From assembly GCA_025698895.1 (NCBI GenBank), contig JAILWO010000004.1, positions 1-64,000 of the forward strand: a DNA stretch of 64,000 nt, read 5' to 3'. Under the pieces are notes generated by a model, which was not told the DNA's origin, did no database searches, and worked only from the letters and a program-made list of their open reading frames with translations. Made by a program: the position numbers and the translations under genes. Of the stretch, positions 1-64,000 are shown piece after piece; position 1 is the stretch's first letter; the number at the start of each line of letters is the position of its first letter. Source of the stretch: Rhizobiaceae bacterium. Its GTDB lineage: Bacteria > Pseudomonadota > Alphaproteobacteria > Rhizobiales > Rhizobiaceae.

Positions 1-113
1 CCCCCTTGAGGGGGTCCGAAGGACGGGTAAGTGCGGGGTCGCAACCCCCACCCGACGACGCGGCGGGGCGAGCGACTTGTCTCGCCCGTCCTTCGGACCC
101 CCTCAAGGGGGAG
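1..113. repeat. 27-bp perfect inverted repeat flanking a short spacer
   Basis: Bases 1-27 (beginning CCCCCTTGAGGGGGTCCG) are the exact reverse complement of about 87-113. Each arm is itself partly palindromic (CCCCCTTGAGGGGG). This is the layout of the short palindromic intergenic elements common in Rhizobiales. The element may continue to the left of the window. Confidence 0.75.
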
Positions 114-938
114 GTTGAAGCTGGGCATGCCGCCACGCTCCCCCGCCATCTGTGGCTTGCAATCCTGCGTCTCTTGCGCCCGGCCGAGGCCGCCGCGCGG
201 CGGCTGATCATCGCGGCCGCGCGCGGTCTGGTCGTGGAGGCGCCCGCCCCGCGCGCACCCAGGCCGAAGCCCGAGACTATGGAGCCGATCCTGCGCCGCC
301 TGGGCATCGCCATCGTCGTGTCGCCCGCCGATCTGGCCGCTCGAGCCCGCAGGGCGAAGGCCAAGGGCGGGAAAGAGGGCGGCGTTGCCAAACGCTGCGC
401 CGGGCGCGTGCCGGCCTTTCCGCTGCTCGACCCGCTCAGCGATCCCTTCGCGTGGTACCGCCGTCCCCGTGTGGCCACGCGGTCCGTACCGCGCATCCTG
501 TGCCCCGGCGTCATCGAGCCGTTCCGCCTGCCGCCGCCGCTCTCGCGCGACGATCCGATCGACGCGGCGCGGCTTGCCCTGCGTCTGGCCGCCCTGGCCG
601 CAGCACTCGACGACCTGCCGGGACAGGCCAGGCGCTTCGCCCGCTGGAAGGCCAACCGCGACGCCCTTTGCGCGCAAGAGAAAAGACACGATGCCGCGAT
701 CGCGCGGAACAAAAGACACGACGGCCTGCGCGCGCAAGGCGGCACCCAAGCCCGCCGCCGGATCCGCCGCTTCTCGCCGCTCCGGGGCGGGCCGCCGCCG
801 GGCGGCCGGCTCACCCGCTGGGAGCCCGGCACAACGGGAGGGCGAAGAGGATCCGGCCCCCTCCGCGAGATCGACTACATCCTGGCTCATTGCCACGCCC
901 TCGCCCGCTACGCGCTGGACTATCCCGACACGTCATGA
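6..938 (+). CDS. Conserved Rhizobiales hypothetical protein, 5' end uncertain
   Basis: The frame stays open to the left edge and stops at 938. The body resembles a basic, proline- and arginine-rich protein of unknown function that I recall as common in Mesorhizobium-like genomes: a hydrophobic stretch near residues 48-75 (HLWLAILRLLRPAEAA), a low-complexity middle, and a C-terminal block ending in EIDYILAHCHALARYALDYPDTS-like residues. There is no in-frame ATG or GTG before the conserved part. The only early start is a TTG at 6, which lies inside an inverted repeat. The gene may therefore begin upstream of the window, use a rare start, or have lost its 5' end to repeat insertion. Two AAAAGACACGA copies about 32 bp apart (near 681 and 713) suggest a small internal duplication. 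No function is proposed. Confidence 0.5.
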   Translation: MRGSEGRVSAGSQPPPDDAAGRATCLARPSDPLKGEVEAGHAATLPRHLWLAILRLLRPAEAAARRLIIAAARGLVVEAPAPRAPRPKPETMEPILRRLGIAIVVSPADLAARARRAKAKGGKEGGVAKRCAGRVPAFPLLDPLSDPFAWYRRPRVATRSVPRILCPGVIEPFRLPPPLSRDDPIDAARLALRLAALAAALDDLPGQARRFARWKANRDALCAQEKRHDAAIARNKRHDGLRAQGGTQARRRIRRFSPLRGGPPPGGRLTRWEPGTTGGRRGSGPLREIDYILAHCHALARYALDYPDTS

Positions 939-956
939 GGGACAGGGCGCCGCCCA

Positions 957-1253
957 TCCTCCCCTGCAAGGGGGAGGGGGACCATGCGAAGCATGGTGGA
1001 GGGGGACGTCTGTTCCGGCCGCGCGTTCGCGCGCGCCCGACACATCTTGATAAGGCAAGCCGGCGCTTGACCTCGCCCCCTCCGTCTCGGGCTTCGCCCT
1101 CGCCACCTCCCCCCGCTTCGCGGGTGGAGGACGGATAGCCGGTGCCACGGCCGCCGCCCGTCCTCCCCTGCAAAGGGGGAGGGGGACCATTGCGAAGCAT
1201 GGTGGAGGGGGACGACAGGGGGACGACCATCCTAGGCATGGTGGAGGGGCTTC
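957..1253. repeat. Two near-identical ~52-bp palindromic repeats plus a partial third copy
   Basis: Copy A is at about 957-1008 and copy B at 1161-1214. Both read TCCTCCCCTGCAAGGGGG..., then ACCATGCGAAGCATGGTGG and a G-rich end, and differ only by two single-base insertions in copy B. A partial third copy (ACCATCCTAGGCATGGTGGA) follows at about 1226-1250. Each contains two small hairpins (CTCCCCTGCAAGGGGGAG and CCATGCGAAGCATGG). They resemble RPE/REP-like intergenic elements of Rhizobiales. Between A and B lies another GC-rich stretch with a CCCCGC-TTC-GCGGGTGG hairpin near 1113-1128. Confidence 0.8.
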
Positions 1254-1285
1254 GACCCATCCGCCCCATCTCCGCGCGCGCATAC

Positions 1286-1322
1286 GGCAAAGGCCGCGCT
1301 CCCTCGGAACGCGGCCCTTGCC
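1286..1322. terminator. Strong hairpin, possible terminator
   Basis: GGCAAAGGCCGCG (1286-1298) pairs with CGCGGCCCTTGCC (1310-1322) with one mismatch, leaving an 11-base loop. The trailing T runs are short on both strands, so terminator activity is uncertain. From about 1254 to the end of mmsB at 1509 I see no convincing gene apart from this hairpin. Confidence 0.45.
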
Positions 1323-1508
1323 ATGATACGCCTGGCGACACGCTTACGCGGCACCTGGAAACTTTGGCTCCGGTACGCAAGCACCTGATCCGGAGCGGGC
1401 GGCGGTTCGAATGGCCGCCATGCATCCGTTCTATCCGCACATCCTTACCGTGCGGTTATCGAGTGCTTAAGCGAATGTGAATCGGGCGATTTTCTCGCGG
1501 CCGGCGGT

Positions 1509-2393
1509 TTACTTCGCGTCACCGCGCAGCATGTGGATGATGCCGGAGAAGTCGGTGTCGCCCTTGCCCATGGCCGAAAACAGCCCGTAGAGCTGGGCCG
1601 CCTCGGCCCCCAGCGGCGTGACGGCGCCGGACGACTGGGCGGCTTCCTGCGCCAGCTTCAGGTCCTTGAGCATGAGTGCCGCGGCGAAGCCGGGCTGGTA
1701 GTCGCGGTTGGCGGGCGAGGTCGGAACCGGCCCGGGAACGGGGCAATAGGTGGTCAGCGACCAGCACTGGCCCGACGAGGTCGACGCCACGTCGAACAGC
1801 GCCTGGTGCGACAGGCCGAGCTTCTCGGCCAGCACGAAGGCCTCGCCGACCCCGATCATGGAAATGCCGAGGATCATGTTGTTGCAGATCTTGGCCGCCT
1901 GGCCGGCGCCGCCGTCGCCGCAATGCACGACGCGGCCCGCCATCGGCTCCAGCACGGGCTCGGCCTGGGCGAAGGCCTCCTTCGAACCGCCGGCCATGAA
2001 GGTCAGCGTGCCGGCCTCGGCGCCGCCCGTGCCGCCCGAGACGGGCGCGTCGATCGACAGCATGCCGGCATCGGCCGCGATCTTGTGGGCCTTGCGGGCG
2101 GAGTCGACGTCGACCGTCGAGGAGTCGATGAACAGCGTGCCCTTCCTGGCCTTCGGCACGACGTCCTCGTAGACGGCGATGACATGCCGGCCGGCCGGCA
2201 GCATGGTGATGACCACATCGGCCCCGGCCACCGCGTCGGCGGCGCTGGCCGCGACCGCGACCCCGTTCCGCCTGGCCGTGGCGAGGTTCGCCTCGATCAG
2301 GTCGAAGCCGGAGACGGCGTGGCCGGCCTTGACGAGATTGGCGGCCATGGGATTGCCCATGTTGCCGAGACCGATGAAGGCGATGCTGGTCAT
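1509..2393 (-). CDS. mmsB: 3-hydroxyisobutyrate dehydrogenase
   Basis: A 294-residue enzyme that oxidises 3-hydroxyisobutyrate to methylmalonate semialdehyde with NAD in valine catabolism (cytoplasm). The N-terminus carries the Rossmann motif GLGNMGNPMAANLVKAG. The substrate-binding segment DAPVSGGTGGAEAGTLTFMAGG and the catalytic-lysine segment GAGQAAKICNNM are intact, and length is normal for the family. The start at 2393 follows a good ribosome-binding site (CCGGAGGA); the longer open frame to 2459 would add residues encoded by repeat DNA. It lies 80 bp downstream of an acyl-CoA dehydrogenase of the same pathway, so the two probably form an operon. Confidence 0.93.
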   Translation of the reverse strand: MTSIAFIGLGNMGNPMAANLVKAGHAVSGFDLIEANLATARRNGVAVAASAADAVAGADVVITMLPAGRHVIAVYEDVVPKARKGTLFIDSSTVDVDSARKAHKIAADAGMLSIDAPVSGGTGGAEAGTLTFMAGGSKEAFAQAEPVLEPMAGRVVHCGDGGAGQAAKICNNMILGISMIGVGEAFVLAEKLGLSHQALFDVASTSSGQCWSLTTYCPVPGPVPTSPANRDYQPGFAAALMLKDLKLAQEAAQSSGAVTPLGAEAAQLYGLFSAMGKGDTDFSGIIHMLRGDAK

Positions 2394-2402
2394 GAAGTCC
2401 TC

Positions 2403-2478
2403 CGGATTTGGGCAGTCGGCAGATAGCAATGGGCAGTCGGCAGTGAGATGGACAGGCACGCCGCTCCGAGTGCCTACT
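2403..2478. repeat. GGCAGTCGGCAG short repeat cluster
   Basis: Two direct copies of GGGCAGTCGGCAG (about 2410-2422 and 2431-2443) and an inverted copy (CTACTGCCGACCAAT, about 2474) fill the gap between the acyl-CoA dehydrogenase stop and the mmsB start. The composition resembles short intergenic repeats seen in Mesorhizobium-type genomes. Confidence 0.6.
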
Positions 2479-3652
2479 GCCGACCAATCAGCTGCCGCGC
2501 CACGATGACGCGCATGATCTCGTTCGTGCCTTCGAGGATCTGGTGGACGCGCAGGTCGCGCACCAGCTTCTCGACGCCGTAGTCGTGAAGATAGCCGTAG
2601 CCGCCATGGATCTGCAGCGCGTCATTGGCGACGTTGAAGCCGATGTCGGTGACGAAGCGCTTGGCCATGGCCGACCATTTGGTGGCGTCGGGCGCCTTGC
2701 GGTCGAGCTTCGCGGCGGCGGTGTAGAGGAACATGCGCGCGGCCTGGAGTTCGGTCTCCATGTCGGCCAGCTTGAACTGCAGCCCCTGGAACTCGTTGAT
2801 CGCCTTGCCGAAGGCCTGCCGCTCGCCGGAATAGGCGAGCGCCTTGTCGAGCGCGGACTGGGCGCCGCCGAGCGAGCAGGCGGCGATATTGAGGCGCCCC
2901 CCGTCGAGGCCGGCCATGGCGATCTTGAAGCCCATGCCTTCGCCGGACAGGACGTTTTCGGCCGGCACCTTGCAGTCCTCGAAGATCACCTGCCGGGTCG
3001 GCTGCATGTGCCAGCCCATCTTCGATTCGGTGGCGCCGAAGGACAGGCCCGGCGCGTCCTTGGGGATGACGATGGTCGAGACGCCGCCGGGACCGGCGTC
3101 GCCGGTGCGCACCATCGCCACGTAGAGGTCGGTATCGCCCGCGCCGGAGATGAATTGCTTGGCGCCGTTGAGCACGTAGTCGGAGCCGTTGCCGCCCGAG
3201 CGGACCGCCCTGGTCTTGAGGGCGGCGGCATCGGACCCCGCGGCCGGCTCGGTCAGGGCGTAGCTCGCCAGCCATTCCATCGAGGTTAGCTTGGGCAGGA
3301 ACTTCTGCCGCTGGGCGTCGTCGCCGAAACGGTCGATCATCCAGGCGGCCATGTTGTGGATCGAGATGAAGGACGAGAAGGCGGGGCACGCGGTCGCCAG
3401 CGCCTCGAAGATCAGCACGGCGTCGAGGCGCCCCAGCCCGGAGCCGCCGACGTCTTCCGAGACGTAGATGCCGCCGAAGCCGAGCGGGCCTGTCTCCTTG
3501 ATCACGCTCTGCGGGAAGAAGCGCTCCTTGTCCCAGTCGAGCGCGTAGGGCGCGACGCGCTCGGCCGCGAAGGCGGCCGTCATTTCCTGGATTGCGCGCT
3601 GATCCTGGTTGAGCTCGAACTGGCCCGCCGAAGTGTCGACCTGGGCGTCCAT
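2474..3652 (-). CDS. Acyl-CoA dehydrogenase, probably isobutyryl-CoA dehydrogenase
   Basis: A 392-residue FAD-dependent acyl-CoA dehydrogenase. Family blocks are present: YALTEPAAGSDAAALKTRA (FAD/substrate loop), YSGERQAFGKAINEFQGLQFKLADM, QIHGGYGYLHDYGVEKLVRDLRV, and the catalytic-base segment QILEGTNEIMRVIVARQL. The neighbouring 3-hydroxyisobutyrate dehydrogenase points to the valine pathway step from isobutyryl-CoA to methacrylyl-CoA. The start at 3652 has a GGGAGGT ribosome-binding site. Short-chain or 2-methyl-branched-chain specificity cannot be excluded from sequence alone. Confidence 0.88.
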   Translation of the reverse strand: MDAQVDTSAGQFELNQDQRAIQEMTAAFAAERVAPYALDWDKERFFPQSVIKETGPLGFGGIYVSEDVGGSGLGRLDAVLIFEALATACPAFSSFISIHNMAAWMIDRFGDDAQRQKFLPKLTSMEWLASYALTEPAAGSDAAALKTRAVRSGGNGSDYVLNGAKQFISGAGDTDLYVAMVRTGDAGPGGVSTIVIPKDAPGLSFGATESKMGWHMQPTRQVIFEDCKVPAENVLSGEGMGFKIAMAGLDGGRLNIAACSLGGAQSALDKALAYSGERQAFGKAINEFQGLQFKLADMETELQAARMFLYTAAAKLDRKAPDATKWSAMAKRFVTDIGFNVANDALQIHGGYGYLHDYGVEKLVRDLRVHQILEGTNEIMRVIVARQLIGRQ

Positions 3653-3799
3653 CGCAACCTCCCTGCTGCTCGCGCCGCCGCTCCTGCATCATCGGCGGTC
3701 GGTCGGACCAATCCTAGAGCATTGGATGGCGTTCGCAACGGCGCGGCCCGCCAAACCCCCTGTGCAGGGAAGTGACGGGCGTCGGCGCGGGGGAAGCGG

Positions 3800-4225
3800 T
3801 CAGGCCTTTTCGTGGGCCTTGGGCCAGTAGGTGCCGAAGGCCCAGACGTTGCCCTCGGGATCGGCGCAGATGAACTCGCGGCTGCCGTAGTGCCGGTCGG
3901 TGGGTTCCTCGAGGATCGTGGCGCCGGCCGACCTGGCGCGGACATACATGGCGTCGGCATTGTCAACGGCGATATAGATCGACTTGCCGCCCTGCCGGCC
4001 GGGCTCGCCGACCATCCGGCCGAACTCATCGTCCTTCTCGGAGCCGCACATGATCATCGACGAGCCGAAATGGAGCTCGGCATGGCCGACCTTGCCATTG
4101 TCGGTGTACTTGGCCCGGACCTGAAAGCCGAAGGCCTTCTCCAGCCAGGCGATCATCTTTTCGGCATCGCGAAAGCGGAAGGTGGGGTAGATGCGGGGGG
4201 CTTCGATGGCGGTCATGGTCAACAT
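3800..4225 (-). CDS. VOC (glyoxalase/bleomycin-resistance) family protein
   Basis: A 141-residue single-domain vicinal-oxygen-chelate protein with paired beta-alpha-beta-beta-beta modules: TFRFRDAEKMIAWLEKAFGFQV at the N-terminus and a C-terminal FICADPEGNVWAFGTYWP. HAELHFGSSMIMCGS supplies the usual first metal-side histidine. The start at 4225 (MLTMTAIEAPRIYP) has GGAGA eight bases upstream; an internal ATG at 4216 is an alternative. It lies 86 bp downstream of an AraC-type regulator on the same strand, a common arrangement for small detoxification-type genes. The substrate is unknown. Confidence 0.8.
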   Translation of the reverse strand: MLTMTAIEAPRIYPTFRFRDAEKMIAWLEKAFGFQVRAKYTDNGKVGHAELHFGSSMIMCGSEKDDEFGRMVGEPGRQGGKSIYIAVDNADAMYVRARSAGATILEEPTDRHYGSREFICADPEGNVWAFGTYWPKAHEKA

Positions 4226-4311
4226 GGTCGGGTCTCCGGTTGATGTTCGCCCATTGTCTCGCGTCGGCGCCGGCCGGTCTTGAAGGAATGTTACCCGCGT
4301 CCGGCTTTCGT

Positions 4312-5151
4312 TCACGCCAGCGAAGCGCGCCATTCGCCGGGCGTGCGGCCGGCGAATTCGAGGAAATCGCGGTTGAAGTGCGATTGGTCGGCATAGCCGC
4401 ATTCATGCGCCACGTCGGCAAGCCGGTTGGCGCCGACGCCGCCGGCGAAGGCCAGCGCGCGGTGGAAGCGGGCCATGCGCGCCACCGTCTTCGGCGGCAG
4501 GCCGATCTCGCGCCGGAAGCGGTGGACGAGATGCTTGCGGCTCCAGCCCAGACGGTCCGACAGCGCGCCGATGCGCATGTTGCCGCCACTGCCGACGATG
4601 ACGCGCCAGGCCGCGTCGATCTCGCGGCTTGTCGACGCGGCCGCCGACAGTCGCTTTTCCAGCCAGGTCTCGACGAGATCGAGACGAGCGTTCCAGTCGC
4701 CGAGATCACCGAGCCTGCGAACCAGAAGCAGGATGTCGGGATCGCCGAGATCGGACAGCGGGACCATCAGGCCCGAAAGCTCCGACAGTGGCATGCAAAA
4801 CAGCCGGCAGGCGCCGGCCGGCGTCAGGTCGATCTGGATGCAGCGCGCATGGCCGGTCGAGTTGACGAGCACGTAGCTTGGAAACAGGCCGGCGGTGAAG
4901 CTCGCCCAGCGTTCCTCCGCCCGGGGGGCGCGGCCGAGCGCTATCTCGAATGGGTCGCCGAAGCTCAGGGAGATCGGGAAGACCAGCGGCGCGAATTCGG
5001 GCGAGAGCGTGAGGGGAATGCCGCCCTCGTCATAGGCTACGATCGAATCGACCAGACCGCGCAGTCCGGCGGGCACAGGCCGCCGCAGGAACAGCGGGCC
5101 GGACCCGCTTACCGGCATCGACCTCAGCTTCAGCGGCGGATCATCCTGCAT
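4312..5151 (-). CDS. AraC family transcriptional regulator
   Basis: A 279-residue regulator. The C-terminal ~100 residues form the double helix-turn-helix of the AraC/XylS family: GNMRIGALSDRLGWSRKHLVHRFRRE (first HTH) and RLADVAHECGYADQSHFNRDFLEFAGRTPGEWR (second HTH with the family signature). The N-terminal ~170 residues are a ligand-type domain of the sort found in regulators with an AraC-like tail but no clear cupin motif. It probably controls the downstream VOC gene; the effector is unknown. Confidence 0.88.
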   Translation of the reverse strand: MQDDPPLKLRSMPVSGSGPLFLRRPVPAGLRGLVDSIVAYDEGGIPLTLSPEFAPLVFPISLSFGDPFEIALGRAPRAEERWASFTAGLFPSYVLVNSTGHARCIQIDLTPAGACRLFCMPLSELSGLMVPLSDLGDPDILLLVRRLGDLGDWNARLDLVETWLEKRLSAAASTSREIDAAWRVIVGSGGNMRIGALSDRLGWSRKHLVHRFRREIGLPPKTVARMARFHRALAFAGGVGANRLADVAHECGYADQSHFNRDFLEFAGRTPGEWRASLA

Positions 5152-5188
5152 CGCGCCACCATATCGTGTCCGCGCGGCCGAATACAGG

Positions 5189-5974
5189 TCAGGCCGCGAG
5201 CCAGATCCGGATCGGGTTGGTTTCGTCCATCATCAGCCGGACGGCGAGCGCGAGGCAGGTCAGGACCAGAAGCGGCCGGATGATGCGCGCGCCATTCCTC
5301 ATGGCGACGACCGAGCCCAGCCGCGCGCCGGCGAACTGCGCGGCGCCCATGGCCAGGCCGACCTTCCACGACACCACGCCGACGGCCGCGAACGCGGCGA
5401 AGCCACCGATATTGGAGGCGAAGTTGAGCAGCTTCGTGTGGGCGGTGGCCTTCAGCACGCCGTAGCCGGCAAGCGCCACGAAGGCGAGCATGAAGAAGGA
5501 GCCGGTTCCAGGACCGAACAGGCCGTCATAGAAGCCGATCAGCGGCACCAGCGTTGCCGTGAACAGCGCCGGCGCGACGCGCCGTGCCCGGTCGGTATCG
5601 TCGAGCCCACGCCGGAGAGCGAAATAGAGCGCGATCGCCACGAGCATCACGGGAAGCAGCACGCGCAGCACGTCGCCTGGCACATAGACCGCCAGCAAGG
5701 CTCCCGCCACCGCCCCGCCGAAGGCCAGAGACGCCGCGGGAAGCTGCGTGCGCAGATCGACATGTCCCTTCGCGGCGTAGGACAGGGTGGCGGAGCCGGT
5801 GCCGAACAGGCCTTGGAGCTTGTTCGTGCCCAGCGCCTCCGCCGGGCTCATGCCGGCGAGCAGCAGTGCCGGCACGGTGATCAGGCCGCCGCCGCCGGCG
5901 ATGGAGTCGATGAAGCCGGCGACGAAGGCCGCCACGACGAGGATTGCGAACAGATCGGCGCCGAGTTCAAACAT
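5189..5974 (-). CDS. TSUP (TauE/SafE) family membrane permease
   Basis: A 261-residue integral membrane protein of the TSUP family, whose members export or import sulfite, sulfoacetate and other small organic anions. The N-terminal family signature GFIDSIAGGGGLITVPALLLAGMSPAEALGTNKLQ is intact, and a second half repeats it (GFYDGLFGPGTGSFFMLAFV). About seven or eight hydrophobic segments are visible. Sulfite export is an attractive role because soeABC and suyAB lie in the same window, but it is not adjacent to them and no copy of their shared palindrome is seen upstream, so the link is speculative. Confidence 0.85.
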   Translation of the reverse strand: MFELGADLFAILVVAAFVAGFIDSIAGGGGLITVPALLLAGMSPAEALGTNKLQGLFGTGSATLSYAAKGHVDLRTQLPAASLAFGGAVAGALLAVYVPGDVLRVLLPVMLVAIALYFALRRGLDDTDRARRVAPALFTATLVPLIGFYDGLFGPGTGSFFMLAFVALAGYGVLKATAHTKLLNFASNIGGFAAFAAVGVVSWKVGLAMGAAQFAGARLGSVVAMRNGARIIRPLLVLTCLALAVRLMMDETNPIRIWLAA

Positions 5975-6077
5975 GGTCTACCCGCCCCAGGAGCGCGGCT
6001 TCGACCACGGGACAGGCTTTCGCGCAAGGCGGAATCGATGCAGTGTCCGCGATCGGCTGTCCATGGAGTGCGACACG

Positions 6078-6518
6078 ATGAACAAGGACCGCAACGGAAT
6101 GATCGGTCGCCTGCGTGGTCTGTTCGCGGATCGCAGGGCCGTGCGTCGCGTCGCCGACGACCCGGCGCTGACGGCCGAACTGCTGTTGCTGTTTCGAATG
6201 ATTCTCGCCGACGGCAAGGTGGACCAGCGCGAACTGGACGCCTTCCGGCGCATCTGCGGCGACGCGTTCAACATCGGCGCCGACGATCTGGATGAGGTGA
6301 TCGAGTATCTACACGAGTTCGGATACGAAACCTCGGGACCACAGGCGCTGGCGATGTTCCAGGCACTGCCGGACGAGCGCAAGCGCCAGCTCGCGCGACA
6401 TCTGGCAGATATCGCGCGATCGGATACCGAACTTCATGCACAGGAACTGAAGCTCCTCAAGCGCACCATGGAAATTCTCAAGATGGAGCCGGACGACCTT
6501 TCGTCGGCAACGGCCTGA
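6078..6518 (+). CDS. TerB-like (tellurite resistance TerB family) protein
   Basis: A 146-residue helical protein matching the TerB/COG4103-type fold: LLLLFRMILADGKVDQRELDAFRRICGDAF (acidic, DG-containing metal-binding-like turn) and ARHLADIARSDTELHAQELKLLKRTMEIL. Such proteins are cytoplasmic, putatively metal-binding and of uncertain role. The start at 6078 is preceded by GGAG with nine bases spacing; an ATG at 6063 lacks one. It converges on the peptide-transporter ATPase gene with no gap: the two stop codons form TGATCA. Confidence 0.8.
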   Translation: MNKDRNGMIGRLRGLFADRRAVRRVADDPALTAELLLLFRMILADGKVDQRELDAFRRICGDAFNIGADDLDEVIEYLHEFGYETSGPQALAMFQALPDERKRQLARHLADIARSDTELHAQELKLLKRTMEILKMEPDDLSSATA

Positions 6519-8150
6519 TCAGCCGGACTGGACCAGGCGCCTGGCCATCGCCCGGTGAAGATCGGGGGCGGCCTCCACCAGCGCCCTTGCGGCCTCGGAG
6601 CGCGGATTGTCGAGCACATCGGCCGTGCGGCCGCTTTCGACGATGCTGCCCTCGTGCATGACCATGACGTCGTCGGTGATGGCGCGGGCGACCGTCAGGT
6701 CGTGGGTGATGAAAAGATAGGCGACGCCGAGGCGCGAGTTCAGTTCGGCGAAGAGATCGAGGATCTGGGCCCGTATCGACACGTCGAGCGCCGACACCGG
6801 TTCGTCCGCCACGATCAGTGCGGGGCGGGTGATCAGCGCGCGCGCGATCGACAGCCGCTGGCGCTGACCACCGGAGAACTCATGTGGATATTTCGCCATA
6901 TCGGCGGGCGCCAGGCCGACTTCGCGCAGCGCGGCCGCGACCCGCTCGCGCCGATCGGCGGGTGAAGGCTTCTCGTCCAGCAGGTGCAGCGGCTCGGCCA
7001 CCAGCCGCTCCACGGTGTGGCGCGGATTGAACGAGCCGTACGGATCCTGGAAGACCACCTGCATGTCGCGGCGAAGAGGACGCAGTTCAGCCTCACCGCG
7101 GCCGATCACGGTTTCGCCCTTGAGTTTGATGTCGCCAGAGGTGGGGGCGTCGAGCGCCAGGATCATGCGCGCCAGCGTGGACTTCCCGCAGCCGGAACGT
7201 CCGACAAGCGCCACAGACTGGCCCCGCCCCATCTCGAAGGACACGTGATCGACGGCGCGGAAGGGACGTTCGCGCGACAGAAACCCCGTGCGTCGCCCCG
7301 AATAGTCGCGGGTGACGCCTTCGACCGAAAGCAGCGGCGACGATGCGCGGGTTCGAGGTCGCGCCCCTTTCTCCGTGCGCTGGGGCACATGCATGGAGGC
7401 CTGTGCCAACTGCCGCGTATAGGGGTGGACCTGCTCGGACAAGGTCCGTGTCGTTTCGCCCGTCTCAAGAATCTCGCCCCTGCGCATGATGGCTACGCGG
7501 TCGGCCATTTCGGTCACCACGGCGAGGTCGTGGCTGATGAGGAGCAGACCCATGCCCCGCTCGTCCACCAGATCCTTCAACAGGTCGAGGATCTGCTTCT
7601 GCAGCACGACATCCAGCGCCGTCGTTGGCTCGTCGGCGATCAGCAGCTTGGGGTTCAGCGCGCAGGCAATGGCGATCACGACCCGCTGGCGCTGGCCGCC
7701 CGACAGCTCGTGCGGGTAGCGGGTCAGCGGGAAGCGGGATTCGGGCAAGCCCACGCGGTCGAGCATCCGGCGCGCGGCGTTCTCGGCATCGGCCCGGTTC
7801 GAGCCGGTGTGCCAGCGAATCCCTTCCGCCACCTGCCGGCCAATGGGATGGACCGGATTGAGCGCCGTCATCGGCTCCTGGAACACCATCCCGACCTCGT
7901 CGCCACGCAGGCGGCACATCTCATCCTCATTGGCCGCGAGGATGTCGCGCCCGTCGAAGATCACCCGGCCTGTCGTCTCCGATGCCTGCGGCAACAGCCG
8001 CATCAGGGTGAGGGCTGTCATCGACTTGCCGGAACCCGATTCACCGACGAGGCCGAGTATCTCGCCCTTGTCGACGGTCAGGTCGACGCCGTTCAGGATC
8101 GGCGTGTCGCCGATTGAAAGGCGCAGTTTCTCAATCTCGACCAGGCTCAC
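6519..8150 (-). CDS. Dipeptide/oligopeptide ABC transporter ATPase, two fused domains (DppD-DppF type)
   Basis: A 543-residue cytoplasmic ATPase with two complete nucleotide-binding domains. The first (about 1-260) has Walker A GESGSGKS, signature LSGGQRQRV and Walker B LLIADEPTTALD. The second (about 275-540) has GRSGCGKST, FSGGQRQRLSIAR and LIVADEPVSALD. This fusion replaces separate DppD and DppF subunits. It is the last gene of a four-gene operon (binding protein, two permeases, ATPase) and overlaps the upstream permease by 4 nt (ATGA). Confidence 0.93.
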   Translation of the reverse strand: MSLVEIEKLRLSIGDTPILNGVDLTVDKGEILGLVGESGSGKSMTALTLMRLLPQASETTGRVIFDGRDILAANEDEMCRLRGDEVGMVFQEPMTALNPVHPIGRQVAEGIRWHTGSNRADAENAARRMLDRVGLPESRFPLTRYPHELSGGQRQRVVIAIACALNPKLLIADEPTTALDVVLQKQILDLLKDLVDERGMGLLLISHDLAVVTEMADRVAIMRRGEILETGETTRTLSEQVHPYTRQLAQASMHVPQRTEKGARPRTRASSPLLSVEGVTRDYSGRRTGFLSRERPFRAVDHVSFEMGRGQSVALVGRSGCGKSTLARMILALDAPTSGDIKLKGETVIGRGEAELRPLRRDMQVVFQDPYGSFNPRHTVERLVAEPLHLLDEKPSPADRRERVAAALREVGLAPADMAKYPHEFSGGQRQRLSIARALITRPALIVADEPVSALDVSIRAQILDLFAELNSRLGVAYLFITHDLTVARAITDDVMVMHEGSIVESGRTADVLDNPRSEAARALVEAAPDLHRAMARRLVQSG

Positions 8151-9019
8151 CGCTCGCGCCTCAGCCTGGGATCGAGCACGTCGCGCAGTCCGTCACCGAG
8201 CAGGTTGAGGCCAAGCACGGTCACGACGATCGCCATGCCGGGAAACAGGGCAAGGTGCGGGGCGACCACCATGCGTGTCTGCGCGTCGAACAACATGCGG
8301 CCCCAACTCGTCATCGGCGGCTGCGCGCCAAGGCCCAGATAGGACAGGCTCGCCTCCGCGAGGATGCCGAGCGCGAACTGGATCGTTGCCTGGACAAGCA
8401 GCATCGAGGTGATGTTGGGCAGGATGTGCTCGACGGTGATGCGAGCCGCGTTCTTGCCGGCCGCGCGGGCGGCAAGGACGTATTCGCGCGGCCACAGGGC
8501 GAGCGCCCCGGCGCGGGCCACGCGCGCGAAGACCGGGATGTTGAAAATGCCGATGGCGATGATGGCGTTGACCGCGCCAGGCCCGAAGATCGACGTGATC
8601 ATGATGGCCGTCAGCAGTGCGGGAAAGGCGAAGACGAGATCGTTGAACCGCATCAGTGCATCGTCGACCGCGCCGCCGCGCGCGGCCGCCCAGCAGCCGA
8701 GCGGAACACCGAGACCGACCCCGACGACGACCGCGACGATAGCGACCGCGATGGAGGTACGCGACCCCACCATGATCATCGACAGGATGTCGCGGCCGAA
8801 ATGATCGGTGCCGAACCAGTGTTCGGCCGAGACCGGCTTCATGCGGTCGGCAACAACAAGGTTCGTGATGTCGTAGGGGGTCCAGAACAGCGAAACGAAG
8901 GCCGTCGCGGCCACGACCAGGGTGATGGCGAAGCCGATGAGGAACGACCGGCTGGCGAAGGCCTTTCGCAGGAAGTCACCGAATGATTCCGGCGCCGCTT
9001 CGACCTCGACCGTTGACAT
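8147..9019 (-). CDS. Peptide-type ABC transporter permease (DppC-like)
   Basis: A 290-residue inner-membrane permease. It has the N-terminal cytoplasmic tail and first membrane helix of DppC/OppC proteins and the EAA-type loop EYVLAARAAGKNAARITVEHILPNI followed by EASLSYLGLGAQPPMTSWGRML. The start at 9019 shares one base with the stop of the upstream permease (TGATG), a sign of translational coupling; the longer frame upstream is a shadow of that gene. Confidence 0.92.
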   Translation of the reverse strand: MSTVEVEAAPESFGDFLRKAFASRSFLIGFAITLVVAATAFVSLFWTPYDITNLVVADRMKPVSAEHWFGTDHFGRDILSMIMVGSRTSIAVAIVAVVVGVGLGVPLGCWAAARGGAVDDALMRFNDLVFAFPALLTAIMITSIFGPGAVNAIIAIGIFNIPVFARVARAGALALWPREYVLAARAAGKNAARITVEHILPNITSMLLVQATIQFALGILAEASLSYLGLGAQPPMTSWGRMLFDAQTRMVVAPHLALFPGMAIVVTVLGLNLLGDGLRDVLDPRLRRER

Positions 9020-9963
9020 CAGCGGGCCCTCAGCCGCGGATCGACGATCGCATAGGCTACGTCCACAAGGATGTTGATGAGCACGATCGTGGCCACGAGC
9101 AGGATGACCACGCCCTCCACGACGATGAGGTCGCGCTGGGTAATGGCCTGGAAGATGAGCCGGCCGAGACCGGGCAGGTAGAAGACGTTCTCGATAATGA
9201 TCGTGCCGGCGAGCAGGAACGCGAACTGCAGGCCCATGATGGTGAGCACGGGGATCATGGCGTTCCTGAGCGCATGCCGCCACAGGACGATGCGGCGCGG
9301 CATGCCTTTGGCGCGCGCGGTGCGGATATAGTCCTCGCCGAGCACTTCCAGCAGGGCCGAGCGGGTGACGCGGGCAAGGATCGCGGCCTGCGGCAGGGCA
9401 AGCGCGACCGAGGGCAGGACAAGCGCCCTCACACCCGGCCAGATGCCTCCGCCCCAGCCGGGAAACCCGCCCGCGGGAAGCAGCCTCAGCCAGACGGCGA
9501 AGACGTAGACCAGAATCAGCGCGAACCAGAAATTGGGGATGGCCACGCCCACCTGGGCTGCTCCCATCGAGAGCGTGTCGGAGACGCGTCCGCGCCGCGA
9601 CGCGGCGAAGAGCCCGACGGGAATGGCGATCGCCGTCGAGAGCGCCAGCGATATCAGAGCCAGGGGCAGCGAAACGGACGCGCGTTCCGCGATCAGGTCG
9701 ATGACCGGTGAGGAATAGGTGTAGGAGCGCCCGAAATCGCCGACGAGCAGACCGCCGATCCAGTCGAGATAGCGGATGGGGACCGGTTGATTCAGCCCCA
9801 TCTGGTTGCGGAGCGATTCGACGGCCTCCGGCGTGGCGTTCATGCCCAGCATCAGCCGGGCAGGGTCACCCGGCAGGATTTCCATCACGCTGAAGACGAC
9901 GATCGAGGCAAGCACGAGCGTCAGCAGGCCGATGCCGGCGCGGCGCAGGAGGAAGGCGATCAT
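9019..9963 (-). CDS. Peptide-type ABC transporter permease (DppB-like)
   Basis: A 314-residue inner-membrane permease of the DppB/OppB family. It starts with the family's MIAFLLRRAGIGLLTLVLASIVVFSVMEILPGDPA block and contains the EAA loop DYIRTARAKGMPRRIVLWRHALRNAMIPVLTIMG. It lies 40 bp downstream of the binding-protein gene; the gap holds a small CCTCCC/GGGAGG hairpin that could lower permease expression relative to the binding protein. Confidence 0.93.
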   Translation of the reverse strand: MIAFLLRRAGIGLLTLVLASIVVFSVMEILPGDPARLMLGMNATPEAVESLRNQMGLNQPVPIRYLDWIGGLLVGDFGRSYTYSSPVIDLIAERASVSLPLALISLALSTAIAIPVGLFAASRRGRVSDTLSMGAAQVGVAIPNFWFALILVYVFAVWLRLLPAGGFPGWGGGIWPGVRALVLPSVALALPQAAILARVTRSALLEVLGEDYIRTARAKGMPRRIVLWRHALRNAMIPVLTIMGLQFAFLLAGTIIIENVFYLPGLGRLIFQAITQRDLIVVEGVVILLVATIVLINILVDVAYAIVDPRLRAR

Positions 9964-10003
9964 GGCCGGGCCTGTCCTCCCGCGACCGGGGAGGGCGTCA
10001 CCG

Positions 10004-11482
10004 TTACTCCGTCCACCTCACCTTGGTCAGGTCGTTGGCCTGAACCGGCGAATTCTCCCACAGGCCTTCAAGCCTGGCGTCCCATACGCCGATCTTGGGA
10101 AGCTGGAACAGGAAGCCGACCACGGCATCGTCCGACAGGATTTGCTGCGCTTTGCCGTAGAGTTCCTTCCGCTTTGCCTCGTCGGAGGTGACGTCAAGTT
10201 CCTCGATGACCGCGTTGAATTCCGGGTTCTGATACTGAAAATAGTAGTCGGGCCGGGAGTAGATCTCGATATCGTTCGGCTCGGTGTGCGAGACGATCGA
10301 CAGGTCATAATCCTTGTTGGTGAAGACCTGCTCGAGCCAGTCGGCCCATTCCAGCGGAATGAGCTCGAGATTGATGCCGACGTTGCGAAGCTGCGATGCG
10401 ATGACCTGACCGCCTTCGCGCGCATAGGCGGGAGGTGGCAGTTTGAGAGTTGCCTCGATGGTCTCGTGGCCTGCTTCCTTGAGCAGCTCCTTCGCCTTTT
10501 CGGGATCATGTGGATAGGCGCCGGTCAGGTCGACATAGGCGTCGTTGGCGGGCGAGAAATGCGAGCCGATCGGTGTGCCGAGACCGGAGCCGTTGCCAGC
10601 GATGATCTCTTCGCGATTCAGCGCGTAGGAGATCGCCTGACGGACCTTGAGGTCGTCGAAGGGCGGCTTGCCGTTGTTGATCGACAGGATGGTTTCGCCC
10701 TCGGTCGAACCGATCACGACCTCGAAGCGCGGATCAGCCTCGATCTGGGCAAGCGCGTCGCCGGCCTGCATGTTCGGAAATGCGTGGACGTCTTCCGAAA
10801 GCAGCGCCGGCACTGAAGCGGCGACGTCGGGTATGAACCGGAACTCGGCCTTTTCCAGCATGGCCGGCTCGCCCCAGTAGTCGGGGTTCTTGCTGATGGT
10901 CACGGAGGAGCCCCTGGCCCAGTTGTCGAACTTGAACGGCCCGGTGCCGACGGGATTGTCCTTGTTCGCCTCGGCCGTTTCCTCCGCGACGATGACGGCG
11001 TCGCCCCATCCCATATTGTAGAGGAACGAGCCCTGGGGCTGCTTGAGCGTGACCCTGACCGTGGCCGGGTCAACCACTTCCACCGTATCTATCTGCGCGA
11101 ACAGCATCTTCTGAGCGTTGGTGGAATCCTCCGCGCGCGCCCGATCGAGCGAGAACTTCACGTCCTCCGCGTCGAAATCGCTGCCGTCGTGGAACTTCAC
11201 GCCTTCATGCAGCTTGAATGTGTAGACCTTGCCGTCATCGGAGATTTCCCAGCTTTCGGCCAGCGCCGGCTGGACCTCTCCGGCCGGGCCGATGCGCGTC
11301 AGACCCTCGAAGACATTGGCGTAGACGATCTCGTCTATAGCGGCCGCGGCGCCGGCTGTCGGATCCAGATGCGGCGGTTCGAGGACCACGCCGAGTACCA
11401 GGTCGGTACGTTGAGCCAGCGCCGGGGCGGTCGAGACAAGCGACAGGGCAAGGGCTGCGAGAATCGGCCGTACGAGTTTCAT
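10004..11482 (-). CDS. Peptide-type ABC transporter substrate-binding protein (family 5)
   Basis: A 492-residue periplasmic binding protein with a signal peptide (MKLVRPILAALALSLVSTAPALAQ). The family-5 pattern is clear: LAESWEISDDGKVYTFKLHEGVKFHDGSDFDAEDVKFSLDRA near residues 75-115, and VGTGPFKFDNWARGSSVTISKNPDYWG. It delivers di-/oligopeptides or related amides to the two permeases and fused ATPase downstream. A deacylase/peptidase gene 0.5 kb away suggests that imported substrates are then hydrolysed. Confidence 0.92.
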   Translation of the reverse strand: MKLVRPILAALALSLVSTAPALAQRTDLVLGVVLEPPHLDPTAGAAAAIDEIVYANVFEGLTRIGPAGEVQPALAESWEISDDGKVYTFKLHEGVKFHDGSDFDAEDVKFSLDRARAEDSTNAQKMLFAQIDTVEVVDPATVRVTLKQPQGSFLYNMGWGDAVIVAEETAEANKDNPVGTGPFKFDNWARGSSVTISKNPDYWGEPAMLEKAEFRFIPDVAASVPALLSEDVHAFPNMQAGDALAQIEADPRFEVVIGSTEGETILSINNGKPPFDDLKVRQAISYALNREEIIAGNGSGLGTPIGSHFSPANDAYVDLTGAYPHDPEKAKELLKEAGHETIEATLKLPPPAYAREGGQVIASQLRNVGINLELIPLEWADWLEQVFTNKDYDLSIVSHTEPNDIEIYSRPDYYFQYQNPEFNAVIEELDVTSDEAKRKELYGKAQQILSDDAVVGFLFQLPKIGVWDARLEGLWENSPVQANDLTKVRWTE

Positions 11483-11656
11483 CGTGATGGGCTCCCCCAG
11501 GTTCGTCGATCGGAACAGACGGCGATTGAAGCGCGAATTCGTACCGGAGTAAATCGCGATTTACCCGGCAAGCCGTCTCGCGGCGGAACCAAGATCGGAT
11601 ATTCTCGGCGCGGTGGCCTGGCTTCTCCGGGGTGCCAGGCACAGGCAGGAGGGTCG

Positions 11657-12037
11657 ATGTACGCGTCCTTACCGACATGGCTCGCGATCGTTGCCGGCGG
11701 CGTTGCAGGCTGTCTGGGCCTCTGGCTGGTGCTCTTCCTGATCGCACGTGTACCGTTTGGAGCACTCGGCGGCCATCCGGGAAAGCAGCTCTGGTCGGTG
11801 CTGTTCATGGTGCCAGTGCCGGCGATTCTCGACGTTGCGGGCCGGGCCGGAATTCTGTTCGAGCCGGCGCTTGCGATCGCGCTGGCATGGCTGGCGCTCG
11901 CCCCATCCACTGCGACGAAGCTTTATTTCGATCCGGAGACGGCCGGATGGGGCAGGACGATCGGCCTCAACCTTGTCTATGGCGTGATAGCACTGGCGGT
12001 CTATTACCAGGTGCTGCTTGCCACGATCATGGTTTGA
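11657..12037 (+). CDS. Small integral membrane protein of unknown function
   Basis: A 126-residue very hydrophobic protein with about four predicted membrane segments: WLAIVAGGVAGCLGLWLVLFLIA, LWSVLFMVPVPAILDVAG, ALAIALAWLALAPS and IGLNLVYGVIALAVYYQVLLATIM. The ATG at 11657 has a strong AGGAGGG site. It is divergent from the peptide-binding-protein gene and its last 11 bases overlap the end of the convergent deacylase gene. I do not recognise a family. Confidence 0.7.
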   Translation: MYASLPTWLAIVAGGVAGCLGLWLVLFLIARVPFGALGGHPGKQLWSVLFMVPVPAILDVAGRAGILFEPALAIALAWLALAPSTATKLYFDPETAGWGRTIGLNLVYGVIALAVYYQVLLATIMV

Positions 12038-13304
12038 CCCCGTTCAGAAGCGTATCGAGAGAGATTGCCATCACGATGGCCGATTCGACCATGTCCTCGA
12101 TGCCGACCCATTCATCGGGCTGGTGGGCGAGGTCGAGAATACCCGGCCCATAGGCGACGCAGTCATGCAGATGGCCGATACGGGCGATGTGCTTCTGGTC
12201 GTAGGTGCCAGGCGAGATCACATAATCAGGTTCTCTTGCGAACACCTCGCGTATGCCCCGGGCGACGGCCTCGGCTACCGGCGCGTCGCGCTCGGTCATC
12301 AGCGGCAAGACTTCCATCAGGTCGCGCACCGCGTAGTCGAATTTCGGGCGCTCTTGCTTGAGGCGCTCCAGAATCGACAGCACCTCACCCTTCACCGTCT
12401 GGATGTCCTCCTCGATCAGGAAGCGACGGTCGATGACCAGCCGGCACGAATCGGCGACATTCGGCGCCGGCAGGCCGGGGAAGAAGTCTTCGGTCTGGCC
12501 GCCATGGATCGAGTTTATATTGAGCGTCGAGCGCCGGGCGCCCTCCGGCACGACGGGCATCCGCGTATGCTTGGCGTCGAGGGCAGGAAACAGTTCGTCC
12601 TCGAAGGCCGCGAGCACGGCGCCTATGTGGCGGATGGCGGAATCGCCGAGGAAGGGCATGGAGCCGTGCGCGATCCGTCCGCGTGTTTCGATCTCTGCCC
12701 ACCAGACGCCACGATGGCCGAGGCAGATGCGGTCCTTGTTGAGCGGCTCGGGAATGATGACGTGGTCGACGCGAGGTCTTGAGAAGAAACCCTGACTCGC
12801 CAGATGGGCGACCCCGCCGAAACCGCCGGATTCCTCGTCCACCGTGCCTGATATCTCGATCGCGCCCGGATAGTCTGGATAGACCGCGATGAAGGCTTCG
12901 GCGGCGATCATGGATGCGGCCAGGCCGCCCTTCATGTCGCAGCTTCCGCGTCCATAGACCCTGCCGTCCCTCACCAGCCCAGCGAAGGGATCCACCGACC
13001 AGCCCTGACCGGTCTCCACGACATCGATGTGGGAATTGAAATGCACGGTCGGGCCGGGCCGCTTGCCCTGGCGGCGAGCCACGACATTCGTCCGGGGGTA
13101 TCGGTCGGAATCGCCCGGCGCCCCTTCGCCGCGTATGAAGCTGGTCTCGAACCCGCGCCGCGACAGCCATGCCCCAACGAATTCGGCGCAGGGGCCGTAG
13201 GCCTCGCCTGGCGGGTTGATCGTCGGGAAGCGGATGAGGTCGACGCAGAGGGCTACGAGGTCTTCTGTCCGGTCGCGGACGGCGCGTGCGAGAGCTTCGT
13301 TCAT
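12027..13304 (-). CDS. ArgE/DapE-type M20 family deacylase/peptidase
   Basis: A 425-residue zinc-dependent M20 amidohydrolase. Visible catalytic elements: TVHFNSHIDVV (metal His and following Asp), YGRGSCDMKGGLAASMIAAEAF (bridging Asp), GTVDEESGGFGG (general-base and metal Glu) and a C-terminal DQKHIARIG (metal His). The family removes acyl groups from acyl-amino acids or cleaves dipeptides in the cytoplasm. The start at 13304 (MNEALARAVRDRTEDLV) begins the domain. Its position beside a peptide ABC transporter suggests hydrolysis of the imported compound. The exact substrate is not predictable. Confidence 0.85.
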   Translation of the reverse strand: MNEALARAVRDRTEDLVALCVDLIRFPTINPPGEAYGPCAEFVGAWLSRRGFETSFIRGEGAPGDSDRYPRTNVVARRQGKRPGPTVHFNSHIDVVETGQGWSVDPFAGLVRDGRVYGRGSCDMKGGLAASMIAAEAFIAVYPDYPGAIEISGTVDEESGGFGGVAHLASQGFFSRPRVDHVIIPEPLNKDRICLGHRGVWWAEIETRGRIAHGSMPFLGDSAIRHIGAVLAAFEDELFPALDAKHTRMPVVPEGARRSTLNINSIHGGQTEDFFPGLPAPNVADSCRLVIDRRFLIEEDIQTVKGEVLSILERLKQERPKFDYAVRDLMEVLPLMTERDAPVAEAVARGIREVFAREPDYVISPGTYDQKHIARIGHLHDCVAYGPGILDLAHQPDEWVGIEDMVESAIVMAISLDTLLNGVKP

Positions 13305-13448
13305 ATCCCGATTTGTGCGGGCGAGCACGACGCTTGGCAAGGTGAATTGCAGGCGTGTGCAAGGAGCGATTGTTAACTTCCTCACCGAGCGCGACGAGAT
13401 CCTGTGGCAGGACTGTCACCGATGGCAGGTGCAGGTGAGGGTGGTTCG

Positions 13449-13883
13449 ATGTCGCGTAATCTGGTGTGGGCTGCTGTGGCGGCTATAGCGCTTCTTCTTG
13501 CGGATATGACATCCGCTGTCGCTGCCACGCTGGTGGCGCGCGTGGATGTCGCCGCGCAGACCATGACGGTTTCCCAGCATGGTCGGGTGATCTATCGCTG
13601 GCCGGTATCCACGGCGCGACGCGGCTTCATCACGCCGCGCGGCACCTGGCGCCCGAAGCGGCTGCACCGCATGTGGTACTCGCGCAAATACGACATGTCG
13701 CCGATGCCCTATTCGGTCTTCTACCATGGCGGCTATGCCATTCATGGCACCAACTATATCAGGTCGCTGGGCAGGCCGGCCTCGCATGGCTGCGTGCGGC
13801 TGCACACGGCCAATGCCAAGCGCTTCTACCAACTCGTCCGCAAGCACGGGATGGGCAATACCCGTGTCGTTGTCGTGAACTGA
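13449..13883 (+). CDS. L,D-transpeptidase (YkuD domain)
   Basis: A 144-residue exported protein: signal peptide (residues 1-25, ending VAA), then a single YkuD domain with the catalytic signature HGTNYIRSLGRPASHGCVRLH (His and Cys of the HxxxxxSHGCVR motif). It makes or remodels 3-3 peptidoglycan cross-links or anchors proteins to the wall in the periplasm. ATG at 13449 is preceded by GAGGG. The frame upstream of it has no ribosome-binding site. Confidence 0.9.
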   Translation: MSRNLVWAAVAAIALLLADMTSAVAATLVARVDVAAQTMTVSQHGRVIYRWPVSTARRGFITPRGTWRPKRLHRMWYSRKYDMSPMPYSVFYHGGYAIHGTNYIRSLGRPASHGCVRLHTANAKRFYQLVRKHGMGNTRVVVVN

Positions 13884-13934
13884 TCGCGCCTGCGACAATT
13901 CGAGGTCGCCTGGACGGGATTTCCCTGTCGCCGG

Positions 13935-13948
13935 GTCTTCTATAAGAC
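13935..13948. promoter_or_regulatory. Palindromic operator upstream of soeA (regulon copy 1)
   Basis: GTCTTCTATAAGAC, 23 bp before the soeA start codon. It differs at one base from the perfect palindrome GTCTTATATAAGAC in the suyA promoter and matches the copy in front of the sulfofructose-kinase-like gene. The embedded TATAAG (13941-13946) could serve as a -10 element, so a bound repressor would block the promoter. Confidence 0.7.
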
Positions 13949-13971
13949 TGGCCTCAAGGGAGTCCCGCCGC

Positions 13972-16812
13972 ATGACCTCAGAGCCGTCCCTGGCGCTCAA
14001 CGAACCCGTTTCGGACGAGGTCCGGAAGACAACCTGCTACATGTGCGCCTGCCGGTGCGGTATCGACGTGCATCTGCGCGATGGCAAGATCCGCTATATC
14101 GAGGGCAATCGCGATCATCCGGTCAACAAGGGCGTGTTATGCGCCAAGGGGTCGGCCGGCATCATGCAGCACTATGCCCCCGCGCGCCTGCGCGCGCCGC
14201 TGCTCAGGACCGGGCCGCGCGGCTCGGGTCAGTTCAGGGAGATCTCCTGGGACGAGGCCCTCGACCTTGCCACGCAATGGCTGGGCGAGGTGCGCGAAAG
14301 CGATCCGAAGAAGCTTGCCTTCTTTACCGGGCGCGACCAGTCGCAGTCGCTGACCGGCTATTGGGCGCAGATGTACGGTACGCCGAACTATGCCGCGCAT
14401 GGCGGGTTCTGCTCGGTCAACATGGCGGCAGCCGGAATCATGACAATCGGCGGCGCCTTCTGGGAATTCGGGGCGCCGGACTGGGACCGCACGAAGCTTT
14501 TCGTGCTGTTCGGCGTAGCGGAGGATCATGATTCCAATCCGCTCAAGATAGGCATTTCAAAGCTCAAGAAGCGCGGCGCCCGCTTCGTATCCGTCAATCC
14601 GGTGCGCACCGGCTACTCCTCCGTCGCGGACGACTGGATCGGTGTCAGGCCGGGGACTGACGGGCTGCTGATCCTTGCCGTCATCCATGAACTGCTGAAG
14701 GCCGGCCGCATCGACGTCGATTACCTGATCCGCTACACCAACGCGCCCTGGCTGGTGATCGACGCGCCGGGGACGTCCGAGCACGGCCTGTTCGTGCGGG
14801 ACGAAGCGGGAAAGCCGCTGGTGTGGGAGACGGTGACGGAGGATTTCGCCGCCAGCGATTCGCGCGGCGCGCGGCCGGCGCTGCATGGCCGCTTCCCGTT
14901 GGCGGATGGTCGCATGGTCGTGCCGTCGTTCCAGCTCCTGGCGGAAAAATACCTGGACCGGAAATACGCACCTGAAGCTGTCGCCGACGCGACCGGCGTT
15001 CCGGTCGAGACGATCCGCGGGCTGGCGGCAGAGATAGGCCGCGTTGCTTTCGAGGAGGCGATCGAGATCGCCCAGCCCTGGACGGACATGAAGGGCGAGC
15101 GCCATCCTTCCATGATCGGCCGGCCGGTCTCGTTTCACGCCATGCGTGGCATCTCCGCCCATTCGAACGGCTTCCAGACGGCCCGGGCGCTGCATCTGCT
15201 TCAGGTGCTGATCGGCTCGATCGACTGCCCCGGCGGCTTCCGCTACGAACCGCCCTATCCGAAGCCGGTCGAGGCGCATCCGACACCACACGGCAAGGCC
15301 GAGCATTTCGGCTCACCGAAACCGCTTTCGGGGCCGCATCTGGGCTTTCCGCGCGGGCCGGAAGATCTCCTCATCGACGAAGACGGGTCGCCGCATCGCA
15401 TCGACAAGGCGTTTTCCTGGGACGCGCCGATCGCCGCGCATGGGCTTATGCACATGGTGATCGCCAACGCCCATGCCGGTGATCCCTATCCGGTCGATCT
15501 CCTGTTCCTCTACATGGCCAACATGGCCTGGAACTCGTCGATGAACACGGCCGGTGTCATCCAGATGCTGGAAGACAAGGACGAGGCGACCGGCGAGTAC
15601 CGCATTCCAAAGATCATCTACTCCGATGCATACCATTCTGAGATGGTCGCCTATGCTGACCTCGTCCTGCCCGATACGACCTACCTGGAACGACACGACT
15701 GCATCTCGCTGCTCGACCGGCCGATCTCGGAGCCGGACGCCGTGCAGGACGCGATCCGCTGGCCCGTGGTCGAGCCGGACCGGGACGTGCGCGCCTTTCA
15801 GTCCGTTCTGATCGATCTCGGCGCGAAGCTGAGATTGCCCGGCTTCGCCGACAGCCGGGGGCAACCGCTCTACACGGATTTCGCCGACTATATCGTGCGC
15901 CATGAAAGGCGGCCGGGGATCGGCCCACTGGCCGGATTCCGCGGCTCCGACGGCACGCGAGCGGGGAGGGGAGCGGCCAACCCGGACCAGCTCAGGCGAT
16001 ACATCGAGAACGGCGCGTTCTTCTCGGCGCATATCCCCGCCGAGGCTCAGTTCTTCAAGCACGCCAATCGCGCCTATCAGGACTTCGCGGTCAAGATGGG
16101 TTTCTTCGACACGCCGCAGCCCGTCACGTTCCAACTCTATTCGGAAACCCTGCAGAAATTCCGCCTGTCGGCGGAGGAACTGCGTGAACCGGTGGCGCCG
16201 CCCACCCATCGCGACCGCGTCATCACGGCGTTTTCGCCGCTGCCGGACTGGTACATGCCTTTCGAGGAAGAGGACGTCGATCGCGCTGCTTACCCTTATC
16301 ACGCCATCACACAGCGGCCGATGGCCATGTACCATTCATGGGGCTCGATGAACGCCTGGCTGAGGCAGATCCATACACGCAACGTGCTTTATGTGCCGGG
16401 CGCCATCTGCGATGCCGAAGGACTGGAAACCGGAGATTGGGCCTGGGTGATGTCTCACCACGGGCGCATCAAGGTGCAGATCGCGCGGACCGATGCCGTC
16501 AACGCGTCGACCATGTGGACCTGGAACGCGATCGGCAAGCGCAAGGGCGCATGGAGGCTTTCCGGTGACGCGCCGGAGGCCAGCCGCGGCTTCCTCCTCA
16601 ACCACCTGATCCATGAACTTCTGCCACCCCGCAAGGACGGCATGCGCTGGTCGAACTCCGATCCGGTCACCGGTCAGGCAGCCTGGTACGATCTACGCGT
16701 GCGCATCGAGAAGGCCGAGCCTGGCGAGGCGTCGGAGCCGGCGTTTCCGCCAGTGGCGCGACCGGCGGAACGGCCCGATCAACTGAGATACGGGCAGGAG
16801 TGGTCGCGATGA
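13972..16812 (+). CDS. soeA: Molybdopterin oxidoreductase, probable sulfite dehydrogenase SoeA
   Basis: A 946-residue catalytic subunit of the DMSO-reductase superfamily. The N-terminal [4Fe-4S] site is C22-C25-C29...C57 (TCYMCACRCG, GVLCAKG). C147 in AHGGFCSVN is the likely molybdenum ligand. There is no Tat signal, so the protein should be cytoplasmic, as described for SoeA of the SoeABC sulfite-oxidising enzyme. Length and three-gene order (catalytic, Fe-S, NrfD/DmsC-type anchor) also fit SoeABC. A copy of the palindrome shared with suyAB lies 23 bp upstream, supporting a role in oxidising sulfite released by sulfolactate cleavage. Alternative: another PsrA/DmsA-like reductase. The molecular family is certain, the substrate inferred. 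Confidence 0.72.
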   Translation: MTSEPSLALNEPVSDEVRKTTCYMCACRCGIDVHLRDGKIRYIEGNRDHPVNKGVLCAKGSAGIMQHYAPARLRAPLLRTGPRGSGQFREISWDEALDLATQWLGEVRESDPKKLAFFTGRDQSQSLTGYWAQMYGTPNYAAHGGFCSVNMAAAGIMTIGGAFWEFGAPDWDRTKLFVLFGVAEDHDSNPLKIGISKLKKRGARFVSVNPVRTGYSSVADDWIGVRPGTDGLLILAVIHELLKAGRIDVDYLIRYTNAPWLVIDAPGTSEHGLFVRDEAGKPLVWETVTEDFAASDSRGARPALHGRFPLADGRMVVPSFQLLAEKYLDRKYAPEAVADATGVPVETIRGLAAEIGRVAFEEAIEIAQPWTDMKGERHPSMIGRPVSFHAMRGISAHSNGFQTARALHLLQVLIGSIDCPGGFRYEPPYPKPVEAHPTPHGKAEHFGSPKPLSGPHLGFPRGPEDLLIDEDGSPHRIDKAFSWDAPIAAHGLMHMVIANAHAGDPYPVDLLFLYMANMAWNSSMNTAGVIQMLEDKDEATGEYRIPKIIYSDAYHSEMVAYADLVLPDTTYLERHDCISLLDRPISEPDAVQDAIRWPVVEPDRDVRAFQSVLIDLGAKLRLPGFADSRGQPLYTDFADYIVRHERRPGIGPLAGFRGSDGTRAGRGAANPDQLRRYIENGAFFSAHIPAEAQFFKHANRAYQDFAVKMGFFDTPQPVTFQLYSETLQKFRLSAEELREPVAPPTHRDRVITAFSPLPDWYMPFEEEDVDRAAYPYHAITQRPMAMYHSWGSMNAWLRQIHTRNVLYVPGAICDAEGLETGDWAWVMSHHGRIKVQIARTDAVNASTMWTWNAIGKRKGAWRLSGDAPEASRGFLLNHLIHELLPPRKDGMRWSNSDPVTGQAAWYDLRVRIEKAEPGEASEPAFPPVARPAERPDQLRYGQEWSR

Positions 16813-17570
16813 CCTCCCTGCCTTCGCTTCCAACGCCGAAGAAGCTCGGCCTTGTCATAGACCTCGATGTTTGCGTGGGTTGCCATGCCTGCGTGATCTC
16901 CTGCAAGGAATGGAACACGGGCGGATACGGGGCGGCGCTGTCGGACCAGGACCCTTACGGGAGGGACGTGTCGGGCACGTTCCTCAACCGAATCCACACC
17001 TTCGAGGTGGTGCCCGAAGGGGGCGAGGTCGCCGGCGAAGGCGGCGCGGCGCGAATCGTGCACTTCCCCAAATCCTGCCTGCATTGCGAGGACGCGCCCT
17101 GCGTGACCGTCTGCCCCACCGGAGCGTCCTACAAGCGCGCCGACGACGGCATCGTGCTGGTCGACGAGGACAAGTGCATCGGCTGCGGCCTTTGTGCCTG
17201 GGCCTGCCCCTATGGCGCGCGCGAAATGGACCTCGCCGCCGGCGTCATGAAGAAGTGCACGCTGTGCGTGGACCGCATCTACAACGAGACGATCGACGCG
17301 GTCGATCGCATTCCCTCCTGCGTGCGCACCTGTCCCGCCAATGCACGCCATTTCGGCGATCTCGCCGATCCTCACTCGGATGTTTCGCGCATGGTGGCCG
17401 AGCGCGGCGGGGTCGATCTGATGCCGGAACAGGAGACGAAACCGGTCAACAAATACCTGCCGCCGCGCCGCCGCAGGCCGGTCGCCGATTCGGCGCCCTT
17501 GCTGGCGGAGAACGCCGACGGCGCGAAAGGTTTCTTCGCCTGGCTGGACGGGGTGCTGGAACGGATATGA
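16809..17570 (+). CDS. soeB: Four-cluster ferredoxin-type electron transfer subunit, probable SoeB
   Basis: A 253-residue DmsB/PsrB-like iron-sulfur protein. Cysteine groups are visible as C22-VGC-HAC-VISC, CLHCEDAPCVTVCP, CIGCGLCAWACP and CTLCVDRI...CVRTCP, giving up to four [4Fe-4S] clusters. It carries electrons from SoeA to the membrane subunit. The start at 16809 overlaps the soeA stop by 4 nt (ATGA) and has AGGAG upstream. Confidence 0.78.
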   Translation: MTSLPSLPTPKKLGLVIDLDVCVGCHACVISCKEWNTGGYGAALSDQDPYGRDVSGTFLNRIHTFEVVPEGGEVAGEGGAARIVHFPKSCLHCEDAPCVTVCPTGASYKRADDGIVLVDEDKCIGCGLCAWACPYGAREMDLAAGVMKKCTLCVDRIYNETIDAVDRIPSCVRTCPANARHFGDLADPHSDVSRMVAERGGVDLMPEQETKPVNKYLPPRRRRPVADSAPLLAENADGAKGFFAWLDGVLERI

Positions 17571-17608
17571 CAGTGGAACGACTGCGCTTCGGCCGGCGCG
17601 CCTAGCCC

Positions 17609-18529
17609 ATGCATCCTGCGCTTTCCATCATCGCTTTCACCACGTCGTCCGGCCTGGGCTACGGGCTGGCGGTCGTGCTGGGGCTTGGCCTGCTCGATCC
17701 CGCGACCCTGGCGGCAAAAGTGGCCCATGTCATCGCGGGGTTGTTGATTGTCGGCGGGCTCATGTCGTCGACGCTGCATCTGGGCAATCCACAGCGGGCG
17801 TGGCGCGCGCTCAGCCAGTGGCGGACAAGCTGGCTGTCGCGCGAAGGCGTGCTGGCGATCGTGACGTTCGTGCCGTTTGGGCTGCTGACGATTGCGACCC
17901 TATTCTTCGACCGCTGGTGGATGGTCGCCGGCATTGCGACGGCACTTCTGTCGCTGGTGACCGTCTACTGCACGGCGATGATCTACGCCTCGCTGAAGGC
18001 CATCGACGCGTGGCATACGCCGCTCACACCGGCCTCTTACCTGTCGTTCGCGCTGGCTGGAGGGTTCACGACCGGCGCGGCCTTCGCCGCCATGGGCGGC
18101 GGCTGGTTCGAGCCGCTCGCCATCGTGGCCGCCGTCGCACTCGTCGTCGCGTGGGCAACCAAGCTTATGTGGCGTAACCGCATGATGACCGTGCGCCCCA
18201 CTTCGACACCCGAAAGCGCCACTCAACTGGGCGCGATCGGCCGAGTCCGGCTCTTCGAGCCGCCTCATATGAACGGCAACTATCTCACACGCGAAATGGG
18301 CTACCGGGTTGCGCGCAAGCACGCGCGCAAGCTGGCCATCATAGCGGTGGTTGCCGGAGGCGTTCTGCCGATCCTCCTGCTGGTCGTGGCAATCGCGGCC
18401 GGAACGGGGCCTGCTCAGGTGGTTCTAGCGGTGATCGTGGTGCTCTTTCACGCGATTGGTGTCGTCGTTGAACGGTGGCTGTTCTTCGCCGAGGCGCGAC
18501 ACGCCGTATCGAACTACTACGGCCAATAG
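17609..18529 (+). CDS. soeC: DmsC/NrfD-type membrane anchor, probable SoeC
   Basis: A 306-residue integral membrane protein with about eight hydrophobic helices, similar in length and pattern to DmsC-type anchors (HPALSIIAFTTSSGLGYGLAVVLG at the N-terminus, LSSTLHLGNPQRAWRALSQWRTSWLSREG). The conserved GNPQRAWRAL...SWLSRE block is typical of DmsC/YnfH proteins. It would pass electrons from sulfite oxidation into the quinone pool. It is the third gene of the soe operon, 38 bp after soeB, and ends 5 bp from the convergent lpxXL stop. Confidence 0.78.
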   Translation: MHPALSIIAFTTSSGLGYGLAVVLGLGLLDPATLAAKVAHVIAGLLIVGGLMSSTLHLGNPQRAWRALSQWRTSWLSREGVLAIVTFVPFGLLTIATLFFDRWWMVAGIATALLSLVTVYCTAMIYASLKAIDAWHTPLTPASYLSFALAGGFTTGAAFAAMGGGWFEPLAIVAAVALVVAWATKLMWRNRMMTVRPTSTPESATQLGAIGRVRLFEPPHMNGNYLTREMGYRVARKHARKLAIIAVVAGGVLPILLLVVAIAAGTGPAQVVLAVIVVLFHAIGVVVERWLFFAEARHAVSNYYGQ

Positions 18530-18534
18530 CGCAT

Positions 18535-19461
18535 TCAGCGGCCGACGATCTTCCAGCGCTTGTGGAACCACATCCACTGGCCTGGATCCTCGCGCACCCA
18601 GCCCTCGACCGTGTCGTTGAGCAACTGGGCGGTCGCCGCAACGTCGACGCGGCCGTCTGGCGCCCGTGGCAGATCGAGCCTCTCGAAGATGTCGAGGCGA
18701 AACCGATTACCCGGCAGGCGGATGCAGCGGGCAGGATAGACGTCGCATTCATATTGCCGGGCCAGCTTGGGCACCAGCGGACTGGTCTCGCATTCGCGGC
18801 CGAAGAAGGTCGTTTGTACGCCGCGATGGAACTTCTGGTCGACCAGCACGCCTATGTTGCCGCCGCGCTCAAGGATACGGGCGAGCGCGAAGGCCACGCC
18901 AGCCTTCGACGCCAGCAACTCGCCCATCGTGGCGCGTCTTGCCGAAAAAAGCTGTTCGGCCAGATAGGGGTTGTTCGGCGGGCGGAACAGAGCGGAGACC
19001 TGCAGGTCGAAGGCCGCGGCACCGATCGGCAGAAACTCAAAGTTTCCGAGATGCCCGGTAAAGAAGATGTGCGGCTTCCTTTCCTCGCGCAGCCGCACGA
19101 AGATATCAATCCCGTTGACCTCGACGCGTCCCACCTGGGGGTCCTGCGGATCGAAGTCGAACAGGCGATCGATGAAAATATACTCGACCGCGAGCCGCGC
19201 CATGTTGCCCCACATGTCGCGCGCGATCGTCTCCAGTTCCGCATCCGGCTTGTCAGGATAGGCCTTTCGCAGATTGTCCATCGCCACGCGGTGGCGGCCG
19301 ACCCACGGTCCGATCGTCCGAGCTGTGCGATCGGCGAAATTCAGCGCGGCGTCGGCCGGCAGGAGCCGCAGAAGGGCCAGCAGCGCCAGCACCACTTTGG
19401 CGATCAGCCAGTATTGCGCCTGCTTGAGACCGCGCAGGAGGGGGAACAGGATCTTCTTCAT
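18535..19461 (-). CDS. lpxXL: Lipid A very-long-chain acyltransferase LpxXL
   Basis: A 308-residue inner-membrane LpxL/HtrB-family acyltransferase with an N-terminal membrane anchor and the catalytic H-X4-E motif in TGHLGNFEFLP. In Rhizobiales, LpxXL transfers the 27-hydroxyoctacosanoyl chain from AcpXL to lipid A. It is the last gene of the acpXL cluster, 19 bp after the dehydrogenase, which supports LpxXL over a general LpxL. Confidence 0.87.
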   Translation of the reverse strand: MKKILFPLLRGLKQAQYWLIAKVVLALLALLRLLPADAALNFADRTARTIGPWVGRHRVAMDNLRKAYPDKPDAELETIARDMWGNMARLAVEYIFIDRLFDFDPQDPQVGRVEVNGIDIFVRLREERKPHIFFTGHLGNFEFLPIGAAAFDLQVSALFRPPNNPYLAEQLFSARRATMGELLASKAGVAFALARILERGGNIGVLVDQKFHRGVQTTFFGRECETSPLVPKLARQYECDVYPARCIRLPGNRFRLDIFERLDLPRAPDGRVDVAATAQLLNDTVEGWVREDPGQWMWFHKRWKIVGR

Positions 19462-19480
19462 CGCTGCGGGCGACGGGCGC

Positions 19481-20509
19481 CTATGATACCCGGAGAATGA
19501 TCTTGCCGAAGACGTCCCGGCCTTCCATGCGCTTGAGCGCGGAGCCGAGCCCGTCGAAATCCACTTCCGTATCGATGACAGGCCGCACGAGGCCAGCGGC
19601 CATCTTCTGCATGGCGTCGGCCATGTTTTCCATGCGGCAGCCGAAGGAGCCGATGATCTTCAATTGCTGTTGGAAGAGCTGCATCAGGTTCATGGACGTC
19701 GACACGCCCGAAGTCGAACCGCAGGTCACGAGCCGGCCGCCGCGCTTCATGCTGAGCATCGATCCGGCCCATGTGTCGGCGCCGACATGCTCGAAAACGA
19801 CGTCGACGCCCTTCTTCTTCGTGAGTTTGCGGACCGCACCCTCGAAGCGGTCCTCGCGGTAGTTGATGACGTGGTCGGCGCCGAGCGCGACCGCCTTTTC
19901 CATCTTGTCGGGCGACCCGACGGTGGTGATGACGGTACATCCCGTCTTTTTCGCGAGCTGGATCGCTGCGGTACCGATCCCCGACCCGCCGGCATGAACC
20001 AGGATCGTTTCGCCCGGCTGAAGCCTCGCATTGTCGAACAGCATGTGCTCGACCGTGCCGAACGTCACGGGCGCCACGGCCGCGCCGATCGCGTCCACGC
20101 CGGGCGGCGCGGGAACGAGCAGGCGCGCCGGCAGATTGATCAGTTCCTGCGCGAAACCGTCGAGATGGAAGCCGTGCACCCCGCCGACATGCTCGCAAAG
20201 ATTGTCGCGACGCTCTCGGCAGGCGCGGCAGAGCCCACAGGTGCGGGCGCCGTAGATCGAGACGAGCTGACCTGGTGCGAGCCCGGCGACGCCGGGTCCG
20301 ACCGCGTCAACCACGCCGGACGCCTCTGCGCCGATCGTCAGCGGCAGCTTGCGCTTGGCGAAGGCCATGCCGCGCCAACCCCACACGTCTATGTGATTCA
20401 GCGCAACCGCCTGGATGCGAAGCGTCACCTCGCCATGAGCAGGAGGCGGGGGCGGGGGTATGTCGACCGCTTCGAGACGGCGGTCTTCGATGAGCTGGAG
20501 AGCGCGCAT
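19481..20509 (-). CDS. Zinc-type alcohol dehydrogenase-like protein of the acpXL cluster
   Basis: A 342-residue MDR-superfamily oxidoreductase. The structural-zinc cysteines are present (CGLCRACRERRDNLC) and the Rossmann motif is ILVHAGGSGIGTAAIQLAKKTG. This corresponds to the adh/fabXL gene between the ketosynthase genes and lpxXL in Rhizobium acpXL clusters, where it is needed for normal very-long-chain acyl synthesis; its exact reaction (possibly enoyl reduction) is not settled. An unusual run of proline residues (PPPPPPAHGE) sits near residue 18. Confidence 0.84.
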   Translation of the reverse strand: MRALQLIEDRRLEAVDIPPPPPPAHGEVTLRIQAVALNHIDVWGWRGMAFAKRKLPLTIGAEASGVVDAVGPGVAGLAPGQLVSIYGARTCGLCRACRERRDNLCEHVGGVHGFHLDGFAQELINLPARLLVPAPPGVDAIGAAVAPVTFGTVEHMLFDNARLQPGETILVHAGGSGIGTAAIQLAKKTGCTVITTVGSPDKMEKAVALGADHVINYREDRFEGAVRKLTKKKGVDVVFEHVGADTWAGSMLSMKRGGRLVTCGSTSGVSTSMNLMQLFQQQLKIIGSFGCRMENMADAMQKMAAGLVRPVIDTEVDFDGLGSALKRMEGRDVFGKIILRVS

Positions 20510-20557
20510 GTGTGGTGCTAGAGCGTGCTACGGCAAGAGGGCAGCACCTTGCACCGC

Positions 20558-20635
20558 AGAAATTCAGCTAAAACAAATAGATGGGGCATGTTCCTGTCCG
20601 AGAGCCGGTTCCCGCTTTGCGGAACATGCCCTAGA
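20558..20635. repeat. Dispersed palindromic element GGGCATGTTCC...GGAACATGCCC
   Basis: The gap between the ketosynthase and dehydrogenase genes holds an inverted repeat: GGGCATGTTCC near 20583 and GGAACATGCCC near 20622, about 28 bp apart, followed by CTAG. The whole unit, including the upstream AAAACAAATAGAT, matches my recollection of a very common intergenic repeat in Mesorhizobium and relatives. Confidence 0.7.
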
Positions 20636-21899
20636 CCGGTTCCCTCGCCATGACAAGGCAGGCATTCTGACCGCCGAAGCCGAAGGAGTTCGACAGAACG
20701 GTGGACACGTCAGCCGTCCGGCTGACATTGGGTACAACGTCGAGCTCGATGGCGGGATCGGGATTGTCGTAGTTGATGGTCGGCGGAATGACGCCTTCGC
20801 GCATAGTCATCAGCGAAAAGGCAGCTTCGATCGCCCCGGCGGCCGACAGCGTGTGACCGATCATCGATTTGTTCGACGAGATCGGAATGGTGCGCATGCG
20901 TTCGCCGAACACGGTCGCGAGCGACAAATGCTCCATCTTGTCGTTTTCCGGCGTCGAGGTTCCGTGCGCGTTGACGTAATCGATCCCGTCCACGCCAAGG
21001 CCGGCGTCGTCGAGCGCCGCTCGGACGGCGGCGATCGCGGGCGAGCCATCGGGCTTGGAGCGGGTGCGGTGAAAATCGTCAGCCCGCTCGCCGCAGCCGC
21101 GTATGATGCCAAGGACGGTCGCGCCGCGGGCGGTGGCGTGCTCCAGCGATTCCAGCACGAACGCGGCAGAGCCTTCGGCGAGCACGAAACCGTCCCGGTC
21201 CTTCGAGAAGGGTTTCGAGGCTTTTTCCGGCAGCTCGTTCTGGGTGGAGAGTGCTGAAAGCAGCGAAAAGCGGATCAGCGCTTCGGCCGTTGCGGAGCCG
21301 TCGGCGCCCACCGCCAGGGCGCGGTCGCATTCGCCGCGCCGGATCGCCTCGACGCCCAACTGGATGGCGGTCGCGCCGGATGCGCATGCCGTGGACAGGG
21401 TAACGGGCAACCCTCTGGTGCCGAAACGGTCGGCCAGGTGATCGGCGATCGTGCCGAACTGAGTGGAATCGAAAATTCTCGGAGAATTCTCCTTCGCCGC
21501 CTGCTCGAGCAGCTTCTTCCAGCCAGTCGGGCCCTCGGCCCTGGCATAGAGGTCGAAACGATCGGACCAGCCGAGTTCAACTGGCGGCGAGGCGAGAAAC
21601 AGAGGTCCACCGAAGTCGCCATCGAGATCGGCTTCCTCGACCGCTTCGCGCGCCGCGCGTTCGGCCAGTTCGTAGGTCAGCGCCGAAGCCCCGTCATTGC
21701 TGGACTTCAGGAAATCAACCGTGCCGCAGATCGTCGTGGCCAGATGGTCGGTGGGAAAACGCGTTATGCGGTGAATGCCGGACTGGCCCGAGGTGAGCGC
21801 CTGCCAGTTTTCCGCCTTGCCCATGCCCAGCGACGTGACAATTCCAATGCCCGTGACGGCAACGACCGGGCGGCCTGCATGATCAGTGAAGCGCGCCAT
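20631..21899 (-). CDS. fabF1XL: Beta-ketoacyl-ACP synthase (active), acpXL cluster
   Basis: A 422-residue FabF-type ketosynthase with an intact Cys-His-His triad: TLSTACASGATAIQLG, NAHGTSTPEND and SMIGHTLSAAGAIEAAF. It should extend the AcpXL-bound acyl chain toward C28 for lipid A. The start at 21899 has an excellent GAGGAG site and leaves a 10-bp gap to the upstream ketosynthase-like gene. The partner gene seems to lack the active cysteine, so this subunit probably provides the condensation chemistry. Confidence 0.88.
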   Translation of the reverse strand: MARFTDHAGRPVVAVTGIGIVTSLGMGKAENWQALTSGQSGIHRITRFPTDHLATTICGTVDFLKSSNDGASALTYELAERAAREAVEEADLDGDFGGPLFLASPPVELGWSDRFDLYARAEGPTGWKKLLEQAAKENSPRIFDSTQFGTIADHLADRFGTRGLPVTLSTACASGATAIQLGVEAIRRGECDRALAVGADGSATAEALIRFSLLSALSTQNELPEKASKPFSKDRDGFVLAEGSAAFVLESLEHATARGATVLGIIRGCGERADDFHRTRSKPDGSPAIAAVRAALDDAGLGVDGIDYVNAHGTSTPENDKMEHLSLATVFGERMRTIPISSNKSMIGHTLSAAGAIEAAFSLMTMREGVIPPTINYDNPDPAIELDVVPNVSRTADVSTVLSNSFGFGGQNACLVMAREPV

Positions 21900-21909
21900 G
21901 GCGGCCTCC

Positions 21910-23097
21910 TCAAGCCTTCTCGACAAGGGCCGCGCCCTCGAAACGGTGATAGCCGATCGCGGTCGTCAGGATGCGGTCGGGTGCACCGCCGCTCCAGGGC
22001 TTTTCGGCTTCGGCGTCGAAGGGCGGATATGCGGCTCCGCGATGGACCGCAAGCGCGGCGAGCGCGACGGCGAAGGGAAGCTGGGCTTCCTTCAGATGGC
22101 CCGTCATGGTGGACATGCCGCGCGCTACAAGGTTGCCGGGTTCGTCAAGTGCCGTGCGCTCGGCCGCCGTCGCCGCATGGGCACCGGAGGCTCCGGAGAT
22201 CGCCAGCGTCTTCTTGTCGAGCCCAAAGCCTGCGATCATCGCTGCGATCGCATCCTGAAGGCCTTCACCGAGTCTGAGCGCGCGGCCGGATTCCACAGGG
22301 CCGAGCTTGGCATAGACGCGCCGGCCCGCGGCGCGCGCGTGGTCATGCGCTTCAAGGACCAGGAATGCCGCACCGGAACCGGCCACGATCCCGCCGCCGG
22401 GCTGGCCGTCGCGTGCCCAGACCGTGCGGTGGGGGCCGCGATGAAGATAACCCGCGAGCTCGTAGCCGAGCAGCATGTCGGAGTGCTCGGCGTTGAATGC
22501 GGCGCCGACGAGCGCGTGCGTGGATTGGCCGGCTCGGATGCGGGCTGCCGCATGTTCGAGCGCCGAAACGCCCGCGCCTTCCTCGCCCATGAAAGTGCGG
22601 GACGATCCGGTGACCTTATGGACGATGGAAATGTTGCCGGCCAGCAGGTTGGAAAGCTGGGCCAGGAACAATGTCGGGCGAAGCTCGGTCGTGAGCTTCT
22701 CGTTGAGCAGCAGGTCGCGATCCTTGCGCGTAAGCGAGGCTTCGAGAACGTCGATATCCACCGGGACGTCACGCTCGCCACCTCCCGCGGCGACCGTCAT
22801 GTCCATGCTCGAGACGAGAGCCTCGTCATCCTTCACGCCGGCGTCCTGCAGGGCCAGACCGGCCGTATAGGTGCCAAGCCGTTGCCAGGTTTCCATCTGG
22901 CGCTGGTCGCCCCGTTTGGGGATTTGAAGCGTCCAGTCGATTTCGGGCAGCGGGTGGACCGGATAGGGCGCGTAACGCTCGGTATCGAGGACCGGGCGCG
23001 GGTCCGGCGCCGTCAATGCGTTCCAATGCGCATCGCACCCCTCGCCGAGTGAGGAAACGATACCTATCCCGGTAATGACGACGTCGTGCCTGATCAT
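21910..23097 (-). CDS. fabF2XL: Ketosynthase-like protein without the active cysteine, acpXL cluster
   Basis: A 395-residue member of the ketosynthase family (N-terminal DVVITGIGIVSSLGEG). Where active enzymes have T-A-C-A/T-S-G, this protein reads HKVTGSSRTFMGEEGAG. Where they have NAHGT it reads SGASGAHAATAAE. Only the last histidine region (MTGHLKEAQ) is kept. It therefore looks like a non-condensing partner, comparable to chain-length factors, that pairs with the active ketosynthase encoded next. It occupies the fabF2XL position of Rhizobium acpXL clusters. The start at 23097 (MIRHDVVITG) matches the family N-terminus. Confidence 0.8.
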   Translation of the reverse strand: MIRHDVVITGIGIVSSLGEGCDAHWNALTAPDPRPVLDTERYAPYPVHPLPEIDWTLQIPKRGDQRQMETWQRLGTYTAGLALQDAGVKDDEALVSSMDMTVAAGGGERDVPVDIDVLEASLTRKDRDLLLNEKLTTELRPTLFLAQLSNLLAGNISIVHKVTGSSRTFMGEEGAGVSALEHAAARIRAGQSTHALVGAAFNAEHSDMLLGYELAGYLHRGPHRTVWARDGQPGGGIVAGSGAAFLVLEAHDHARAAGRRVYAKLGPVESGRALRLGEGLQDAIAAMIAGFGLDKKTLAISGASGAHAATAAERTALDEPGNLVARGMSTMTGHLKEAQLPFAVALAALAVHRGAAYPPFDAEAEKPWSGGAPDRILTTAIGYHRFEGAALVEKA

Positions 23098-23170
23098 GAA
23101 GACGCTCTCGCGGAACGCCCCATGTGGGCTTTGGGGGCCTGTTCCGTCAAGGATCGATCTATGGGACGGG

Positions 23171-23455
23171 TCAGGCAGCCGCCTTCGCGGCGACAAGCGA
23201 ATCGATCTTGGCGCAGAGATTCCTCATGACGAAGTATTCCTCGGTCGAGACCTTGCCGTCGTTGACCTCCTGCGTCCACTTCTCGAGCGGCACCTTGATG
23301 CCGAATTCCTTGTCGATCGCGAAGACGATATCGAGGAAATCGAGGCTGTCGATGCCGAGATCGTCGATCGTGTGGCTCTCGGGCGTAATCTTGTCGCGGT
23401 CGATTTCGCTGGTCTCAGCGATGATGTCGGCCACCTTGTCGAACGTGGAAGGCAC
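23171..23455 (-). CDS. acpXL: Specialised acyl carrier protein AcpXL
   Basis: A 94-residue acyl carrier protein with the phosphopantetheine-attachment serine in [19 protein letters not shown]. The length, the C-terminal alanine-rich tail and the neighbouring ketosynthases and lpxXL identify it as AcpXL, the carrier for the 28-carbon hydroxy-fatty acid of lipid A. It is the first gene of the cluster; the gap to the next gene is only 73 bp and holds no fabZ. Confidence 0.93.
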
Positions 23456-23624
23456 GGGAAGTCCCTTGTTGCGTGTCGCTGTGTCGTGTCGGGCGCAAAG
23501 CGCGGATCGCGGCTCAATAGTCGCTTTTGCCGTGAAAAAAAAGGGTGCAAGTCATCGGCATCGAAATGCGGCCGACGCAGGGCGCGCCGGCCATTTTGGT
23601 CTCGTTGGCTAGCTTGCGCCGTGG

Positions 23625-24101
23625 TCAAAGCGCGAGCTTGCGATTGTCGCCCATGTTGGGTTTCGAGTCGGTGAGCTTCGATTTGGCCAGTTCATATAAC
23701 TGCACCAGTGTCGAGCCGGAACGATCCCAGAATTGCGCTTCCTCCGGTACCACGGTGATGACCTCGACATTGGCGGTCTCGGCATCCCCGTCGAACCATG
23801 CGTCGGCGTAGCTGTTCCAAAGTTCTTTTATCACGGCGCGGTCCTTGGAGATCGACGCGCGGCCCGCGACCGATATGAAAAGCATCGAGCCCTCGTCGGC
23901 GAAGGCAAGATTGACGTCATGGTCTTCGCGGATTTCCCGTGTCTTCGGTGAGCCCGCCTCGGTGAGGAACCGGATTTTGCCGGCGTCCTCGTCGATATGC
24001 GGCGCCATTGGCCTCGAATGCAGCTTATCGCCGTCCTCGCTTGTGACCATGCAGGTGCGGAACTTGTTGATCTTCTTCCAGAAATCGGAGCGATCGCTCA
24101 T
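23625..24101 (-). CDS. Pyridoxamine 5'-phosphate oxidase-like (general stress) flavin-binding protein
   Basis: A 158-residue split-barrel FMN-type protein of the general-stress-protein-26 group: TCMVTSEDGDKLHSRPM near residue 20 (cofactor-binding RPM motif), IRFLTEAGSPKTREI and VVPEEAQFWDRSG. Such proteins bind flavin or F420-like cofactors; the reaction is usually unknown. The start at 24101 has GAGGAGG. It is divergent from the sulfofructose-kinase-like gene, and the regulon palindrome lies between them, so it may be co-regulated. Confidence 0.82.
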   Translation of the reverse strand: MSDRSDFWKKINKFRTCMVTSEDGDKLHSRPMAPHIDEDAGKIRFLTEAGSPKTREIREDHDVNLAFADEGSMLFISVAGRASISKDRAVIKELWNSYADAWFDGDAETANVEVITVVPEEAQFWDRSGSTLVQLYELAKSKLTDSKPNMGDNRKLAL

Positions 24102-24190
24102 GTCAGCCTCCTCGGTTGGCGTTCCTTGCGGAATGTCCGGCATGAGCAATCGTTCCGCCGCGATCTCACTTCTGTCACGCCAACTCTTGT

Positions 24191-24204
24191 ATCTTATATA
24201 AGAC
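24191..24204. promoter_or_regulatory. Palindromic operator upstream of the kinase-aldolase operon (regulon copy 2)
   Basis: ATCTTATATAAGAC, containing the perfect 12-bp palindrome TCTTATATAAGA and preceded by TTGT. The same TTGTATCTTAT string occurs in the suyA promoter. It sits about 50 bp before the kinase gene and about 87 bp before the divergent stress-protein gene. Confidence 0.75.
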
Positions 24205-24253
24205 TTGATAGGGTGCCGGCGCGCCGGGCTATCCGACGCCCCCGACACGACCA

Positions 24254-25162
24254 ATGCTCCCGGCCCACATGGCAACCGTTCTCATCGCAGGCCTAGCCAC
24301 GCTCGATTTCGTCTTCGACGTCGATGCCATGCCGCGCACGGCGGAAAAGCACCGGGCGCGCGATGCCTCCATGATCGGCGGCGGCGGCGCGGCGAACGCG
24401 GCCGTCGCGATCTCCCGGCTTGGAGGTCGGGCCAGTCTGGCGGTGCGCCTCGGCGATGACGAATTCGCCGCGCTGATCGAGGCCGGGCTCGCCGGAGAGG
24501 GCGTCGACGGTTCATTGATCAGGCGCATAGCAGGATCGCGGTCATCGTTCTCTTCCGTATTCATCGATCGAAAGGGCGAGCGGCAGATCGTGAACTTTCG
24601 TGACGACACGACATCGACGGATGCCAACTGGATCTCACAGTCCGATATGTCCATCGACGCCGCCCTGTCCGACACGCGATGGCCGGAAGGCGCGCTCGCG
24701 GCGATGCAACTCGCCCGGCGGCAGGGCCGGCCGGGCGTCATCGACGGCGAAGCGCCGGCCCGCCTGGCGCTTGCCGCGCTTGTAGCCGCATCGCATATCG
24801 CCTTCTCGGCGCAGGGGTTGCGGGAATTCGCAGGAACCGACGATTTTCGAGACGGTCTGGCGAAGGCTCGCGACGAGACCGGCGCATGGGTATGTGTTAC
24901 CGACGGGGCGAATGGCGTGGCTGTGCTGGAGGAGGAAAGGTTGCGCACGATCCCGGCATTTGGCGTGGATGCCGTCGATACGCTCGCCGCGGGCGATGTC
25001 TGGCACGGCGCCTTCGCGCTGGCGCTTGCCGAAAGGCAGGGCGAAATCGATGCGGTGCGGTTCGCCAACGCGGTGGCGGCGATCAAGTGCATGCGGGCTG
25101 GTGGAAGGGCCTCCTATCCGGACCGGGCAGCGGTCGAGACATTCCTGAAGGATGCGGCATGA
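24254..25162 (+). CDS. PfkB-family kinase, probable sulfofructose kinase (YihV-like)
   Basis: A 302-residue ribokinase/PfkB sugar kinase. GGGGAANAAVAISRLGG lies at the N-terminus and the ATP/anion-hole motif reads VDTLAAGDVWHGAF (the usual GAGD is AAGD). From memory, E. coli YihV shares several non-generic blocks: a DxRW segment (here SDTRWPEGA) whose arginine helps bind the sulfonate, DGE..., HIAFS..GL and a C-terminal AIKCMRAGGRASYPD. It would phosphorylate 6-deoxy-6-sulfofructose to sulfofructose-1-phosphate. It overlaps the aldolase gene by 4 nt. No clear ribosome-binding site precedes either 24254 or the alternative ATG at 24269. Confidence 0.78.
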   Translation: MLPAHMATVLIAGLATLDFVFDVDAMPRTAEKHRARDASMIGGGGAANAAVAISRLGGRASLAVRLGDDEFAALIEAGLAGEGVDGSLIRRIAGSRSSFSSVFIDRKGERQIVNFRDDTTSTDANWISQSDMSIDAALSDTRWPEGALAAMQLARRQGRPGVIDGEAPARLALAALVAASHIAFSAQGLREFAGTDDFRDGLAKARDETGAWVCVTDGANGVAVLEEERLRTIPAFGVDAVDTLAAGDVWHGAFALALAERQGEIDAVRFANAVAAIKCMRAGGRASYPDRAAVETFLKDAA

Positions 25163-26208
25163 AGATCGAACTGACCCCCGGCAAGCTGTGGGGCATGCGC
25201 AGGATGGCGGACGCGGCCGGGCGTTTCAAGATGACCGCCGTCGACCAGCGTCCACCGATCAAGAACCCGATCGCGAAGCACTACGGGCTGCCGGAAGCGC
25301 CCTGGGAGGACGTCGCCGGCTTCAAGGCGCTGCTCATAGAGACCCTGCAAGGCGAATCGACGGCCATGCTGCTGGACCCGCACTACGCGATTCCCAAGGG
25401 GCTTTCGCTGATGTCGCCGCAGAAGGGGCTGATCGTCACCCTGGAGGACTCGCTGTTTCGCGAGACGGATGAAGGGCGCCTGTCCGACGAGATCGACGAC
25501 TGGTCGGTCGAGAAGATCAAGCGCATGGGTGGAGACGCGGTCAAGGTGCTGGCCTGGTATCGGCCCGATGCCGGCCAGGCGGTCAACCGGCACCAGCAGG
25601 ACTTCGTGAAGCGAATCGGAGAAGCCTGCCAGCGCCTTGATATTCCGTTTCTTTTCGAGCTTCTGGTCTATCCGCTGAAATCCGACGCGAACCAGACGCG
25701 CGATTATGTCGAGATGAAGGGCAAGAAGGCGGAGGACGTGCTGGCGTCGGTGGCGGAGTTCGCCAGGCCGGACTATGGCGTTGACGTCTTCAAGCTGGAG
25801 AGCCCGATCAATGCGGCCGACGCGCCGGGGCATGGGATGGACGGATCGTCCGAGGTGCAGTCGCTCTTTGACGAGATGGGCCGGCTTGCCGGCCGGCCCT
25901 GGGTGATGTTGTCGGCCGGCGCGGGCAAGACCGAGTTCCGCAACATTCTAAGTCATGCCTATGCCGCCGGTGCATCAGGCTATCTGGCGGGGCGCGCGAT
26001 CTGGCTCGAGGCGTTCGGCCACTTTCCCGACTGGGATCGCATGCGGGCTGAACTCTCGGGCGAAGGTGTTGCCTATATGCGCGACATAAACGCTCTGACC
26101 GATGCCAGCGCGAAGCCCTGGCACGACCACGAATGCTATGGCGAGGACGGTGCTTCGATCAGGCCGGCCGATGCCGGGTTTCGCCGCTCCTATGGCGGCT
26201 TTGCATGA
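25159..26208 (+). CDS. LacD/YihT-family class I aldolase, probable sulfofructose-1-phosphate aldolase
   Basis: A 349-residue aldolase of the tagatose-bisphosphate aldolase (LacD) family, which includes YihT. The Schiff-base lysine is likely in VDVFKLESP; other family blocks are FKMTAVDQRPPI (N-terminus), MLLDPHYAIPKG, IPFLFELLVYPL and PWVMLSAGAGKTEF. It would cleave sulfofructose-1-phosphate to dihydroxyacetone phosphate and sulfolactaldehyde. The start overlaps the kinase stop (ATGA), so the two are co-translated. A tagatose-1,6-bisphosphate role is the alternative, but no tagatose genes are near whereas suyAB is. Confidence 0.78.
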   Translation: MKIELTPGKLWGMRRMADAAGRFKMTAVDQRPPIKNPIAKHYGLPEAPWEDVAGFKALLIETLQGESTAMLLDPHYAIPKGLSLMSPQKGLIVTLEDSLFRETDEGRLSDEIDDWSVEKIKRMGGDAVKVLAWYRPDAGQAVNRHQQDFVKRIGEACQRLDIPFLFELLVYPLKSDANQTRDYVEMKGKKAEDVLASVAEFARPDYGVDVFKLESPINAADAPGHGMDGSSEVQSLFDEMGRLAGRPWVMLSAGAGKTEFRNILSHAYAAGASGYLAGRAIWLEAFGHFPDWDRMRAELSGEGVAYMRDINALTDASAKPWHDHECYGEDGASIRPADAGFRRSYGGFA

Positions 26209-26212
26209 CGGT

Positions 26213-26776
26213 TCACCTGAAAATGATGCGACCCAGCACAGCCAGGCCATCCTCGCCTTCCGGCTTGGGGCCAACGATCACGGCCTCTCCATCACGCGGC
26301 CTGACGCCGGTGAGGGCGGTGATGTTGTCCTGGTGTGTGACAAGAACGACGTTGTTTGAACCGGTGTACGAATTCACGAACCCGATCACTTCGGCAGATC
26401 GTTCGCGTTCGGCATCTTCATTGTTCGCCAAGGAGTCGAGTGCGGGCCACGGTTCGATGATGTCAGCATCGAAAGCCTGCCGCGCCGTGTCGAGCGCTCG
26501 GCAATACCGGCTCGACAAAACACGGGTCACCGGCGCGGCGCGGGCCGCCAGCAAGGCTCCCATCTTGCGGGCCTGGAGCCGGCCCTGCTCGGACAAGTTC
26601 CGCTGCGTGCGGCAATCCTCGATATCGAAATTGGCGGGATCGCCCGCGCCCGGCGCGGCGGCATGACTGATGAGCACGACATGTCCCCCTTGGCGCAACA
26701 ATGCCCATCCGGCTTCTGTCGCGGCCGCCGGCAAGGCGATCAGCAAGCTGCAAATGAGTAGAACGATCCGGATCAT
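26213..26776 (-). CDS. Exported histidine-phosphatase-family protein with altered RHG motif
   Basis: A 187-residue protein with a signal peptide (MIRIVLLICSLLIALPAAA) and a histidine phosphatase (SixA/phosphoglycerate-mutase-like) domain: NLSEQGRLQARKMGALLAARAAPVTRVLSSRYCRALDTA and a second-His segment VVLVTHQDNITALTG. The catalytic motif, normally RHG/RHA, reads LISHAAAPG, so the phosphate-binding arginine is replaced by serine. The other core residues look intact. It converges on the aldolase gene (4-bp gap) and is probably not part of that operon. The substrate is unknown. Confidence 0.78.
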   Translation of the reverse strand: MIRIVLLICSLLIALPAAATEAGWALLRQGGHVVLISHAAAPGAGDPANFDIEDCRTQRNLSEQGRLQARKMGALLAARAAPVTRVLSSRYCRALDTARQAFDADIIEPWPALDSLANNEDAERERSAEVIGFVNSYTGSNNVVLVTHQDNITALTGVRPRDGEAVIVGPKPEGEDGLAVLGRIIFR

Positions 26777-26821
26777 GCGTTTTCCATCGACTTTTAGAGC
26801 TTACAGCTAGGCGAATTGGCG

Positions 26822-28222
26822 ATGAAAGACAAAACAACCGTCGGTGTGCTGCCGCTCGCGCGGCCTACCTTCGACGCCGAGTTCGCGCGGGAGAAACTGG
26901 CGGCGATGCTGGCCGCCCTACGCGGGACAGGCGCGCGCATCGTCGGCTCGGACGAGATGCTGTTTGATCTCGACGCGGCCCGCGCTGCCATCGACGAACT
27001 CGCAGGACAGCAGCCCGATCGTATCGTCATCCTCCAGGCGACCTTCACCGATGCGATGGCGGCGGTGGCGGCCGGCGACACCTTCGACGGGCCGATCTCG
27101 ATCTGGGCGGTTCCCGAACCGCGCGCCGGTGGGCGCCTGAGGCTCAACTCTTTCTGCGGTCTCAATCTCGCCGCTCATGCGCTGGGGTTGAGAGAGCGCC
27201 CGTTCTCCTATCTCTACACGGATCCGGATGACCCGGAGATTGGTATCGCACTCGACCAGCTGCTTGGTGGCGGGCGGCTCGCGCGGCCGGATCAGACCCG
27301 GCCGGCGGTATCCGACGACGACGGCAAGGGCCGAATGGCGGCCGAGGCGCTGGCGGGAAGCCGTATCGCACGGATCGGCCGTCACCCCGACGGTTTCGAC
27401 ACCTGCGCCTATGACGTGGCCCGGCTGAAGGGCCTGGCCGGGGTTGATGTCGAGGAACTGGAGCTTTCCGCCCTGTTCGATCTCGCCGGCCGCGTTTCGA
27501 CCGGGGAGGGCACGCGGCTGCGGCATGAGGCGGAGGCCGTGCTCGACGGGCTCGACAAGGTGGACCAACCGCAACTCAGGCGCTCTCTGGCACTTAGAAG
27601 CGCCATCGAGACGATCCGGAGCCAAGGCGGCTTCGACGCGCTTGCGATCCGCTGCTGGCCGGAGACGTTCACCGAATATGGTGGCGCGGTGTGCGGGCCC
27701 GTCTCGATGATGGGCGAGGCACGCGTGCCGTGTGCCTGCGAGGCGGATGTCTATGGCGCGCTGACGCAGTTGCTGCTTCAGAAGGTAGCCGACCAGCCGG
27801 TGTTCCTGGCTGACCTGGTTGATCTGGACGTGGCCGACGATACCGGCGTGGTCTGGCATTGCGGGCAGGCACCGGTCTCCATGGCGGCGGAGGGCGCGCG
27901 CCCGCAGGCGACTATCCACACCAACCGCAAGATGCCACTGCTGTTCGAGTTTCCGCTGAAACCCGGCCGCGTGACAATTTTCCGCATCAGCCAGGCGCGC
28001 GGCGAAACATTCGCCGTCATCGGAGGCGGCGAGATGCTCGACCGGCCGATGGCTTTCACGGGAACCAGCGGCGTGCTCCGGTTCGATTCAGGAGCCCGCA
28101 CGGTGCTCGACCGTGTGATCGGCAATGCACTCGAACATCACATGGCCATCGTCTATGGAGACCATCGAAATGCTCTGGAAGCAGCAGCAGGACGTCTCGG
28201 AATTCCCGTCCTTGCGCTCTGA
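26822..28222 (+). CDS. Fucose/arabinose-isomerase-like protein, candidate sulfoquinovose isomerase
   Basis: A 466-residue protein with the two-domain layout of L-fucose/L-arabinose-isomerase-like enzymes: an N-terminal Rossmann-like part (VGVLPLARPTFD...RIVILQATFTDAMAA) and a C-terminal part with AIRCWPETFTEYGGAVCGPVSMMGEARVPCACEADVYGAL, a segment containing candidate metal-binding Glu residues, and a later GGGEML. In a sulfosugar island it would convert sulfoquinovose to sulfofructose; isomerases of this broad fold have been described in non-enterobacterial sulfoglycolysis. The ATG at 26822 is preferred over a TTG at 26816. The last 53 bp overlap the next gene. Confidence 0.65.
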   Translation: MKDKTTVGVLPLARPTFDAEFAREKLAAMLAALRGTGARIVGSDEMLFDLDAARAAIDELAGQQPDRIVILQATFTDAMAAVAAGDTFDGPISIWAVPEPRAGGRLRLNSFCGLNLAAHALGLRERPFSYLYTDPDDPEIGIALDQLLGGGRLARPDQTRPAVSDDDGKGRMAAEALAGSRIARIGRHPDGFDTCAYDVARLKGLAGVDVEELELSALFDLAGRVSTGEGTRLRHEAEAVLDGLDKVDQPQLRRSLALRSAIETIRSQGGFDALAIRCWPETFTEYGGAVCGPVSMMGEARVPCACEADVYGALTQLLLQKVADQPVFLADLVDLDVADDTGVVWHCGQAPVSMAAEGARPQATIHTNRKMPLLFEFPLKPGRVTIFRISQARGETFAVIGGGEMLDRPMAFTGTSGVLRFDSGARTVLDRVIGNALEHHMAIVYGDHRNALEAAAGRLGIPVLAL

Positions 28223-29315
28223 CCCGACCCTCTCGACCGTTCGCTACGGTATCATCGGCTGCGGCATGATGGGCCGCGAGCATGTGCGCAACATCGAGAT
28301 GCTGGACGGCGCGGTCGTCACCGCGATTTCCGATCCCGACATCACGAGCCGCGAATTGGCTGCCGGACCACATCGCGACCGGATGAAGGTTTTCGCTGAT
28401 CATCGCGAACTGTTGGCATCGGACCTGTGCGACGTTTTGCTGATCGCCAGTCCCAACCACACCCATATCGACATCCTCCGCGACGTGCTGCCCCTGGAAA
28501 AGCCACTCCTGGTGGAAAAACCACTCTGCTCTACGGTCGAGGATTCCAGGGAGGCCCTTCGGCTTGCGGCCGGACGGCGCGCGCCGGTCTGGGTGGCGAT
28601 GGAATATCGTTATATGCCGCCCGTGCAGCGGCTCCTGTCCGAACTCGACTCCGGAACTGTGGGGCGGCTCAGGATGCTGTCTATCCGCGAGCATCGCTAT
28701 CCATTCCTGTCGAAGGTCGGCGACTGGAACCGTCTGTCGGCCAAGACGGGCGGCACCATGGTCGAGAAATGTTGCCACTTCTTCGACCTCATGCGCCTGA
28801 TCGCCAAGGCTGAACCGGTCCGCGTCTACGCATCCGGCGCACAGGATGTGAACTTCCTCGACGAGGTCTATGCCGAGGGCAGGGCGGACGTGCTCGACAA
28901 CGCCTTCGTCATAGTCGATTTCGACAATGGCGTGCGCGCCATGCTGGATCTGTGCATGTTCGCGGAGGGCAGCTATTGGCAGGAGCAGATTGCGGCAACG
29001 GGTGACAAAGCGCAGGTCGAGGCTTTCATACCCGGGCCGGCGCGTTTCTCCGCCGACGGAAGGGAGCGGAATTCGGAAGTCGTGATCTCCCCGCGCGCAA
29101 CCAAGTCGCCGAGGCGCGAGGAAATCATCACCGACCACGCGATCCTTTCGGCCGGTGACCATCACGGCTCGACTTACTACCAGCACCGGCGCTTCCTCGA
29201 CCTGGTGCGCAATGGCGGCACACCCGAGGTGACGCTGGAGGACGGGCTGAAGGCGGTGATGATCGGCGCCGCGGCGGAGGAAAGCGTCAGGACCGGGGCT
29301 CCGGTCGCGCTCTGA
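28170..29315 (+). CDS. Gfo/Idh/MocA-family protein, candidate NAD-dependent sulfoquinovosidase
   Basis: A 381-residue protein with an N-terminal NAD-binding domain (VRYGIIGCGMMGREHVRN), the family LLVEKPLCST motif and a C-terminal alpha/beta domain. Instead of the usual dehydrogenase EKP-plus-DxxxH pattern it has GGTMVEKCCHFFDLMRLI and a late GDHHGSTYYQHRRF. NAD-dependent sulfoquinovosidases (GH188) belong to this superfamily and occur in sulfoglycolysis clusters, and no GH31 YihQ-type enzyme is in the window, so this is the best candidate for releasing sulfoquinovose from its glycosides. A sugar dehydrogenase is the alternative. The start at 28170 has GGAG nine bases upstream; ATGs at 28125 and 28155 do not. 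Confidence 0.6.
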   Translation: MLWKQQQDVSEFPSLRSDPTLSTVRYGIIGCGMMGREHVRNIEMLDGAVVTAISDPDITSRELAAGPHRDRMKVFADHRELLASDLCDVLLIASPNHTHIDILRDVLPLEKPLLVEKPLCSTVEDSREALRLAAGRRAPVWVAMEYRYMPPVQRLLSELDSGTVGRLRMLSIREHRYPFLSKVGDWNRLSAKTGGTMVEKCCHFFDLMRLIAKAEPVRVYASGAQDVNFLDEVYAEGRADVLDNAFVIVDFDNGVRAMLDLCMFAEGSYWQEQIAATGDKAQVEAFIPGPARFSADGRERNSEVVISPRATKSPRREEIITDHAILSAGDHHGSTYYQHRRFLDLVRNGGTPEVTLEDGLKAVMIGAAAEESVRTGAPVAL

Positions 29316-29385
29316 AGGCGCAGCGCATGACGCCCATGCGTCAGGCGCGGTTGTGCCGGTCTGCCGTCGAGCTTATCGCAGGCTG

Positions 29386-30333
29386 ATGTACGCCCTGGTC
29401 GAAACCATCCTTCTCGTCTTCGGTCTCGTCGCGCTCGGCTATGGAGCCGGAGCGGTGCGCTATCTGCGCGAAGACGCCGGCGACGCCCTGACGGAATTCG
29501 CGGTCGGCATCGCGCTGCCACTGCTCCTGTTCCGGACCATGGCCAGGGCCGATTTTCACGGGGCCGCGCCGTGGGCCTTCTGGAGCGTCTATTTCACCGC
29601 CGTCGTGGTCGCATGGGCGACGGGTCATCTGGTGACGACTAAGCTATTCGGCCGCGAGCGCCAGGCTGGCGTCGTCGGCGGCGTATCGGCGGCGTTCTCC
29701 AATCTGGTTCTCCTGGGCATTCCCTTCATGCTGGGCGTGTTCGGGCAGGAAGGCTTCGAGATACTCTCGCTGCTGGTCTCGGTCCACTTGCCGATCATGA
29801 TCCTTGCCTCGATCGTCCAGTTTCGCCTGTTCTCGCCGACGCTGGCCGGAGGCGGCGCGATCGGCGCGGCCCGTGATTTCGTGCGCCAGATTCTATCCAA
29901 TCCACTGATCATCGGAATCGCGGCCGGTCTGCTGTGGCGATTGAGTGGATTTCCGCTACCACCACTGGCGTCGCGATTCGTCGATGCGCTGGCCGATGTC
30001 GCGGGGCCGGTGGCCTTGTTCGCCATGGGTTTGGGCCTGAGAAAGTTCGGCATTTCAGGCAATGTGAAGCCCGGTATCGCGCTAGCCGTCGTCAAGCTTG
30101 GCCTGATGCCGGCGGTCGCGCTTATGGCGGCCTGGGCAGTCGGCCTGCCGCCGCTGACGGCCAAGGTGGCGGTGGCCGCGGCCGCGCTGCCCTCTGGCGT
30201 CAATTCCTATCTGATCGCCACTCAGCTCGGCACCGGCCAGGCCCTGGCATCGAACGCGATGACGATCGCCACGGCGTCGGCTGTCATCACTACCGCCTTC
30301 TGGATTGCGGTCGGGCAGGCGGTGTTCGGATGA
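29386..30333 (+). CDS. AEC-family transporter
   Basis: A 315-residue integral membrane protein of the auxin efflux carrier/MdcF family, with about ten hydrophobic helices (YALVETILLVFGLVALGYGAG at the N-terminus; SNLVLLGIPFMLGVFG; LPSGVNSYLIATQLGTGQALASNAMTIATA near the C-terminus). Related proteins move small organic anions. It follows the isomerase and Gfo/Idh genes on the same strand, so it could transport a sulfonated metabolite, but the direction and substrate are unknown. Confidence 0.82.
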   Translation: MYALVETILLVFGLVALGYGAGAVRYLREDAGDALTEFAVGIALPLLLFRTMARADFHGAAPWAFWSVYFTAVVVAWATGHLVTTKLFGRERQAGVVGGVSAAFSNLVLLGIPFMLGVFGQEGFEILSLLVSVHLPIMILASIVQFRLFSPTLAGGGAIGAARDFVRQILSNPLIIGIAAGLLWRLSGFPLPPLASRFVDALADVAGPVALFAMGLGLRKFGISGNVKPGIALAVVKLGLMPAVALMAAWAVGLPPLTAKVAVAAAALPSGVNSYLIATQLGTGQALASNAMTIATASAVITTAFWIAVGQAVFG

Positions 30334-30340
30334 GGTTCCC

Positions 30341-31072
30341 TCAACGCAGTTCAGACAGATAGTGCACGTGGTCTGTCAGGCAGCGTGACACGCGCAGTTC
30401 GACCGGCCGGCCCTCGAGGTCGAGCGCGATCCGTTTGATCTCCAGCAACGGCGCGCCCTTGTTGCAGCCGAGCGCGGCAGCGTCGTCGGGGGAAGCCGTC
30501 ACCGCTTTAAGTTTTTCCACCGCGCGCGCAATCGTAACGCGCCAGCGCTGGGAATAGAGAAGGTAGACATTGTTCGGAACCGCCTCCAGTCGGTCGAAAT
30601 CCGGGAAACGGATCAGTGGCAGCGTGATCGATTCCGAGATCAGCGGGCGGGCCTCCAGCGCGCGGCTGCGGGAAATCCGCCAGACTTCGGATCCGTCTTC
30701 AAGTTCGAGCGCTTCGCGTTCGGCTTTGTTGGCTCGTGACCTGGACAGATCACTGACTTGCGAGGTCGGGAAGGCGCGCTCTCCACGGTCGGGCGTCAGC
30801 CGAAAGAACTGGAAGAGCATGCGGCCGTCTTCTGGTTCGGCCACATATGTGCCGCGTCCCTGGCGCCGGACCAGCAGGTTCTCCGCCGTCATGGCGTCGA
30901 GCGCCTTGCGGATCGTGCCCTGGCTGACGCCGACCTCGCGCGCCAGCTCGATCTCCGACGGTATCAACTGACCCGGCTGCCACCGACCTTCGATCAGCCT
31001 CCGCACCAGGCTGTCGCGCACCTGAACATAGAGCGGCTTGTAAGCGAAACCCGCTTCCCCGGCGTCGGCCAT
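30341..31072 (-). CDS. GntR-family regulator with UTRA domain, probable sulfosugar/sulfolactate repressor
   Basis: A 243-residue regulator of the HutC subfamily: a GntR winged HTH (VRRLIEGRWQPGQLIPSEIELAREVGVSQGTIRKALDAMTAENLLVRRQGRGTYVA, residues 24-78) and a UTRA effector domain (about 95-243). It is divergent from suyA with a 121-bp gap that holds the perfect palindrome GTCTTATATAAGAC, which also occurs before the kinase and soe operons. It probably represses all three until a sulfonated intermediate binds the UTRA domain. The start at 31072 has GGAGGA. Confidence 0.85.
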   Translation of the reverse strand: MADAGEAGFAYKPLYVQVRDSLVRRLIEGRWQPGQLIPSEIELAREVGVSQGTIRKALDAMTAENLLVRRQGRGTYVAEPEDGRMLFQFFRLTPDRGERAFPTSQVSDLSRSRANKAEREALELEDGSEVWRISRSRALEARPLISESITLPLIRFPDFDRLEAVPNNVYLLYSQRWRVTIARAVEKLKAVTASPDDAAALGCNKGAPLLEIKRIALDLEGRPVELRVSRCLTDHVHYLSELR

Positions 31073-31117
31073 CCGGCTTCGTCTCCTCCAGAGTGACCGG
31101 TTTGTAGCCGCTTCCCG

Positions 31118-31159
31118 TTGACACTGCCACTGTTTTGTATCTTATGTCTTATATAAGAC
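31118..31159 (+). promoter_or_regulatory. suyA promoter with overlapping palindromic operator (regulon copy 3)
   Basis: A -35-like TTGACA at 31118-31123 is followed 17 bp later by CTTATG as a weak -10. The perfect 14-bp palindrome GTCTTATATAAGAC (31146-31159) overlaps or directly follows it, and the preceding TATCTTAT repeats the left half-site. The palindrome ends 34 bp before the suyA start. The promoter call is moderate; the palindrome is directly visible. Confidence 0.7.
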
Positions 31160-31193
31160 CAATCCGTTCCCTCCTGTATTCCGGGCGTTTCCC

Positions 31194-31481
31194 ATGACAA
31201 TTCCGCATCTTCTGGTCCACGACAACAAAGACAATGTCGGCGTGGTGGTGGTGGAAGGGCTGACGGCTGGAACGAAGATGTTTTGCGTGGTCACGCATGA
31301 CAATTCCAGCTTCGAAATGGAAGCCAAGGCGGACGTTCCGATCGGTCACAAGATCGCGCTGTCGGACCTCAAGGCTGGCGACACAGCGGTCAAATATGGG
31401 GAGGATATCGGCCGTTTCGTCGCTGACGTGTCGCGCGGCGGCCATGTTCATGTCCACAATCTGAAGACCAAGCGCTGGTAG
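31194..31481 (+). CDS. suyA: (2R)-3-sulfolactate sulfo-lyase small subunit SuyA
   Basis: A 95-residue SAF-domain protein ([22 protein letters not shown]...[25 protein letters not shown]). SAF proteins of this size are the small subunits of split UxaA-family lyases. With SuyB it removes sulfite from (R)-sulfolactate to leave pyruvate. The neighbourhood (SuyB-length large subunit, tripartite transporter, SlcC- and ComC-like dehydrogenases) matches sulfolactate clusters of Chromohalobacter and others rather than altronate or galactarate clusters. No strong ribosome-binding site is visible before the ATG. Confidence 0.82.
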
Positions 31482-31493
31482 CGGCGCGTCCCC

Positions 31494-31525
31494 GCGGGGC
31501 GCGCGGCGGCACCCGCGCGCCCCGC
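31494..31525 (+). other. Perfect 13-bp hairpin between suyA and suyB
   Basis: GCGGGGCGCGCGG (31494-31506) is the exact reverse complement of 31513-31525, with a 6-base loop. No T run follows, so it is not a standard terminator. It may stabilise the 3' end of a suyA message or tune the suyA:suyB ratio. Confidence 0.7.
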
Positions 31526-31551
31526 CTGTTCGACTTCACAGGGAACCGGCC

Positions 31552-32733
31552 ATGGTATCGAAATATTCCAACTTGACGGTCCGCGCCTATCGGCGTGACA
31601 ACGGACGCGTCGGCGTTCGCAACCATGTCGTCATCCTGCCTGTGGACGATATCTCGAACGCAGCCTGCGAGGCGGTGGCAAACAACATCAAGGGCACGCT
31701 GGCTTTGCCGCATGCCTATGGCCGACTCCAGTTCGGCGAAGATCTCGACCTGCACTTCCGCACCATGATCGGCACGGGTTCAAATCCCAACGTGGCAGCC
31801 GTCGTGGTGATCGGCATCGAACCGGGCTGGACGAAGAAGATCGTCGACGGGATCGCCGAGAGCGGCAAGCCGGTGGCGGGCTTCTCGATCGAGCAGAACG
31901 GCGATTTGAAGACGATCATGGACGCCAGCCGCAAGGCCAAGGAATTCGTGCATTATGCGAGCGAGCTCCAGCGCGAGGAGTGCTCGATCTCGGAGCTGTG
32001 GATCTCGACCAAATGCGGCGAGAGCGACACCACGACCGGTCTCGGCTCCTGCCCCACGGTCGGCAACATGTACGACAAGCTCTTGCCCGAAGGCATCTAT
32101 GGCTGCTTCGGCGAGACGTCGGAAATCACCGGCGCGGAGCACATCGCCAAGGCGCGTGCCATCAACCCGGAGGTGGGTGAGCGCTGGTACAGGATGTGGA
32201 AGGCCTATCAGGACGACGTGATCGAGGCGCACAAGACCAACGACCTGTCCGAAAGCCAGCCAACCAAAGGCAATATCGAGGGCGGCCTGACCACCATCGA
32301 GGAAAAGGCGCTCGGCAATCTGGAAAAGATCGGCCGGACTTCTCGCTATATTGACATTCTGGAGCCAGCGGAGCAGCCGAAATCCGGAAACGGGCTTTAT
32401 TTCATGGACTCGTCCTCGGCCGCCGCCGAGTGCGTGACGCTGATGGCCGCCGGCGGCTATGTCATCCATACCTTCCCGACCGGACAGGGAAATGTGATCG
32501 GCAACCCGATCGTGCCCGTCGTTAAGATCACGGCCAATCCGCGCACCGTTCGCACCATGGGAGAGCATGTCGACGTGGACGTATCGGGCATCCTTCGCCG
32601 TGAAATGACGATCGACGAGGCGGGCGATGAACTGATCGACATGATCGTGCGGACGGCCAATGGACGCCACACCGCGGCCGAGGCGCTCGGCCACCGCGAA
32701 TTCGTGATGACGAAGCTCTACAGGAGCGCATGA
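31552..32733 (+). CDS. suyB: (2R)-3-sulfolactate sulfo-lyase large subunit SuyB
   Basis: A 393-residue UxaA-family lyase subunit. Family blocks are [75 protein letters not shown] and [52 protein letters not shown]. The length equals SuyB and is shorter than fused altronate dehydratases. It releases sulfite from (R)-sulfolactate in the cytoplasm. AGGGA precedes the start. The transporter and two sulfolactate dehydrogenases follow on the same strand. Altronate-type dehydration is the main alternative. Confidence 0.83.
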
Positions 32734-32857
32734 TTTTCCGCTCGGCGTGGTCTGGGAGGAACCAGAGTGCGGCGCCGCTCGGCCATTGTCGTGCTAGCCT
32801 CGAAGAGAACTTGCACCCATCCACGCCGTGACCGCGGCAATCATCGGGAGGAAAACC

Positions 32858-33811
32858 ATGATCTACTGCGTGATGAAACGAGCCGCCGCAGGCGCGCTTC
32901 TGGCTGCTGGCCTTGCGACTGGAGCGTTCGCGTTTCCCGATAAGCCGGTGGACTACGTCATACCCTTCGGACCGGGCGGGGAATCCGACATATCGGCGCG
33001 GCTTCAGCAGCCTTTCTTCAAGGAAAAGTTCGGCCAGGACCTCGTCGTCAGCTACAAGGAAGGTGGCGGCGGAGCGGTGGGCTGGTCGCAGTTGAACGGC
33101 CTGTCCGGCGACGGCCACACGATCATGGGCGTTAACCTGCCGCATATCGTGCTGCAGCCGGCCGAGAAGGACGTCGGCTACAAGACAGACGACCTAGTCA
33201 CCATCTACTGGTTCCACTTCACACCGGACGCGATCGTGGTGCGCGCCGATTCCGAGTTCAAGACGCTCGACGATTTCCTCAAATACGCCAAGGACAATCC
33301 CGGCGGACTGACCATCGGCGGAACGGGCAAGGGCAGCGCGAACCATCTGGCGCAGGTCAAGTTCGATGAACTCGCAGGCATCAAGACCGCCTATGTGCCG
33401 TTCAAGGGCACCGGCGCCGTCACCACCGCGACGCTCGGCGGCCAAATCATGGCGCAGTGGGGCTACACGACGGTGGGCGCGGCCCAGGGCGACCAGGTGC
33501 GCCTGCTTGCCGTCGCGACCGAGGAGCGTCATCCGCTGTTTCCGGACGTGCCGACCTTCAAGGAGCTTGGCTACGACCTCATTGGTGGCGCCTGGCGTGG
33601 CATTGCGGTGCCGTCCTCGGTGCCCGAGGAACAGCGCAAGCAGTGGTCGAACATGATCGCCGAGATCAACGCCGACCCTGACTTCCGCAAGAAGATGGAG
33701 GAGGGCGGCTTCGCGATGGCCGACGTGCCCTATGAGGAAGAGAAGGCCTGGCTCGCCAAGCAGAAGGAAGCCTACATCCAGGCGGCGAAAGACGCTGGAA
33801 TCCTGAAATAG
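32858..33811 (+). CDS. Tripartite tricarboxylate-type transporter substrate-binding protein (TctC/SlcH-like)
   Basis: A 317-residue periplasmic binding protein of the TctC/Bug family with a signal peptide (MKRAAAGALLAAGLATGAFA within residues 6-25) and the family N-terminus FPDKPVDYVIPFGPGGESD. Further blocks are GGTGKGSANHLAQVKF and KTAYVPFKGTGAVTTATLGGQ. It should bind a carboxylated or sulfonated anion such as sulfolactate. GGAGG lies before the start at 32858. A terminator-like hairpin separates it from the membrane subunit, fitting the usual excess of binding protein. Confidence 0.88.
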   Translation: MIYCVMKRAAAGALLAAGLATGAFAFPDKPVDYVIPFGPGGESDISARLQQPFFKEKFGQDLVVSYKEGGGGAVGWSQLNGLSGDGHTIMGVNLPHIVLQPAEKDVGYKTDDLVTIYWFHFTPDAIVVRADSEFKTLDDFLKYAKDNPGGLTIGGTGKGSANHLAQVKFDELAGIKTAYVPFKGTGAVTTATLGGQIMAQWGYTTVGAAQGDQVRLLAVATEERHPLFPDVPTFKELGYDLIGGAWRGIAVPSSVPEEQRKQWSNMIAEINADPDFRKKMEEGGFAMADVPYEEEKAWLAKQKEAYIQAAKDAGILK

Positions 33812-33826
33812 CAGACCGCTCCGCAC

Positions 33827-33859
33827 GCGGCCGTCCGATTGCTCCGGGCGGCCGCTTTT
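33827..33859 (+). terminator. Terminator-like hairpin after tctC
   Basis: GCGGCCGTCCG (33827-33837) pairs with CGGGCGGCCGC (33845-33855), with one G-T pair, followed by TTTT. It is probably a partial terminator that lets the binding protein be made in excess over the downstream permease. Confidence 0.75.
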
Positions 33860-33882
33860 CATGACCGGAGGCCGCCGCCGAT

Positions 33883-35862
33883 ATGACCGGATTCGATACG
33901 TTTGCCGCGGCCCTGACGCCCCTTAATCTGCTTTTTGCTCTCTTTGGCGTGGTCGCGGGAACGGTCATCGGTGCCATCCCGGGGCTTACCGCCACGATGG
34001 CTGTGGCCGTCCTTGTCCCGCTTACCTTCACCATGGAGCCGGCTTCCGCGCTCATTCTGATGGGCGCGATCTATACCGGCGCGATCTATGGCGGCGCCTA
34101 CTCCGCCATTCTGCTCAACACGCCCGGCACGCCATCGGCCATCGCTACCACCTTCGACGGATATCCAATGGCGCGCCGCGGCGACGGCGATCTGGCTATC
34201 ACCCTTGCCTGTCTCGCGTCGGTCTTCGGTGGTCTCATCGGCGCCGCCTTCCTGCTGCTGCTTGCGCCGCCCCTTTCGTCGATAGCGCTGGCATTCGGGC
34301 CGGTCGAATACTTTTGGCTGGCGATCTTCGGCCTGTCGCTGATCGCCGCTCTGTCGGAAGGCAACGTGTTCAAGGGACTTGCCGGCGGGGCCCTCGGCCT
34401 TCTCATCTCAACGGTAGGCGTCGCCGAAATCTCCGCCGACGTGCGGCTGACGTTCGGATCGCAAATCCTGCTGGGCGGTATTCAGGCTGTCGCGGCGCTG
34501 ATCGGCCTCTACTGCATTCCGGTGCTGATCGATCTCGTCGCGACGCCCGAGCGGCACCTACGCGTGGAGCAGCCGAAGGGGTTCCGCCTCGCCGAAGCGA
34601 TCGGCGTGTCGCTGCGCGGCTGGTTGAACCTGATCCGTTCCTCTGTTATCGGGACCATCGTCGGCATCCTGCCGGGTGCCGGCGGCTCGGTCGCCGGCCT
34701 CGTCGCCTATTCGGAGGCCCGCCGCTCGGACCGCGGCGGCGTCGAATTCGGCAAAGGGGCACCCGGCGGCATCCTCGCCAGTGAAGCCGCCAACAACGCC
34801 ACCGTCGGTGGCGGTTTCATACCGACGCTGGTGCTCGGTATTCCAGGCACGCCGCCCGATGCCGTCATCCTGGGTGCCCTGCTGGTGCAAGGCATCCGCA
34901 CCGGGCCGACGCTGTTCGAAAGCGGTGGCGCCATCGTCTACACCTTCATCTGGGGCCTGCTCCTCGCAACGCTGCTGATGCTGCCCACGGGCCTGCTGAT
35001 CGGCCGTTACGCCTACAAGTCGATCGTGGCGGTGCCGAAGCCGTTGCTGGTGGCCGGCGTCGCCTTCATGACGATTGTCGGCACCTATGCAATACGCAAC
35101 AGCACGTCCGACGTGCTGGTCATGGTCGTGCTCGGCGCCATCGGGTGGGTGGTGTCGCGCTTCGGCTTCGCGGTTTCTCCCATCGTGCTTGGCATCATCC
35201 TCGGCCCGATCGCCGAGCAGGGCTTCGTGCAGGCATGGACCATTGGCACCGCCATGCAGAACATCCCGGCGATGTTCTTCGGCCGCCCGATCTCGATCGG
35301 GATCATCACCTTCACGCTTTTCTCGCTGCTGTGGCCCTTGGCTCGAACGGCTATCGCACGTCGCCGGGGAGCCGCCGACCTGCCTGTGATCGCCGGCGCG
35401 CCTGCGGTCAGGGGACCGGTCGATTGGGCGACGGTGGCAGTTTCGGCGGTGCTCAGCCTGGTTGGCGCGGTCACGCTCTTCGACACCGCGCACTACAGCG
35501 ACGCCGACTCCAAGGTGTTTCCGCAAACGGTGGCGATCGGCCTGATCGTCTTCGCGGGCCTGTGCCTCCTGCGCGCCCTGCTCGGGATGCGCAACCGCGA
35601 CACGCCGCCGTCCGGCTCGATGTCTCGCAGAACGGCCCTCGTTGTCGCCGTGCTGGCGGCTGCATTGCTCCTGCCGTTGGTCGGCTTCGTCGCCGCTTCG
35701 CTGCTGCTGGTCGCGGTGCTGATCCCGATCGGCATGCACGAACGCTGGACAGCGCGCACCGGGGTAATCTACGCCCTATCCGGCGTCGTCATCGTGTTGG
35801 CGGTCACCTGGCTGTTCGGCACGCTTCTCCACGTCCCCCTGCCGGTCGGCCGGCTCTTCTAG
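33883..35862 (+). CDS. Fused TctA-TctB membrane subunit of a tripartite tricarboxylate-type transporter
   Basis: A 659-residue membrane protein. Residues about 1-505 are TctA: VIGAIPGLTATMAVAVLVPLTF (the conserved GxxPGL loop), YGGAYSAILLNTPGTPSAIATTFDGYPMA and a second GILPGAGGSVAG...PGTPPDAVILGALLVQGI. Residues about 515-659 form the four-helix TctB small subunit (VDWATVAVSAVLSLVGAVTLFDT to the C-terminus), normally a separate protein. With TctC it would import sulfolactate or a related sulfonate. The slcC-like gene starts 9 bp after its stop. Confidence 0.88.
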   Translation: MTGFDTFAAALTPLNLLFALFGVVAGTVIGAIPGLTATMAVAVLVPLTFTMEPASALILMGAIYTGAIYGGAYSAILLNTPGTPSAIATTFDGYPMARRGDGDLAITLACLASVFGGLIGAAFLLLLAPPLSSIALAFGPVEYFWLAIFGLSLIAALSEGNVFKGLAGGALGLLISTVGVAEISADVRLTFGSQILLGGIQAVAALIGLYCIPVLIDLVATPERHLRVEQPKGFRLAEAIGVSLRGWLNLIRSSVIGTIVGILPGAGGSVAGLVAYSEARRSDRGGVEFGKGAPGGILASEAANNATVGGGFIPTLVLGIPGTPPDAVILGALLVQGIRTGPTLFESGGAIVYTFIWGLLLATLLMLPTGLLIGRYAYKSIVAVPKPLLVAGVAFMTIVGTYAIRNSTSDVLVMVVLGAIGWVVSRFGFAVSPIVLGIILGPIAEQGFVQAWTIGTAMQNIPAMFFGRPISIGIITFTLFSLLWPLARTAIARRRGAADLPVIAGAPAVRGPVDWATVAVSAVLSLVGAVTLFDTAHYSDADSKVFPQTVAIGLIVFAGLCLLRALLGMRNRDTPPSGSMSRRTALVVAVLAAALLLPLVGFVAASLLLVAVLIPIGMHERWTARTGVIYALSGVVIVLAVTWLFGTLLHVPLPVGRLF

Positions 35863-35870
35863 GACATCGC

Positions 35871-36803
35871 ATGCCCGAGATCGTCATCACAGAATTCATG
35901 GACGAGGGTGCCGTGGCGCTGCTCAAGGCGCGGCACGACACTCTTTATGACCCGCAGTTGGTCGACCGCTTCGACGACCTGAAAAGACATGCAGGCGAAG
36001 CGAAGGCTCTGATCGTGCGCAACCGCACGCAGGTGCGTGGCGAATTGCTGGAAGCTGCGCCGCGGCTAAGCTGCGTCGGCCGGCTCGGCGTCGGGCTGGA
36101 CAATATCGACGTCGAAGCCTGCGCTGCGCGCGGCATCGAGGTCTATCCGGCGACCGGTGCCAACGACTTGGCGGTCGCCGAATATGTCTTAGCCTGTGCG
36201 ATGATGCTTCTGCGGGGCGCCTATCATGCCACGGATGCCATGATCGCGGGTGAATGGCCGCGGCAGAAGCTCATCGGCGGTGAGTTGGCCGGCCGCACGA
36301 TGGGACTGGTCGGATTCGGCGCAATCGCGCGCGAGGTCGGCTGGCGCGCGCAGGCGCTCGGCATGCAGGTGGTAGCCTACGATCCACATGTGGATGCCAT
36401 GCATCCCGCCTGGCAATTGGCTCGCAATGTTTCGCTCGACGGCCTGCTCGAAATAGCGGACGCTGTCAGCCTGCATGTGCCGCTGACGGACGCGACGCGG
36501 CACATGATCGGCGCGCCCCAGCTTGCCGCGATGAAACCGGGAGCAGTGCTTGTCAATGCCGCGCGGGGAGGGGTGGTCGACGAGCAGGCGCTGGCCGCGG
36601 CATTGCGAGCGGGGCGACCGGCGGGGGCAGCACTCGACGTGTTCGAGACCGAACCGCTGACGGCGGATGCGGGCGCGACGTTTGCCGGCATCCCGAACCT
36701 CATCCTGACGCCCCATATCGCAGGCGTAACGGCGGAATCCAACGTCCGGGTCTCACATCTCATCGCCGAGAAGGTTCTCGCGCATCTGGGCCGCACGCCA
36801 TGA
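35871..36803 (+). CDS. slcC: D-2-hydroxyacid dehydrogenase family, probable (S)-sulfolactate dehydrogenase (SlcC-like)
   Basis: A 310-residue NAD-dependent dehydrogenase. The substrate domain comes first (SCVGRLGVGLDNIDVEAC), then the Rossmann fold MGLVGFGAIAREVG. The catalytic Arg-Glu-His lie in NAARGGVVDE, FETEPL and TPHIAGVT. In Chromohalobacter, SlcC of this family oxidises (S)-sulfolactate to sulfopyruvate. Here it overlaps the ComC-like gene by 4 nt, giving the two-enzyme inversion of (S)- to (R)-sulfolactate needed by SuyAB. AGGA overlaps the preceding stop. Confidence 0.78.
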   Translation: MPEIVITEFMDEGAVALLKARHDTLYDPQLVDRFDDLKRHAGEAKALIVRNRTQVRGELLEAAPRLSCVGRLGVGLDNIDVEACAARGIEVYPATGANDLAVAEYVLACAMMLLRGAYHATDAMIAGEWPRQKLIGGELAGRTMGLVGFGAIAREVGWRAQALGMQVVAYDPHVDAMHPAWQLARNVSLDGLLEIADAVSLHVPLTDATRHMIGAPQLAAMKPGAVLVNAARGGVVDEQALAAALRAGRPAGAALDVFETEPLTADAGATFAGIPNLILTPHIAGVTAESNVRVSHLIAEKVLAHLGRTP

Positions 36804-37804
36804 GCCGGAGGCTTACCGTCGCGGAGGCTCATGCGCTGGTATGCGCTGCGTTGACCGCATCCAGCACGTCGCTCGACAATGCCGTGTCCGTCGCCGATGC
36901 GCTGGTCGGAGCCGAGCTTGCAGGTCAGGGCGGGCATGGCCTGAGACGGGTCGCGGCCTACGCGGCGCAGGCCCGCTCCGGCAAGGTGAACGGTCACGCC
37001 ACGCCGAAGGCCTCCCGTCCGAGGCCCGGCACTGTCTCCGTCGATGCCGCACATGGCTTCGCCTATCCGGCACTGGACCTCGCAATCGCGGAACTGACCC
37101 GGCTCGCTCCCGAACAGGGCATCGCCACCGCAGGCGTCCGCCGCTCGCACCATGCGGGCGTGGCCGGTCTTTTTGTCGAGCGTCTTGCCGAGGCCGGATT
37201 GGTCGGACTCATGTTCGCGAACTCGCCGGCGGCCATGGCTGCGTGGGGCGGCGCGAAGCCGGTCTACGGCACCAATCCGATCGCATTTGCGTGCCCGGTT
37301 GCGAAGGATGCTCCCATTGTGGTCGACGTGTCGTTGTCGAAGGTCGCGCGCGGCCGGGTCATGGCGGCGGCACAGAAAGGAGAAGCAATCCCGGAGGGCT
37401 GGGCGCTCGATGCGGGCGGCAATCCGACGACCGATGCCAGGGCAGCCCTTGCCGGGACCATGCTGCCGCTTAGCGAGGCCAAGGGTTCCGCGCTGGCGCT
37501 CATGGTCGAACTGCTCGCAGCCGGGCTGACCGGCGCGAACTACGCATCGGAGCAGTCTTCCTTCTTCGAGGGCGAAGGTACGCCTCCGGGAACCGGCCAG
37601 CTTCTGATCGCGATTGATCCCGCCGGCTTCGGCGGGCTAAAGGCACTGGAACGTTTCGCCGAGATGGCGGTTGCCGTGGAAGAGGGGGGTACCGCCCGCT
37701 TGCCGGGACGGCGGCGGCAAGTTCTGAGACAGCAGCTGGAACGCGACGGCATCGAGGTCGACGCGAATTTGCTGGCTGAAATCGAACGGATCTGCGCCGG
37801 TTGA
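36800..37804 (+). CDS. comC: Malate/L-sulfolactate dehydrogenase family, probable (R)-sulfolactate dehydrogenase (ComC-like)
   Basis: A 334-residue NAD(P)-dependent enzyme of the LDH2/MDH2 family, which includes ComC (sulfolactate dehydrogenase). Family blocks are GHGLRRVAAYAAQARSGKVNG, GVRRSHHAGVAGLFVERLAEAGLVGLMFANSPAAMAAWGG (catalytic His) and YGTNPIAFACP. It should reduce sulfopyruvate to (R)-sulfolactate. Translation is coupled to slcC through an ATGA overlap. A general malate or ureidoglycolate dehydrogenase role is possible but less likely here. Confidence 0.78.
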   Translation: MSRRLTVAEAHALVCAALTASSTSLDNAVSVADALVGAELAGQGGHGLRRVAAYAAQARSGKVNGHATPKASRPRPGTVSVDAAHGFAYPALDLAIAELTRLAPEQGIATAGVRRSHHAGVAGLFVERLAEAGLVGLMFANSPAAMAAWGGAKPVYGTNPIAFACPVAKDAPIVVDVSLSKVARGRVMAAAQKGEAIPEGWALDAGGNPTTDARAALAGTMLPLSEAKGSALALMVELLAAGLTGANYASEQSSFFEGEGTPPGTGQLLIAIDPAGFGGLKALERFAEMAVAVEEGGTARLPGRRRQVLRQQLERDGIEVDANLLAEIERICAG

Positions 37805-37823
37805 GGCGTGAAGGGAGAAGAAG

Positions 37824-39281
37824 ATGCTCCAGAAAACAAGCCATTTCATGAAGACCGCCAACCTGATTGGCGGTGAATGGGTGCAGTCGGATTCGGGCGA
37901 CACGATCGACGTGACCAATCCGGCGACCGGACTGAAGATCGGGACCGTGCCCAAATCCGGTCGGGCCGAAACGAAGCGCGCCGTCGAGGCGGCGGCCGAA
38001 GCGTTCAAGAGCTGGCGCAAGACGTCGGCGCTGGAGCGGTCCAAGCTGATGCGCAAGCTGCATGATGCGATCATGGACAATCAGGACAGTCTGGCCGAGC
38101 TGCTGACCATGGAGCAGGGCAAGTCCCTCACCGAGGCCAAGGGCGAGGTCGGAATGTCCGCGGCCTATATACTGTGGTACGCGGAAGAGGGCCGGCGAAC
38201 CTATGGTGACGCGGTGCCGAGCCCCTGGGCTGACCGGCGCATCCTCGTCACGAAAGAGCCTGTCGGCGTGATCGCGGCGATCACGCCGTGGAACTTCCCG
38301 TCCTCCATGCTGGCCCGCAAGATTGGCCCGGCGCTCGCCGCGGGCTGCACCTCGGTCGTCAAGCCGGCCTCGCAGACGCCTTATTCCGGGCTTGCCTGGG
38401 GCGTGCTGGCCGAGGAAGTCGGCATTCCCAAGGGCGTGCTGAACATCGTTACAGGCTCGGCGTCAGAAATTGGCGACGAACTTTGCGAAAACCCGCTGGT
38501 GCGCAAGATTACCTTCACCGGCTCCACGGAAGTCGGCAAGGTGCTGCTGAAGAAAGCGGCGGACACCGTCAAGAAGGTCTCGATGGAACTTGGCGGCAAC
38601 GCGCCCTTCCTGGTTTTCGACGACGCAGATGTCGACCGGGCGGTGGAAGGCGCCGTCGCCGCGAAGTATCGCAATTCCGGCCAGACCTGCGTGTGCACCA
38701 ACCGCTTCATCGTCCAGGCCGGCGTCTATGACGAGTTTGTCGAAAAACTCGCGGCCGCGACGAGGAAACTGAAAGTTGGCCCGGGTCTCGAGGAGGGCAC
38801 TCAACAAGGTCCGCTGATCGACGAAAAGGCCGTCGAGAAGGTCGAGGAGTTCATTGAGGATGCGACCGCCAAGGGCGGCAAGGTCGTCAGCGGCGGCAAG
38901 CGCCACGAACTGGGCGGCACCTTCTTCGAGCCGACAGTCATACGCGATGCCACGATCGACATGAAGTTCACCAAGGACGAGATCTTCGGCCCGGTGGCGC
39001 CTGTCTATCGCTTCGAAAAGGAAGAAGAGGCAGTCGAGATGGCCAATGACACGATCTACGGCCTAGCCAGCTATTTCTACGCCGGCGATCTCGGGCGCGT
39101 GTTCCGGGTCATGGAAGGGCTGAAGTATGGCCTGATAGGCGTCAACGAAGGCATTATTACCACCGCCGAAGCGCCGTTCGGTGGGCTCAAGCAGTCCGGG
39201 CTCGGCAAAGAGGGTGGCCATCAGGGAATCGAGGATTATCTCGACACCAAATATATCTGTATCGGCGGGCTGGGCCTCTGA
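37824..39281 (+). CDS. GabD-like aldehyde dehydrogenase, probable sulfolactaldehyde dehydrogenase
   Basis: A 485-residue NAD(P)-dependent aldehyde dehydrogenase closest in pattern to succinate-semialdehyde dehydrogenase: AAITPWNFP, FTGSTEVGKVLL, the catalytic Glu255 in MELGG, Cys289 in NSGQTCVCTNRF, and the C-terminal APFGGLKQSGLGKEGGHQGIEDYLDTKYICIGG. Sulfolactaldehyde dehydrogenases of sulfoglycolysis belong to this group. It would oxidise sulfolactaldehyde to (S)-sulfolactate, joining the aldolase step to SuyAB. It has a purine-rich ribosome-binding site (GGGAGA) and abuts the epimerase gene. Confidence 0.8.
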   Translation: MLQKTSHFMKTANLIGGEWVQSDSGDTIDVTNPATGLKIGTVPKSGRAETKRAVEAAAEAFKSWRKTSALERSKLMRKLHDAIMDNQDSLAELLTMEQGKSLTEAKGEVGMSAAYILWYAEEGRRTYGDAVPSPWADRRILVTKEPVGVIAAITPWNFPSSMLARKIGPALAAGCTSVVKPASQTPYSGLAWGVLAEEVGIPKGVLNIVTGSASEIGDELCENPLVRKITFTGSTEVGKVLLKKAADTVKKVSMELGGNAPFLVFDDADVDRAVEGAVAAKYRNSGQTCVCTNRFIVQAGVYDEFVEKLAAATRKLKVGPGLEEGTQQGPLIDEKAVEKVEEFIEDATAKGGKVVSGGKRHELGGTFFEPTVIRDATIDMKFTKDEIFGPVAPVYRFEKEEEAVEMANDTIYGLASYFYAGDLGRVFRVMEGLKYGLIGVNEGIITTAEAPFGGLKQSGLGKEGGHQGIEDYLDTKYICIGGLGL

Positions 39282-40295
39282 ATGAACGGCCGGACCGAAG
39301 AGTTCGGCCGCACGGCGGAGGGCGAAACCGTCCTCCGCATCCCTATAGAGGGTGGCGGGCTGACTGCGTCCATCATGAACTGGGGCGCGGCCATTCAGGA
39401 TTTGCGGCTCGAAGGGCATGACGCGCCGCTGGTGCTGGGCTTCGAGAGTTTCGATCCTTATCCGGATCACTCGCCTTATTTCGGCGCGACCGCCGGGCGG
39501 TACGCCAACCGAATCCGTGGCGGCAAGTTCGTCATCGACGGCCAGCGCTTCGAGGCCGATCTGAATTTCCTCGGCAAGCACACGCTGCATGGAGGCGCCA
39601 GGGGGCTCGGCAAGCGCGTCTGGCAGGCGGCGGATGCCGGCGGCGACTTCGTGCGATTGACGATTCTGGACGAGGCGGGTCAGCCGGGCTTTCCCGGCAA
39701 TCTGGACATTTCCTGCACCTACCGGGTGAAGGCTGGTGGCGTGCTGGCGGTCGAGTTCGAGGCGAGGACCGATGCGCCGACGCTGTGCAACCTGGCCCAT
39801 CACTCCTATTTCAATCTGGACGACGGCGGCTGGTCCGACATTCTCGGGCACCGGCTCATGCTGCCGGCGGCAGCCTATCTGCCCGTCGACGAGGAATTGA
39901 TACCGACCGGCGTGGTCCAGCCGGTAGACGGCACGGAATTCGATTTCCGTCTGGCGCGCGAGATTCGGAGCCAGGGCGAGCAGATTCCCTATGACCACAA
40001 TTACTGCCTGACGGCGTCGCGCGGCGAGCTCAGGCTGGCGGGCTGGGTGCAGGGTCGTTCAGGCGTCGAGATGGAAGTCTGGTCGACCGAGCCCGGGATC
40101 CAGTTCTATGCCGGTCACAAAGTTGCCCGCGATGTTCCCGGCCTCGGCGGTCGCCGCTACGGCGCCTATGCCGGCTTTGCGCTGGAACCGCAGGTCTGGC
40201 CCGATTCGCCGAACCGCCCCTATTTTCCACAGGCGATCCTGCGACCAGGCGAGATCTATCGGCAGATCACGGAGTACCGCTTCCGGAACGGCTGA
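39282..40295 (+). CDS. Aldose 1-epimerase (GalM family), possible sulfoquinovose mutarotase
   Basis: A 337-residue galactose-mutarotase-family protein: YFGATAGRYANRIRGGKFVIDGQRF, KHTLHGGARGLGKRVWQ (His), CNLAHHSYFNLDD (catalytic His), PYDHNYCL, and GFALEPQVWPDSPNRPYFPQAILRPGEIY (catalytic Glu). The ATG follows the dehydrogenase stop directly. E. coli sulfoglycolysis also includes a mutarotase (YihR); here the enzyme would interconvert sulfoquinovose anomers. General aldose specificity cannot be excluded. Confidence 0.83.
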   Translation: MNGRTEEFGRTAEGETVLRIPIEGGGLTASIMNWGAAIQDLRLEGHDAPLVLGFESFDPYPDHSPYFGATAGRYANRIRGGKFVIDGQRFEADLNFLGKHTLHGGARGLGKRVWQAADAGGDFVRLTILDEAGQPGFPGNLDISCTYRVKAGGVLAVEFEARTDAPTLCNLAHHSYFNLDDGGWSDILGHRLMLPAAAYLPVDEELIPTGVVQPVDGTEFDFRLAREIRSQGEQIPYDHNYCLTASRGELRLAGWVQGRSGVEMEVWSTEPGIQFYAGHKVARDVPGLGGRRYGAYAGFALEPQVWPDSPNRPYFPQAILRPGEIYRQITEYRFRNG

Positions 40296-41231
40296 TCACA
40301 ACGCGAATGCCGTCCTGATTGTTTCGAAGGGCGCCAACGCGCCGCGAATCCGAACCACCGAGGCGGCAACGGCATGAGCCTTTCGCGCTGCCGTCTCGGG
40401 ACTGTCCCCGGCCAGCCGGGCGGCAAGGTAGCCGGCGTTGAAACTGTCGCCGGCTCCGGTGGTGTCCACCGGATCCGGGACCGGGACAGCGGCAATTTCA
40501 GCGGAACCGGAGGCTGCATGGATCAATGCCGGGTTTTCGCCGTTCTTGACAATGATTTCCCCGACACCGAGCAAGGCTATGCGATCGGCCGTCGCGGTTT
40601 GCGAGGCATCACCGAACAGCGCCTGTTCGTCTGGAAAGGTCGGTAGCGCGATGGTGGATACAGCCAGCGCCTCGTTGATCGCCGCCTTCGCGTCCTCTTC
40701 GCCCGGCCAGAGGCGGGGCCGGTAGTTGGGGTCGAAGGCGATCGCCGCGCCCGCGTCACGGGCATCGCGCACGGCGCCGATCAAGGTCGCGCGGGCGGCC
40801 GCATCGAGAATTGCCAAAGTGATTCCGGAAAAATAGACAAGCGCCCGGTTTTCAAGACTTTTCGCCAGTGCGGCGGGGTCGTCGGCCAGCCGTCGGGCGG
40901 CCGAATCCGAACGCCAGTAGGTGAAGGATCGTTCGGCGCCGGCCAAGGTGATGGCATAGAGGCCGGGCCTTGCACCGGCAACCATGGGGCTCTCGGAAAT
41001 TCCGATACCGGCCGCGCGCATGAATTCGGCTTGCTTCACCGAAAAGGGGTCGTCGCCGAAGGCGGTAATGTAGTCGCAGGCGCGGTCCTCGGAGGTCAGC
41101 GCTCGCATCGCCCAGAGCGTGTTGAACGTATCGCCGGCGAAGCCCATGCGCCAGTCGTCCGCACCGGCATTGGGCCGGGCCGACAGTTCCAGCATGCATT
41201 CGCCAATCGAGGCCACACCGCCTTCGCGCAT
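40296..41231 (-). CDS. PfkB-family kinase, KdgK-like (2-keto-3-deoxygluconokinase)
   Basis: A 311-residue sugar kinase. N-terminal IGECMLELS and GFAGDTFNTLWAMRAL are typical of KdgK proteins, and the anion-hole motif DTTGAGDSFNAGYLAARLAG is intact. It would phosphorylate 2-keto-3-deoxygluconate or an analogue. It converges with the epimerase gene (stops form TGATCA), so it is not in the same transcript, and no regulon palindrome is seen before it. Its link to sulfosugar use is unclear. The start at 41231 has AGGGAG. Confidence 0.82.
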   Translation of the reverse strand: MREGGVASIGECMLELSARPNAGADDWRMGFAGDTFNTLWAMRALTSEDRACDYITAFGDDPFSVKQAEFMRAAGIGISESPMVAGARPGLYAITLAGAERSFTYWRSDSAARRLADDPAALAKSLENRALVYFSGITLAILDAAARATLIGAVRDARDAGAAIAFDPNYRPRLWPGEEDAKAAINEALAVSTIALPTFPDEQALFGDASQTATADRIALLGVGEIIVKNGENPALIHAASGSAEIAAVPVPDPVDTTGAGDSFNAGYLAARLAGDSPETAARKAHAVAASVVRIRGALAPFETIRTAFAL

Positions 41232-41417
41232 CGCGTTCGACTCCCTGGTTGCCGCGCTTCTACAGACCTCCTCGCGGACGGTCCATCCGCAACGGGCGCT
41301 ACTTTGGAGCTTGACCTTCCGGTTGCTGAAGCTTTCACAGGGGGCAGCGGTCATCCCACGTGGATGCCGGCCAGAGCGACGCTGATCGCATTCCTCAACA
41401 CGATCAACGAGTGACAC

Positions 41418-41882
41418 ATGCCGAAGCAGCAGATGGATTTCGACACGCAGCGCGTGCTGGTCAAGCCGCTGATGGCGCATCTGGCAAGCCTTTCCTCGGA
41501 CGGTCCGCGCGATTCCCCCGTCTGGTTCCTCTGGGAAGACGATTGCCTTTGGCTGATCGGGACAAGCCGGGACAGTTTCGTGAGGCGGCTCGAGGCCGAG
41601 CCGCGATGCGCTGTCGGTATCGTCGATTTCGACGTCGATCGTGGTATCCTCATGCATGTCGGCATACGCGGTCTGGCGGACGTGGGCCCGATGCAGCCCG
41701 AACGGCTGCATCGGCTTCTCGCGCGCTATTTGGGGCCCGATCCTGCCGCCTGGAACGCCTGGTTCAAGGAGACGGTGGTGGAGCCCCTGGATGTCATGGT
41801 GCGCGTCACACCCTCTACGATGGTGGCCAAGGACGTTTCCTATTTCCTGACCGGTCCCGAACTCGCCAGTTTGCGGGGCTGA
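41418..41882 (+). CDS. Pyridoxamine 5'-phosphate oxidase-like protein
   Basis: A 154-residue split-barrel flavin-binding-type protein (LMAHLASLSSDGPRDSPVWFLWEDDCLWLIG; AEPRCAVGIVDFDVDRGILMHVGIRGLADV). Function is unknown; members act as small-molecule oxidases or cofactor-binding stress proteins. It is divergent from the KdgK-like gene with a 186-bp gap, and its stop abuts that of the Lrp-type regulator on the other strand. Confidence 0.75.
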   Translation: MPKQQMDFDTQRVLVKPLMAHLASLSSDGPRDSPVWFLWEDDCLWLIGTSRDSFVRRLEAEPRCAVGIVDFDVDRGILMHVGIRGLADVGPMQPERLHRLLARYLGPDPAAWNAWFKETVVEPLDVMVRVTPSTMVAKDVSYFLTGPELASLRG

Positions 41883-42341
41883 TTATTCCTTGACCGTCTC
41901 CATCGCCACGAAGGTTGAAGTCTGGGCGACATGAGGCAGGGCGGAAATTTTCTCGCCGAGGATGGCCCGATAGGCGGCAATGTCGGTGGTCCGTACCTTC
42001 AGCAGATAGTCGAAGCCGGCTGCTACCATGTGGCATTGCTCGATCTCGGCGATCGCGACGACTGCACGGTTGAATGCATCGAGCGCGGCCGCGCGCGTGT
42101 CCGACAGCTTGACCTGCACGAAGGCGACATGGCGCTCTCCAATCTTCTCGCGATCGACGATCGCGGCATAGCCGCGAATGACGCCCGCCTGCTCCAGACG
42201 CCGCAGGCGTGCCATCACGGGTGTCTTGGACAGGCCGACCCGCTTGCCCAACTCGGCCATCGACAGCCTCGCCTCTGCCGACAGGGCGGCAATGATGTTG
42301 CGGTCGATCCGATCCAGATGGTCTTCCATGTCCTGTTCCAT
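41883..42341 (-). CDS. putR: Lrp/AsnC-family regulator, probable PutR
   Basis: A 152-residue Lrp-type protein: HTH ALSAEARLSMAELGKRVGLSKTPVMARLRRLEQAGVIRGYAAIVD followed by the RAM ligand-binding domain (HVAFVQVKLSDTRAAALDAF...HMVAAGFDYLLKVRTTDIAAY). It is divergent from putA with a 111-bp shared promoter region, the arrangement of PutR, which activates putA in response to proline in Agrobacterium and other alphaproteobacteria. An alternative start lies at 42329. Confidence 0.87.
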   Translation of the reverse strand: MEQDMEDHLDRIDRNIIAALSAEARLSMAELGKRVGLSKTPVMARLRRLEQAGVIRGYAAIVDREKIGERHVAFVQVKLSDTRAAALDAFNRAVVAIAEIEQCHMVAAGFDYLLKVRTTDIAAYRAILGEKISALPHVAQTSTFVAMETVKE

Positions 42342-42452
42342 AGCCTATTCGAATTGCCTGTGCACCTTATTCTAGCTCATAACGACTGCATCCTTCGCTA
42401 CTTCGGACCGCGCATATCGGCGGACGCGTGCTAGCCTTGCCGTTCCAGACAA

Positions 42453-45400
42453 ATGGTGGCCGGCGAGATGACGACAGGCGATCTGCGCAGCATCAGACAA
42501 CGGATCAGAGCGGCGACGCTAGCCGATGAAGGCGAGGCGCTGGCCACGCTCGTGAAGCAGGCCAACCTCGACACCGAAACGCGCCATGCGATTTCCCGAC
42601 GCGCCGTCGATCTCGTGCGTGCCGTCCGCTCCGATGCCGATCCACAGCTCATGGAGCGCTTCCTCGCCGAATATGGGCTGTCGACGCAGGAAGGTGTGGC
42701 GCTGATGTGTCTCGCGGAGGCCCTGCTGCGCGTGCCTGACGCTGATACGATGGACGACCTGATCCGCGACAAGATCGTGCCGCACGACTGGTCGGCCCAT
42801 TCGGGTGAGTCTACGTCTCTGTTCGTCAACGCGTCCACCTGGGCGCTGATGCTGACGGGTCGTGTTCTGGACGAGGGCGAGGGGACGGTCGAACGCACCA
42901 TGCGCGGCATGATCCGGCGCCTGGGCGAACCTGTGATCCGTACCGCGGTGGCCGCGGCCATGCGGGAAATGGGCGAGCAATTCGTCCTCGGCCGGACCAT
43001 CGATGAAGCCGTCAGGCGAGGTCGTCCCCTCGCCGCGAGGGGCTATCTATACAGCTACGACATGCTGGGCGAAGCCGCCCGAACCGATGCCGACGCGCGC
43101 CGCTATTTCCGATCCTACCAGAACGCGATCTCGGCGCTGAATTCGGGCTCCTCGGGCACCGATATCCGTCGCAACCCGGGCATCTCGGTCAAGCTGTCGG
43201 CGCTGCATCCGCGCTACGAGACCCCCCAGCGCGCGCGCATGATGCCGAAGCTGGTCGAACGGTTGCATGCACTGTGCCACGCCGCACGCAGCGCCGGTAT
43301 GGGTCTCAATGTCGATGCGGAGGAGGCCGACCGGCTCGATATTTCGCTCGATGTCATCCGCGCCGTGATCTCCGAGGACGATCTGAGTGGTTGGGACGGA
43401 TTTGGCGTGGTCGTGCAGGCCTATTCGCCGCGCGCATCTCATGTCATCGACTGGCTGGCGGCGTTAGCTGACAGGGTCGATCAGCGCATCATGGTCCGGC
43501 TGGTCAAGGGCGCCTATTGGGATTCGGAAATAAAGCGCGCGCAGGTGCTGGGCCTGTCCGGCTATCCAGTCTTCACGCGCAAGGCCAATACGGATGTCTC
43601 CTACATCGCCAATGCGCGCAAGCTGCTCGGCCTGACGGACCGGCTCTATCCGCAGTTTGCCACCCACAATGCCCATACCGTTGCGGCCATCCTGGCCATG
43701 GCCGGTGACCGCAAGAGTTTCGAGTTCCAGCGGCTGCATGGGATGGGAGAGGCGCTGCACGAGGCGGTACGCAAGGCCGAGGGAACACGCTGCCGCATCT
43801 ACGCGCCGGTCGGGGCGCATGAAGACCTGCTTGCTTATCTCGTCAGGCGGCTGCTGGAGAATGGCGCGAACTCCTCCTTCGTTCACCAGATCGTCGACGA
43901 GGAGGTCGCCCCCGAGACGATCGCGCGCGATCCGTTCGATGTCGTCGAGGCGCAGGGAGATGCGGCCAATCCGGCCATCCTGCGTCCGCGGGAGATTTTC
44001 GGCTCGGACAGGCCTAACGCTCGCGGGTATGATTTCAACGATCCCGCCACCCTGGAAACGCTGACCGAGGCGCGCAAGCCGTTCGCCGCGCCGCATCGCT
44101 GGTCGGTGGGAAGGGGCAACCGCCCGCGCCCGGTCGTCAATCCGGCGGACCACTCAGACGTGGTGGGCGAGGTCTTCGAAGACGACGCCACCACAGTCGG
44201 CGATACGATCACACGCGCGATGGACGGACTGCCCGGCTGGTCCGCCCGCCCCGTCGCGGAGCGGGCCGCCATTCTACGCCGCGCCGCCGATCTCTACGAG
44301 GCCAATGCCGACGAGTTCCACGCGATCTGCGCGCGCGAGGCCGGCAAGACGCTGGTTGACGCGATCGCGGAAGTCCGCGAGGCGGTCGACTTTCTGCGCT
44401 ACTATGCGGCGGAAGCTCCCAGGGCCGAAGCAGGCACGGTGTCGCGCGGCGCGATCGCCTGTATATCGCCATGGAATTTTCCGCTTGCCATCTTCACCGG
44501 TCAGATCGCGGCGGCGCTGGTTACCGGCAACGCGGTCGTTGCCAAGCCGGCCGAACAGACGCCGCTGATTGCGGCGCGTGCCGTCGAGCTCTTGCATGAA
44601 GCGGGCGTGCCTGCCGACGCGCTGCAAATAGTTTATGGTGACGGTCCGAATGTCGGCGCACCGCTCACCGCCGACCCGCGCATAGCCGGCGTCTGCTTCA
44701 CGGGTTCGATAGAAGTCGCGCGCCGCATCGAACGCCAGCTTGCCGAGACGGCGGCGCCCGACGCCATGCTGATCGCCGAGACGGGCGGCCTGAACGCCAT
44801 GATCGTGGATTCGACCGCGCTGCCCGAGCAGGCGGTACGAGACATCGTGGCATCGGCCTTCCAGAGTGCCGGCCAGCGCTGTTCGGCGCTCCGCATCCTC
44901 TATGTCCAGAAGGATGTGGAGGAGAAGGTCATGACGATGCTGAAGGGTGCGATGGCCGAACTCGTCGTCGGCGATCCCTGGAACATCGAGACCGATGTCG
45001 GGCCGGTTATCGACGAGGAGGCGCAAAGCGCCATCATGGCCTATTGCGACGAGATGGAGCGGCAGGGCCGGCTGATCGCGAAGATGGACCATCCCGCGGC
45101 CGGAACCTTCGTTGCGCCGCGCATCTTCCGGGTGTCGGGCATCGCCGAGATGGAGCGCGAAGTCTTCGGTCCCGTCCTGCATGTCGCGACCTTTCCCGGT
45201 GGCACGATCCAGAATGCCGTGACGGAGATCAACGAGAAGGGCTACGGGCTGACCTTCGGGCTTCACACGCGCATCGAGGGACGGGTGCAGCGCACGCTGG
45301 ACCGCATTCGCGTCGGCAATGTCTATGTCAACCGCAATCAGATCGGCGCGGTGGTGGGCTCCCAGCCCTTCGGCGGTGAGGGCCTATCAGGAACCGGTCC

Positions 45401-46055
45401 GAAGGCCGGCGGGCCGAACTATCTCAGGAGGTTCCGCAAGGCCCCGGACGAAATGGGCGTTGCCGCGGCCGGAACGATTTCTGCAGGGCCTGTCGCCGTG
45501 CCCGCCGCTCCCGATGCCACGGCGTGGTCCGGGCGGGACGATCGCATCGTCCATCTGCGCAAGCTGCTGCGGGGCAAGGCGCCCGAGGCCATCGCTGCGG
45601 CGGCCGCCGCTGATTTCGGCCATCTGCCCGGACCGACCGGCGAGGCCAACACGCTGACGCTGCATCCGCGCGGGACCGTCCTGTGCCTCGGCCCCGAACC
45701 GGGAACGCTGCTGACGCAAGCAGTCCAGGCGCTGGCGGCAGGCAATGCGGTGATCGCCATGGCGCCTGGCGCGCCGGCGGCTCTCCAGCCCCTGCTGGGC
45801 AAAAAGCTGCCGATCGTAGCCGTTGATGGAACGGTCGAAGCCGATGCGCTTGGCGAAGACACGGTGGACGTTGTCGCCTGCGCGGCGGGCATGCCCGGTC
45901 TGGCTGAATTCCGCCGGGCGCTTGCCGCGCGCGACGGGCCGATCGTGCCGCTCGTGACCGGAAGAATCGATCCGGTCGCCTATGCTCATGAACGCGCCGT
46001 ATGCGTCGACACCACCGCGGCGGGAGGCAATGCAACGCTGCTGGCGGCGAGTTGA
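42453..46055 (+). CDS. putA: Bifunctional proline dehydrogenase / L-glutamate gamma-semialdehyde dehydrogenase
   Basis: About 1200 residues. The N-terminal arm (1-130), proline dehydrogenase barrel (about 140-530; ISVKLSALHPRYE, YWDSEIKRAQ and a RLVKGAYW segment) and aldehyde dehydrogenase (about 560-1010; ACISPWNFPLAIFTGQI, ETGGLNAMIVDS, catalytic Cys in SAGQRCSALR) are in order. A further ~190 residues form the C-terminal ALDH-superfamily-like domain of long PutA proteins. No ribbon-helix-helix domain is present, consistent with separate regulation by PutR. It oxidises proline to glutamate. The start may be 42453 or 42468 (MTTGDL). Confidence 0.95.
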   Translation: MVAGEMTTGDLRSIRQRIRAATLADEGEALATLVKQANLDTETRHAISRRAVDLVRAVRSDADPQLMERFLAEYGLSTQEGVALMCLAEALLRVPDADTMDDLIRDKIVPHDWSAHSGESTSLFVNASTWALMLTGRVLDEGEGTVERTMRGMIRRLGEPVIRTAVAAAMREMGEQFVLGRTIDEAVRRGRPLAARGYLYSYDMLGEAARTDADARRYFRSYQNAISALNSGSSGTDIRRNPGISVKLSALHPRYETPQRARMMPKLVERLHALCHAARSAGMGLNVDAEEADRLDISLDVIRAVISEDDLSGWDGFGVVVQAYSPRASHVIDWLAALADRVDQRIMVRLVKGAYWDSEIKRAQVLGLSGYPVFTRKANTDVSYIANARKLLGLTDRLYPQFATHNAHTVAAILAMAGDRKSFEFQRLHGMGEALHEAVRKAEGTRCRIYAPVGAHEDLLAYLVRRLLENGANSSFVHQIVDEEVAPETIARDPFDVVEAQGDAANPAILRPREIFGSDRPNARGYDFNDPATLETLTEARKPFAAPHRWSVGRGNRPRPVVNPADHSDVVGEVFEDDATTVGDTITRAMDGLPGWSARPVAERAAILRRAADLYEANADEFHAICAREAGKTLVDAIAEVREAVDFLRYYAAEAPRAEAGTVSRGAIACISPWNFPLAIFTGQIAAALVTGNAVVAKPAEQTPLIAARAVELLHEAGVPADALQIVYGDGPNVGAPLTADPRIAGVCFTGSIEVARRIERQLAETAAPDAMLIAETGGLNAMIVDSTALPEQAVRDIVASAFQSAGQRCSALRILYVQKDVEEKVMTMLKGAMAELVVGDPWNIETDVGPVIDEEAQSAIMAYCDEMERQGRLIAKMDHPAAGTFVAPRIFRVSGIAEMEREVFGPVLHVATFPGGTIQNAVTEINEKGYGLTFGLHTRIEGRVQRTLDRIRVGNVYVNRNQIGAVVGSQPFGGEGLSGTGPKAGGPNYLRRFRKAPDEMGVAAAGTISAGPVAVPAAPDATAWSGRDDRIVHLRKLLRGKAPEAIAAAAAADFGHLPGPTGEANTLTLHPRGTVLCLGPEPGTLLTQAVQALAAGNAVIAMAPGAPAALQPLLGKKLPIVAVDGTVEADALGEDTVDVVACAAGMPGLAEFRRALAARDGPIVPLVTGRIDPVAYAHERAVCVDTTAAGGNATLLAAS

Positions 46056-46058
46056 ACG

Positions 46059-46081
46059 AGGCGCGGTGAGGCGCCGCGCCT
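46059..46081. terminator. Hairpin between convergent putA and monooxygenase genes
   Basis: AGGCGCGG (46059-46066) pairs exactly with CCGCGCCT (46074-46081), with a 7-base loop, just after the putA stop. There is no clear T run; it may act as a bidirectional or Rho-assisted terminator. Confidence 0.55.
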
Positions 46082-46091
46082 GTCGGTCGGG

Positions 46092-46406
46092 CTACGCTCC
46101 CTCGACGACGGTGAAGCCCTCGAAAACGGGATGACCGAGATAGAGGACCTTGTTGGTGCCGGCGTTCTTGTGCGCGTCACGGAAATTCTGAGACCTGGTC
46201 CAGGCGACGAAATCGTCGTGGCTTTCCCAGATCGTGTGGGATGCAAAGAGGGTATATCCTTCTTCCTCGTTGCGCGGGCCGCGTAGCAGGTGGAATTCGC
46301 GAAAACCCTTCATCTCCGAGAGGCTGGAATCACGATTCTTCCAGACGTTCTCGAAGTCTGTCTCCGAGCCGTCCTTCACCTTGAAGCGGTTCATGGCAAT
46401 GTACAT
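46092..46406 (-). CDS. IsdG/HmoA-like antibiotic-biosynthesis-monooxygenase-domain protein (putative heme monooxygenase)
   Basis: A 104-residue ABM-domain protein: MYIAMNRFKVKDGSETDFENVWKNRDSSL, GFREFHLLRGP, YTLFASHTIWESHDDFVAWTRSQNFRDAHKNA. The Asn, Trp and His positions correspond to the catalytic set of IsdG/HmoA heme-degrading monooxygenases (N near residue 6, W near 66, H near 78). It lies downstream of the heme-receptor gene, so heme degradation to release iron is likely. Spacing to the upstream small gene is 5 bp. Confidence 0.8.
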   Translation of the reverse strand: MYIAMNRFKVKDGSETDFENVWKNRDSSLSEMKGFREFHLLRGPRNEEEGYTLFASHTIWESHDDFVAWTRSQNFRDAHKNAGTNKVLYLGHPVFEGFTVVEGA

Positions 46407-46411
46407 GGGCG

Positions 46412-46702
46412 TTATCCCTGGGTTCTGGCCTCGGTATTTGTTTCGGCCTGCGCGGCCGTTGTATGCGCCATGTCGGCGCGGTTGAACCTGTCGGACGCAT
46501 CTATAACGTTTCCCGGCAGGAATTGGGGCAGGCGCCCGGCCGGATGGGAACCTGCCTGCACATAGCCATCGCGACGCAGGGCAGCGATATCGACAAGTGC
46601 CGGGTCGAGCCCAGCTTCGGATGCGCGCGACAGGAGTTCCACGAATTCCGCCCGAAGCCCGTCGCCGCGAGCAGCTGCGATCAGATGTAGCTGGTAGAGC
46701 AT
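46412..46702 (-). CDS. Small protein of unknown function between heme receptor and heme monooxygenase
   Basis: A 96-residue protein starting MLYQLHLIAAARGDGLRAEFVELLSRASEAGLDPALVDIAALRRDGYVQ, followed by a hydrophilic, alanine- and threonine-rich tail. The start at 46702 has GGAAAG. It has no signal peptide and no membrane segment. It sits 84 bp after the receptor gene and 5 bp before the monooxygenase, so it is probably part of the heme-uptake transcript. I do not recognise the family. Confidence 0.6.
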   Translation of the reverse strand: MLYQLHLIAAARGDGLRAEFVELLSRASEAGLDPALVDIAALRRDGYVQAGSHPAGRLPQFLPGNVIDASDRFNRADMAHTTAAQAETNTEARTQG

Positions 46703-46786
46703 TGCCGTCTTTCCGTCAGAAATCCCGGCGGATCGCCGGCGGGTTCCGGATGTTCTGCGACGTCTGGGCAGGCGCGGCATCAGCCT

Positions 46787-48946
46787 CTAGCCGCCGAACC
46801 GCATGGTCGCGGCCAGCTTGAAGTTGATGCCCGGCTCGAAAAAGGTGGTCGTGGTGGAGGAATTGAGCGGGTTGGCGTATTTCTCGTCGAACAGATTGTC
46901 GACCCGCGCGTCGATCCTGAAGTTTTCCGTCGCCCGATAGCTCGCGAAGAGATTGACCAGTGTGTAGTCGTCCGCGGCTGGGTTGCCATCGGGTGCCTGG
47001 TTGAACTGTACCTCTCCGCCGAATGTCAGCTTCTCTTCCAGCATGCGGAAGCCGAGTTGACCGGTCACCTGCGAACTCGGCACCGTGAAGAGGTCGGCGC
47101 GTACACCGGCATCCGAGATTGTATGGCCATCGATGATGGAGGCGCTCAGCCCGGCGAAGACATGGCCGGCGTCGTAGAAGGCTTCGAACTCGAAACCGCT
47201 GATCCGCGCCTGGGCGAAGTTCTGATACTGAAAGCAGATCGGGATCGCCGATGGCCCGGGAAAGAACGGGCAGCCGCTGGTCGGATCGAAGGCCGACAGG
47301 TTCACGCCGCCGATATAGTCGCTGATGTCATTGTCGAAATAGGCGGCCTTGAGCCTGAGGGTGTCGTCGGTCCAGATCAATCCGTCACGCGAATAGTTGA
47401 CGCCGATCTCCCAGGTCGCGGCGGTTTCGGGTCTGAGGTTCGGGTTCGGCAGGAACGGGAAGACCACGCCGTTGGGATGCAGTCCGCTGATCAGCGTCTC
47501 GGTCACCGACGGCGACCGGTAACCCTCGGCATAGGTGCCGTAAAACTGGAGACCCTTCAGCGCCTCGTTCGTGAAGGGCGAAACACCTACGGTAATCCGC
47601 GGCGAGAAGCGATCGCCCTCGGCATTGGCCGACGTCCCGGACAGTTCGTAGCTGTCGTAGCGAACCGCACCGACCACCTCCAGCCAGTTCCACTCCATCT
47701 TGTTCTGGATATAGGCGCCCCAGACCGTACGCTTGCCTGACGGCGTGTAGACGTCGGTTCCTCCGGCGGCGTTCTGCGTGACGACGTCGTCCGATACCCA
47801 GTCGCCGCCATAGGTCAGTTCATGCGAGATCTCGCCGGTCTGGAAGCGGGAGGTGTTCCAGATGTCGAGGCCGAGTGTTTCCAGGTCGTATGTGGTCTGG
47901 GAGCCCGGCGGAACGATGATCGGCATGCCGGTAATCGGATCGAACTGCCGGGCCGGACGAAGGTAGGTCTGCACGAGATCGGCGCCATTGTAGGAGCCGT
48001 TGATGTGCAGATCGAGCCAGCTCAGCTCCGGGTCCGTGACGTTGTAGCGGGCCGTGAAGGTGTTCTGCTGGAGGTCGGCGTCGTAGTTGCCGCCGCCCTC
48101 GGTCCACTGGTCGTCGGTACCCGCCCAGCCAAGTTTGAGTTCGCTGAACTCGGTGGGCCGGATCGTCGCGTTGACCAGGCCCGATAACACGTCGAAGCCG
48201 GTCCCCGGCATACGCGTGCCGTCGCCGTCCTTGTAGTCGCCGTAGTCGCGCCAGACGATGTTGGCGAGGATGTCGGCGACGTCGTTGAAACGGACTGCTC
48301 CGATCGCCGACGTCGTCCAGCCGCCGCCGTTCGTCTCGTAGCGCGCGGTGGCCTGCGCGCCCCACGTTTCTCCGGGGCGAAGAAAGTCGCCGGCATCCTT
48401 GGTCTCGAAGAAGACGACGCCGCCGATCGCGCCAGAGCCGTAGGTATTGGCAACCGGACCGCGAACCACCTCGACCTGCTTGATAAGATCTGGATCGATG
48501 AAGGTCAGGCTCTGCGTGCCATGGCCGGAGCGCTGGAAGTTCTGCCGCGCTCCGTCGACGATCACGGCCACGCGGCCGAAATCCTGCAGGCCGCGAATGT
48601 TGAAGCTGGAACCAACCCGCTTGGAATCGGACTGGATGGTGACACCGGGCACGCCGAAGAAGACGTCGCTCTGGGTCGTGGCCATGCGGCGCTCGAGTTG
48701 CTCGCCGCCAATCGTGCTCGCCGAGGACATGCTCTCGATGGCGCTTTCGCCGGTACGGCTTACGACGGTAACCGCATCGAGCAGAGTGGCGCCCCCTGTG
48801 TCGATGACGGTGGGCGCCTGCTCGTCCTGTGCGAGCGCCGGAGAAGCAAGCAGCGCCGCGGCGGCGACGCCAGCCAGCAGGCGAGCGGTGCCGGGCCTCC
48901 CCTGATTGAAAAGTCGTTCGGATCCGGTCCGGCCAGTCACGCCCAT
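46787..48946 (-). CDS. TonB-dependent heme receptor (HmuR/ShmR-like)
   Basis: A 719-residue outer-membrane receptor. It has a signal peptide (LLAGVAAAALLASPALAQ), a TonB box-like stretch (DAVTVVSR), a plug domain (VFFGVPGVTIQSDSKRVGSSFNIRGLQDFGRVAVIVDG) and a beta-barrel ending in F-G-G. The GYRSPSVTE and NPNLRPETA motifs are typical of heme receptors (FRAP/NPNL region). It is divergent from hmuPSTUV across a region with a RirA-type box. The start at 48946 has AGGAG. Confidence 0.87.
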   Translation of the reverse strand: MGVTGRTGSERLFNQGRPGTARLLAGVAAAALLASPALAQDEQAPTVIDTGGATLLDAVTVVSRTGESAIESMSSASTIGGEQLERRMATTQSDVFFGVPGVTIQSDSKRVGSSFNIRGLQDFGRVAVIVDGARQNFQRSGHGTQSLTFIDPDLIKQVEVVRGPVANTYGSGAIGGVVFFETKDAGDFLRPGETWGAQATARYETNGGGWTTSAIGAVRFNDVADILANIVWRDYGDYKDGDGTRMPGTGFDVLSGLVNATIRPTEFSELKLGWAGTDDQWTEGGGNYDADLQQNTFTARYNVTDPELSWLDLHINGSYNGADLVQTYLRPARQFDPITGMPIIVPPGSQTTYDLETLGLDIWNTSRFQTGEISHELTYGGDWVSDDVVTQNAAGGTDVYTPSGKRTVWGAYIQNKMEWNWLEVVGAVRYDSYELSGTSANAEGDRFSPRITVGVSPFTNEALKGLQFYGTYAEGYRSPSVTETLISGLHPNGVVFPFLPNPNLRPETAATWEIGVNYSRDGLIWTDDTLRLKAAYFDNDISDYIGGVNLSAFDPTSGCPFFPGPSAIPICFQYQNFAQARISGFEFEAFYDAGHVFAGLSASIIDGHTISDAGVRADLFTVPSSQVTGQLGFRMLEEKLTFGGEVQFNQAPDGNPAADDYTLVNLFASYRATENFRIDARVDNLFDEKYANPLNSSTTTTFFEPGINFKLAATMRFGG

Positions 48947-49070
48947 TCGCCCCACTCCTTGCCCATCAGCAACCATGCTGGCTGGCCCGGGCGGGCTGGC
49001 TCGCGATCGTTCAGTCTCGCCGGTTTCGTGTCATCTGGTGAACATCCGGTCTTGCCTTCCCTATTTAACC

Positions 49071-49085
49071 TGATAGTTTGTGTCA
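49071..49085. promoter_or_regulatory. IRO-type RirA box between heme receptor and hmuP
   Basis: TGATAGTTTGTGTCA, matching the TGA-N9-TCA iron-responsive operator core of Rhizobiales. It lies 72 bp before hmuP and 125 bp before the heme-receptor start, so RirA could repress both when iron is sufficient. The surrounding ~40 bp are unusually AT-rich, as expected of the promoter region. Confidence 0.65.
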
Positions 49086-49156
49086 AGAATTGTCGAACAC
49101 GTAACGCCCAGCCAGCCGACAAGGCCAGCCCGGCGCGCACAAGAGGCTCGCGTCAC

Positions 49157-49366
49157 GTGAACACCCGTCCGACTTTCAAGCCCGACCATCGCTTCCCGCC
49201 CCGCGACGGCTATCGCCATCCGCCCGCATCTCTCGCCTTCCAGCCGTCCCGCACCGTGACCAGCGAATCGCTGTTCAGGGGTACCCACGAGATCGGCATC
49301 GAGCACGAGGGATCGCTGTACCGGCTCAAGATCACGCGGCAGGGAAAGCTCATCCTCAACAAGTAG
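49157..49366 (+). CDS. hmuP: Hemin uptake protein HmuP
   Basis: A 69-residue protein starting from GTG (no in-frame ATG is available), with AGAGG upstream. The C-terminal core SLFRGTHEIGIEHEGSLYRLKITRQGKLILNK is the HmuP family signature. In Sinorhizobium and Bradyrhizobium HmuP is a small coregulator needed for expression of the heme receptor. Here it heads the hmuPSTUV operon. Confidence 0.9.
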   Translation: MNTRPTFKPDHRFPPRDGYRHPPASLAFQPSRTVTSESLFRGTHEIGIEHEGSLYRLKITRQGKLILNK

Positions 49367-49385
49367 GCTTCAGGCAGGACCCTTC

Positions 49386-50453
49386 ATGACAATCAGCGCG
49401 AAACCCACCCCGCAGGCGATCAGGCAGGCGCGCATCGACAATCCAAAACTGAGAGAACGCGATCTGGCGGTCCAACTCGGGATCACAGAGGCCGACTACG
49501 CCGCGGCTCATGTTGGCGAGAGCGTCACCCGGATCGAGCCGCGCGTCGAGGAACTGCTGCCCCGACTGGAGGCGCTCGGCGAAGTCATGGCGCTGACCCG
49601 CAACGACAGCGCAGTGCATGAGAAGATCGGCGTTTACGACAAGATTGTCGTGGACAAGCACAGCGCCATGGCGCTGGGGGCGCAGATCGACCTTCGCATT
49701 TTTCCGAAGGTGTGGAGGCACGGCTTTGCGGTCGAGAAGCGCGGCGAGGATGGCGAAATCCGCCGTAGCCTTCAGTTCTTCGACAAGTCCGGCGACGCCG
49801 TCCACAAAATTCATCTTCGGGCCGCTTCCGACCTGAAAGCCTATGACGCGCTCGTGGCGGACTTCACCGCCGCCGACCAGTCACAGGTCGTCTCGACCGA
49901 GCCGCGCCCGTCGGAGGCGGCCAATGACGACCGGCCGGCTGTCGACGACGACCGCCTGCGCGCGCGGTGGTCCGCGATGACCGACACGCATCAGTTCGTG
50001 GGGATCCTGAAGGATCTGGGGATCACCCGCCACGAGGCCGTGACCGCCATCGGGAAGGATTTCGCACGGGAACTGGCGCCCGGCGCCGTGCCGGCGATGA
50101 TGGCGCGTGCGGTCGAGACGGAATTGCCGATCATGGTCCTTGTCGGTTCGCGCGGCTGCATCCAGATCCATTCCGGTCCGATCGTCAACGTAAAGCCGAT
50201 GGGGCCGTGGCTGAACGTCATGGACCCGACCTTTCATCTGCACCTGCGCACCGACCATATCGCTCAGGCATGGGCGGTCAGGAAGCCGACAAAGGATGGC
50301 CACGTGACCTCGATCGAGGCCTATGACACGAACGGATCGATGATCATCCAGTTCTTCGGCAAGCGCATGGAAGGTTTTGCCGAACGCCCGGTCTGGCGGG
50401 AGATTGTCGAATCCCTGCCCAAACATCCGGCCGCCAATTCGAGCGCGGCCTGA
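49386..50453 (+). CDS. hmuS: Hemin-degrading/heme-trafficking factor HmuS
   Basis: A 355-residue HemS/HmuS/PhuS-family cytoplasmic heme-binding protein with two homologous halves: PRLEALGEVMALTRNDSAVHEKIGVYD (first half) and MARAVETELPIMVLVGSRGCIQIHSGPIVNVKPMGPWLNVMDPTFHLHLRTDHIAQAWAVRKPT (second half, with the heme-ligand His region). It receives heme from HmuTUV and helps release iron. It lies 19 bp after hmuP and 11 bp before hmuT. Confidence 0.93.
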   Translation: MTISAKPTPQAIRQARIDNPKLRERDLAVQLGITEADYAAAHVGESVTRIEPRVEELLPRLEALGEVMALTRNDSAVHEKIGVYDKIVVDKHSAMALGAQIDLRIFPKVWRHGFAVEKRGEDGEIRRSLQFFDKSGDAVHKIHLRAASDLKAYDALVADFTAADQSQVVSTEPRPSEAANDDRPAVDDDRLRARWSAMTDTHQFVGILKDLGITRHEAVTAIGKDFARELAPGAVPAMMARAVETELPIMVLVGSRGCIQIHSGPIVNVKPMGPWLNVMDPTFHLHLRTDHIAQAWAVRKPTKDGHVTSIEAYDTNGSMIIQFFGKRMEGFAERPVWREIVESLPKHPAANSSAA

Positions 50454-50464
50454 GGAGCATTCCG

Positions 50465-51367
50465 ATGCCCGCAAGGTTCACACGCGCCCTGGGGGCGCTG
50501 GTCCTTCTTTTCGCCGGCTGTGCAGCCGCAGGCGCCGAGGAAGCGACCGACATTTCAAATGCGGAAAGAATCGTCTCGGTGGGTGGATCGCTGACCGAGA
50601 TCATCTATGCGTTTGGCGAGGAAGACCGGCTGGTTGGCCGCGACACAACCAGCGTTTTTCCGCCTGCCGTCTTCGAACTGCCCGATGTCGGTTACATGCG
50701 TCAGTTGTCGCCGGAAGGTGTCCTGTCCGTCGATCCCGACGCCATCATTATGATCGAGGGCAGCGGCCCACCCGAGGCGGTGGACGTGCTGACAAAGGCC
50801 ACCGTGCCCGTCGTCACCGTTCCCGAAGGCTATGATGGCGACAGCATCCTGCAAAAGATCAGGATGCTGGGTGCGGCGCTTGGCGTCGAGGACAAGGCCG
50901 CCCAACTGGCTGAGCGCGTCAAGGCCGACCTCGCCGCCACCGAGCAGGCCAGGAAAGGTACCGAGCCGAAGCGGGTGCTTTTCGCGCTGTCGCTGCAGGG
51001 CGGCAAGGTGATGGCATCGGGAACCGGCACGGCCGCCAACGGTGCGATCGAAATGGCCGGAGCTGAAAATGTCATCACCGGCTTTCAGGGCTACAAGCAG
51101 CTTACCGACGAGGCCGTGATCGAGGCCGCCCCGGACGTGATCCTGCTCATGGAGCGCTCGGATGGTGGGAACCAGTCCAACGAGGATGTGTTGTCCAACC
51201 CGGCACTGGCCCAGACGCCGGCCGGCAGGACCGGCAGGATCGTGAGGGTCAATGGCGCTTACCTGCTGAATTTCGGTCCACGCACGGCGACCGCCGTCCG
51301 GGATCTGGTCGAGGTCCTGGCGGCCGACCGTTCGGCGCGCGTCGGCGAACCGCCACGATCGGAATGA
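50465..51367 (+). CDS. hmuT: Periplasmic heme-binding protein HmuT
   Basis: A 300-residue substrate-binding protein with a signal peptide (residues 1-24, LVLLFAGCAAAGA) and a class III binding fold: RIVSVGGSLTEIIYAFGEEDRLVGRDTTSVFP and VGYMRQLSPEGVLSVDPDAIIMIEG, with the conserved heme-ligand Tyr candidate in VGYMRQL. It delivers heme to HmuUV. Its stop overlaps the hmuU start by 4 nt. Confidence 0.93.
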   Translation: MPARFTRALGALVLLFAGCAAAGAEEATDISNAERIVSVGGSLTEIIYAFGEEDRLVGRDTTSVFPPAVFELPDVGYMRQLSPEGVLSVDPDAIIMIEGSGPPEAVDVLTKATVPVVTVPEGYDGDSILQKIRMLGAALGVEDKAAQLAERVKADLAATEQARKGTEPKRVLFALSLQGGKVMASGTGTAANGAIEMAGAENVITGFQGYKQLTDEAVIEAAPDVILLMERSDGGNQSNEDVLSNPALAQTPAGRTGRIVRVNGAYLLNFGPRTATAVRDLVEVLAADRSARVGEPPRSE

Positions 51368-52485
51368 CCCAGGTTTCCATGGAGGCCCCGCGAGCCGCCC
51401 GGTCGGGCATAGCCGCGCGGAGGGTGTCCGGCGCGGATGGCGACCGGACTGCGCTCGCGCGCATGGTCATCACCCTTCTGGGCCTGTTGCTGGCGGCCAC
51501 CTTTCTCCTCAGTCTTGCCTCGGGCGCATCCGACGCCTCGGTCCTGACGGTCGCCCGCGACATGGTGTCCGGTGTCGCGGGAGATGGAGCGCTGAGCGCG
51601 CGTGACAGGATCATCGTCTACGACATCCGCCTGCCGAGGGCCGTGCTGGGCGTGCTGATCGGTGCGGCGCTGGCCGTCTCGGGCGCGGTCATGCAGGGCT
51701 TATTCCGCAATCCGCTTGCCGATCCGGGCCTGGTTGGCGTTTCGGCGGGGGCGGGCCTCGGTGCGATCTCGATCATCGTGCTGGGTACCGGCGTGCTCGG
51801 GCCGGTCGTGACCACGCTTGGTATCTATGCATTGCCGCTGGCGGCCTTCGGCGGCGGGCTTGCCACGACAATCCTGCTCTACAAGGTCGCGACGCGTCGC
51901 GGTCAGACCTCCGTTGCCACCATGCTGCTGGCCGGCATCGCGCTCGGCGCCATGGCGGGTGCCTTCTCGGGCGTTCTGGTCTTTGTCGCCGACGATGCGC
52001 AGCTGCGCGACCTGACCTTCTGGGGGCTCGGTTCGCTTGCCGGCGCGACCTGGCTCAAGGTCGCGGCGGCTGGCCCGATCATCGTCGCCGCGCTCATTGC
52101 CTCGCCCTTTCTGGCGCGAAGCCTCAATGGCCTGGCGCTCGGCGAGGCGACCGCGCATCATCTGGGCATTCCCGTTCAGCGTATGAAGTCCATCGCCATC
52201 GTCACCGTGGCCGGGGCGATTGGTGCCGCAGTGGCCGTGTCCGGTGGCATCGGCTTCGTCGGCATCGTCGTGCCGCATCTGTTGCGCCTGCTGATTGGAC
52301 CCGACAACCGCTTCCTGCTTCCGGCCTCGGCGCTGCTGGGGGCGAGCCTGCTCCTGCTTGCCGACGCTGTGGCCCGCGTCATCGTGGCGCCGGCCGAACT
52401 GCCGATCGGGATCGTGACGGCCTTTTTCGGCGCGCCTTTCTTCCTGTGGATATTGCTGCGCAAGCGCGGCGTGCTGGATCTGTAG
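51364..52485 (+). CDS. hmuU: Heme ABC transporter permease HmuU
   Basis: A 373-residue FecCD/BtuC-family permease with about ten membrane helices: DIRLPRAVLGVLIGAALAVSGAVMQGLFRNPLADPGLVGVSAGAGLGA and VAVSGGIGFVGIVVPHLLRLLIGPDNRFLLPASALLGA are the family blocks. The first ~30 residues are hydrophilic and may include a later true start. Translation is coupled to hmuT by an ATGA overlap. Confidence 0.93.
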   Translation: MTQVSMEAPRAARSGIAARRVSGADGDRTALARMVITLLGLLLAATFLLSLASGASDASVLTVARDMVSGVAGDGALSARDRIIVYDIRLPRAVLGVLIGAALAVSGAVMQGLFRNPLADPGLVGVSAGAGLGAISIIVLGTGVLGPVVTTLGIYALPLAAFGGGLATTILLYKVATRRGQTSVATMLLAGIALGAMAGAFSGVLVFVADDAQLRDLTFWGLGSLAGATWLKVAAAGPIIVAALIASPFLARSLNGLALGEATAHHLGIPVQRMKSIAIVTVAGAIGAAVAVSGGIGFVGIVVPHLLRLLIGPDNRFLLPASALLGASLLLLADAVARVIVAPAELPIGIVTAFFGAPFFLWILLRKRGVLDL

Positions 52486-52488
52486 CCC

Positions 52489-53271
52489 ATGATCGCGACG
52501 AGCGACCTGTCCGTCTTCATCGGCCGCCTGCGCATCGTGCGGGGCGTTACCTTTAAGGCCCAGCCCGGCGAGGTGACCGCCATCATAGGGCCGAACGGAT
52601 CCGGCAAGACGACATTGTTGAAAGCGTTGTCGGGCGACGCCGCCTATACCGGATCGGCCGGCATCGACGGGATCGAGATCGCAAGCATGAAGCCATGGCA
52701 GGCCGCCGGCTTGCGCGCCGTGCTGCCGCAATCGACCTCGCTCTCCTTTCCCTTCACCGTGCGCGAGATCGTCAGGCTCGGCCTGACCGGCGGCTCGGCG
52801 GGGCCTGGAAGAAGCGGCGACCGCGTCGCCGAGGCGCTGGCGCGGGTGGACCTGGAAGGTTTCGCCGGGCGCTTCTACCAGGAGCTTTCGGGCGGCGAAC
52901 AGCAGCGTGTGCAGCTTGCCCGGGTGTTGTGCCAGGTCTGGGACCCGGTTGTCGATGGCCGGCCCTGCTGGCTGTTTCTCGACGAGCCCGTATCCTCGCT
53001 CGACATCCGCCACCAGCTGGCTGTCATGGATGTCGCGCGGACCTATGCCGAATCCGGGGGAGGGGTGATCGCGGTTCTGCACGACCTCAACCTGACGGCC
53101 ATGTATGCTGACGAGGTGCTGGTTATGCGCAAGGGCGAAATGGCGGCGTTTGGTGCGCCGCGGAGCGTGCTTGACGACAGGCTGCTTGAAGACGTGTTCG
53201 AGTGCCGGCTGAGGGTCGGAGCGCTACCGGCCGGCGGCGTGCCCTTCGTATTGCCGCAGTCGGCGGGCTGA
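52489..53271 (+). CDS. hmuV: Heme ABC transporter ATPase HmuV
   Basis: A 260-residue ATPase with Walker A IGPNGSGKTTLLKALSG, signature ELSGGEQQRVQLARVLCQ, Walker B WLFLDEPVSSLD and the H-loop VLHDLNLTAMYADEV. It energises heme import through HmuU. It starts 3 bp after the hmuU stop and converges on rirA with a 7-bp gap. Confidence 0.94.
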   Translation: MIATSDLSVFIGRLRIVRGVTFKAQPGEVTAIIGPNGSGKTTLLKALSGDAAYTGSAGIDGIEIASMKPWQAAGLRAVLPQSTSLSFPFTVREIVRLGLTGGSAGPGRSGDRVAEALARVDLEGFAGRFYQELSGGEQQRVQLARVLCQVWDPVVDGRPCWLFLDEPVSSLDIRHQLAVMDVARTYAESGGGVIAVLHDLNLTAMYADEVLVMRKGEMAAFGAPRSVLDDRLLEDVFECRLRVGALPAGGVPFVLPQSAG

Positions 53272-53278
53272 CCCCCGC

Positions 53279-53743
53279 TCAGGCCCGCGCCACCGCGCGT
53301 TCGGGCAGCATGTCGATGCCGAGCAGTGAACGCATATCGGGCTTGGCGCTGGCGAGTTGCGCGATCGTGTAGCTGGCGAGAACCTCGAAGAAGGCGCCGA
53401 GCGCCTTGCGCAACGCCTCGTTCAGCGCGCAGGAATCGATCAGCGGGCAGTCCGCGGTATCATTCTCGAAGCATTCCGCCATCGCGAAATTGTCTTCGGT
53501 CACCCTCACGCAATCGAACAGCGTGATTTCGGAGGCGGGACGGCCGAGCCTGACACCGCCATTGCGGCCGCGAACGGTTTCCACGAGCCCGTTTTCCACG
53601 AGCGGCTGAAGGATCTTGAACAGGAAGAGTTCGGAGACCTGATAGGCTTCGGCGATTTCGGGAATGCGGCTGAGGCGACCGTCATTGGCCGCGCAATACA
53701 TCAGGATGCGGATGGCGTAATTGGTCTGTCGGGTCAGGCGCAT
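53279..53743 (-). CDS. rirA: Iron-responsive Rrf2-family repressor RirA
   Basis: A 154-residue Rrf2 winged-helix protein beginning MRLTRQTNYAIRILMYCAAN. The [4Fe-4S]-binding cysteines C91, C99 and C105 (spacing C-x7-C-x5-C) match RirA of Rhizobium. With the cluster bound it represses iron-uptake genes through IRO boxes. It sits directly downstream of the convergent heme operon it likely controls, and has its own IRO-type box upstream. Confidence 0.95.
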   Translation of the reverse strand: MRLTRQTNYAIRILMYCAANDGRLSRIPEIAEAYQVSELFLFKILQPLVENGLVETVRGRNGGVRLGRPASEITLFDCVRVTEDNFAMAECFENDTADCPLIDSCALNEALRKALGAFFEVLASYTIAQLASAKPDMRSLLGIDMLPERAVARA

Positions 53744-53818
53744 GTCTGGTCCTTGGACGTTTCTCGGTCGCCTTTATGCACCGAAGTTTAGAACAATTCC
53801 AGACAGGAATAAGATTCC

Positions 53819-53833
53819 TGACAAAAACTTTCA
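53819..53833. promoter_or_regulatory. IRO-type RirA box upstream of rirA
   Basis: TGACAAAAACTTTCA fits TGA-N9-TCA and lies 76 bp before the rirA start, in an AT-rich gap between the amidase stop and rirA. It suggests autoregulation. An adjacent AGGAATAAGATTCCT palindrome (53804-53818) may be a second operator or part of the promoter. Confidence 0.6.
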
Positions 53834-53846
53834 AGTTAAAAGTGGA

Positions 53847-55271
53847 TCACTTCGCGGCGGCGAAGCGCTCGAATGCGGCGGCGATGCGTAGTGTGTCAGC
53901 ATCCGAGCGGGGCGGGCCGATGAGTTGCAGCCCCATCGAGCGATCACGCCGACCGCGGTCGACGGGAACCGCGGCCGCAGGCAACCCGGCCATCGTGGCG
54001 TAGGCGGTGACTTCCATCCAGCGGTGATAGCTGTCCATGGTCCGGCCGCCGATTTCGTCTGGCCAATGAAGACCGGCGTCGAAGGCGAAGACCTGCGCTG
54101 TCGGCAGCGCAAGGAAATCGTAGCGGCGAAACAGGCCGAGCACCGCACCGTACCACGCGCTGCGGATTTCGGTCGCCTGGCGGATCTTCGGCGCGGTGAG
54201 ACCAAGTGCGCCCTCGATCTCCCAGACCGCTTCGGGCTTGAGCAGGGGGCGCTTGCCCGGGTCGTCATAGAGCGGTTTGAGTGCCGCGCCGCTGGTAGCG
54301 TGGCGCAATGTGACGAAGGCCTGCCAGACACTTTCGGCATCGAAGCCGAGCGCCGCTTCCTCGATCACGTATCCTGCCTTCTGAAGGCGCGCCAGCGCTG
54401 CTTCACATAGCTCGAGCACGCCCTCTTCCATAGCAAGGTGCCCACCGACATCGCCGAGCCAGCCGATGCGGGCCGTTTCAAGCGGCCGCTGGAGAGAGGC
54501 TAGGAAATCCCCGCCCTCGGCCAGGGAAAGGGGCGCGCGGACATCGTAGCCCGACATCACATCGAGCAGCAGCGCCATGTCGGCCACATTGCGTCCCATC
54601 GGGCCTTCCACACCCATTTGGGCCATGAACAGGTCCGGCGAGGAGGCGGAAGGCACGCGGCCTTGCGAGGGTCGGAAACCGAATACACCGTTCCAGCCTG
54701 CGGGATTGCGCAGCGACCCGCCCATGTCGCTGCCGTCGGCGATCGGTAGCATGTCGAGCGCAAGCGCGGCGGCCGCGCCGCCCGACGAGCCGCCGGCCGT
54801 CAATCCCGGGTTCAGCGCGTTGCGCGTGACGCCGAACACCGGATTGTAGCTATGGGACCCCAAGCCGAATTCGGGCACGTTGGTCTTGCCGATAACGATC
54901 GCGCCGGCAGCCCTCATCCTCTCCACAAAGATGTCGTCCTCGGTGGGCACGAAGTCCGCGAAGATCGGTGAGCCGAAGGTGGTCGTCAGGCCCTTTGTCA
55001 GTGCGAGGTCCTTCACCGCGACCGGCAGGCCAAACAAGGCGCCGGGCGTGGCGCCGGCCGCAAGTGCGCTGTCAGCCGCGTCGGCTTCGGCAAGAACCGT
55101 CTCGCGTGGCCGCATGGATATGATCGCGTTGACCGTCGGGTTCGCGTCCTCGATCCGGTCCAGAAAGGCCGAGACGACTTCACGCACGGAGAACTGCCGG
55201 TCGCGGATCGCGCGAACGAGTTCGGTGGCGGCCATGCGGCAGATGCCGGATGCACCGTTGGGAGGTCTCAT
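53847..55271 (-). CDS. Amidase signature family protein
   Basis: A 474-residue amidase with the Ser-cisSer-Lys triad: VAVKDLALTKG (Lys), GGSSGGAAAALALDMLPIADGSDMGGSLRNPAGWNG (both serines). It hydrolyses a carboxamide in the cytoplasm; the substrate is unknown and it lacks GatA operon partners. The start is uncertain: GTG 55292, ATG 55271 and ATG 55235 (MAATELVRAIRDR) are all possible, the last marking the conserved domain. Confidence 0.88.
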   Translation of the reverse strand: MRPPNGASGICRMAATELVRAIRDRQFSVREVVSAFLDRIEDANPTVNAIISMRPRETVLAEADAADSALAAGATPGALFGLPVAVKDLALTKGLTTTFGSPIFADFVPTEDDIFVERMRAAGAIVIGKTNVPEFGLGSHSYNPVFGVTRNALNPGLTAGGSSGGAAAALALDMLPIADGSDMGGSLRNPAGWNGVFGFRPSQGRVPSASSPDLFMAQMGVEGPMGRNVADMALLLDVMSGYDVRAPLSLAEGGDFLASLQRPLETARIGWLGDVGGHLAMEEGVLELCEAALARLQKAGYVIEEAALGFDAESVWQAFVTLRHATSGAALKPLYDDPGKRPLLKPEAVWEIEGALGLTAPKIRQATEIRSAWYGAVLGLFRRYDFLALPTAQVFAFDAGLHWPDEIGGRTMDSYHRWMEVTAYATMAGLPAAAVPVDRGRRDRSMGLQLIGPPRSDADTLRIAAAFERFAAAK

Positions 55272-55318
55272 TCCAGAAGCTGCATTGGCCACGGCTTCGA
55301 ACTCCCGATCTGTTCAGC

Positions 55319-55897
55319 TCACGTGCGACTTTTCGAGGCGTTGGGGCCGCGCCAATTCTCCCGCATGAGCCGGTAGACCACATGGTGCTGGAGATGGGGA
55401 TGCGTATCGGGCACCTTCGGATGGTCGAAATCGCGCTCCGGCACTCTTTCCATGCCCAGCCTGTCCATGACCGCAGTGGATCGGCGGTTGACCGCCACCG
55501 CGAAGGACCAGACATGCGAGCGGTCGAGATCGTTGAAGGCGAATTCCAGCCATTTGCCGGCCACCTCGGTCACGTAGCCCATGCCCCAGTATTCGGGCGC
55601 CAATCGCCAGCCGATCTCCAGGTCGGCTTTCGCCGCGCCCGGCACCGGTGTGTTGTCCAGAACGCCGATGAAGCCGATCGTCTCGCCCGTCTCCACGATC
55701 TCGGCGGCGGCGAATCCGTAGCCGACTTCGGCGATGCGACCCGCCAATCGATCCATGAAGGCATCGGACTCAGCGCGCGTGCGGCGGAACGGGAAGAACT
55801 CCATCACCAATTCGTCGGAATTGATCCGATGGAACAGTGCACGGTCGCGCTCCTCCCAGTTGCGCAGGATCAGGCGTTCGGTTCGCATCGGGGTCAT
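55319..55897 (-). CDS. GNAT-family N-acetyltransferase (RimJ/RimL type)
   Basis: A 192-residue acetyltransferase: TERLILRNWEERDRALFHRINSDELVMEFFP at the N-terminus, LEIGWRLAPEYWGMGYVTEVAGKWLEFAF as the acetyl-CoA-binding core and VNRRSTAVMDRLGMER as motif B, typical of RimJ/RimL-like enzymes. The start overlaps the serB stop by 4 nt (ATGA), so the genes are co-translated. The substrate is unknown. Confidence 0.87.
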   Translation of the reverse strand: MTPMRTERLILRNWEERDRALFHRINSDELVMEFFPFRRTRAESDAFMDRLAGRIAEVGYGFAAAEIVETGETIGFIGVLDNTPVPGAAKADLEIGWRLAPEYWGMGYVTEVAGKWLEFAFNDLDRSHVWSFAVAVNRRSTAVMDRLGMERVPERDFDHPKVPDTHPHLQHHVVYRLMRENWRGPNASKSRT

Positions 55898-56778
55898 GGC
55901 GCGAAATCCACGCGCCGATAGCCCTGGAGAAAGAGCAGGGCAGTCAGGTCGCCATGATCGATGCGTATCCCGGCTTTGGCGGCGACCGAAGGCTTGGCGT
56001 GCATGGCCACGCCCGTTCCCGCCAGCCCGAGCATGTCGAGATCGTTCGCCCCGTCGCCGACAGCGATTGCATCTCGGGTCGACACGCCAAGTCGGTCGGC
56101 GATCTCGACCAGGGCCTGGGCCTTGGCTTCCCGACCCAGGATCGGCTCGGCAACCTCGCCGGCCAGTCCGCCTTCGGTGTCGATCAGCACGTTGCCGCGG
56201 TTTTCCTGGAATCCCAGCATGGCCGCTATGCGTGCGGTGAACAGCGTGAACCCGCCCGACACAAGAGCCGTCCATGCGCCGGCTTTATTCATCGTCGCCA
56301 CAAGCTCCTTGCCGCCGGACGCAAGCGTTATGCGCTTCTCGATGACCTCCTCGACAACCGTCAGCGGCAGGCCGCGCAGTAGCGCGACACGCTCCCGTAG
56401 CGCCGGCTCAAAGGCAATCTCTCCGTTCATCGACCGCGCCGTGATTGCGGCGACATGTTCCTTCAATCCCACATAGTCGGCAAGTTCGTCGATGCACTCC
56501 TGATCGATCATGGTCGAATCCATGTCGGCGATCAGAATGGACTTGCGCCGGGTTTCCCCGTCCTGCACCGCTACATCGACCGGCGCGCCGGCAAGCGCCT
56601 CACGCAGCACGGTTTCCGCGGCCGCGGCGTCCATTCCCGGCGGGACCACCAGATCGCAGGCGACGTCCTCCTGAAGCCAGTCGACGCTTGCGCCGAGCAC
56701 GCCGGCGGCCTTATCCGCCAGGAGGGGCGCAAGTGCGCGCGCGGCGGGATGCGAGACGAGTGTGGCGACGAGCGGCAT
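55894..56778 (-). CDS. serB: Phosphoserine phosphatase
   Basis: A 294-residue HAD-family enzyme for the last step of serine biosynthesis. An N-terminal ACT-like domain (about 1-75) precedes the HAD core: nucleophile motif IADMDSTMIDQECIDELAD, motif II LVSGGFTLFTARIA, and GDGANDLDML. The start at 56778 is 22 bp from that of the divergent miaA, leaving almost no room for separate promoters; transcription may begin inside miaA. Confidence 0.93.
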   Translation of the reverse strand: MPLVATLVSHPAARALAPLLADKAAGVLGASVDWLQEDVACDLVVPPGMDAAAAETVLREALAGAPVDVAVQDGETRRKSILIADMDSTMIDQECIDELADYVGLKEHVAAITARSMNGEIAFEPALRERVALLRGLPLTVVEEVIEKRITLASGGKELVATMNKAGAWTALVSGGFTLFTARIAAMLGFQENRGNVLIDTEGGLAGEVAEPILGREAKAQALVEIADRLGVSTRDAIAVGDGANDLDMLGLAGTGVAMHAKPSVAAKAGIRIDHGDLTALLFLQGYRRVDFAP

Positions 56779-56800
56779 GGAGACGGGAGATCGGAAAGGG

Positions 56801-57697
56801 ATGATCGAGAACGCGGTCCTGATAGCGGGACCGACCGCCAGCGGCAAGTCGGGGCTGGCGGCCGACATAGCGCGTCGGATCGGAGGCGTCGTCGTCAACG
56901 CCGATTCCATGCAGGTCTATTCGACCCTGCGCATATTGACGGCGCGCCCCAGCGAAGCAGAGGCGGCCAATCCTCCGCACTATCTCTATGGTCATGTCGA
57001 TCCAGCTATCGCCCATTCGACTGGCGCCTGGTTGCGCGACGTGGCGGGCCTCGCGCGTACGGGTCTTTTCGAGCGGCGGCGACCGGTTTTTGTCGGCGGT
57101 ACCGGGCTCTATTTCAGTGCACTGATGAAAGGACTGCCTGACTTTCCCGAGATTCCGCCCTCAGTGCGCGAGAAATGGCGCCACGCGCTCGCTGGCGATG
57201 GCGCGGCAAGGCTGCACTCGGTGCTGGCCGAACGCGATCCGGCGGCGGCGCGAGGCATCAATCCCACTGACGGTCAACGCATCGTGCGCGCGTTGGAAGT
57301 GTGCGAGGTCTCCGGGGGGAAATTTTCCGATCTGCGGGCTTCCGAAGGGTCCGGAATGGTCGACATGACGACGATGCGCGGCATCGTTCTGGAACCGAAG
57401 CGACAACTGCTTCGCGAGCGGATCGAGAACCGCTTGCGTCAGATGGTCCGCGACGGCGCGCTCGACGAGGTGGACACATTGCTTCGTCGTGGTCTGGATC
57501 CCGACTTGCCGGCGATGAAGGCGATCGGCGTGCGCGAGCTGGCTCGATACCTTGCCGGGGAGTTCTCGCTGGACGAAGCCATTCAACTTGCGGTGATCGC
57601 CACTCGACAATACGCCAAGCGCCAGTCCACCTGGTTCCGGCACCAGATCCCGCAGGGCTTTGCGCGGATTGCGTCCCCGGCCGAATGGACGGGCTGA
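56801..57697 (+). CDS. miaA: tRNA dimethylallyltransferase
   Basis: A 298-residue enzyme that adds a dimethylallyl group to A37 of tRNAs reading U-initial codons. It has the P-loop AGPTASGKSGLAADIARR, the DSMQVY motif, FVGGTGLYFSALMKGL and INPTDGQRIVRALEV. The start at 56801 (MIENAVLIAG) has GGGAGA; an ATG at 56777 would overlap serB. Confidence 0.94.
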   Translation: MIENAVLIAGPTASGKSGLAADIARRIGGVVVNADSMQVYSTLRILTARPSEAEAANPPHYLYGHVDPAIAHSTGAWLRDVAGLARTGLFERRRPVFVGGTGLYFSALMKGLPDFPEIPPSVREKWRHALAGDGAARLHSVLAERDPAAARGINPTDGQRIVRALEVCEVSGGKFSDLRASEGSGMVDMTTMRGIVLEPKRQLLRERIENRLRQMVRDGALDEVDTLLRRGLDPDLPAMKAIGVRELARYLAGEFSLDEAIQLAVIATRQYAKRQSTWFRHQIPQGFARIASPAEWTG

Positions 57698-57849
57698 TCA
57701 AGTAGGCGAAATTTACTTAAAATTACATGGAAAATGCTTATGAATCATATTTTGTTGAAGCATGCCCCTGTAAATCGGCCTGTGGATGTTAACGCTCCAT
57801 AAGGGGGGTGGTGCAATAAGCAGGCACTACCGAACTGGGCGGGAACTGG

Positions 57850-58632
57850 ATGCGCTTTCACAAATCCGAGTCGGCGTTCTTCGTGTTCATCACGCTGGTG
57901 CTCGGAGCCTGCGTTACCGTGCTCTACGCCCAGAAACTGCTGTCGATCGATCCGGCCGTCCATCTGGCCGGCGACCAGGCCCCCTATCTTGCCAAGCTGA
58001 TGTTCGCCACGGCCGTTTTGCTCGCGACGGCGTTGTTTTTCGGGGTCTTCTTCATCTATCCGCTGATCCGCGGTCAGGTGAAGGTGGAAAGCCGGTTGCG
58101 CGCCATGACCGAGACGCTGTCGGCCCGCTCGGAGACGCTTGAGCACGCCGCGCTGACCGACGGTCTGACCGGCATGCAGAACCGCAGGTATTTCGACGAC
58201 GCGCTGCGCGAATATCTCGAGGAGTTCGAGCGGATCGGCAAGCCGGTTGGGTTGATGATCCTGGACCTCGATCACTTCAAGGAGGTCAACGACAATCACG
58301 GCCATGACGTAGGCGACGAGGTGCTGCGGACGGTCGCGTCCTGCCTGCGCGACCTGACGCGCTATCATGACGTCGTCGCGCGCCTCGGCGGCGAGGAATT
58401 CGCCGTTGTCGCGCCAAACATGGATCGTGACCTGCTGGTCAAGTTCGCCGAGCGGATACGAAAGGCGGTCGCCTCGGTGTCGGTCACGTCCGGCAATGTC
58501 CGGCTCAAGGTGACGACCAGCGTTGGACTGGCGATTTGGGACGGCAAGGAAAGCGCGGAGGAATTCTATCGCCGCGCCGACCGGCAACTTTACAATGCCA
58601 AGAAGCAGGGCCGGAACCGGGTCTGCGCCTGA
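57850..58632 (+). CDS. Membrane diguanylate cyclase (GGDEF)
   Basis: A 260-residue protein with two membrane helices (FFVFITLVLGACVTVLYA and MFATAVLLATALFFGVFFIY) framing a short periplasmic loop, then a coiled linker and a GGDEF domain. The active site GGEEF (residues 180-184) and the inhibitory I-site RYHD (171-174, five residues upstream) are intact, so it should make cyclic di-GMP with product inhibition. The 152-bp gap before it is AT-rich and probably holds its promoter. Confidence 0.92.
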   Translation: MRFHKSESAFFVFITLVLGACVTVLYAQKLLSIDPAVHLAGDQAPYLAKLMFATAVLLATALFFGVFFIYPLIRGQVKVESRLRAMTETLSARSETLEHAALTDGLTGMQNRRYFDDALREYLEEFERIGKPVGLMILDLDHFKEVNDNHGHDVGDEVLRTVASCLRDLTRYHDVVARLGGEEFAVVAPNMDRDLLVKFAERIRKAVASVSVTSGNVRLKVTTSVGLAIWDGKESAEEFYRRADRQLYNAKKQGRNRVCA

Positions 58633-58698
58633 AAGATGGCTACCGCCTGAAGCCGCGATGGCGGACTACCACCATCCCTCAATCGGATCCTGCGGTCG

Positions 58699-60510
58699 TC
58701 AGTAGGACCCGAAGCGGCCGCTACCGGTGCGTCCGCCGCCGAACATCGCCTGCTCCTCGGCCTGACGACGCGCGACGCGCTCGGCGATGGAGAGCTGCGA
58801 TTCCGCATCTGCCAGCCGCTCGGGCTGGATATCGGCGGGACGGGCACGGCCGAACTGCCTCAGACGGTCCACGACCGCGACCAGATCGATCTCCCCTTCG
58901 GTGGCCGCCTCAAGCTCACGCTTCTTGCCGGAGCCGGGAATGCGGCTGGCGTCGAGCTTTTCGAAGCGCATGCGCATGGTCGTCGCAACACCCTCGCCGA
59001 AGGCGATAGCCTCGCGCTGGCCCATGGCCGACAGGAACGACAGCGAGGAAGCGGAGGAATCGGCGATCGCCGAACGAATGATGTCCTGGTCGCGCTCGTT
59101 GGCGAGCCGCATCGCGAAGACCGTCGAGCACTGCGACAGGATGGTCGGATCGAGCTCGCCCGGCCGCTGCGTCACGACGCCGAGATAGCAGCCATATTTG
59201 CGGCCTTCCTTGGCGATGCGAGACAGGGCATGGCGCGTGGGTGCGAAGCCGAGCTTGGGGTCGGCCGGCATGTAGCGGTGCGCTTCCTCACACAGCACGA
59301 GCAGCTTGAGCTGGCCCTCGCTCCAGAGCGCCAGGTCGAAAGCGAGCCGCGCCAGCACCGAGCAGACGGAATTGACAACCTCCGAGGGTAGCCCCGCAAG
59401 CTGGAAGCAGGTGATGGGCCTTCCTTCATGTGGTACGCGGAAGATGCGGCCGATCGTCTGGTGTATCGAATCCTCGATCAGGCGCGATCCAAACATGAAC
59501 CGGTAGCGCGGATCGTTGACGGCCGATTCGATGCGGATCCTCAGCGCGCGATAGATCGGCCGGTCGATCTTGGTCTCCAGCATGCCCATCCGCTCGTCGA
59601 TGAGATGGATGAGATCGGCCATGCGATAGGGTATCGGCGTATCGGCGGTTATGGCGCTATCGCCCCCGCCCTTCCTGACCAGCCCGCCTGAGCTGGGATT
59701 GCGGTAAACCAGTTTTGCCTGCGGCACGAGATCGCGAAGCAGGTCGACCTCTTCGGGATTGGGCTCACGCCCGCGAAACAGAACCTCGACAAGTTCCTCC
59801 AGCCTGAACAGCCAGAACGGCAGGTCCAGCGTCGTCGAGTCGATGTTGATCGCCTCGTTGGCGAAGGCCGAGCCGAACTCGTTATGCGGGTCGAGAATGA
59901 GCACGCGCAGATCGGGCCGTGCCTGCACGGCGCGCTGCAACAGCAGCGACACGGCGGACGATTTGCCGACGCCGGTCGTTCCCAGCACCGCGAAGTGGCG
60001 GCTGAGCGTGTCGTCGATGGCGATGCGCGCCTCGATCGAGGCATCCTGCGACAGTTCCCCGATCGAAACGGAAGGCCGGCCGGCCAGATCGTGGATGGCG
60101 GCGAGGTCGCGATTGCGGATCCGGTGCGCGATCGCGCCGACATGGGGGTAGTTGGTTATGCCGCGATCGAAAACCGACTTGCCGGTCACCGGGTCGTCGC
60201 GAACCTCGCCCTGAAGTTCGAGATCGACCTCGATGGCATTCTCACCTTCCTCGTGCCATTGCCGATCAGCCTTGCCGATCCGGTAGACGAGGCCCACAAG
60301 CCGAGTCTTTTCCAGGTTGATCGAGATCAGCTTGCCGACCGTCCACGCGGCGTTTCCCGAACCGCCAGTCGCCTCGGCATGGGCGGCGACCGTCGCGCGC
60401 GCGCCATCGCAGGCAATCACATGTCCAAGGATGCGGTTGTCGCGCTGCTTCTCGTCGCGCCGCTCCTGCGATGTCGTCTCGCCCGATGTGGCGCCGCGTT
60501 CTACAAACAT
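58699..60510 (-). CDS. HerA-like ATPase (DUF87/bipolar helicase family)
   Basis: A 603-residue ATPase: an N-terminal HAS-barrel-like domain (ILGHVIACDGARATVAAHAE), Walker A VLGTTGVGKSSAVSLLLQRAV, LRVLILDPHNEFGSAF, Walker B LKLLVLCEEAHRYMP and a C-terminal arginine-rich tail. HerA-like proteins are hexameric DNA translocases. No NurA nuclease, Sir2 or other defence gene is adjacent, so a housekeeping or DNA-repair role is more likely than defence. The start at 60510 (MFVERGATSG) is preferred; upstream residues lack a ribosome-binding site. Confidence 0.86.
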   Translation of the reverse strand: MFVERGATSGETTSQERRDEKQRDNRILGHVIACDGARATVAAHAEATGGSGNAAWTVGKLISINLEKTRLVGLVYRIGKADRQWHEEGENAIEVDLELQGEVRDDPVTGKSVFDRGITNYPHVGAIAHRIRNRDLAAIHDLAGRPSVSIGELSQDASIEARIAIDDTLSRHFAVLGTTGVGKSSAVSLLLQRAVQARPDLRVLILDPHNEFGSAFANEAINIDSTTLDLPFWLFRLEELVEVLFRGREPNPEEVDLLRDLVPQAKLVYRNPSSGGLVRKGGGDSAITADTPIPYRMADLIHLIDERMGMLETKIDRPIYRALRIRIESAVNDPRYRFMFGSRLIEDSIHQTIGRIFRVPHEGRPITCFQLAGLPSEVVNSVCSVLARLAFDLALWSEGQLKLLVLCEEAHRYMPADPKLGFAPTRHALSRIAKEGRKYGCYLGVVTQRPGELDPTILSQCSTVFAMRLANERDQDIIRSAIADSSASSLSFLSAMGQREAIAFGEGVATTMRMRFEKLDASRIPGSGKKRELEAATEGEIDLVAVVDRLRQFGRARPADIQPERLADAESQLSIAERVARRQAEEQAMFGGGRTGSGRFGSY

Positions 60511-60627
60511 TTGTTCGACCGCCCCCGCTGGTCCCGTTCTTGCGACGACGACTATCAAGTTTGGGTTAAGCGCGGGTGAGGCGGTCTGGTATAGAAAGCC
60601 TTAACGGACCCGCGCGAGATTTCTGCG

Positions 60628-60657
60628 TTGACAGGGGCGCGCTGCCGCCACTACTGT
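60628..60657 (+). promoter_or_regulatory. Predicted ilv operon promoter
   Basis: TTGACA (60628-60633) and, 18 bp on, TACTGT (60652-60657). A start site near 60664 would put the leader-peptide ATG at or almost at the 5' end, giving a nearly leaderless leader peptide. Confidence 0.6.
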
Positions 60658-60665
60658 CCGCGACC

Positions 60666-60719
60666 ATGAACACGACGATCATTCTCGTAGTAGGAACGCG
60701 CATGGGCGTGGCGGCGTAG
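60666..60719 (+). CDS. ilvL: ilv leader peptide
   Basis: Seventeen codons, MNTTIILVVGTRMGVAA, then TAG. Six of the 17 residues are Ile, Leu or Val, with IILVV in a row, so ribosome stalling would report branched-chain amino acid supply. It is followed by paired stems and an intrinsic terminator before the acetolactate synthase genes, the standard arrangement for attenuation. There is no Shine-Dalgarno sequence. Confidence 0.85.
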   Translation: MNTTIILVVGTRMGVAA

Positions 60720-60774
60720 CCGCCGGGCGAAATCCACCCATGCGCGATACCAGGCTCCTCCGGGGGCCTTTTTT
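60697..60774 (+). terminator. Attenuator of the ilv operon
   Basis: CGCGCATGGG (60697-60706) pairs perfectly with CCCATGCGCG (60737-60746) around an inner GGCGGC-GTA-GCCGCC hairpin (60710-60724). A separate 7-bp stem AGGCTCC/GGGGCCT (60752-60758 and 60763-60769, one G-T pair) is followed by TTTTTT, forming the terminator. The first stem overlaps the end of the leader peptide, so ribosome position can change the fold. I could not define the antiterminator pairing by eye. Confidence 0.8.
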
Positions 60775-60837
60775 ATTGCTTCAATCACCGGATACGGGAC
60801 ATAGCCCGTCAAGGGCGCCAGGAGACGGAACGTTACG

Positions 60838-62625
60838 ATGGCCAGGACGACAGGCGAGACAGGCAGACGCGAGATGACCGGCGCCGAAATGGTGGTGCAG
60901 GCCCTCAAGGACAACGGCGTCGAGCACATATTCGGCTATCCAGGCGGCGCGGTGCTGCCGATCTATGACGAGATCTTTCAGCAGGAGGACGTCCTGCACG
61001 TCCTGGTGCGGCACGAGCAGGGCGCGGGCCACGCCGCCGAGGGCTATGCACGCTCGACCGGCAAGGCCGGCGTGATGCTGGTGACCTCAGGGCCGGGCGC
61101 GACCAATGCCGTCACCGCGCTTCAGGACGCGCTGATGGACTCCATCCCGCTCGTCTGCATCACCGGCCAGGTTCCCACCACGCTGATTGGCTCCGACGCC
61201 TTCCAGGAATGCGACACGGTCGGCATCACGCGCCCCTGCACCAAGCACAACTGGCTGGTGAAGGACGTCGACACCCTCGCGGCCATCCTGCACGAGGCCT
61301 TCCACGTCGCAACCACGGGTCGCCCCGGGCCGGTGGTCGTCGACATTCCCAAGGACGTGCAGTTCGCGACCGGCACCTACACCCCTCCGCAGACGATGCC
61401 GCGCACCTCTTACCGGCCGAAGCTCCAGGGCGATCTGGAGCTGGTGAAACAGGCCGTCGAATTGATGGTGACGGCCAGGCAGCCCGTCATCTATTCCGGC
61501 GGCGGCGTCATCAATTCGGGAACCGAGGCCAGCCATCTGCTGCGCGAACTGGTCGACCTGACCGGCTTTCCGATCACCTCCACGCTGATGGGTCTGGGCG
61601 CCTATCCGGCGTCGGGCAAGAACTGGCTCGGCATGCTGGGAATGCATGGCACCTTCGAAGCCAACATGGCCATGCATGATTGCGATGTGATGCTTTGCAT
61701 CGGCGCCCGCTTCGACGATCGCATTACTGGGCGTCTGAACGCGTTCTCTCCGAACTCCCGCAAGATCCACGTCGACATCGACCCCTCCTCGATCAACAAG
61801 AACGTCCACGCCGACATCGGCATACTGGGTGATGTCGGCCGGGTGCTGGAGGACATGGTGCGGCTGTGGCGGGCAACGGCGAAGACCGACCGCAAGGCGC
61901 TCCAGCCCTGGTGGCAGCAGATCGAGCGCTGGCGCGCGCGCGACAGCCTGGCCTACAAGCCCAATGACGACGTGATCATGCCGCAATACGCGATACAGCG
62001 GCTCTACGAACTCACCAAGGACCGCGACACATACATCACCACCGAGGTCGGTCAGCACCAGATGTGGGCGGCCCAGCATTACGGTTTCGAAAAACCGAAC
62101 CGCTGGATGACCTCGGGCGGTCTGGGCACGATGGGTTACGGCCTGCCCGCGGCGCTGGGCGTTCAGATCGCACATCCGGACGCTCTCGTCATCGACATCG
62201 CAGGCGACGCGTCGGTGCAAATGACGATCCAGGAAATGTCCACGGCGGTGCAGTACGAGGCGCCGATCAAGATCTTCATCCTCAACAACCAGTATATGGG
62301 CATGGTGCGCCAGTGGCAGCAATTGCTGCATGGCAACCGGCTGTCACACTCCTACACGGAGGCCATGCCCGATTTCGTCAAGCTGGCCGAAGCCTATGGC
62401 GGCCATGGCATACGCTGCGACAAGCCAGCGGACCTCGACGCCGCGATTCAGGAAATGATCGACGTCAGGAAGCCGGTCCTGTTCGACTGCCGCGTGGCCG
62501 CACTTGCCAACTGCTTCCCGATGATCCCATCGGGCAAGGCGCATAACGAGATGCTGCTGCCCGACGAGGCCACCGACGAGGTCGTCGCCAACGCGATCGA
62601 CGCCAAGGGCAGGGAGCTCGTCTAG
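60838..62625 (+). CDS. ilvI: Acetolactate synthase large subunit
   Basis: A 595-residue thiamine-diphosphate enzyme condensing pyruvate with pyruvate or 2-ketobutyrate in branched-chain amino acid synthesis. The cofactor Glu lies in VLVRHEQGAGHAAEGYARSTG, and the ThDP/metal motif is GDASVQMTIQEMSTAVQYEAPIKIFILNNQ. FAD-type middle-domain sequences are present. It follows the leader peptide and attenuator and precedes the regulatory subunit by 120 bp. AGGAG lies upstream of the start. Confidence 0.96.
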   Translation: MARTTGETGRREMTGAEMVVQALKDNGVEHIFGYPGGAVLPIYDEIFQQEDVLHVLVRHEQGAGHAAEGYARSTGKAGVMLVTSGPGATNAVTALQDALMDSIPLVCITGQVPTTLIGSDAFQECDTVGITRPCTKHNWLVKDVDTLAAILHEAFHVATTGRPGPVVVDIPKDVQFATGTYTPPQTMPRTSYRPKLQGDLELVKQAVELMVTARQPVIYSGGGVINSGTEASHLLRELVDLTGFPITSTLMGLGAYPASGKNWLGMLGMHGTFEANMAMHDCDVMLCIGARFDDRITGRLNAFSPNSRKIHVDIDPSSINKNVHADIGILGDVGRVLEDMVRLWRATAKTDRKALQPWWQQIERWRARDSLAYKPNDDVIMPQYAIQRLYELTKDRDTYITTEVGQHQMWAAQHYGFEKPNRWMTSGGLGTMGYGLPAALGVQIAHPDALVIDIAGDASVQMTIQEMSTAVQYEAPIKIFILNNQYMGMVRQWQQLLHGNRLSHSYTEAMPDFVKLAEAYGGHGIRCDKPADLDAAIQEMIDVRKPVLFDCRVAALANCFPMIPSGKAHNEMLLPDEATDEVVANAIDAKGRELV

Positions 62626-62745
62626 GGTCCCGGTTCACGAAATCCGATAGTTTTGGACGAAGCCTCATCTGAGTTCCCGCGCAACCGGCTGGTTTCCTGA
62701 AATTCCAGTCCCATGCGCGCGCTTTCAAAGAAAGTGATCCACCGC

Positions 62746-63321
62746 ATGAACGCCCAGCACCTTCAGCCGACCGGTTCGGCCTATTTCATCGCCAAGGAAA
62801 CGGCGCAGCCGGAGAGCCATACGCTGTCGGTTCTGGTCGACAATGAACCGGGTGTCTTGGCCCGCGTCATTGGCCTGTTCTCGGGCCGAGGCTACAATAT
62901 CGACAGTCTGACCGTGTCGGAGACCGAGCACGAGCGTCATCTGTCGCGCATCACCATCGCCACGCGCGGCACGCCCCATGTGCTCGAGCAGATACGCAAT
63001 CAGCTCGAGCGCATCGTCCCAGTCCACCGCGTGGTCGACCTGACCGTTGTCGCAAAGGAAAGGGGGCAGGAGCGGCCACTCGAACGGGAGCTTGCGCTGG
63101 TCAAGGTGGTCGGCTCGGGGGATGCGCGCGTGGAAGCGCTGCGGCTCGCGGAAGCCTTCCGCGCCAACGTCATCGACGCCAACACCGAGCATTTCGTCTT
63201 CGAACTGACAGGCCGGGTCTCGAAAGTAGAGCAGTTCATCGCGATCATGAAGCCGCTCGGCCTGACGGAAGTCTGTCGCACCGGCGTCGCCGCCATGACG
63301 CGCGGGCCCGAGGCGATGTAG
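62746..63321 (+). CDS. ilvH: Acetolactate synthase small (regulatory) subunit
   Basis: A 191-residue ACT-domain protein: HTLSVLVDNEPGVLARVIGLFSGRGYNIDSLTVSETE (valine-binding ACT domain) and VHRVVDLTVVAKERGQERPLERELALVKV (second domain). It confers valine feedback on the large subunit. The start at 62746 (MNAQHLQPTGSAYFIAKE) matches the usual Rhizobiales N-terminus; the ATG at 62713 has no ribosome-binding site. Confidence 0.94.
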   Translation: MNAQHLQPTGSAYFIAKETAQPESHTLSVLVDNEPGVLARVIGLFSGRGYNIDSLTVSETEHERHLSRITIATRGTPHVLEQIRNQLERIVPVHRVVDLTVVAKERGQERPLERELALVKVVGSGDARVEALRLAEAFRANVIDANTEHFVFELTGRVSKVEQFIAIMKPLGLTEVCRTGVAAMTRGPEAM

Positions 63322-63421
63322 CGGCATCGCGGTCGCGCAACTTGTCCCGGAGACAACTTCGTGGTCGCCTTGGCGCCGCGGTCCGTTCAGAATCCTGTTC
63401 CCGCACAACGCCGCTCCAACC

Positions 63422-64000
63422 ATGTCTCCCGACATTTTCCTCGCCCTCCTCGTCTTTGCCTTCGCCTCTTCGATAACGCCAGGGCCAAACAATCTGATGC
63501 TCCTGGCATCGGGGGTGAATTTCGGCTTCACGCGCACGATTCCCCACATGTTGGGTATCTCGGCCGGCTTCGCTTCGCTTCTCCTTGGCATCGGTCTCGG
63601 GCTCGGGGCTCTGCTGGCGGCGTGGCCGGCGCTGCACATGGCGCTCAGGATCGCCGGCTCCGCCTATCTGCTCTACCTGGCATGGCGCATCGCCATGTCG
63701 CGCTCGCTCTCGGCCTCCGGCGGCGCCACCGCACGTCCGATGCGTCTTGTTGAGGCCGCCGCTTTCCAGTGGGTCAACCCCAAGGCGTGGGTGATGGCGG
63801 TGACGGCCATGGCCGTCTACACAAACCCGCAACTGCCGTTCCTGTCGGTGGCGCTGGTCACGGCCACTTTCACGCTGGTCAACCTGCCCAGCGTCTCGGT
63901 CTGGGCGGGCTTCGGAACAGCATTGGGCGGCTTCCTTGCCGATCCGGCCCGGCTCCGGTGGTTCAATATCGGCATGGGCGTGGCGCTCGCCGCAAGCCTG
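63422..64000 (+). CDS. LysE/RhtB-family exporter (3' end beyond the window)
   Basis: The first 193 residues of a membrane exporter: MSPDIFLALLVFAFASSITPGPNNLMLLASGVNFGFTRTIPHMLGI carries the LysE-family TPGPN motif, and FQWVNPKAWVMAVTAM is the second family block. Such proteins export amino acids or derivatives. The reading frame is open to the right edge, so the C-terminus is missing from this window. Confidence 0.88.
   Translation, partial: MSPDIFLALLVFAFASSITPGPNNLMLLASGVNFGFTRTIPHMLGISAGFASLLLGIGLGLGALLAAWPALHMALRIAGSAYLLYLAWRIAMSRSLSASGGATARPMRLVEAAAFQWVNPKAWVMAVTAMAVYTNPQLPFLSVALVTATFTLVNLPSVSVWAGFGTALGGFLADPARLRWFNIGMGVALAASL

Follow-up and report, generated by a model that had tools for sequence, protein, structure and literature searches.

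A common palindrome in front of sulfonate operons points to an autoregulated regulon of a GntR/HutC-type protein in a Rhizobiaceae bacterium

The 64,000-nucleotide stretch of contig JAILWO010000004.1 analysed here (the window) carries the palindrome GTCTTATATAAGAC, with core TCTTATATAAGA, at positions 13935, 24191 and 31146. These sites are best read as marks of a sulfonate regulon in which a single GntR/HutC regulator also controls its own gene. The GntR/UTRA protein whose gene lies at 30341-31072 very likely uses the palindrome as its operator and would repress four operons and its own gene until a C3 sulfonate binds. A GntR dimer would bind GTCTTATATAAGAC upstream of the gntR/suyA, kinase-aldolase and soe operons and of the operon encoding an ABC importer together with a GH31 glycosidase; while no sulfonate is present it would keep the four operons and gntR off. 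One of the pathway's C3 sulfonates, with sulfolactate the likeliest, would then bind the UTRA domain and cause GntR to leave the DNA, so that import of plant sulfosugars, sulfoglycolysis, sulfolactate cleavage and sulfite oxidation would be switched on jointly. Repression, relieved by sulfolactate or another C3 sulfonate akin to it, is the probable mode of action. The sequence itself shows the sites, their rarity and conservation, their link to gntR, their lack at soeA and kinase homologues of genomes without gntR, and the autoregulatory position; binding, repression, the dimeric state and the ligand are inferred.

Operator sites in the window and the genome

The initial annotation had placed three near-identical palindromes in the window, and their coordinates and letters were all correct. 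The operator upstream of soeABC, GTCTTCTATAAGAC (13935..13948; operators are given without strand), is an imperfect palindrome without an extra half-site and ends 23 bp before the soeA start codon. The soeA-like gene (13972..16812, forward strand) encodes a molybdopterin oxidoreductase (Pfam Molybdopterin and Fe4S4) that is sulfite dehydrogenase A by name only. It is followed on the same strand by genes for a soeB-like Fe-S subunit (16800..17570; Pfam Fer4_11) and a soeC-like DmsC membrane anchor (17609..18529; Pfam DmsC); the first two products fall below NCBIfam cut-offs.

The second operator (24185..24204) consists of the palindrome at 24191-24204 and an extra half-site, TCTTGTA, at 24185-24191. 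It ends 49 bp before the start codon of a PfkB kinase gene (24254..25162, forward; Pfam PfkB), which is followed by the gene for a LacD-type aldolase, a candidate sulfoketose-1-phosphate aldolase (25159..26208, forward). Since a reverse-strand gene (26213-26776) separates them from the forward-strand genes for a FucI-like isomerase (26816..28222; below the cut-off of the SftI model), a Gfo/Idh/MocA oxidoreductase (28194..29315) and an AEC-type membrane transport protein (29353..30333), this operator can be assigned only to the kinase-aldolase pair.

The third operator (31140..31159), with the palindrome at 31146-31159 and an extra half-site, TCTTAT, at 31140-31145, is in an autoregulatory position: gntR (30341..31072, reverse strand) diverges from suyA across it, and the start codons are 73 bp (gntR) and 34 bp (suyA) from the palindrome. 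The gntR product, the proposed reader of the palindrome, scores above cut-off for two Pfam domains, GntR (69.2 bits) and UTRA (100.3 bits), as befits a HutC-subfamily protein, and has DasR and YvoA among its relatives. On the other side of the operator lie forward-strand genes for suyA-like small (31194..31481) and suyB-like large (31552..32733; GD_AH type) subunits of sulfolactate sulfo-lyase, a TctC binding protein (32828..33811), a fused TctA-TctB permease (33883..35862), an slcC-like 2-hydroxyacid dehydrogenase (35859..36803; Pfam 2-Hacid_dh), a comC-like sulfolactate dehydrogenase of the Ldh_2 type (36800..37804; best NCBIfam match L-sulfolactate dehydrogenase, below cut-off), an aldehyde dehydrogenase that is a candidate sulfolactaldehyde dehydrogenase (37824..39281) and an aldose 1-epimerase, a candidate sulfosugar mutarotase (39282..40295).

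The three downstream distances agree with the 23-50 bp first proposed, and as also proposed the window holds no further copy at up to two mismatches; its next best places, at 33173 and 48402, have three. Nor is the motif common in the 4.76-Mb genome, where four copies were found at up to one mismatch, three of them exact. The fourth (G000:C1:320615-320628) is located on a different contig upstream of ABC sugar importer genes and a gene for a GH31 glycosidase. The annotated set of three operons thus stands but was incomplete, the importer-GH31 operon being at least a fourth member.

These numbers exceed what chance would give. Under Markov models of order 1-3 built from window statistics, 4.76 Mb should hold ~0.004 exact copies, or 0.27-0.31 when one mismatch is allowed; base composition alone predicts 0.014 and 0.75, respectively. 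A reversed control sequence, also with one mismatch allowed, occurs once in the same genome, compared to four times for the palindrome. The 14-mer occurs at four places with 0-1 mismatch, one with two and 12 with three (17 in total, versus 34 for the reversed control), which sets the four sites clear of background. A chance origin of the sites was therefore rejected.

The GntR protein might instead be an activator, or activate from some sites and repress from others, which we consider unlikely. A sigma-70-like promoter was sought around the three window sites and none was found, so that the overlap of operator and promoter usual in repression was not seen, and the site-to-start distance varies from 33 to 266 bp across operons and genomes; both observations would be compatible with activation. 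The position of the sites 23-50 bp upstream of the window start codons fits blocking better. In addition, most HutC-subfamily proteins are autoregulated repressors.

Co-occurrence of the operator with gntR

Absence of the motif from relatives had been named as an outcome that would speak against a regulon; instead, it is kept at the same genes along with gntR. The gntR loci came from a scan with peptide patterns of the recognition helix; of 585, the best 80 were named, chosen for their similarity to the GntR protein. In this set the core (up to one mismatch) was found at gntR or suyA in 75 of 80 loci and the reversed control never; within 300 bp upstream of gntR the counts were 65/80 versus 0/80, and upstream of suyA 71/73 versus 0/73. 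Loci of this set with a gntR-linked palindrome span alpha- and gammaproteobacteria and SAR324. Of the five best-80 loci without the core at either gene, two end at a contig end (L153, L191), one has two mismatches (L178) and two remain (L140, L201). Some GntR homologues of 37-39% identity (L069, L381) lack the motif upstream within two mismatches.

Among 297 family genomes an exact copy is present in 38 of 54 with GntR (E<=1e-40) and in 11 of 243 without it (Fisher 2e-25), counts that, like the others on conservation, are not independent of kinship. Four genomes (G175, G091, G258, G311) have a core with one mismatch or none at all four operons. In another genome, G020, gntR and suyA are on separate contigs, each with the core at one mismatch. 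The operator in relatives also points to TRAP and other ABC transporters.

Presence of the site was compared at individual promoters. For the kinase, where the 30 best aldolase loci of 47 genomes with the aldolase were taken and G004 was dropped for want of a kinase match, a site with one mismatch or none precedes 21 of 23 homologues accompanied by gntR (the exceptions are in G083 and G231) and 0 of 6 others. Among the 30 best loci of 42 genomes with the importer binding protein, all 17 homologues of at least 64% identity are in gntR-bearing genomes and 14 of them have the site; at up to one mismatch it is missing in G319, G154 and G020, and it was found in none of the 13 more distant homologues.

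For soeA we read 30 of the 34 family genomes having both genes (29 and G089; G138, G185, G207 and G231 were left out) and a sample of 21 of the 89 with soeA and no gntR. The site is present in 9/29 versus 0/21 at up to one mismatch (Fisher 0.006) and in 14/29 versus 0/21 at up to two (Fisher 9e-5); G089 has it exactly. Of the 14 gntR-bearing genomes, our own included, that have the core within two mismatches, 13 have it at −33 to −36. In the other 15 of the 29, soeA is without a site even when two mismatches are allowed; two of them, G031 and G153, have some of the most similar soeA sequences (87% identity). Co-occurrence hence supports the originally proposed joining of sulfite oxidation with sulfosugar and sulfolactate cleavage, with soeA as its least secure member because its site is imperfect, lacks an extra half-site and is missing from these 15 relatives. 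The soeA site is the weakest and least conserved of the regulon.

That the palindromes are accidental, or a structural or promoter element of general use with no tie to the GntR protein, is hardly credible. A-T-rich palindromes do arise near promoters, and exact copies are present in 11 of the 243 genomes without gntR and the reversed control in 21 of the 297. The presence/absence tests strongly contradict this explanation: no site was seen at gntR-less soeA or kinase promoters, and the own genome has three exact copies where ~0.004 are expected. As the site tracks gntR at soeA and the kinase, a general promoter element was rejected.

Enzymes of the regulon and the likely ligand

The best PDB relative of the PfkB kinase is sulfofructose kinase 7ag6 (193.6 bits), which suggests the same activity. 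The aldolase is of the LacD class; it scores 324 bits against 8tnf, a structure named without a function, and 59-61 bits against YihT chains. The aldehyde dehydrogenase exceeds the cut-off of the succinate-semialdehyde dehydrogenase subfamily; it matches 8c54, which we take to be the Rhizobium sulfolactaldehyde dehydrogenase, with 579 bits, at rank seventh beneath chains named succinate-semialdehyde or aldehyde dehydrogenase. The predicted GD_AH-type large subunit adjoins SlcC- and ComC-like genes, as expected of SuyAB. The SuyA candidate is a 95-aa ORF upstream of suyB without a Pfam match; its place is kept in relatives, and it was named for its position, on what we take to be the established suyA-suyB gene order.

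Within the fetched flanks of the same best 80 of 585 gntR loci, suyA is present at 73 and a sulfo-EMP-type aldolase (at least 50% identity) at 13; genome-wide, the aldolase at 63% identity or more is found in 25 of the 54 gntR-bearing family genomes. The predominance of suyA over the aldolase in these flanks leads us to infer sulfolactate as the ligand. The predicted common factor of gntR loci is sulfolactate, not one sugar route.

The substrate of the regulon may be another sulfosugar, such as sulfofucose, instead of sulfoquinovose, an appreciable though minor possibility. The FucI-like isomerase and the LacD (tagatose-type) aldolase would fit it, and a Paracoccus uses sulfofucose via SuyAB, according to the accessible part of PMC12421959. 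A YihQ-type sulfoquinovosidase was sought in 25 genomes; in the own genome the best match, at 155.5 bits, stayed below the cut-off of 553. This best match leaves the GH31 protein at the fourth site rejected as a YihQ-type enzyme; alpha-glucosidases match it better. Sulfoquinovose is favoured by the sulfofructose kinase as closest solved relative of the kinase and by G027, where the same importer-GH31 genes continue into genes for a lactonase, an SDR and a YihQ-type sulfoquinovosidase. Moreover, the Paracoccus PfkB/LacD-family pair is not raised by sulfofucose in the data accessible from PMC12421959.

Relation to SdhR and other known systems

The operator word itself is already known: with further symmetry, as TCTTATGTCTTATATAAGACATAAGA, it is printed for SdhR in the portion of PMC4494728 available to us. 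Across bacteria the word is thus not special to sulfonate genes, a correction to the initial claim that the motif defines a sulfonate regulon. The suyA site TCTTATGTCTTATATAAGAC and the importer site both fit TCTTATGTCTTATATAAGACATAAGA, with the extension on one side only. An extra half-site with a 7-bp period is present at 52/79 suyA, 18/20 kinase, 12/14 importer and 1/15 soeA sites. The likeness to SdhR thus includes the extra half-sites and a GntR+UTRA protein adjoining its own site; the window-type sites differ in that the extra half-site is mostly one-sided and, at soeA, missing.

The sites might then be those of a central-metabolism regulator of the SdhR type, or be read by both proteins, with the sulfonate genes riding along under TCA or carbon-status control. 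In four Burkholderiales records the operator is found at sdh-gltA, aceA and acnB: an exact core lies beside a GntR/UTRA gene at sdh-gltA in L377 and beside such a gene in L378 (citrate synthase by Pfam, sdh-like ORFs), and upstream of isocitrate lyase in L379 and aconitase B in L380, where no adjoining GntR gene was identified. SdhR proteins are also 36% identical to the window GntR. Such control is nevertheless very unlikely. In the own genome, each of the four sites within one mismatch lies upstream of sulfonate or sugar-import genes, and in a single midpoint-rooted FastTree tree of 99 sequences SdhR is outside the 69-member clade holding the window GntR (support 0.96), which with 36% identity does not make the two orthologues. 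The only sdh-linked copy met in family genomes is beside a 40%-identical, motif-bearing paralogue on G031:C77, which was rejected as a second regulator, its neighbours being sdh-gltA; with sdh/gltA 72-79% identical to Caballeronia, this is probably a contaminant contig carrying SdhR.

We return to the sulfonate regulon under its own GntR. In its widest form, to which we give an even chance, it would be a sulfonate mineralisation regulon of alpha- and gammaproteobacteria and SAR324 in which sulfolactate switches on import, sulfoglycolysis and sulfite oxidation, with an operator word in common with the TCA sister regulator SdhR and ABC-GH31 as a new kind of sulfosugar-glycoside uptake without a YihQ-type sulfoquinovosidase. 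If so, one DNA code would serve two unrelated regulons, a case of two related regulators with one operator governing different metabolism, and a downstream C3 product would turn on its own upstream genes, including those on distant contigs. Because the regulator-operator pair can be read from sequence, hidden members of the pathway can be found by operator, a search that led here to the importer-GH31 operon on a separate contig.

CsqR (YihW) of E. coli is a DeoR-family protein with a different operator, confined to the yih cluster, and to our knowledge its regulon has no genes of sulfolactate cleavage or sulfite oxidation. It resembles the proposed regulator in controlling sulfoquinovose catabolic genes (accessible part of PMC10991401). 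Sulfoquinovose is produced on a gigaton scale (PMC13372026, in part), and the word "regulator" is absent from the accessible portions of two reviews of its breakdown (PMC12890257, PMC9594981). In Paracoccus wurundjeri, an ABC importer, sulfosugar enzymes, SlcC, ComC and SuyAB of the sulfofucose/sulfolactate clusters are jointly raised in the proteome on the sulfosugar, much like the gene set described here, but the route is of the ED type, not kinase-aldolase; the part of PMC12421959 at hand names no regulator or operator and has no match to "regulator" or "GntR". DasR and YvoA (NagR), with HTH and UTRA domains, are the closest natural full-length solved relatives of the window GntR. They differ in controlling N-acetylglucosamine genes and in site geometry: most HutC-subfamily sites have GT and AC 4 nt apart, with SdhR an exception within the subfamily (PMC4494728, in the part available), whereas the spacing in GTCTTATATAAGAC is 10 nt.

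Palindrome copies in the Rhizobiaceae genome

The three palindromes at positions 13935 (before soeA), 24191 (before the kinase-aldolase operon) and 31146 (between the divergent gntR and suyA genes) were confirmed in both position and letters. Their core, TCTTATATAAGA, is present in the whole 4.76-Mb genome (seven contigs; the window is the start of contig C4) in three exact copies and one copy with a single mismatch, and its reversed pattern, which served as a control, occurs once at up to one mismatch. Markov statistics of the window predict 0.004 exact and about 0.3 near copies by chance; base composition alone predicts 0.014 and 0.75. A genome-wide count of 14-mer places gave four at 0–1 mismatch, one at two and 12 at three mismatches, the best four being the three window sites and contig C1, positions 320615-320628. 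With only four places at 0–1 mismatch, the genome does not contain the many random copies that would speak against the regulon proposed in the initial annotation.

The C1 site lies upstream of a gene for an ABC sugar-binding protein, 64 bp from its start codon; two permease genes, an ATPase gene and a GH31 glycosidase gene follow in the same direction. Directly upstream of this site (8751-11428 of the fetched locus L005), and likewise in several relatives, UxuA-like mannonate dehydratase and fructuronate-reductase-like genes are found. Assignment of the GH31 protein to the YihQ type was rejected (155.5 bits compared to a cut-off of 553), and no YihQ-type sulfoquinovosidase over the 553-bit cut-off was found in this genome. 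In 5 of 25 genomes searched (G027, G020, G145, G215 and G319), the gene for a sulfoquinovosidase scoring 906-943 bits shares a contig with this GH31 gene, no more than a few kb away. On contig C15 of G027, genes for the binding protein, permeases, ATPase, GH31 glycosidase and an aldose epimerase are continued on the same strand by those for an SMP-30-type lactonase, a short-chain dehydrogenase and the sulfoquinovosidase. A dehydrogenase and a lactonase are part of the sulfo-ED route; the 19.5 kb of G027 that were read showed neither the dehydratase nor the aldolase of that route. Even without the palindrome, this gene order connects the importer operon with sulfosugar use.

Gene names are based on family matches, several of them below curated cut-offs. 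The operator at 24191 is, judged by gene order, a candidate for control of the kinase and aldolase genes; the isomerase, Gfo/Idh and AEC genes lie beyond a reverse-strand histidine-phosphatase-like gene (26213-26776; a weak Pfam match of 28.2 bits, over the cut-off) that stands between aldolase and isomerase and cuts them off. A reverse-strand ORF is similarly placed in locus L210. About 90 bp separate the same operator from the start of a PPOX-type gene divergent from the kinase (23625-24101, reverse strand; below the cut-off of the F420-dependent PPOX model), which might also be affected. The window scan revealed no operator in the reverse-strand cluster of lipid A acyltransferase, alcohol dehydrogenase and two ketoacyl-ACP synthase genes (18535-23196) between the soe and kinase operons.

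Conservation of the operator in relatives

In raw tallies, which here and below count related genomes separately irrespective of kinship, a GntR match (E ≤ 1e-40) was found in 54 of 297 family genomes, the exact palindrome in 49 and the reversed pattern in 21. The exact palindrome was present in 38 of the 54 genomes with gntR versus 11 of the 243 without it (Fisher 2e-25). Named loci, the best 80 of 585, were fetched with the GntR alignment. Among these 80, the core (here and below with at most one mismatch, unless stated otherwise) lies within 300 bp upstream of gntR in 65 loci and upstream of suyA in 71, out of 73 whose fetched stretch includes suyA. Counting either gene, 75 loci have it; the reversed core was never found at either gene within two mismatches. 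The palindrome is thus conserved in relatives. Of the five loci lacking a core at both genes, L153 and L191 end at a contig edge, L178 has two mismatches, and L140 and L201 are plain misses. In G020, where gntR and suyA are on separate contigs, each gene has a one-mismatch core. Named loci come from Aquibium, Nitratireductor, Hoeflea, Aurantimonas, Bosea, Methylobacterium and Paracoccus, among others, and also from gammaproteobacterial MAGs, a SAR324 MAG and one Vibrio with a core at suyA and none at gntR.

Thirty aldolase loci were fetched, 29 of them with a kinase match. Kinase promoters contained the core in 21 of 23 gntR-bearing versus none of six gntR-less genomes, with 20 distinct sites located 33-72 bp upstream of the estimated start. 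All 17 homologues of the importer binding protein with at least 64% identity belong to gntR-bearing genomes, and 14 of them have the core; it was found at none of the 13 more distant homologues read.

A close soeA is present in 123 of the 297 family genomes, 34 of which also have gntR. Fifty soeA promoters were read. In the 29 from gntR-bearing genomes, the core was detected nine times at up to one mismatch and 14 times at up to two, at positions −33 to −36 in 13 of these 14 genomes; none of the 21 promoters from gntR-less genomes had it within two mismatches. G089, a further gntR genome, has an exact core before soeA. No site within two mismatches was found in the other 15 gntR-bearing genomes, and G031 and G153 lack it though their soeA sequences are among the closest. 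Since the site is present in some gntR-bearing genomes and missing in 15 of 29, sulfite oxidation counts as a genuine, though optional, part of the predicted regulon. Besides the genome studied, G175, G091, G258 and G311 have the core at all four operons. The finding of the initial annotation is real, and its interpretation is largely correct.

Additional copies were noted in individual loci. Between the mutarotase and kinase genes, L210 and L212 (from G162 and G187) have extra exact or near copies upstream of TRAP transporter genes; the Pfam confirmation of DctM and DctP covers L210 only. Exact palindromes lie shortly upstream of another ABC sugar-binding protein gene in Sinorhizobium sp. 6-70 (L141, 12583-12594) and, in L215 (10154), upstream of the gene for an ABC ATPase not far from gntR-suyA. 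On Paracoccus ferrooxidans pFER3 (L382), two GntR-type genes flank a region with slcC/comC-like, TTT and hisD/SDR genes; the second is divergent from a FlgA-annotated gene, which may be a misnamed suyA. One-mismatch cores are located at 18529, between these two genes, and at 6498.

Operator anatomy and proposed mechanism

Most sites have a third half-site on one side of the palindrome, with a 7-bp period (52/79 suyA, 18/20 kinase, 12/14 importer and 1/15 soeA sites); a comparably close 7-mer occurs at 0.3% of window positions. Its near-absence at soeA suggests that the soe operator is a minimal form, probably the weakest. Additional boxes near GntR-family sites are a general feature according to PMC4494728.

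Most likely, a GntR dimer bound to the operator would silence the four operons and its own gene, and would let go once its UTRA domain binds a metabolite of the pathway. Silencing by a GntR dimer with metabolite release is a common mode in this regulator family. Promoter scans of the three window sites recognised no promoter element and were of no help on mechanism. Within flanks of up to 10 kb, suyA accompanies gntR at 73 of the best 80 of 585 loci and the sulfosugar aldolase at 13; genome-wide, an aldolase of at least 63% identity is present in 25 of the 54 gntR-bearing family genomes. Because gntR occurs mostly with suyA and far less with the aldolase, we infer that all hosts would share sulfolactate, or a closely related C3 sulfonate, as the signal, not the sugar of one route. 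If so, a downstream product would induce sulfosugar uptake. The substrate of the regulon could be sulfoquinovose, or else a different sulfosugar.

No paper linking a GntR-type regulator to sulfoquinovose, sulfolactate or suyAB genes was found in a search outside which most subscription papers fell. PMC4334477 lists its gntR gene next to genes for ectoine transport, and the word "regulator" does not occur in the searched passages of PMC12890257 or PMC9594981. In a Paracoccus on sulfofucose, the importer, sulfosugar enzymes, SlcC, ComC and SuyAB were raised together, and the available portion of that report names no regulator for the joint response (PMC12421959). This joint rise fits common control.

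Comparison with SdhR

The window protein (243 aa) consists of GntR and UTRA domains, and its closest natural full-length solved relatives are DasR and YvoA. The recognition helix fits VSQGT[VI]RKALD in all nine aligned orthologues; the 50 matches of this pattern in the named loci (best 80 of 585) are no independent evidence, since the loci were partly fetched with the same pattern. The motif of SdhR, a HutC-subfamily regulator, is printed as TCTTATGTCTTATATAAGACATAAGA in PMC4494728, the one paper that turned up in a search for the operator word itself; there it is attributed to a 2012 paper.

The operator word is present in plasmid and chromid records of Burkholderiales. It lies beside a GntR/UTRA gene at an sdh-gltA cluster of Caballeronia sp. 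M1242 (L377). In Burkholderia cenocepacia (L378), the GntR/UTRA gene next to the word is accompanied by citrate synthase and sdh-like ORFs. Exact SdhR-type cores precede isocitrate lyase in Cupriavidus metallidurans (L379) and aconitase B in Paraburkholderia phymatum (L380), a hint of a broader TCA/glyoxylate regulon in this order. One Rhizobiaceae assembly contains an sdh-gltA locus with SdhR and operator (L067, contig C77 of G031), 72-79% identical to the Caballeronia proteins; this is probably a contaminant contig.

The SdhR proteins of L377 and L378 share 36% identity with the window protein and branch outside a 69-member clade (support 0.96) to which the latter belongs. The operator word is thus old and common to SdhR, while the predicted regulon is different. 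The predicted regulon would be a new one under a known kind of regulator; its value is that it ties together a whole mineralisation route and that it has its operator in common with SdhR.
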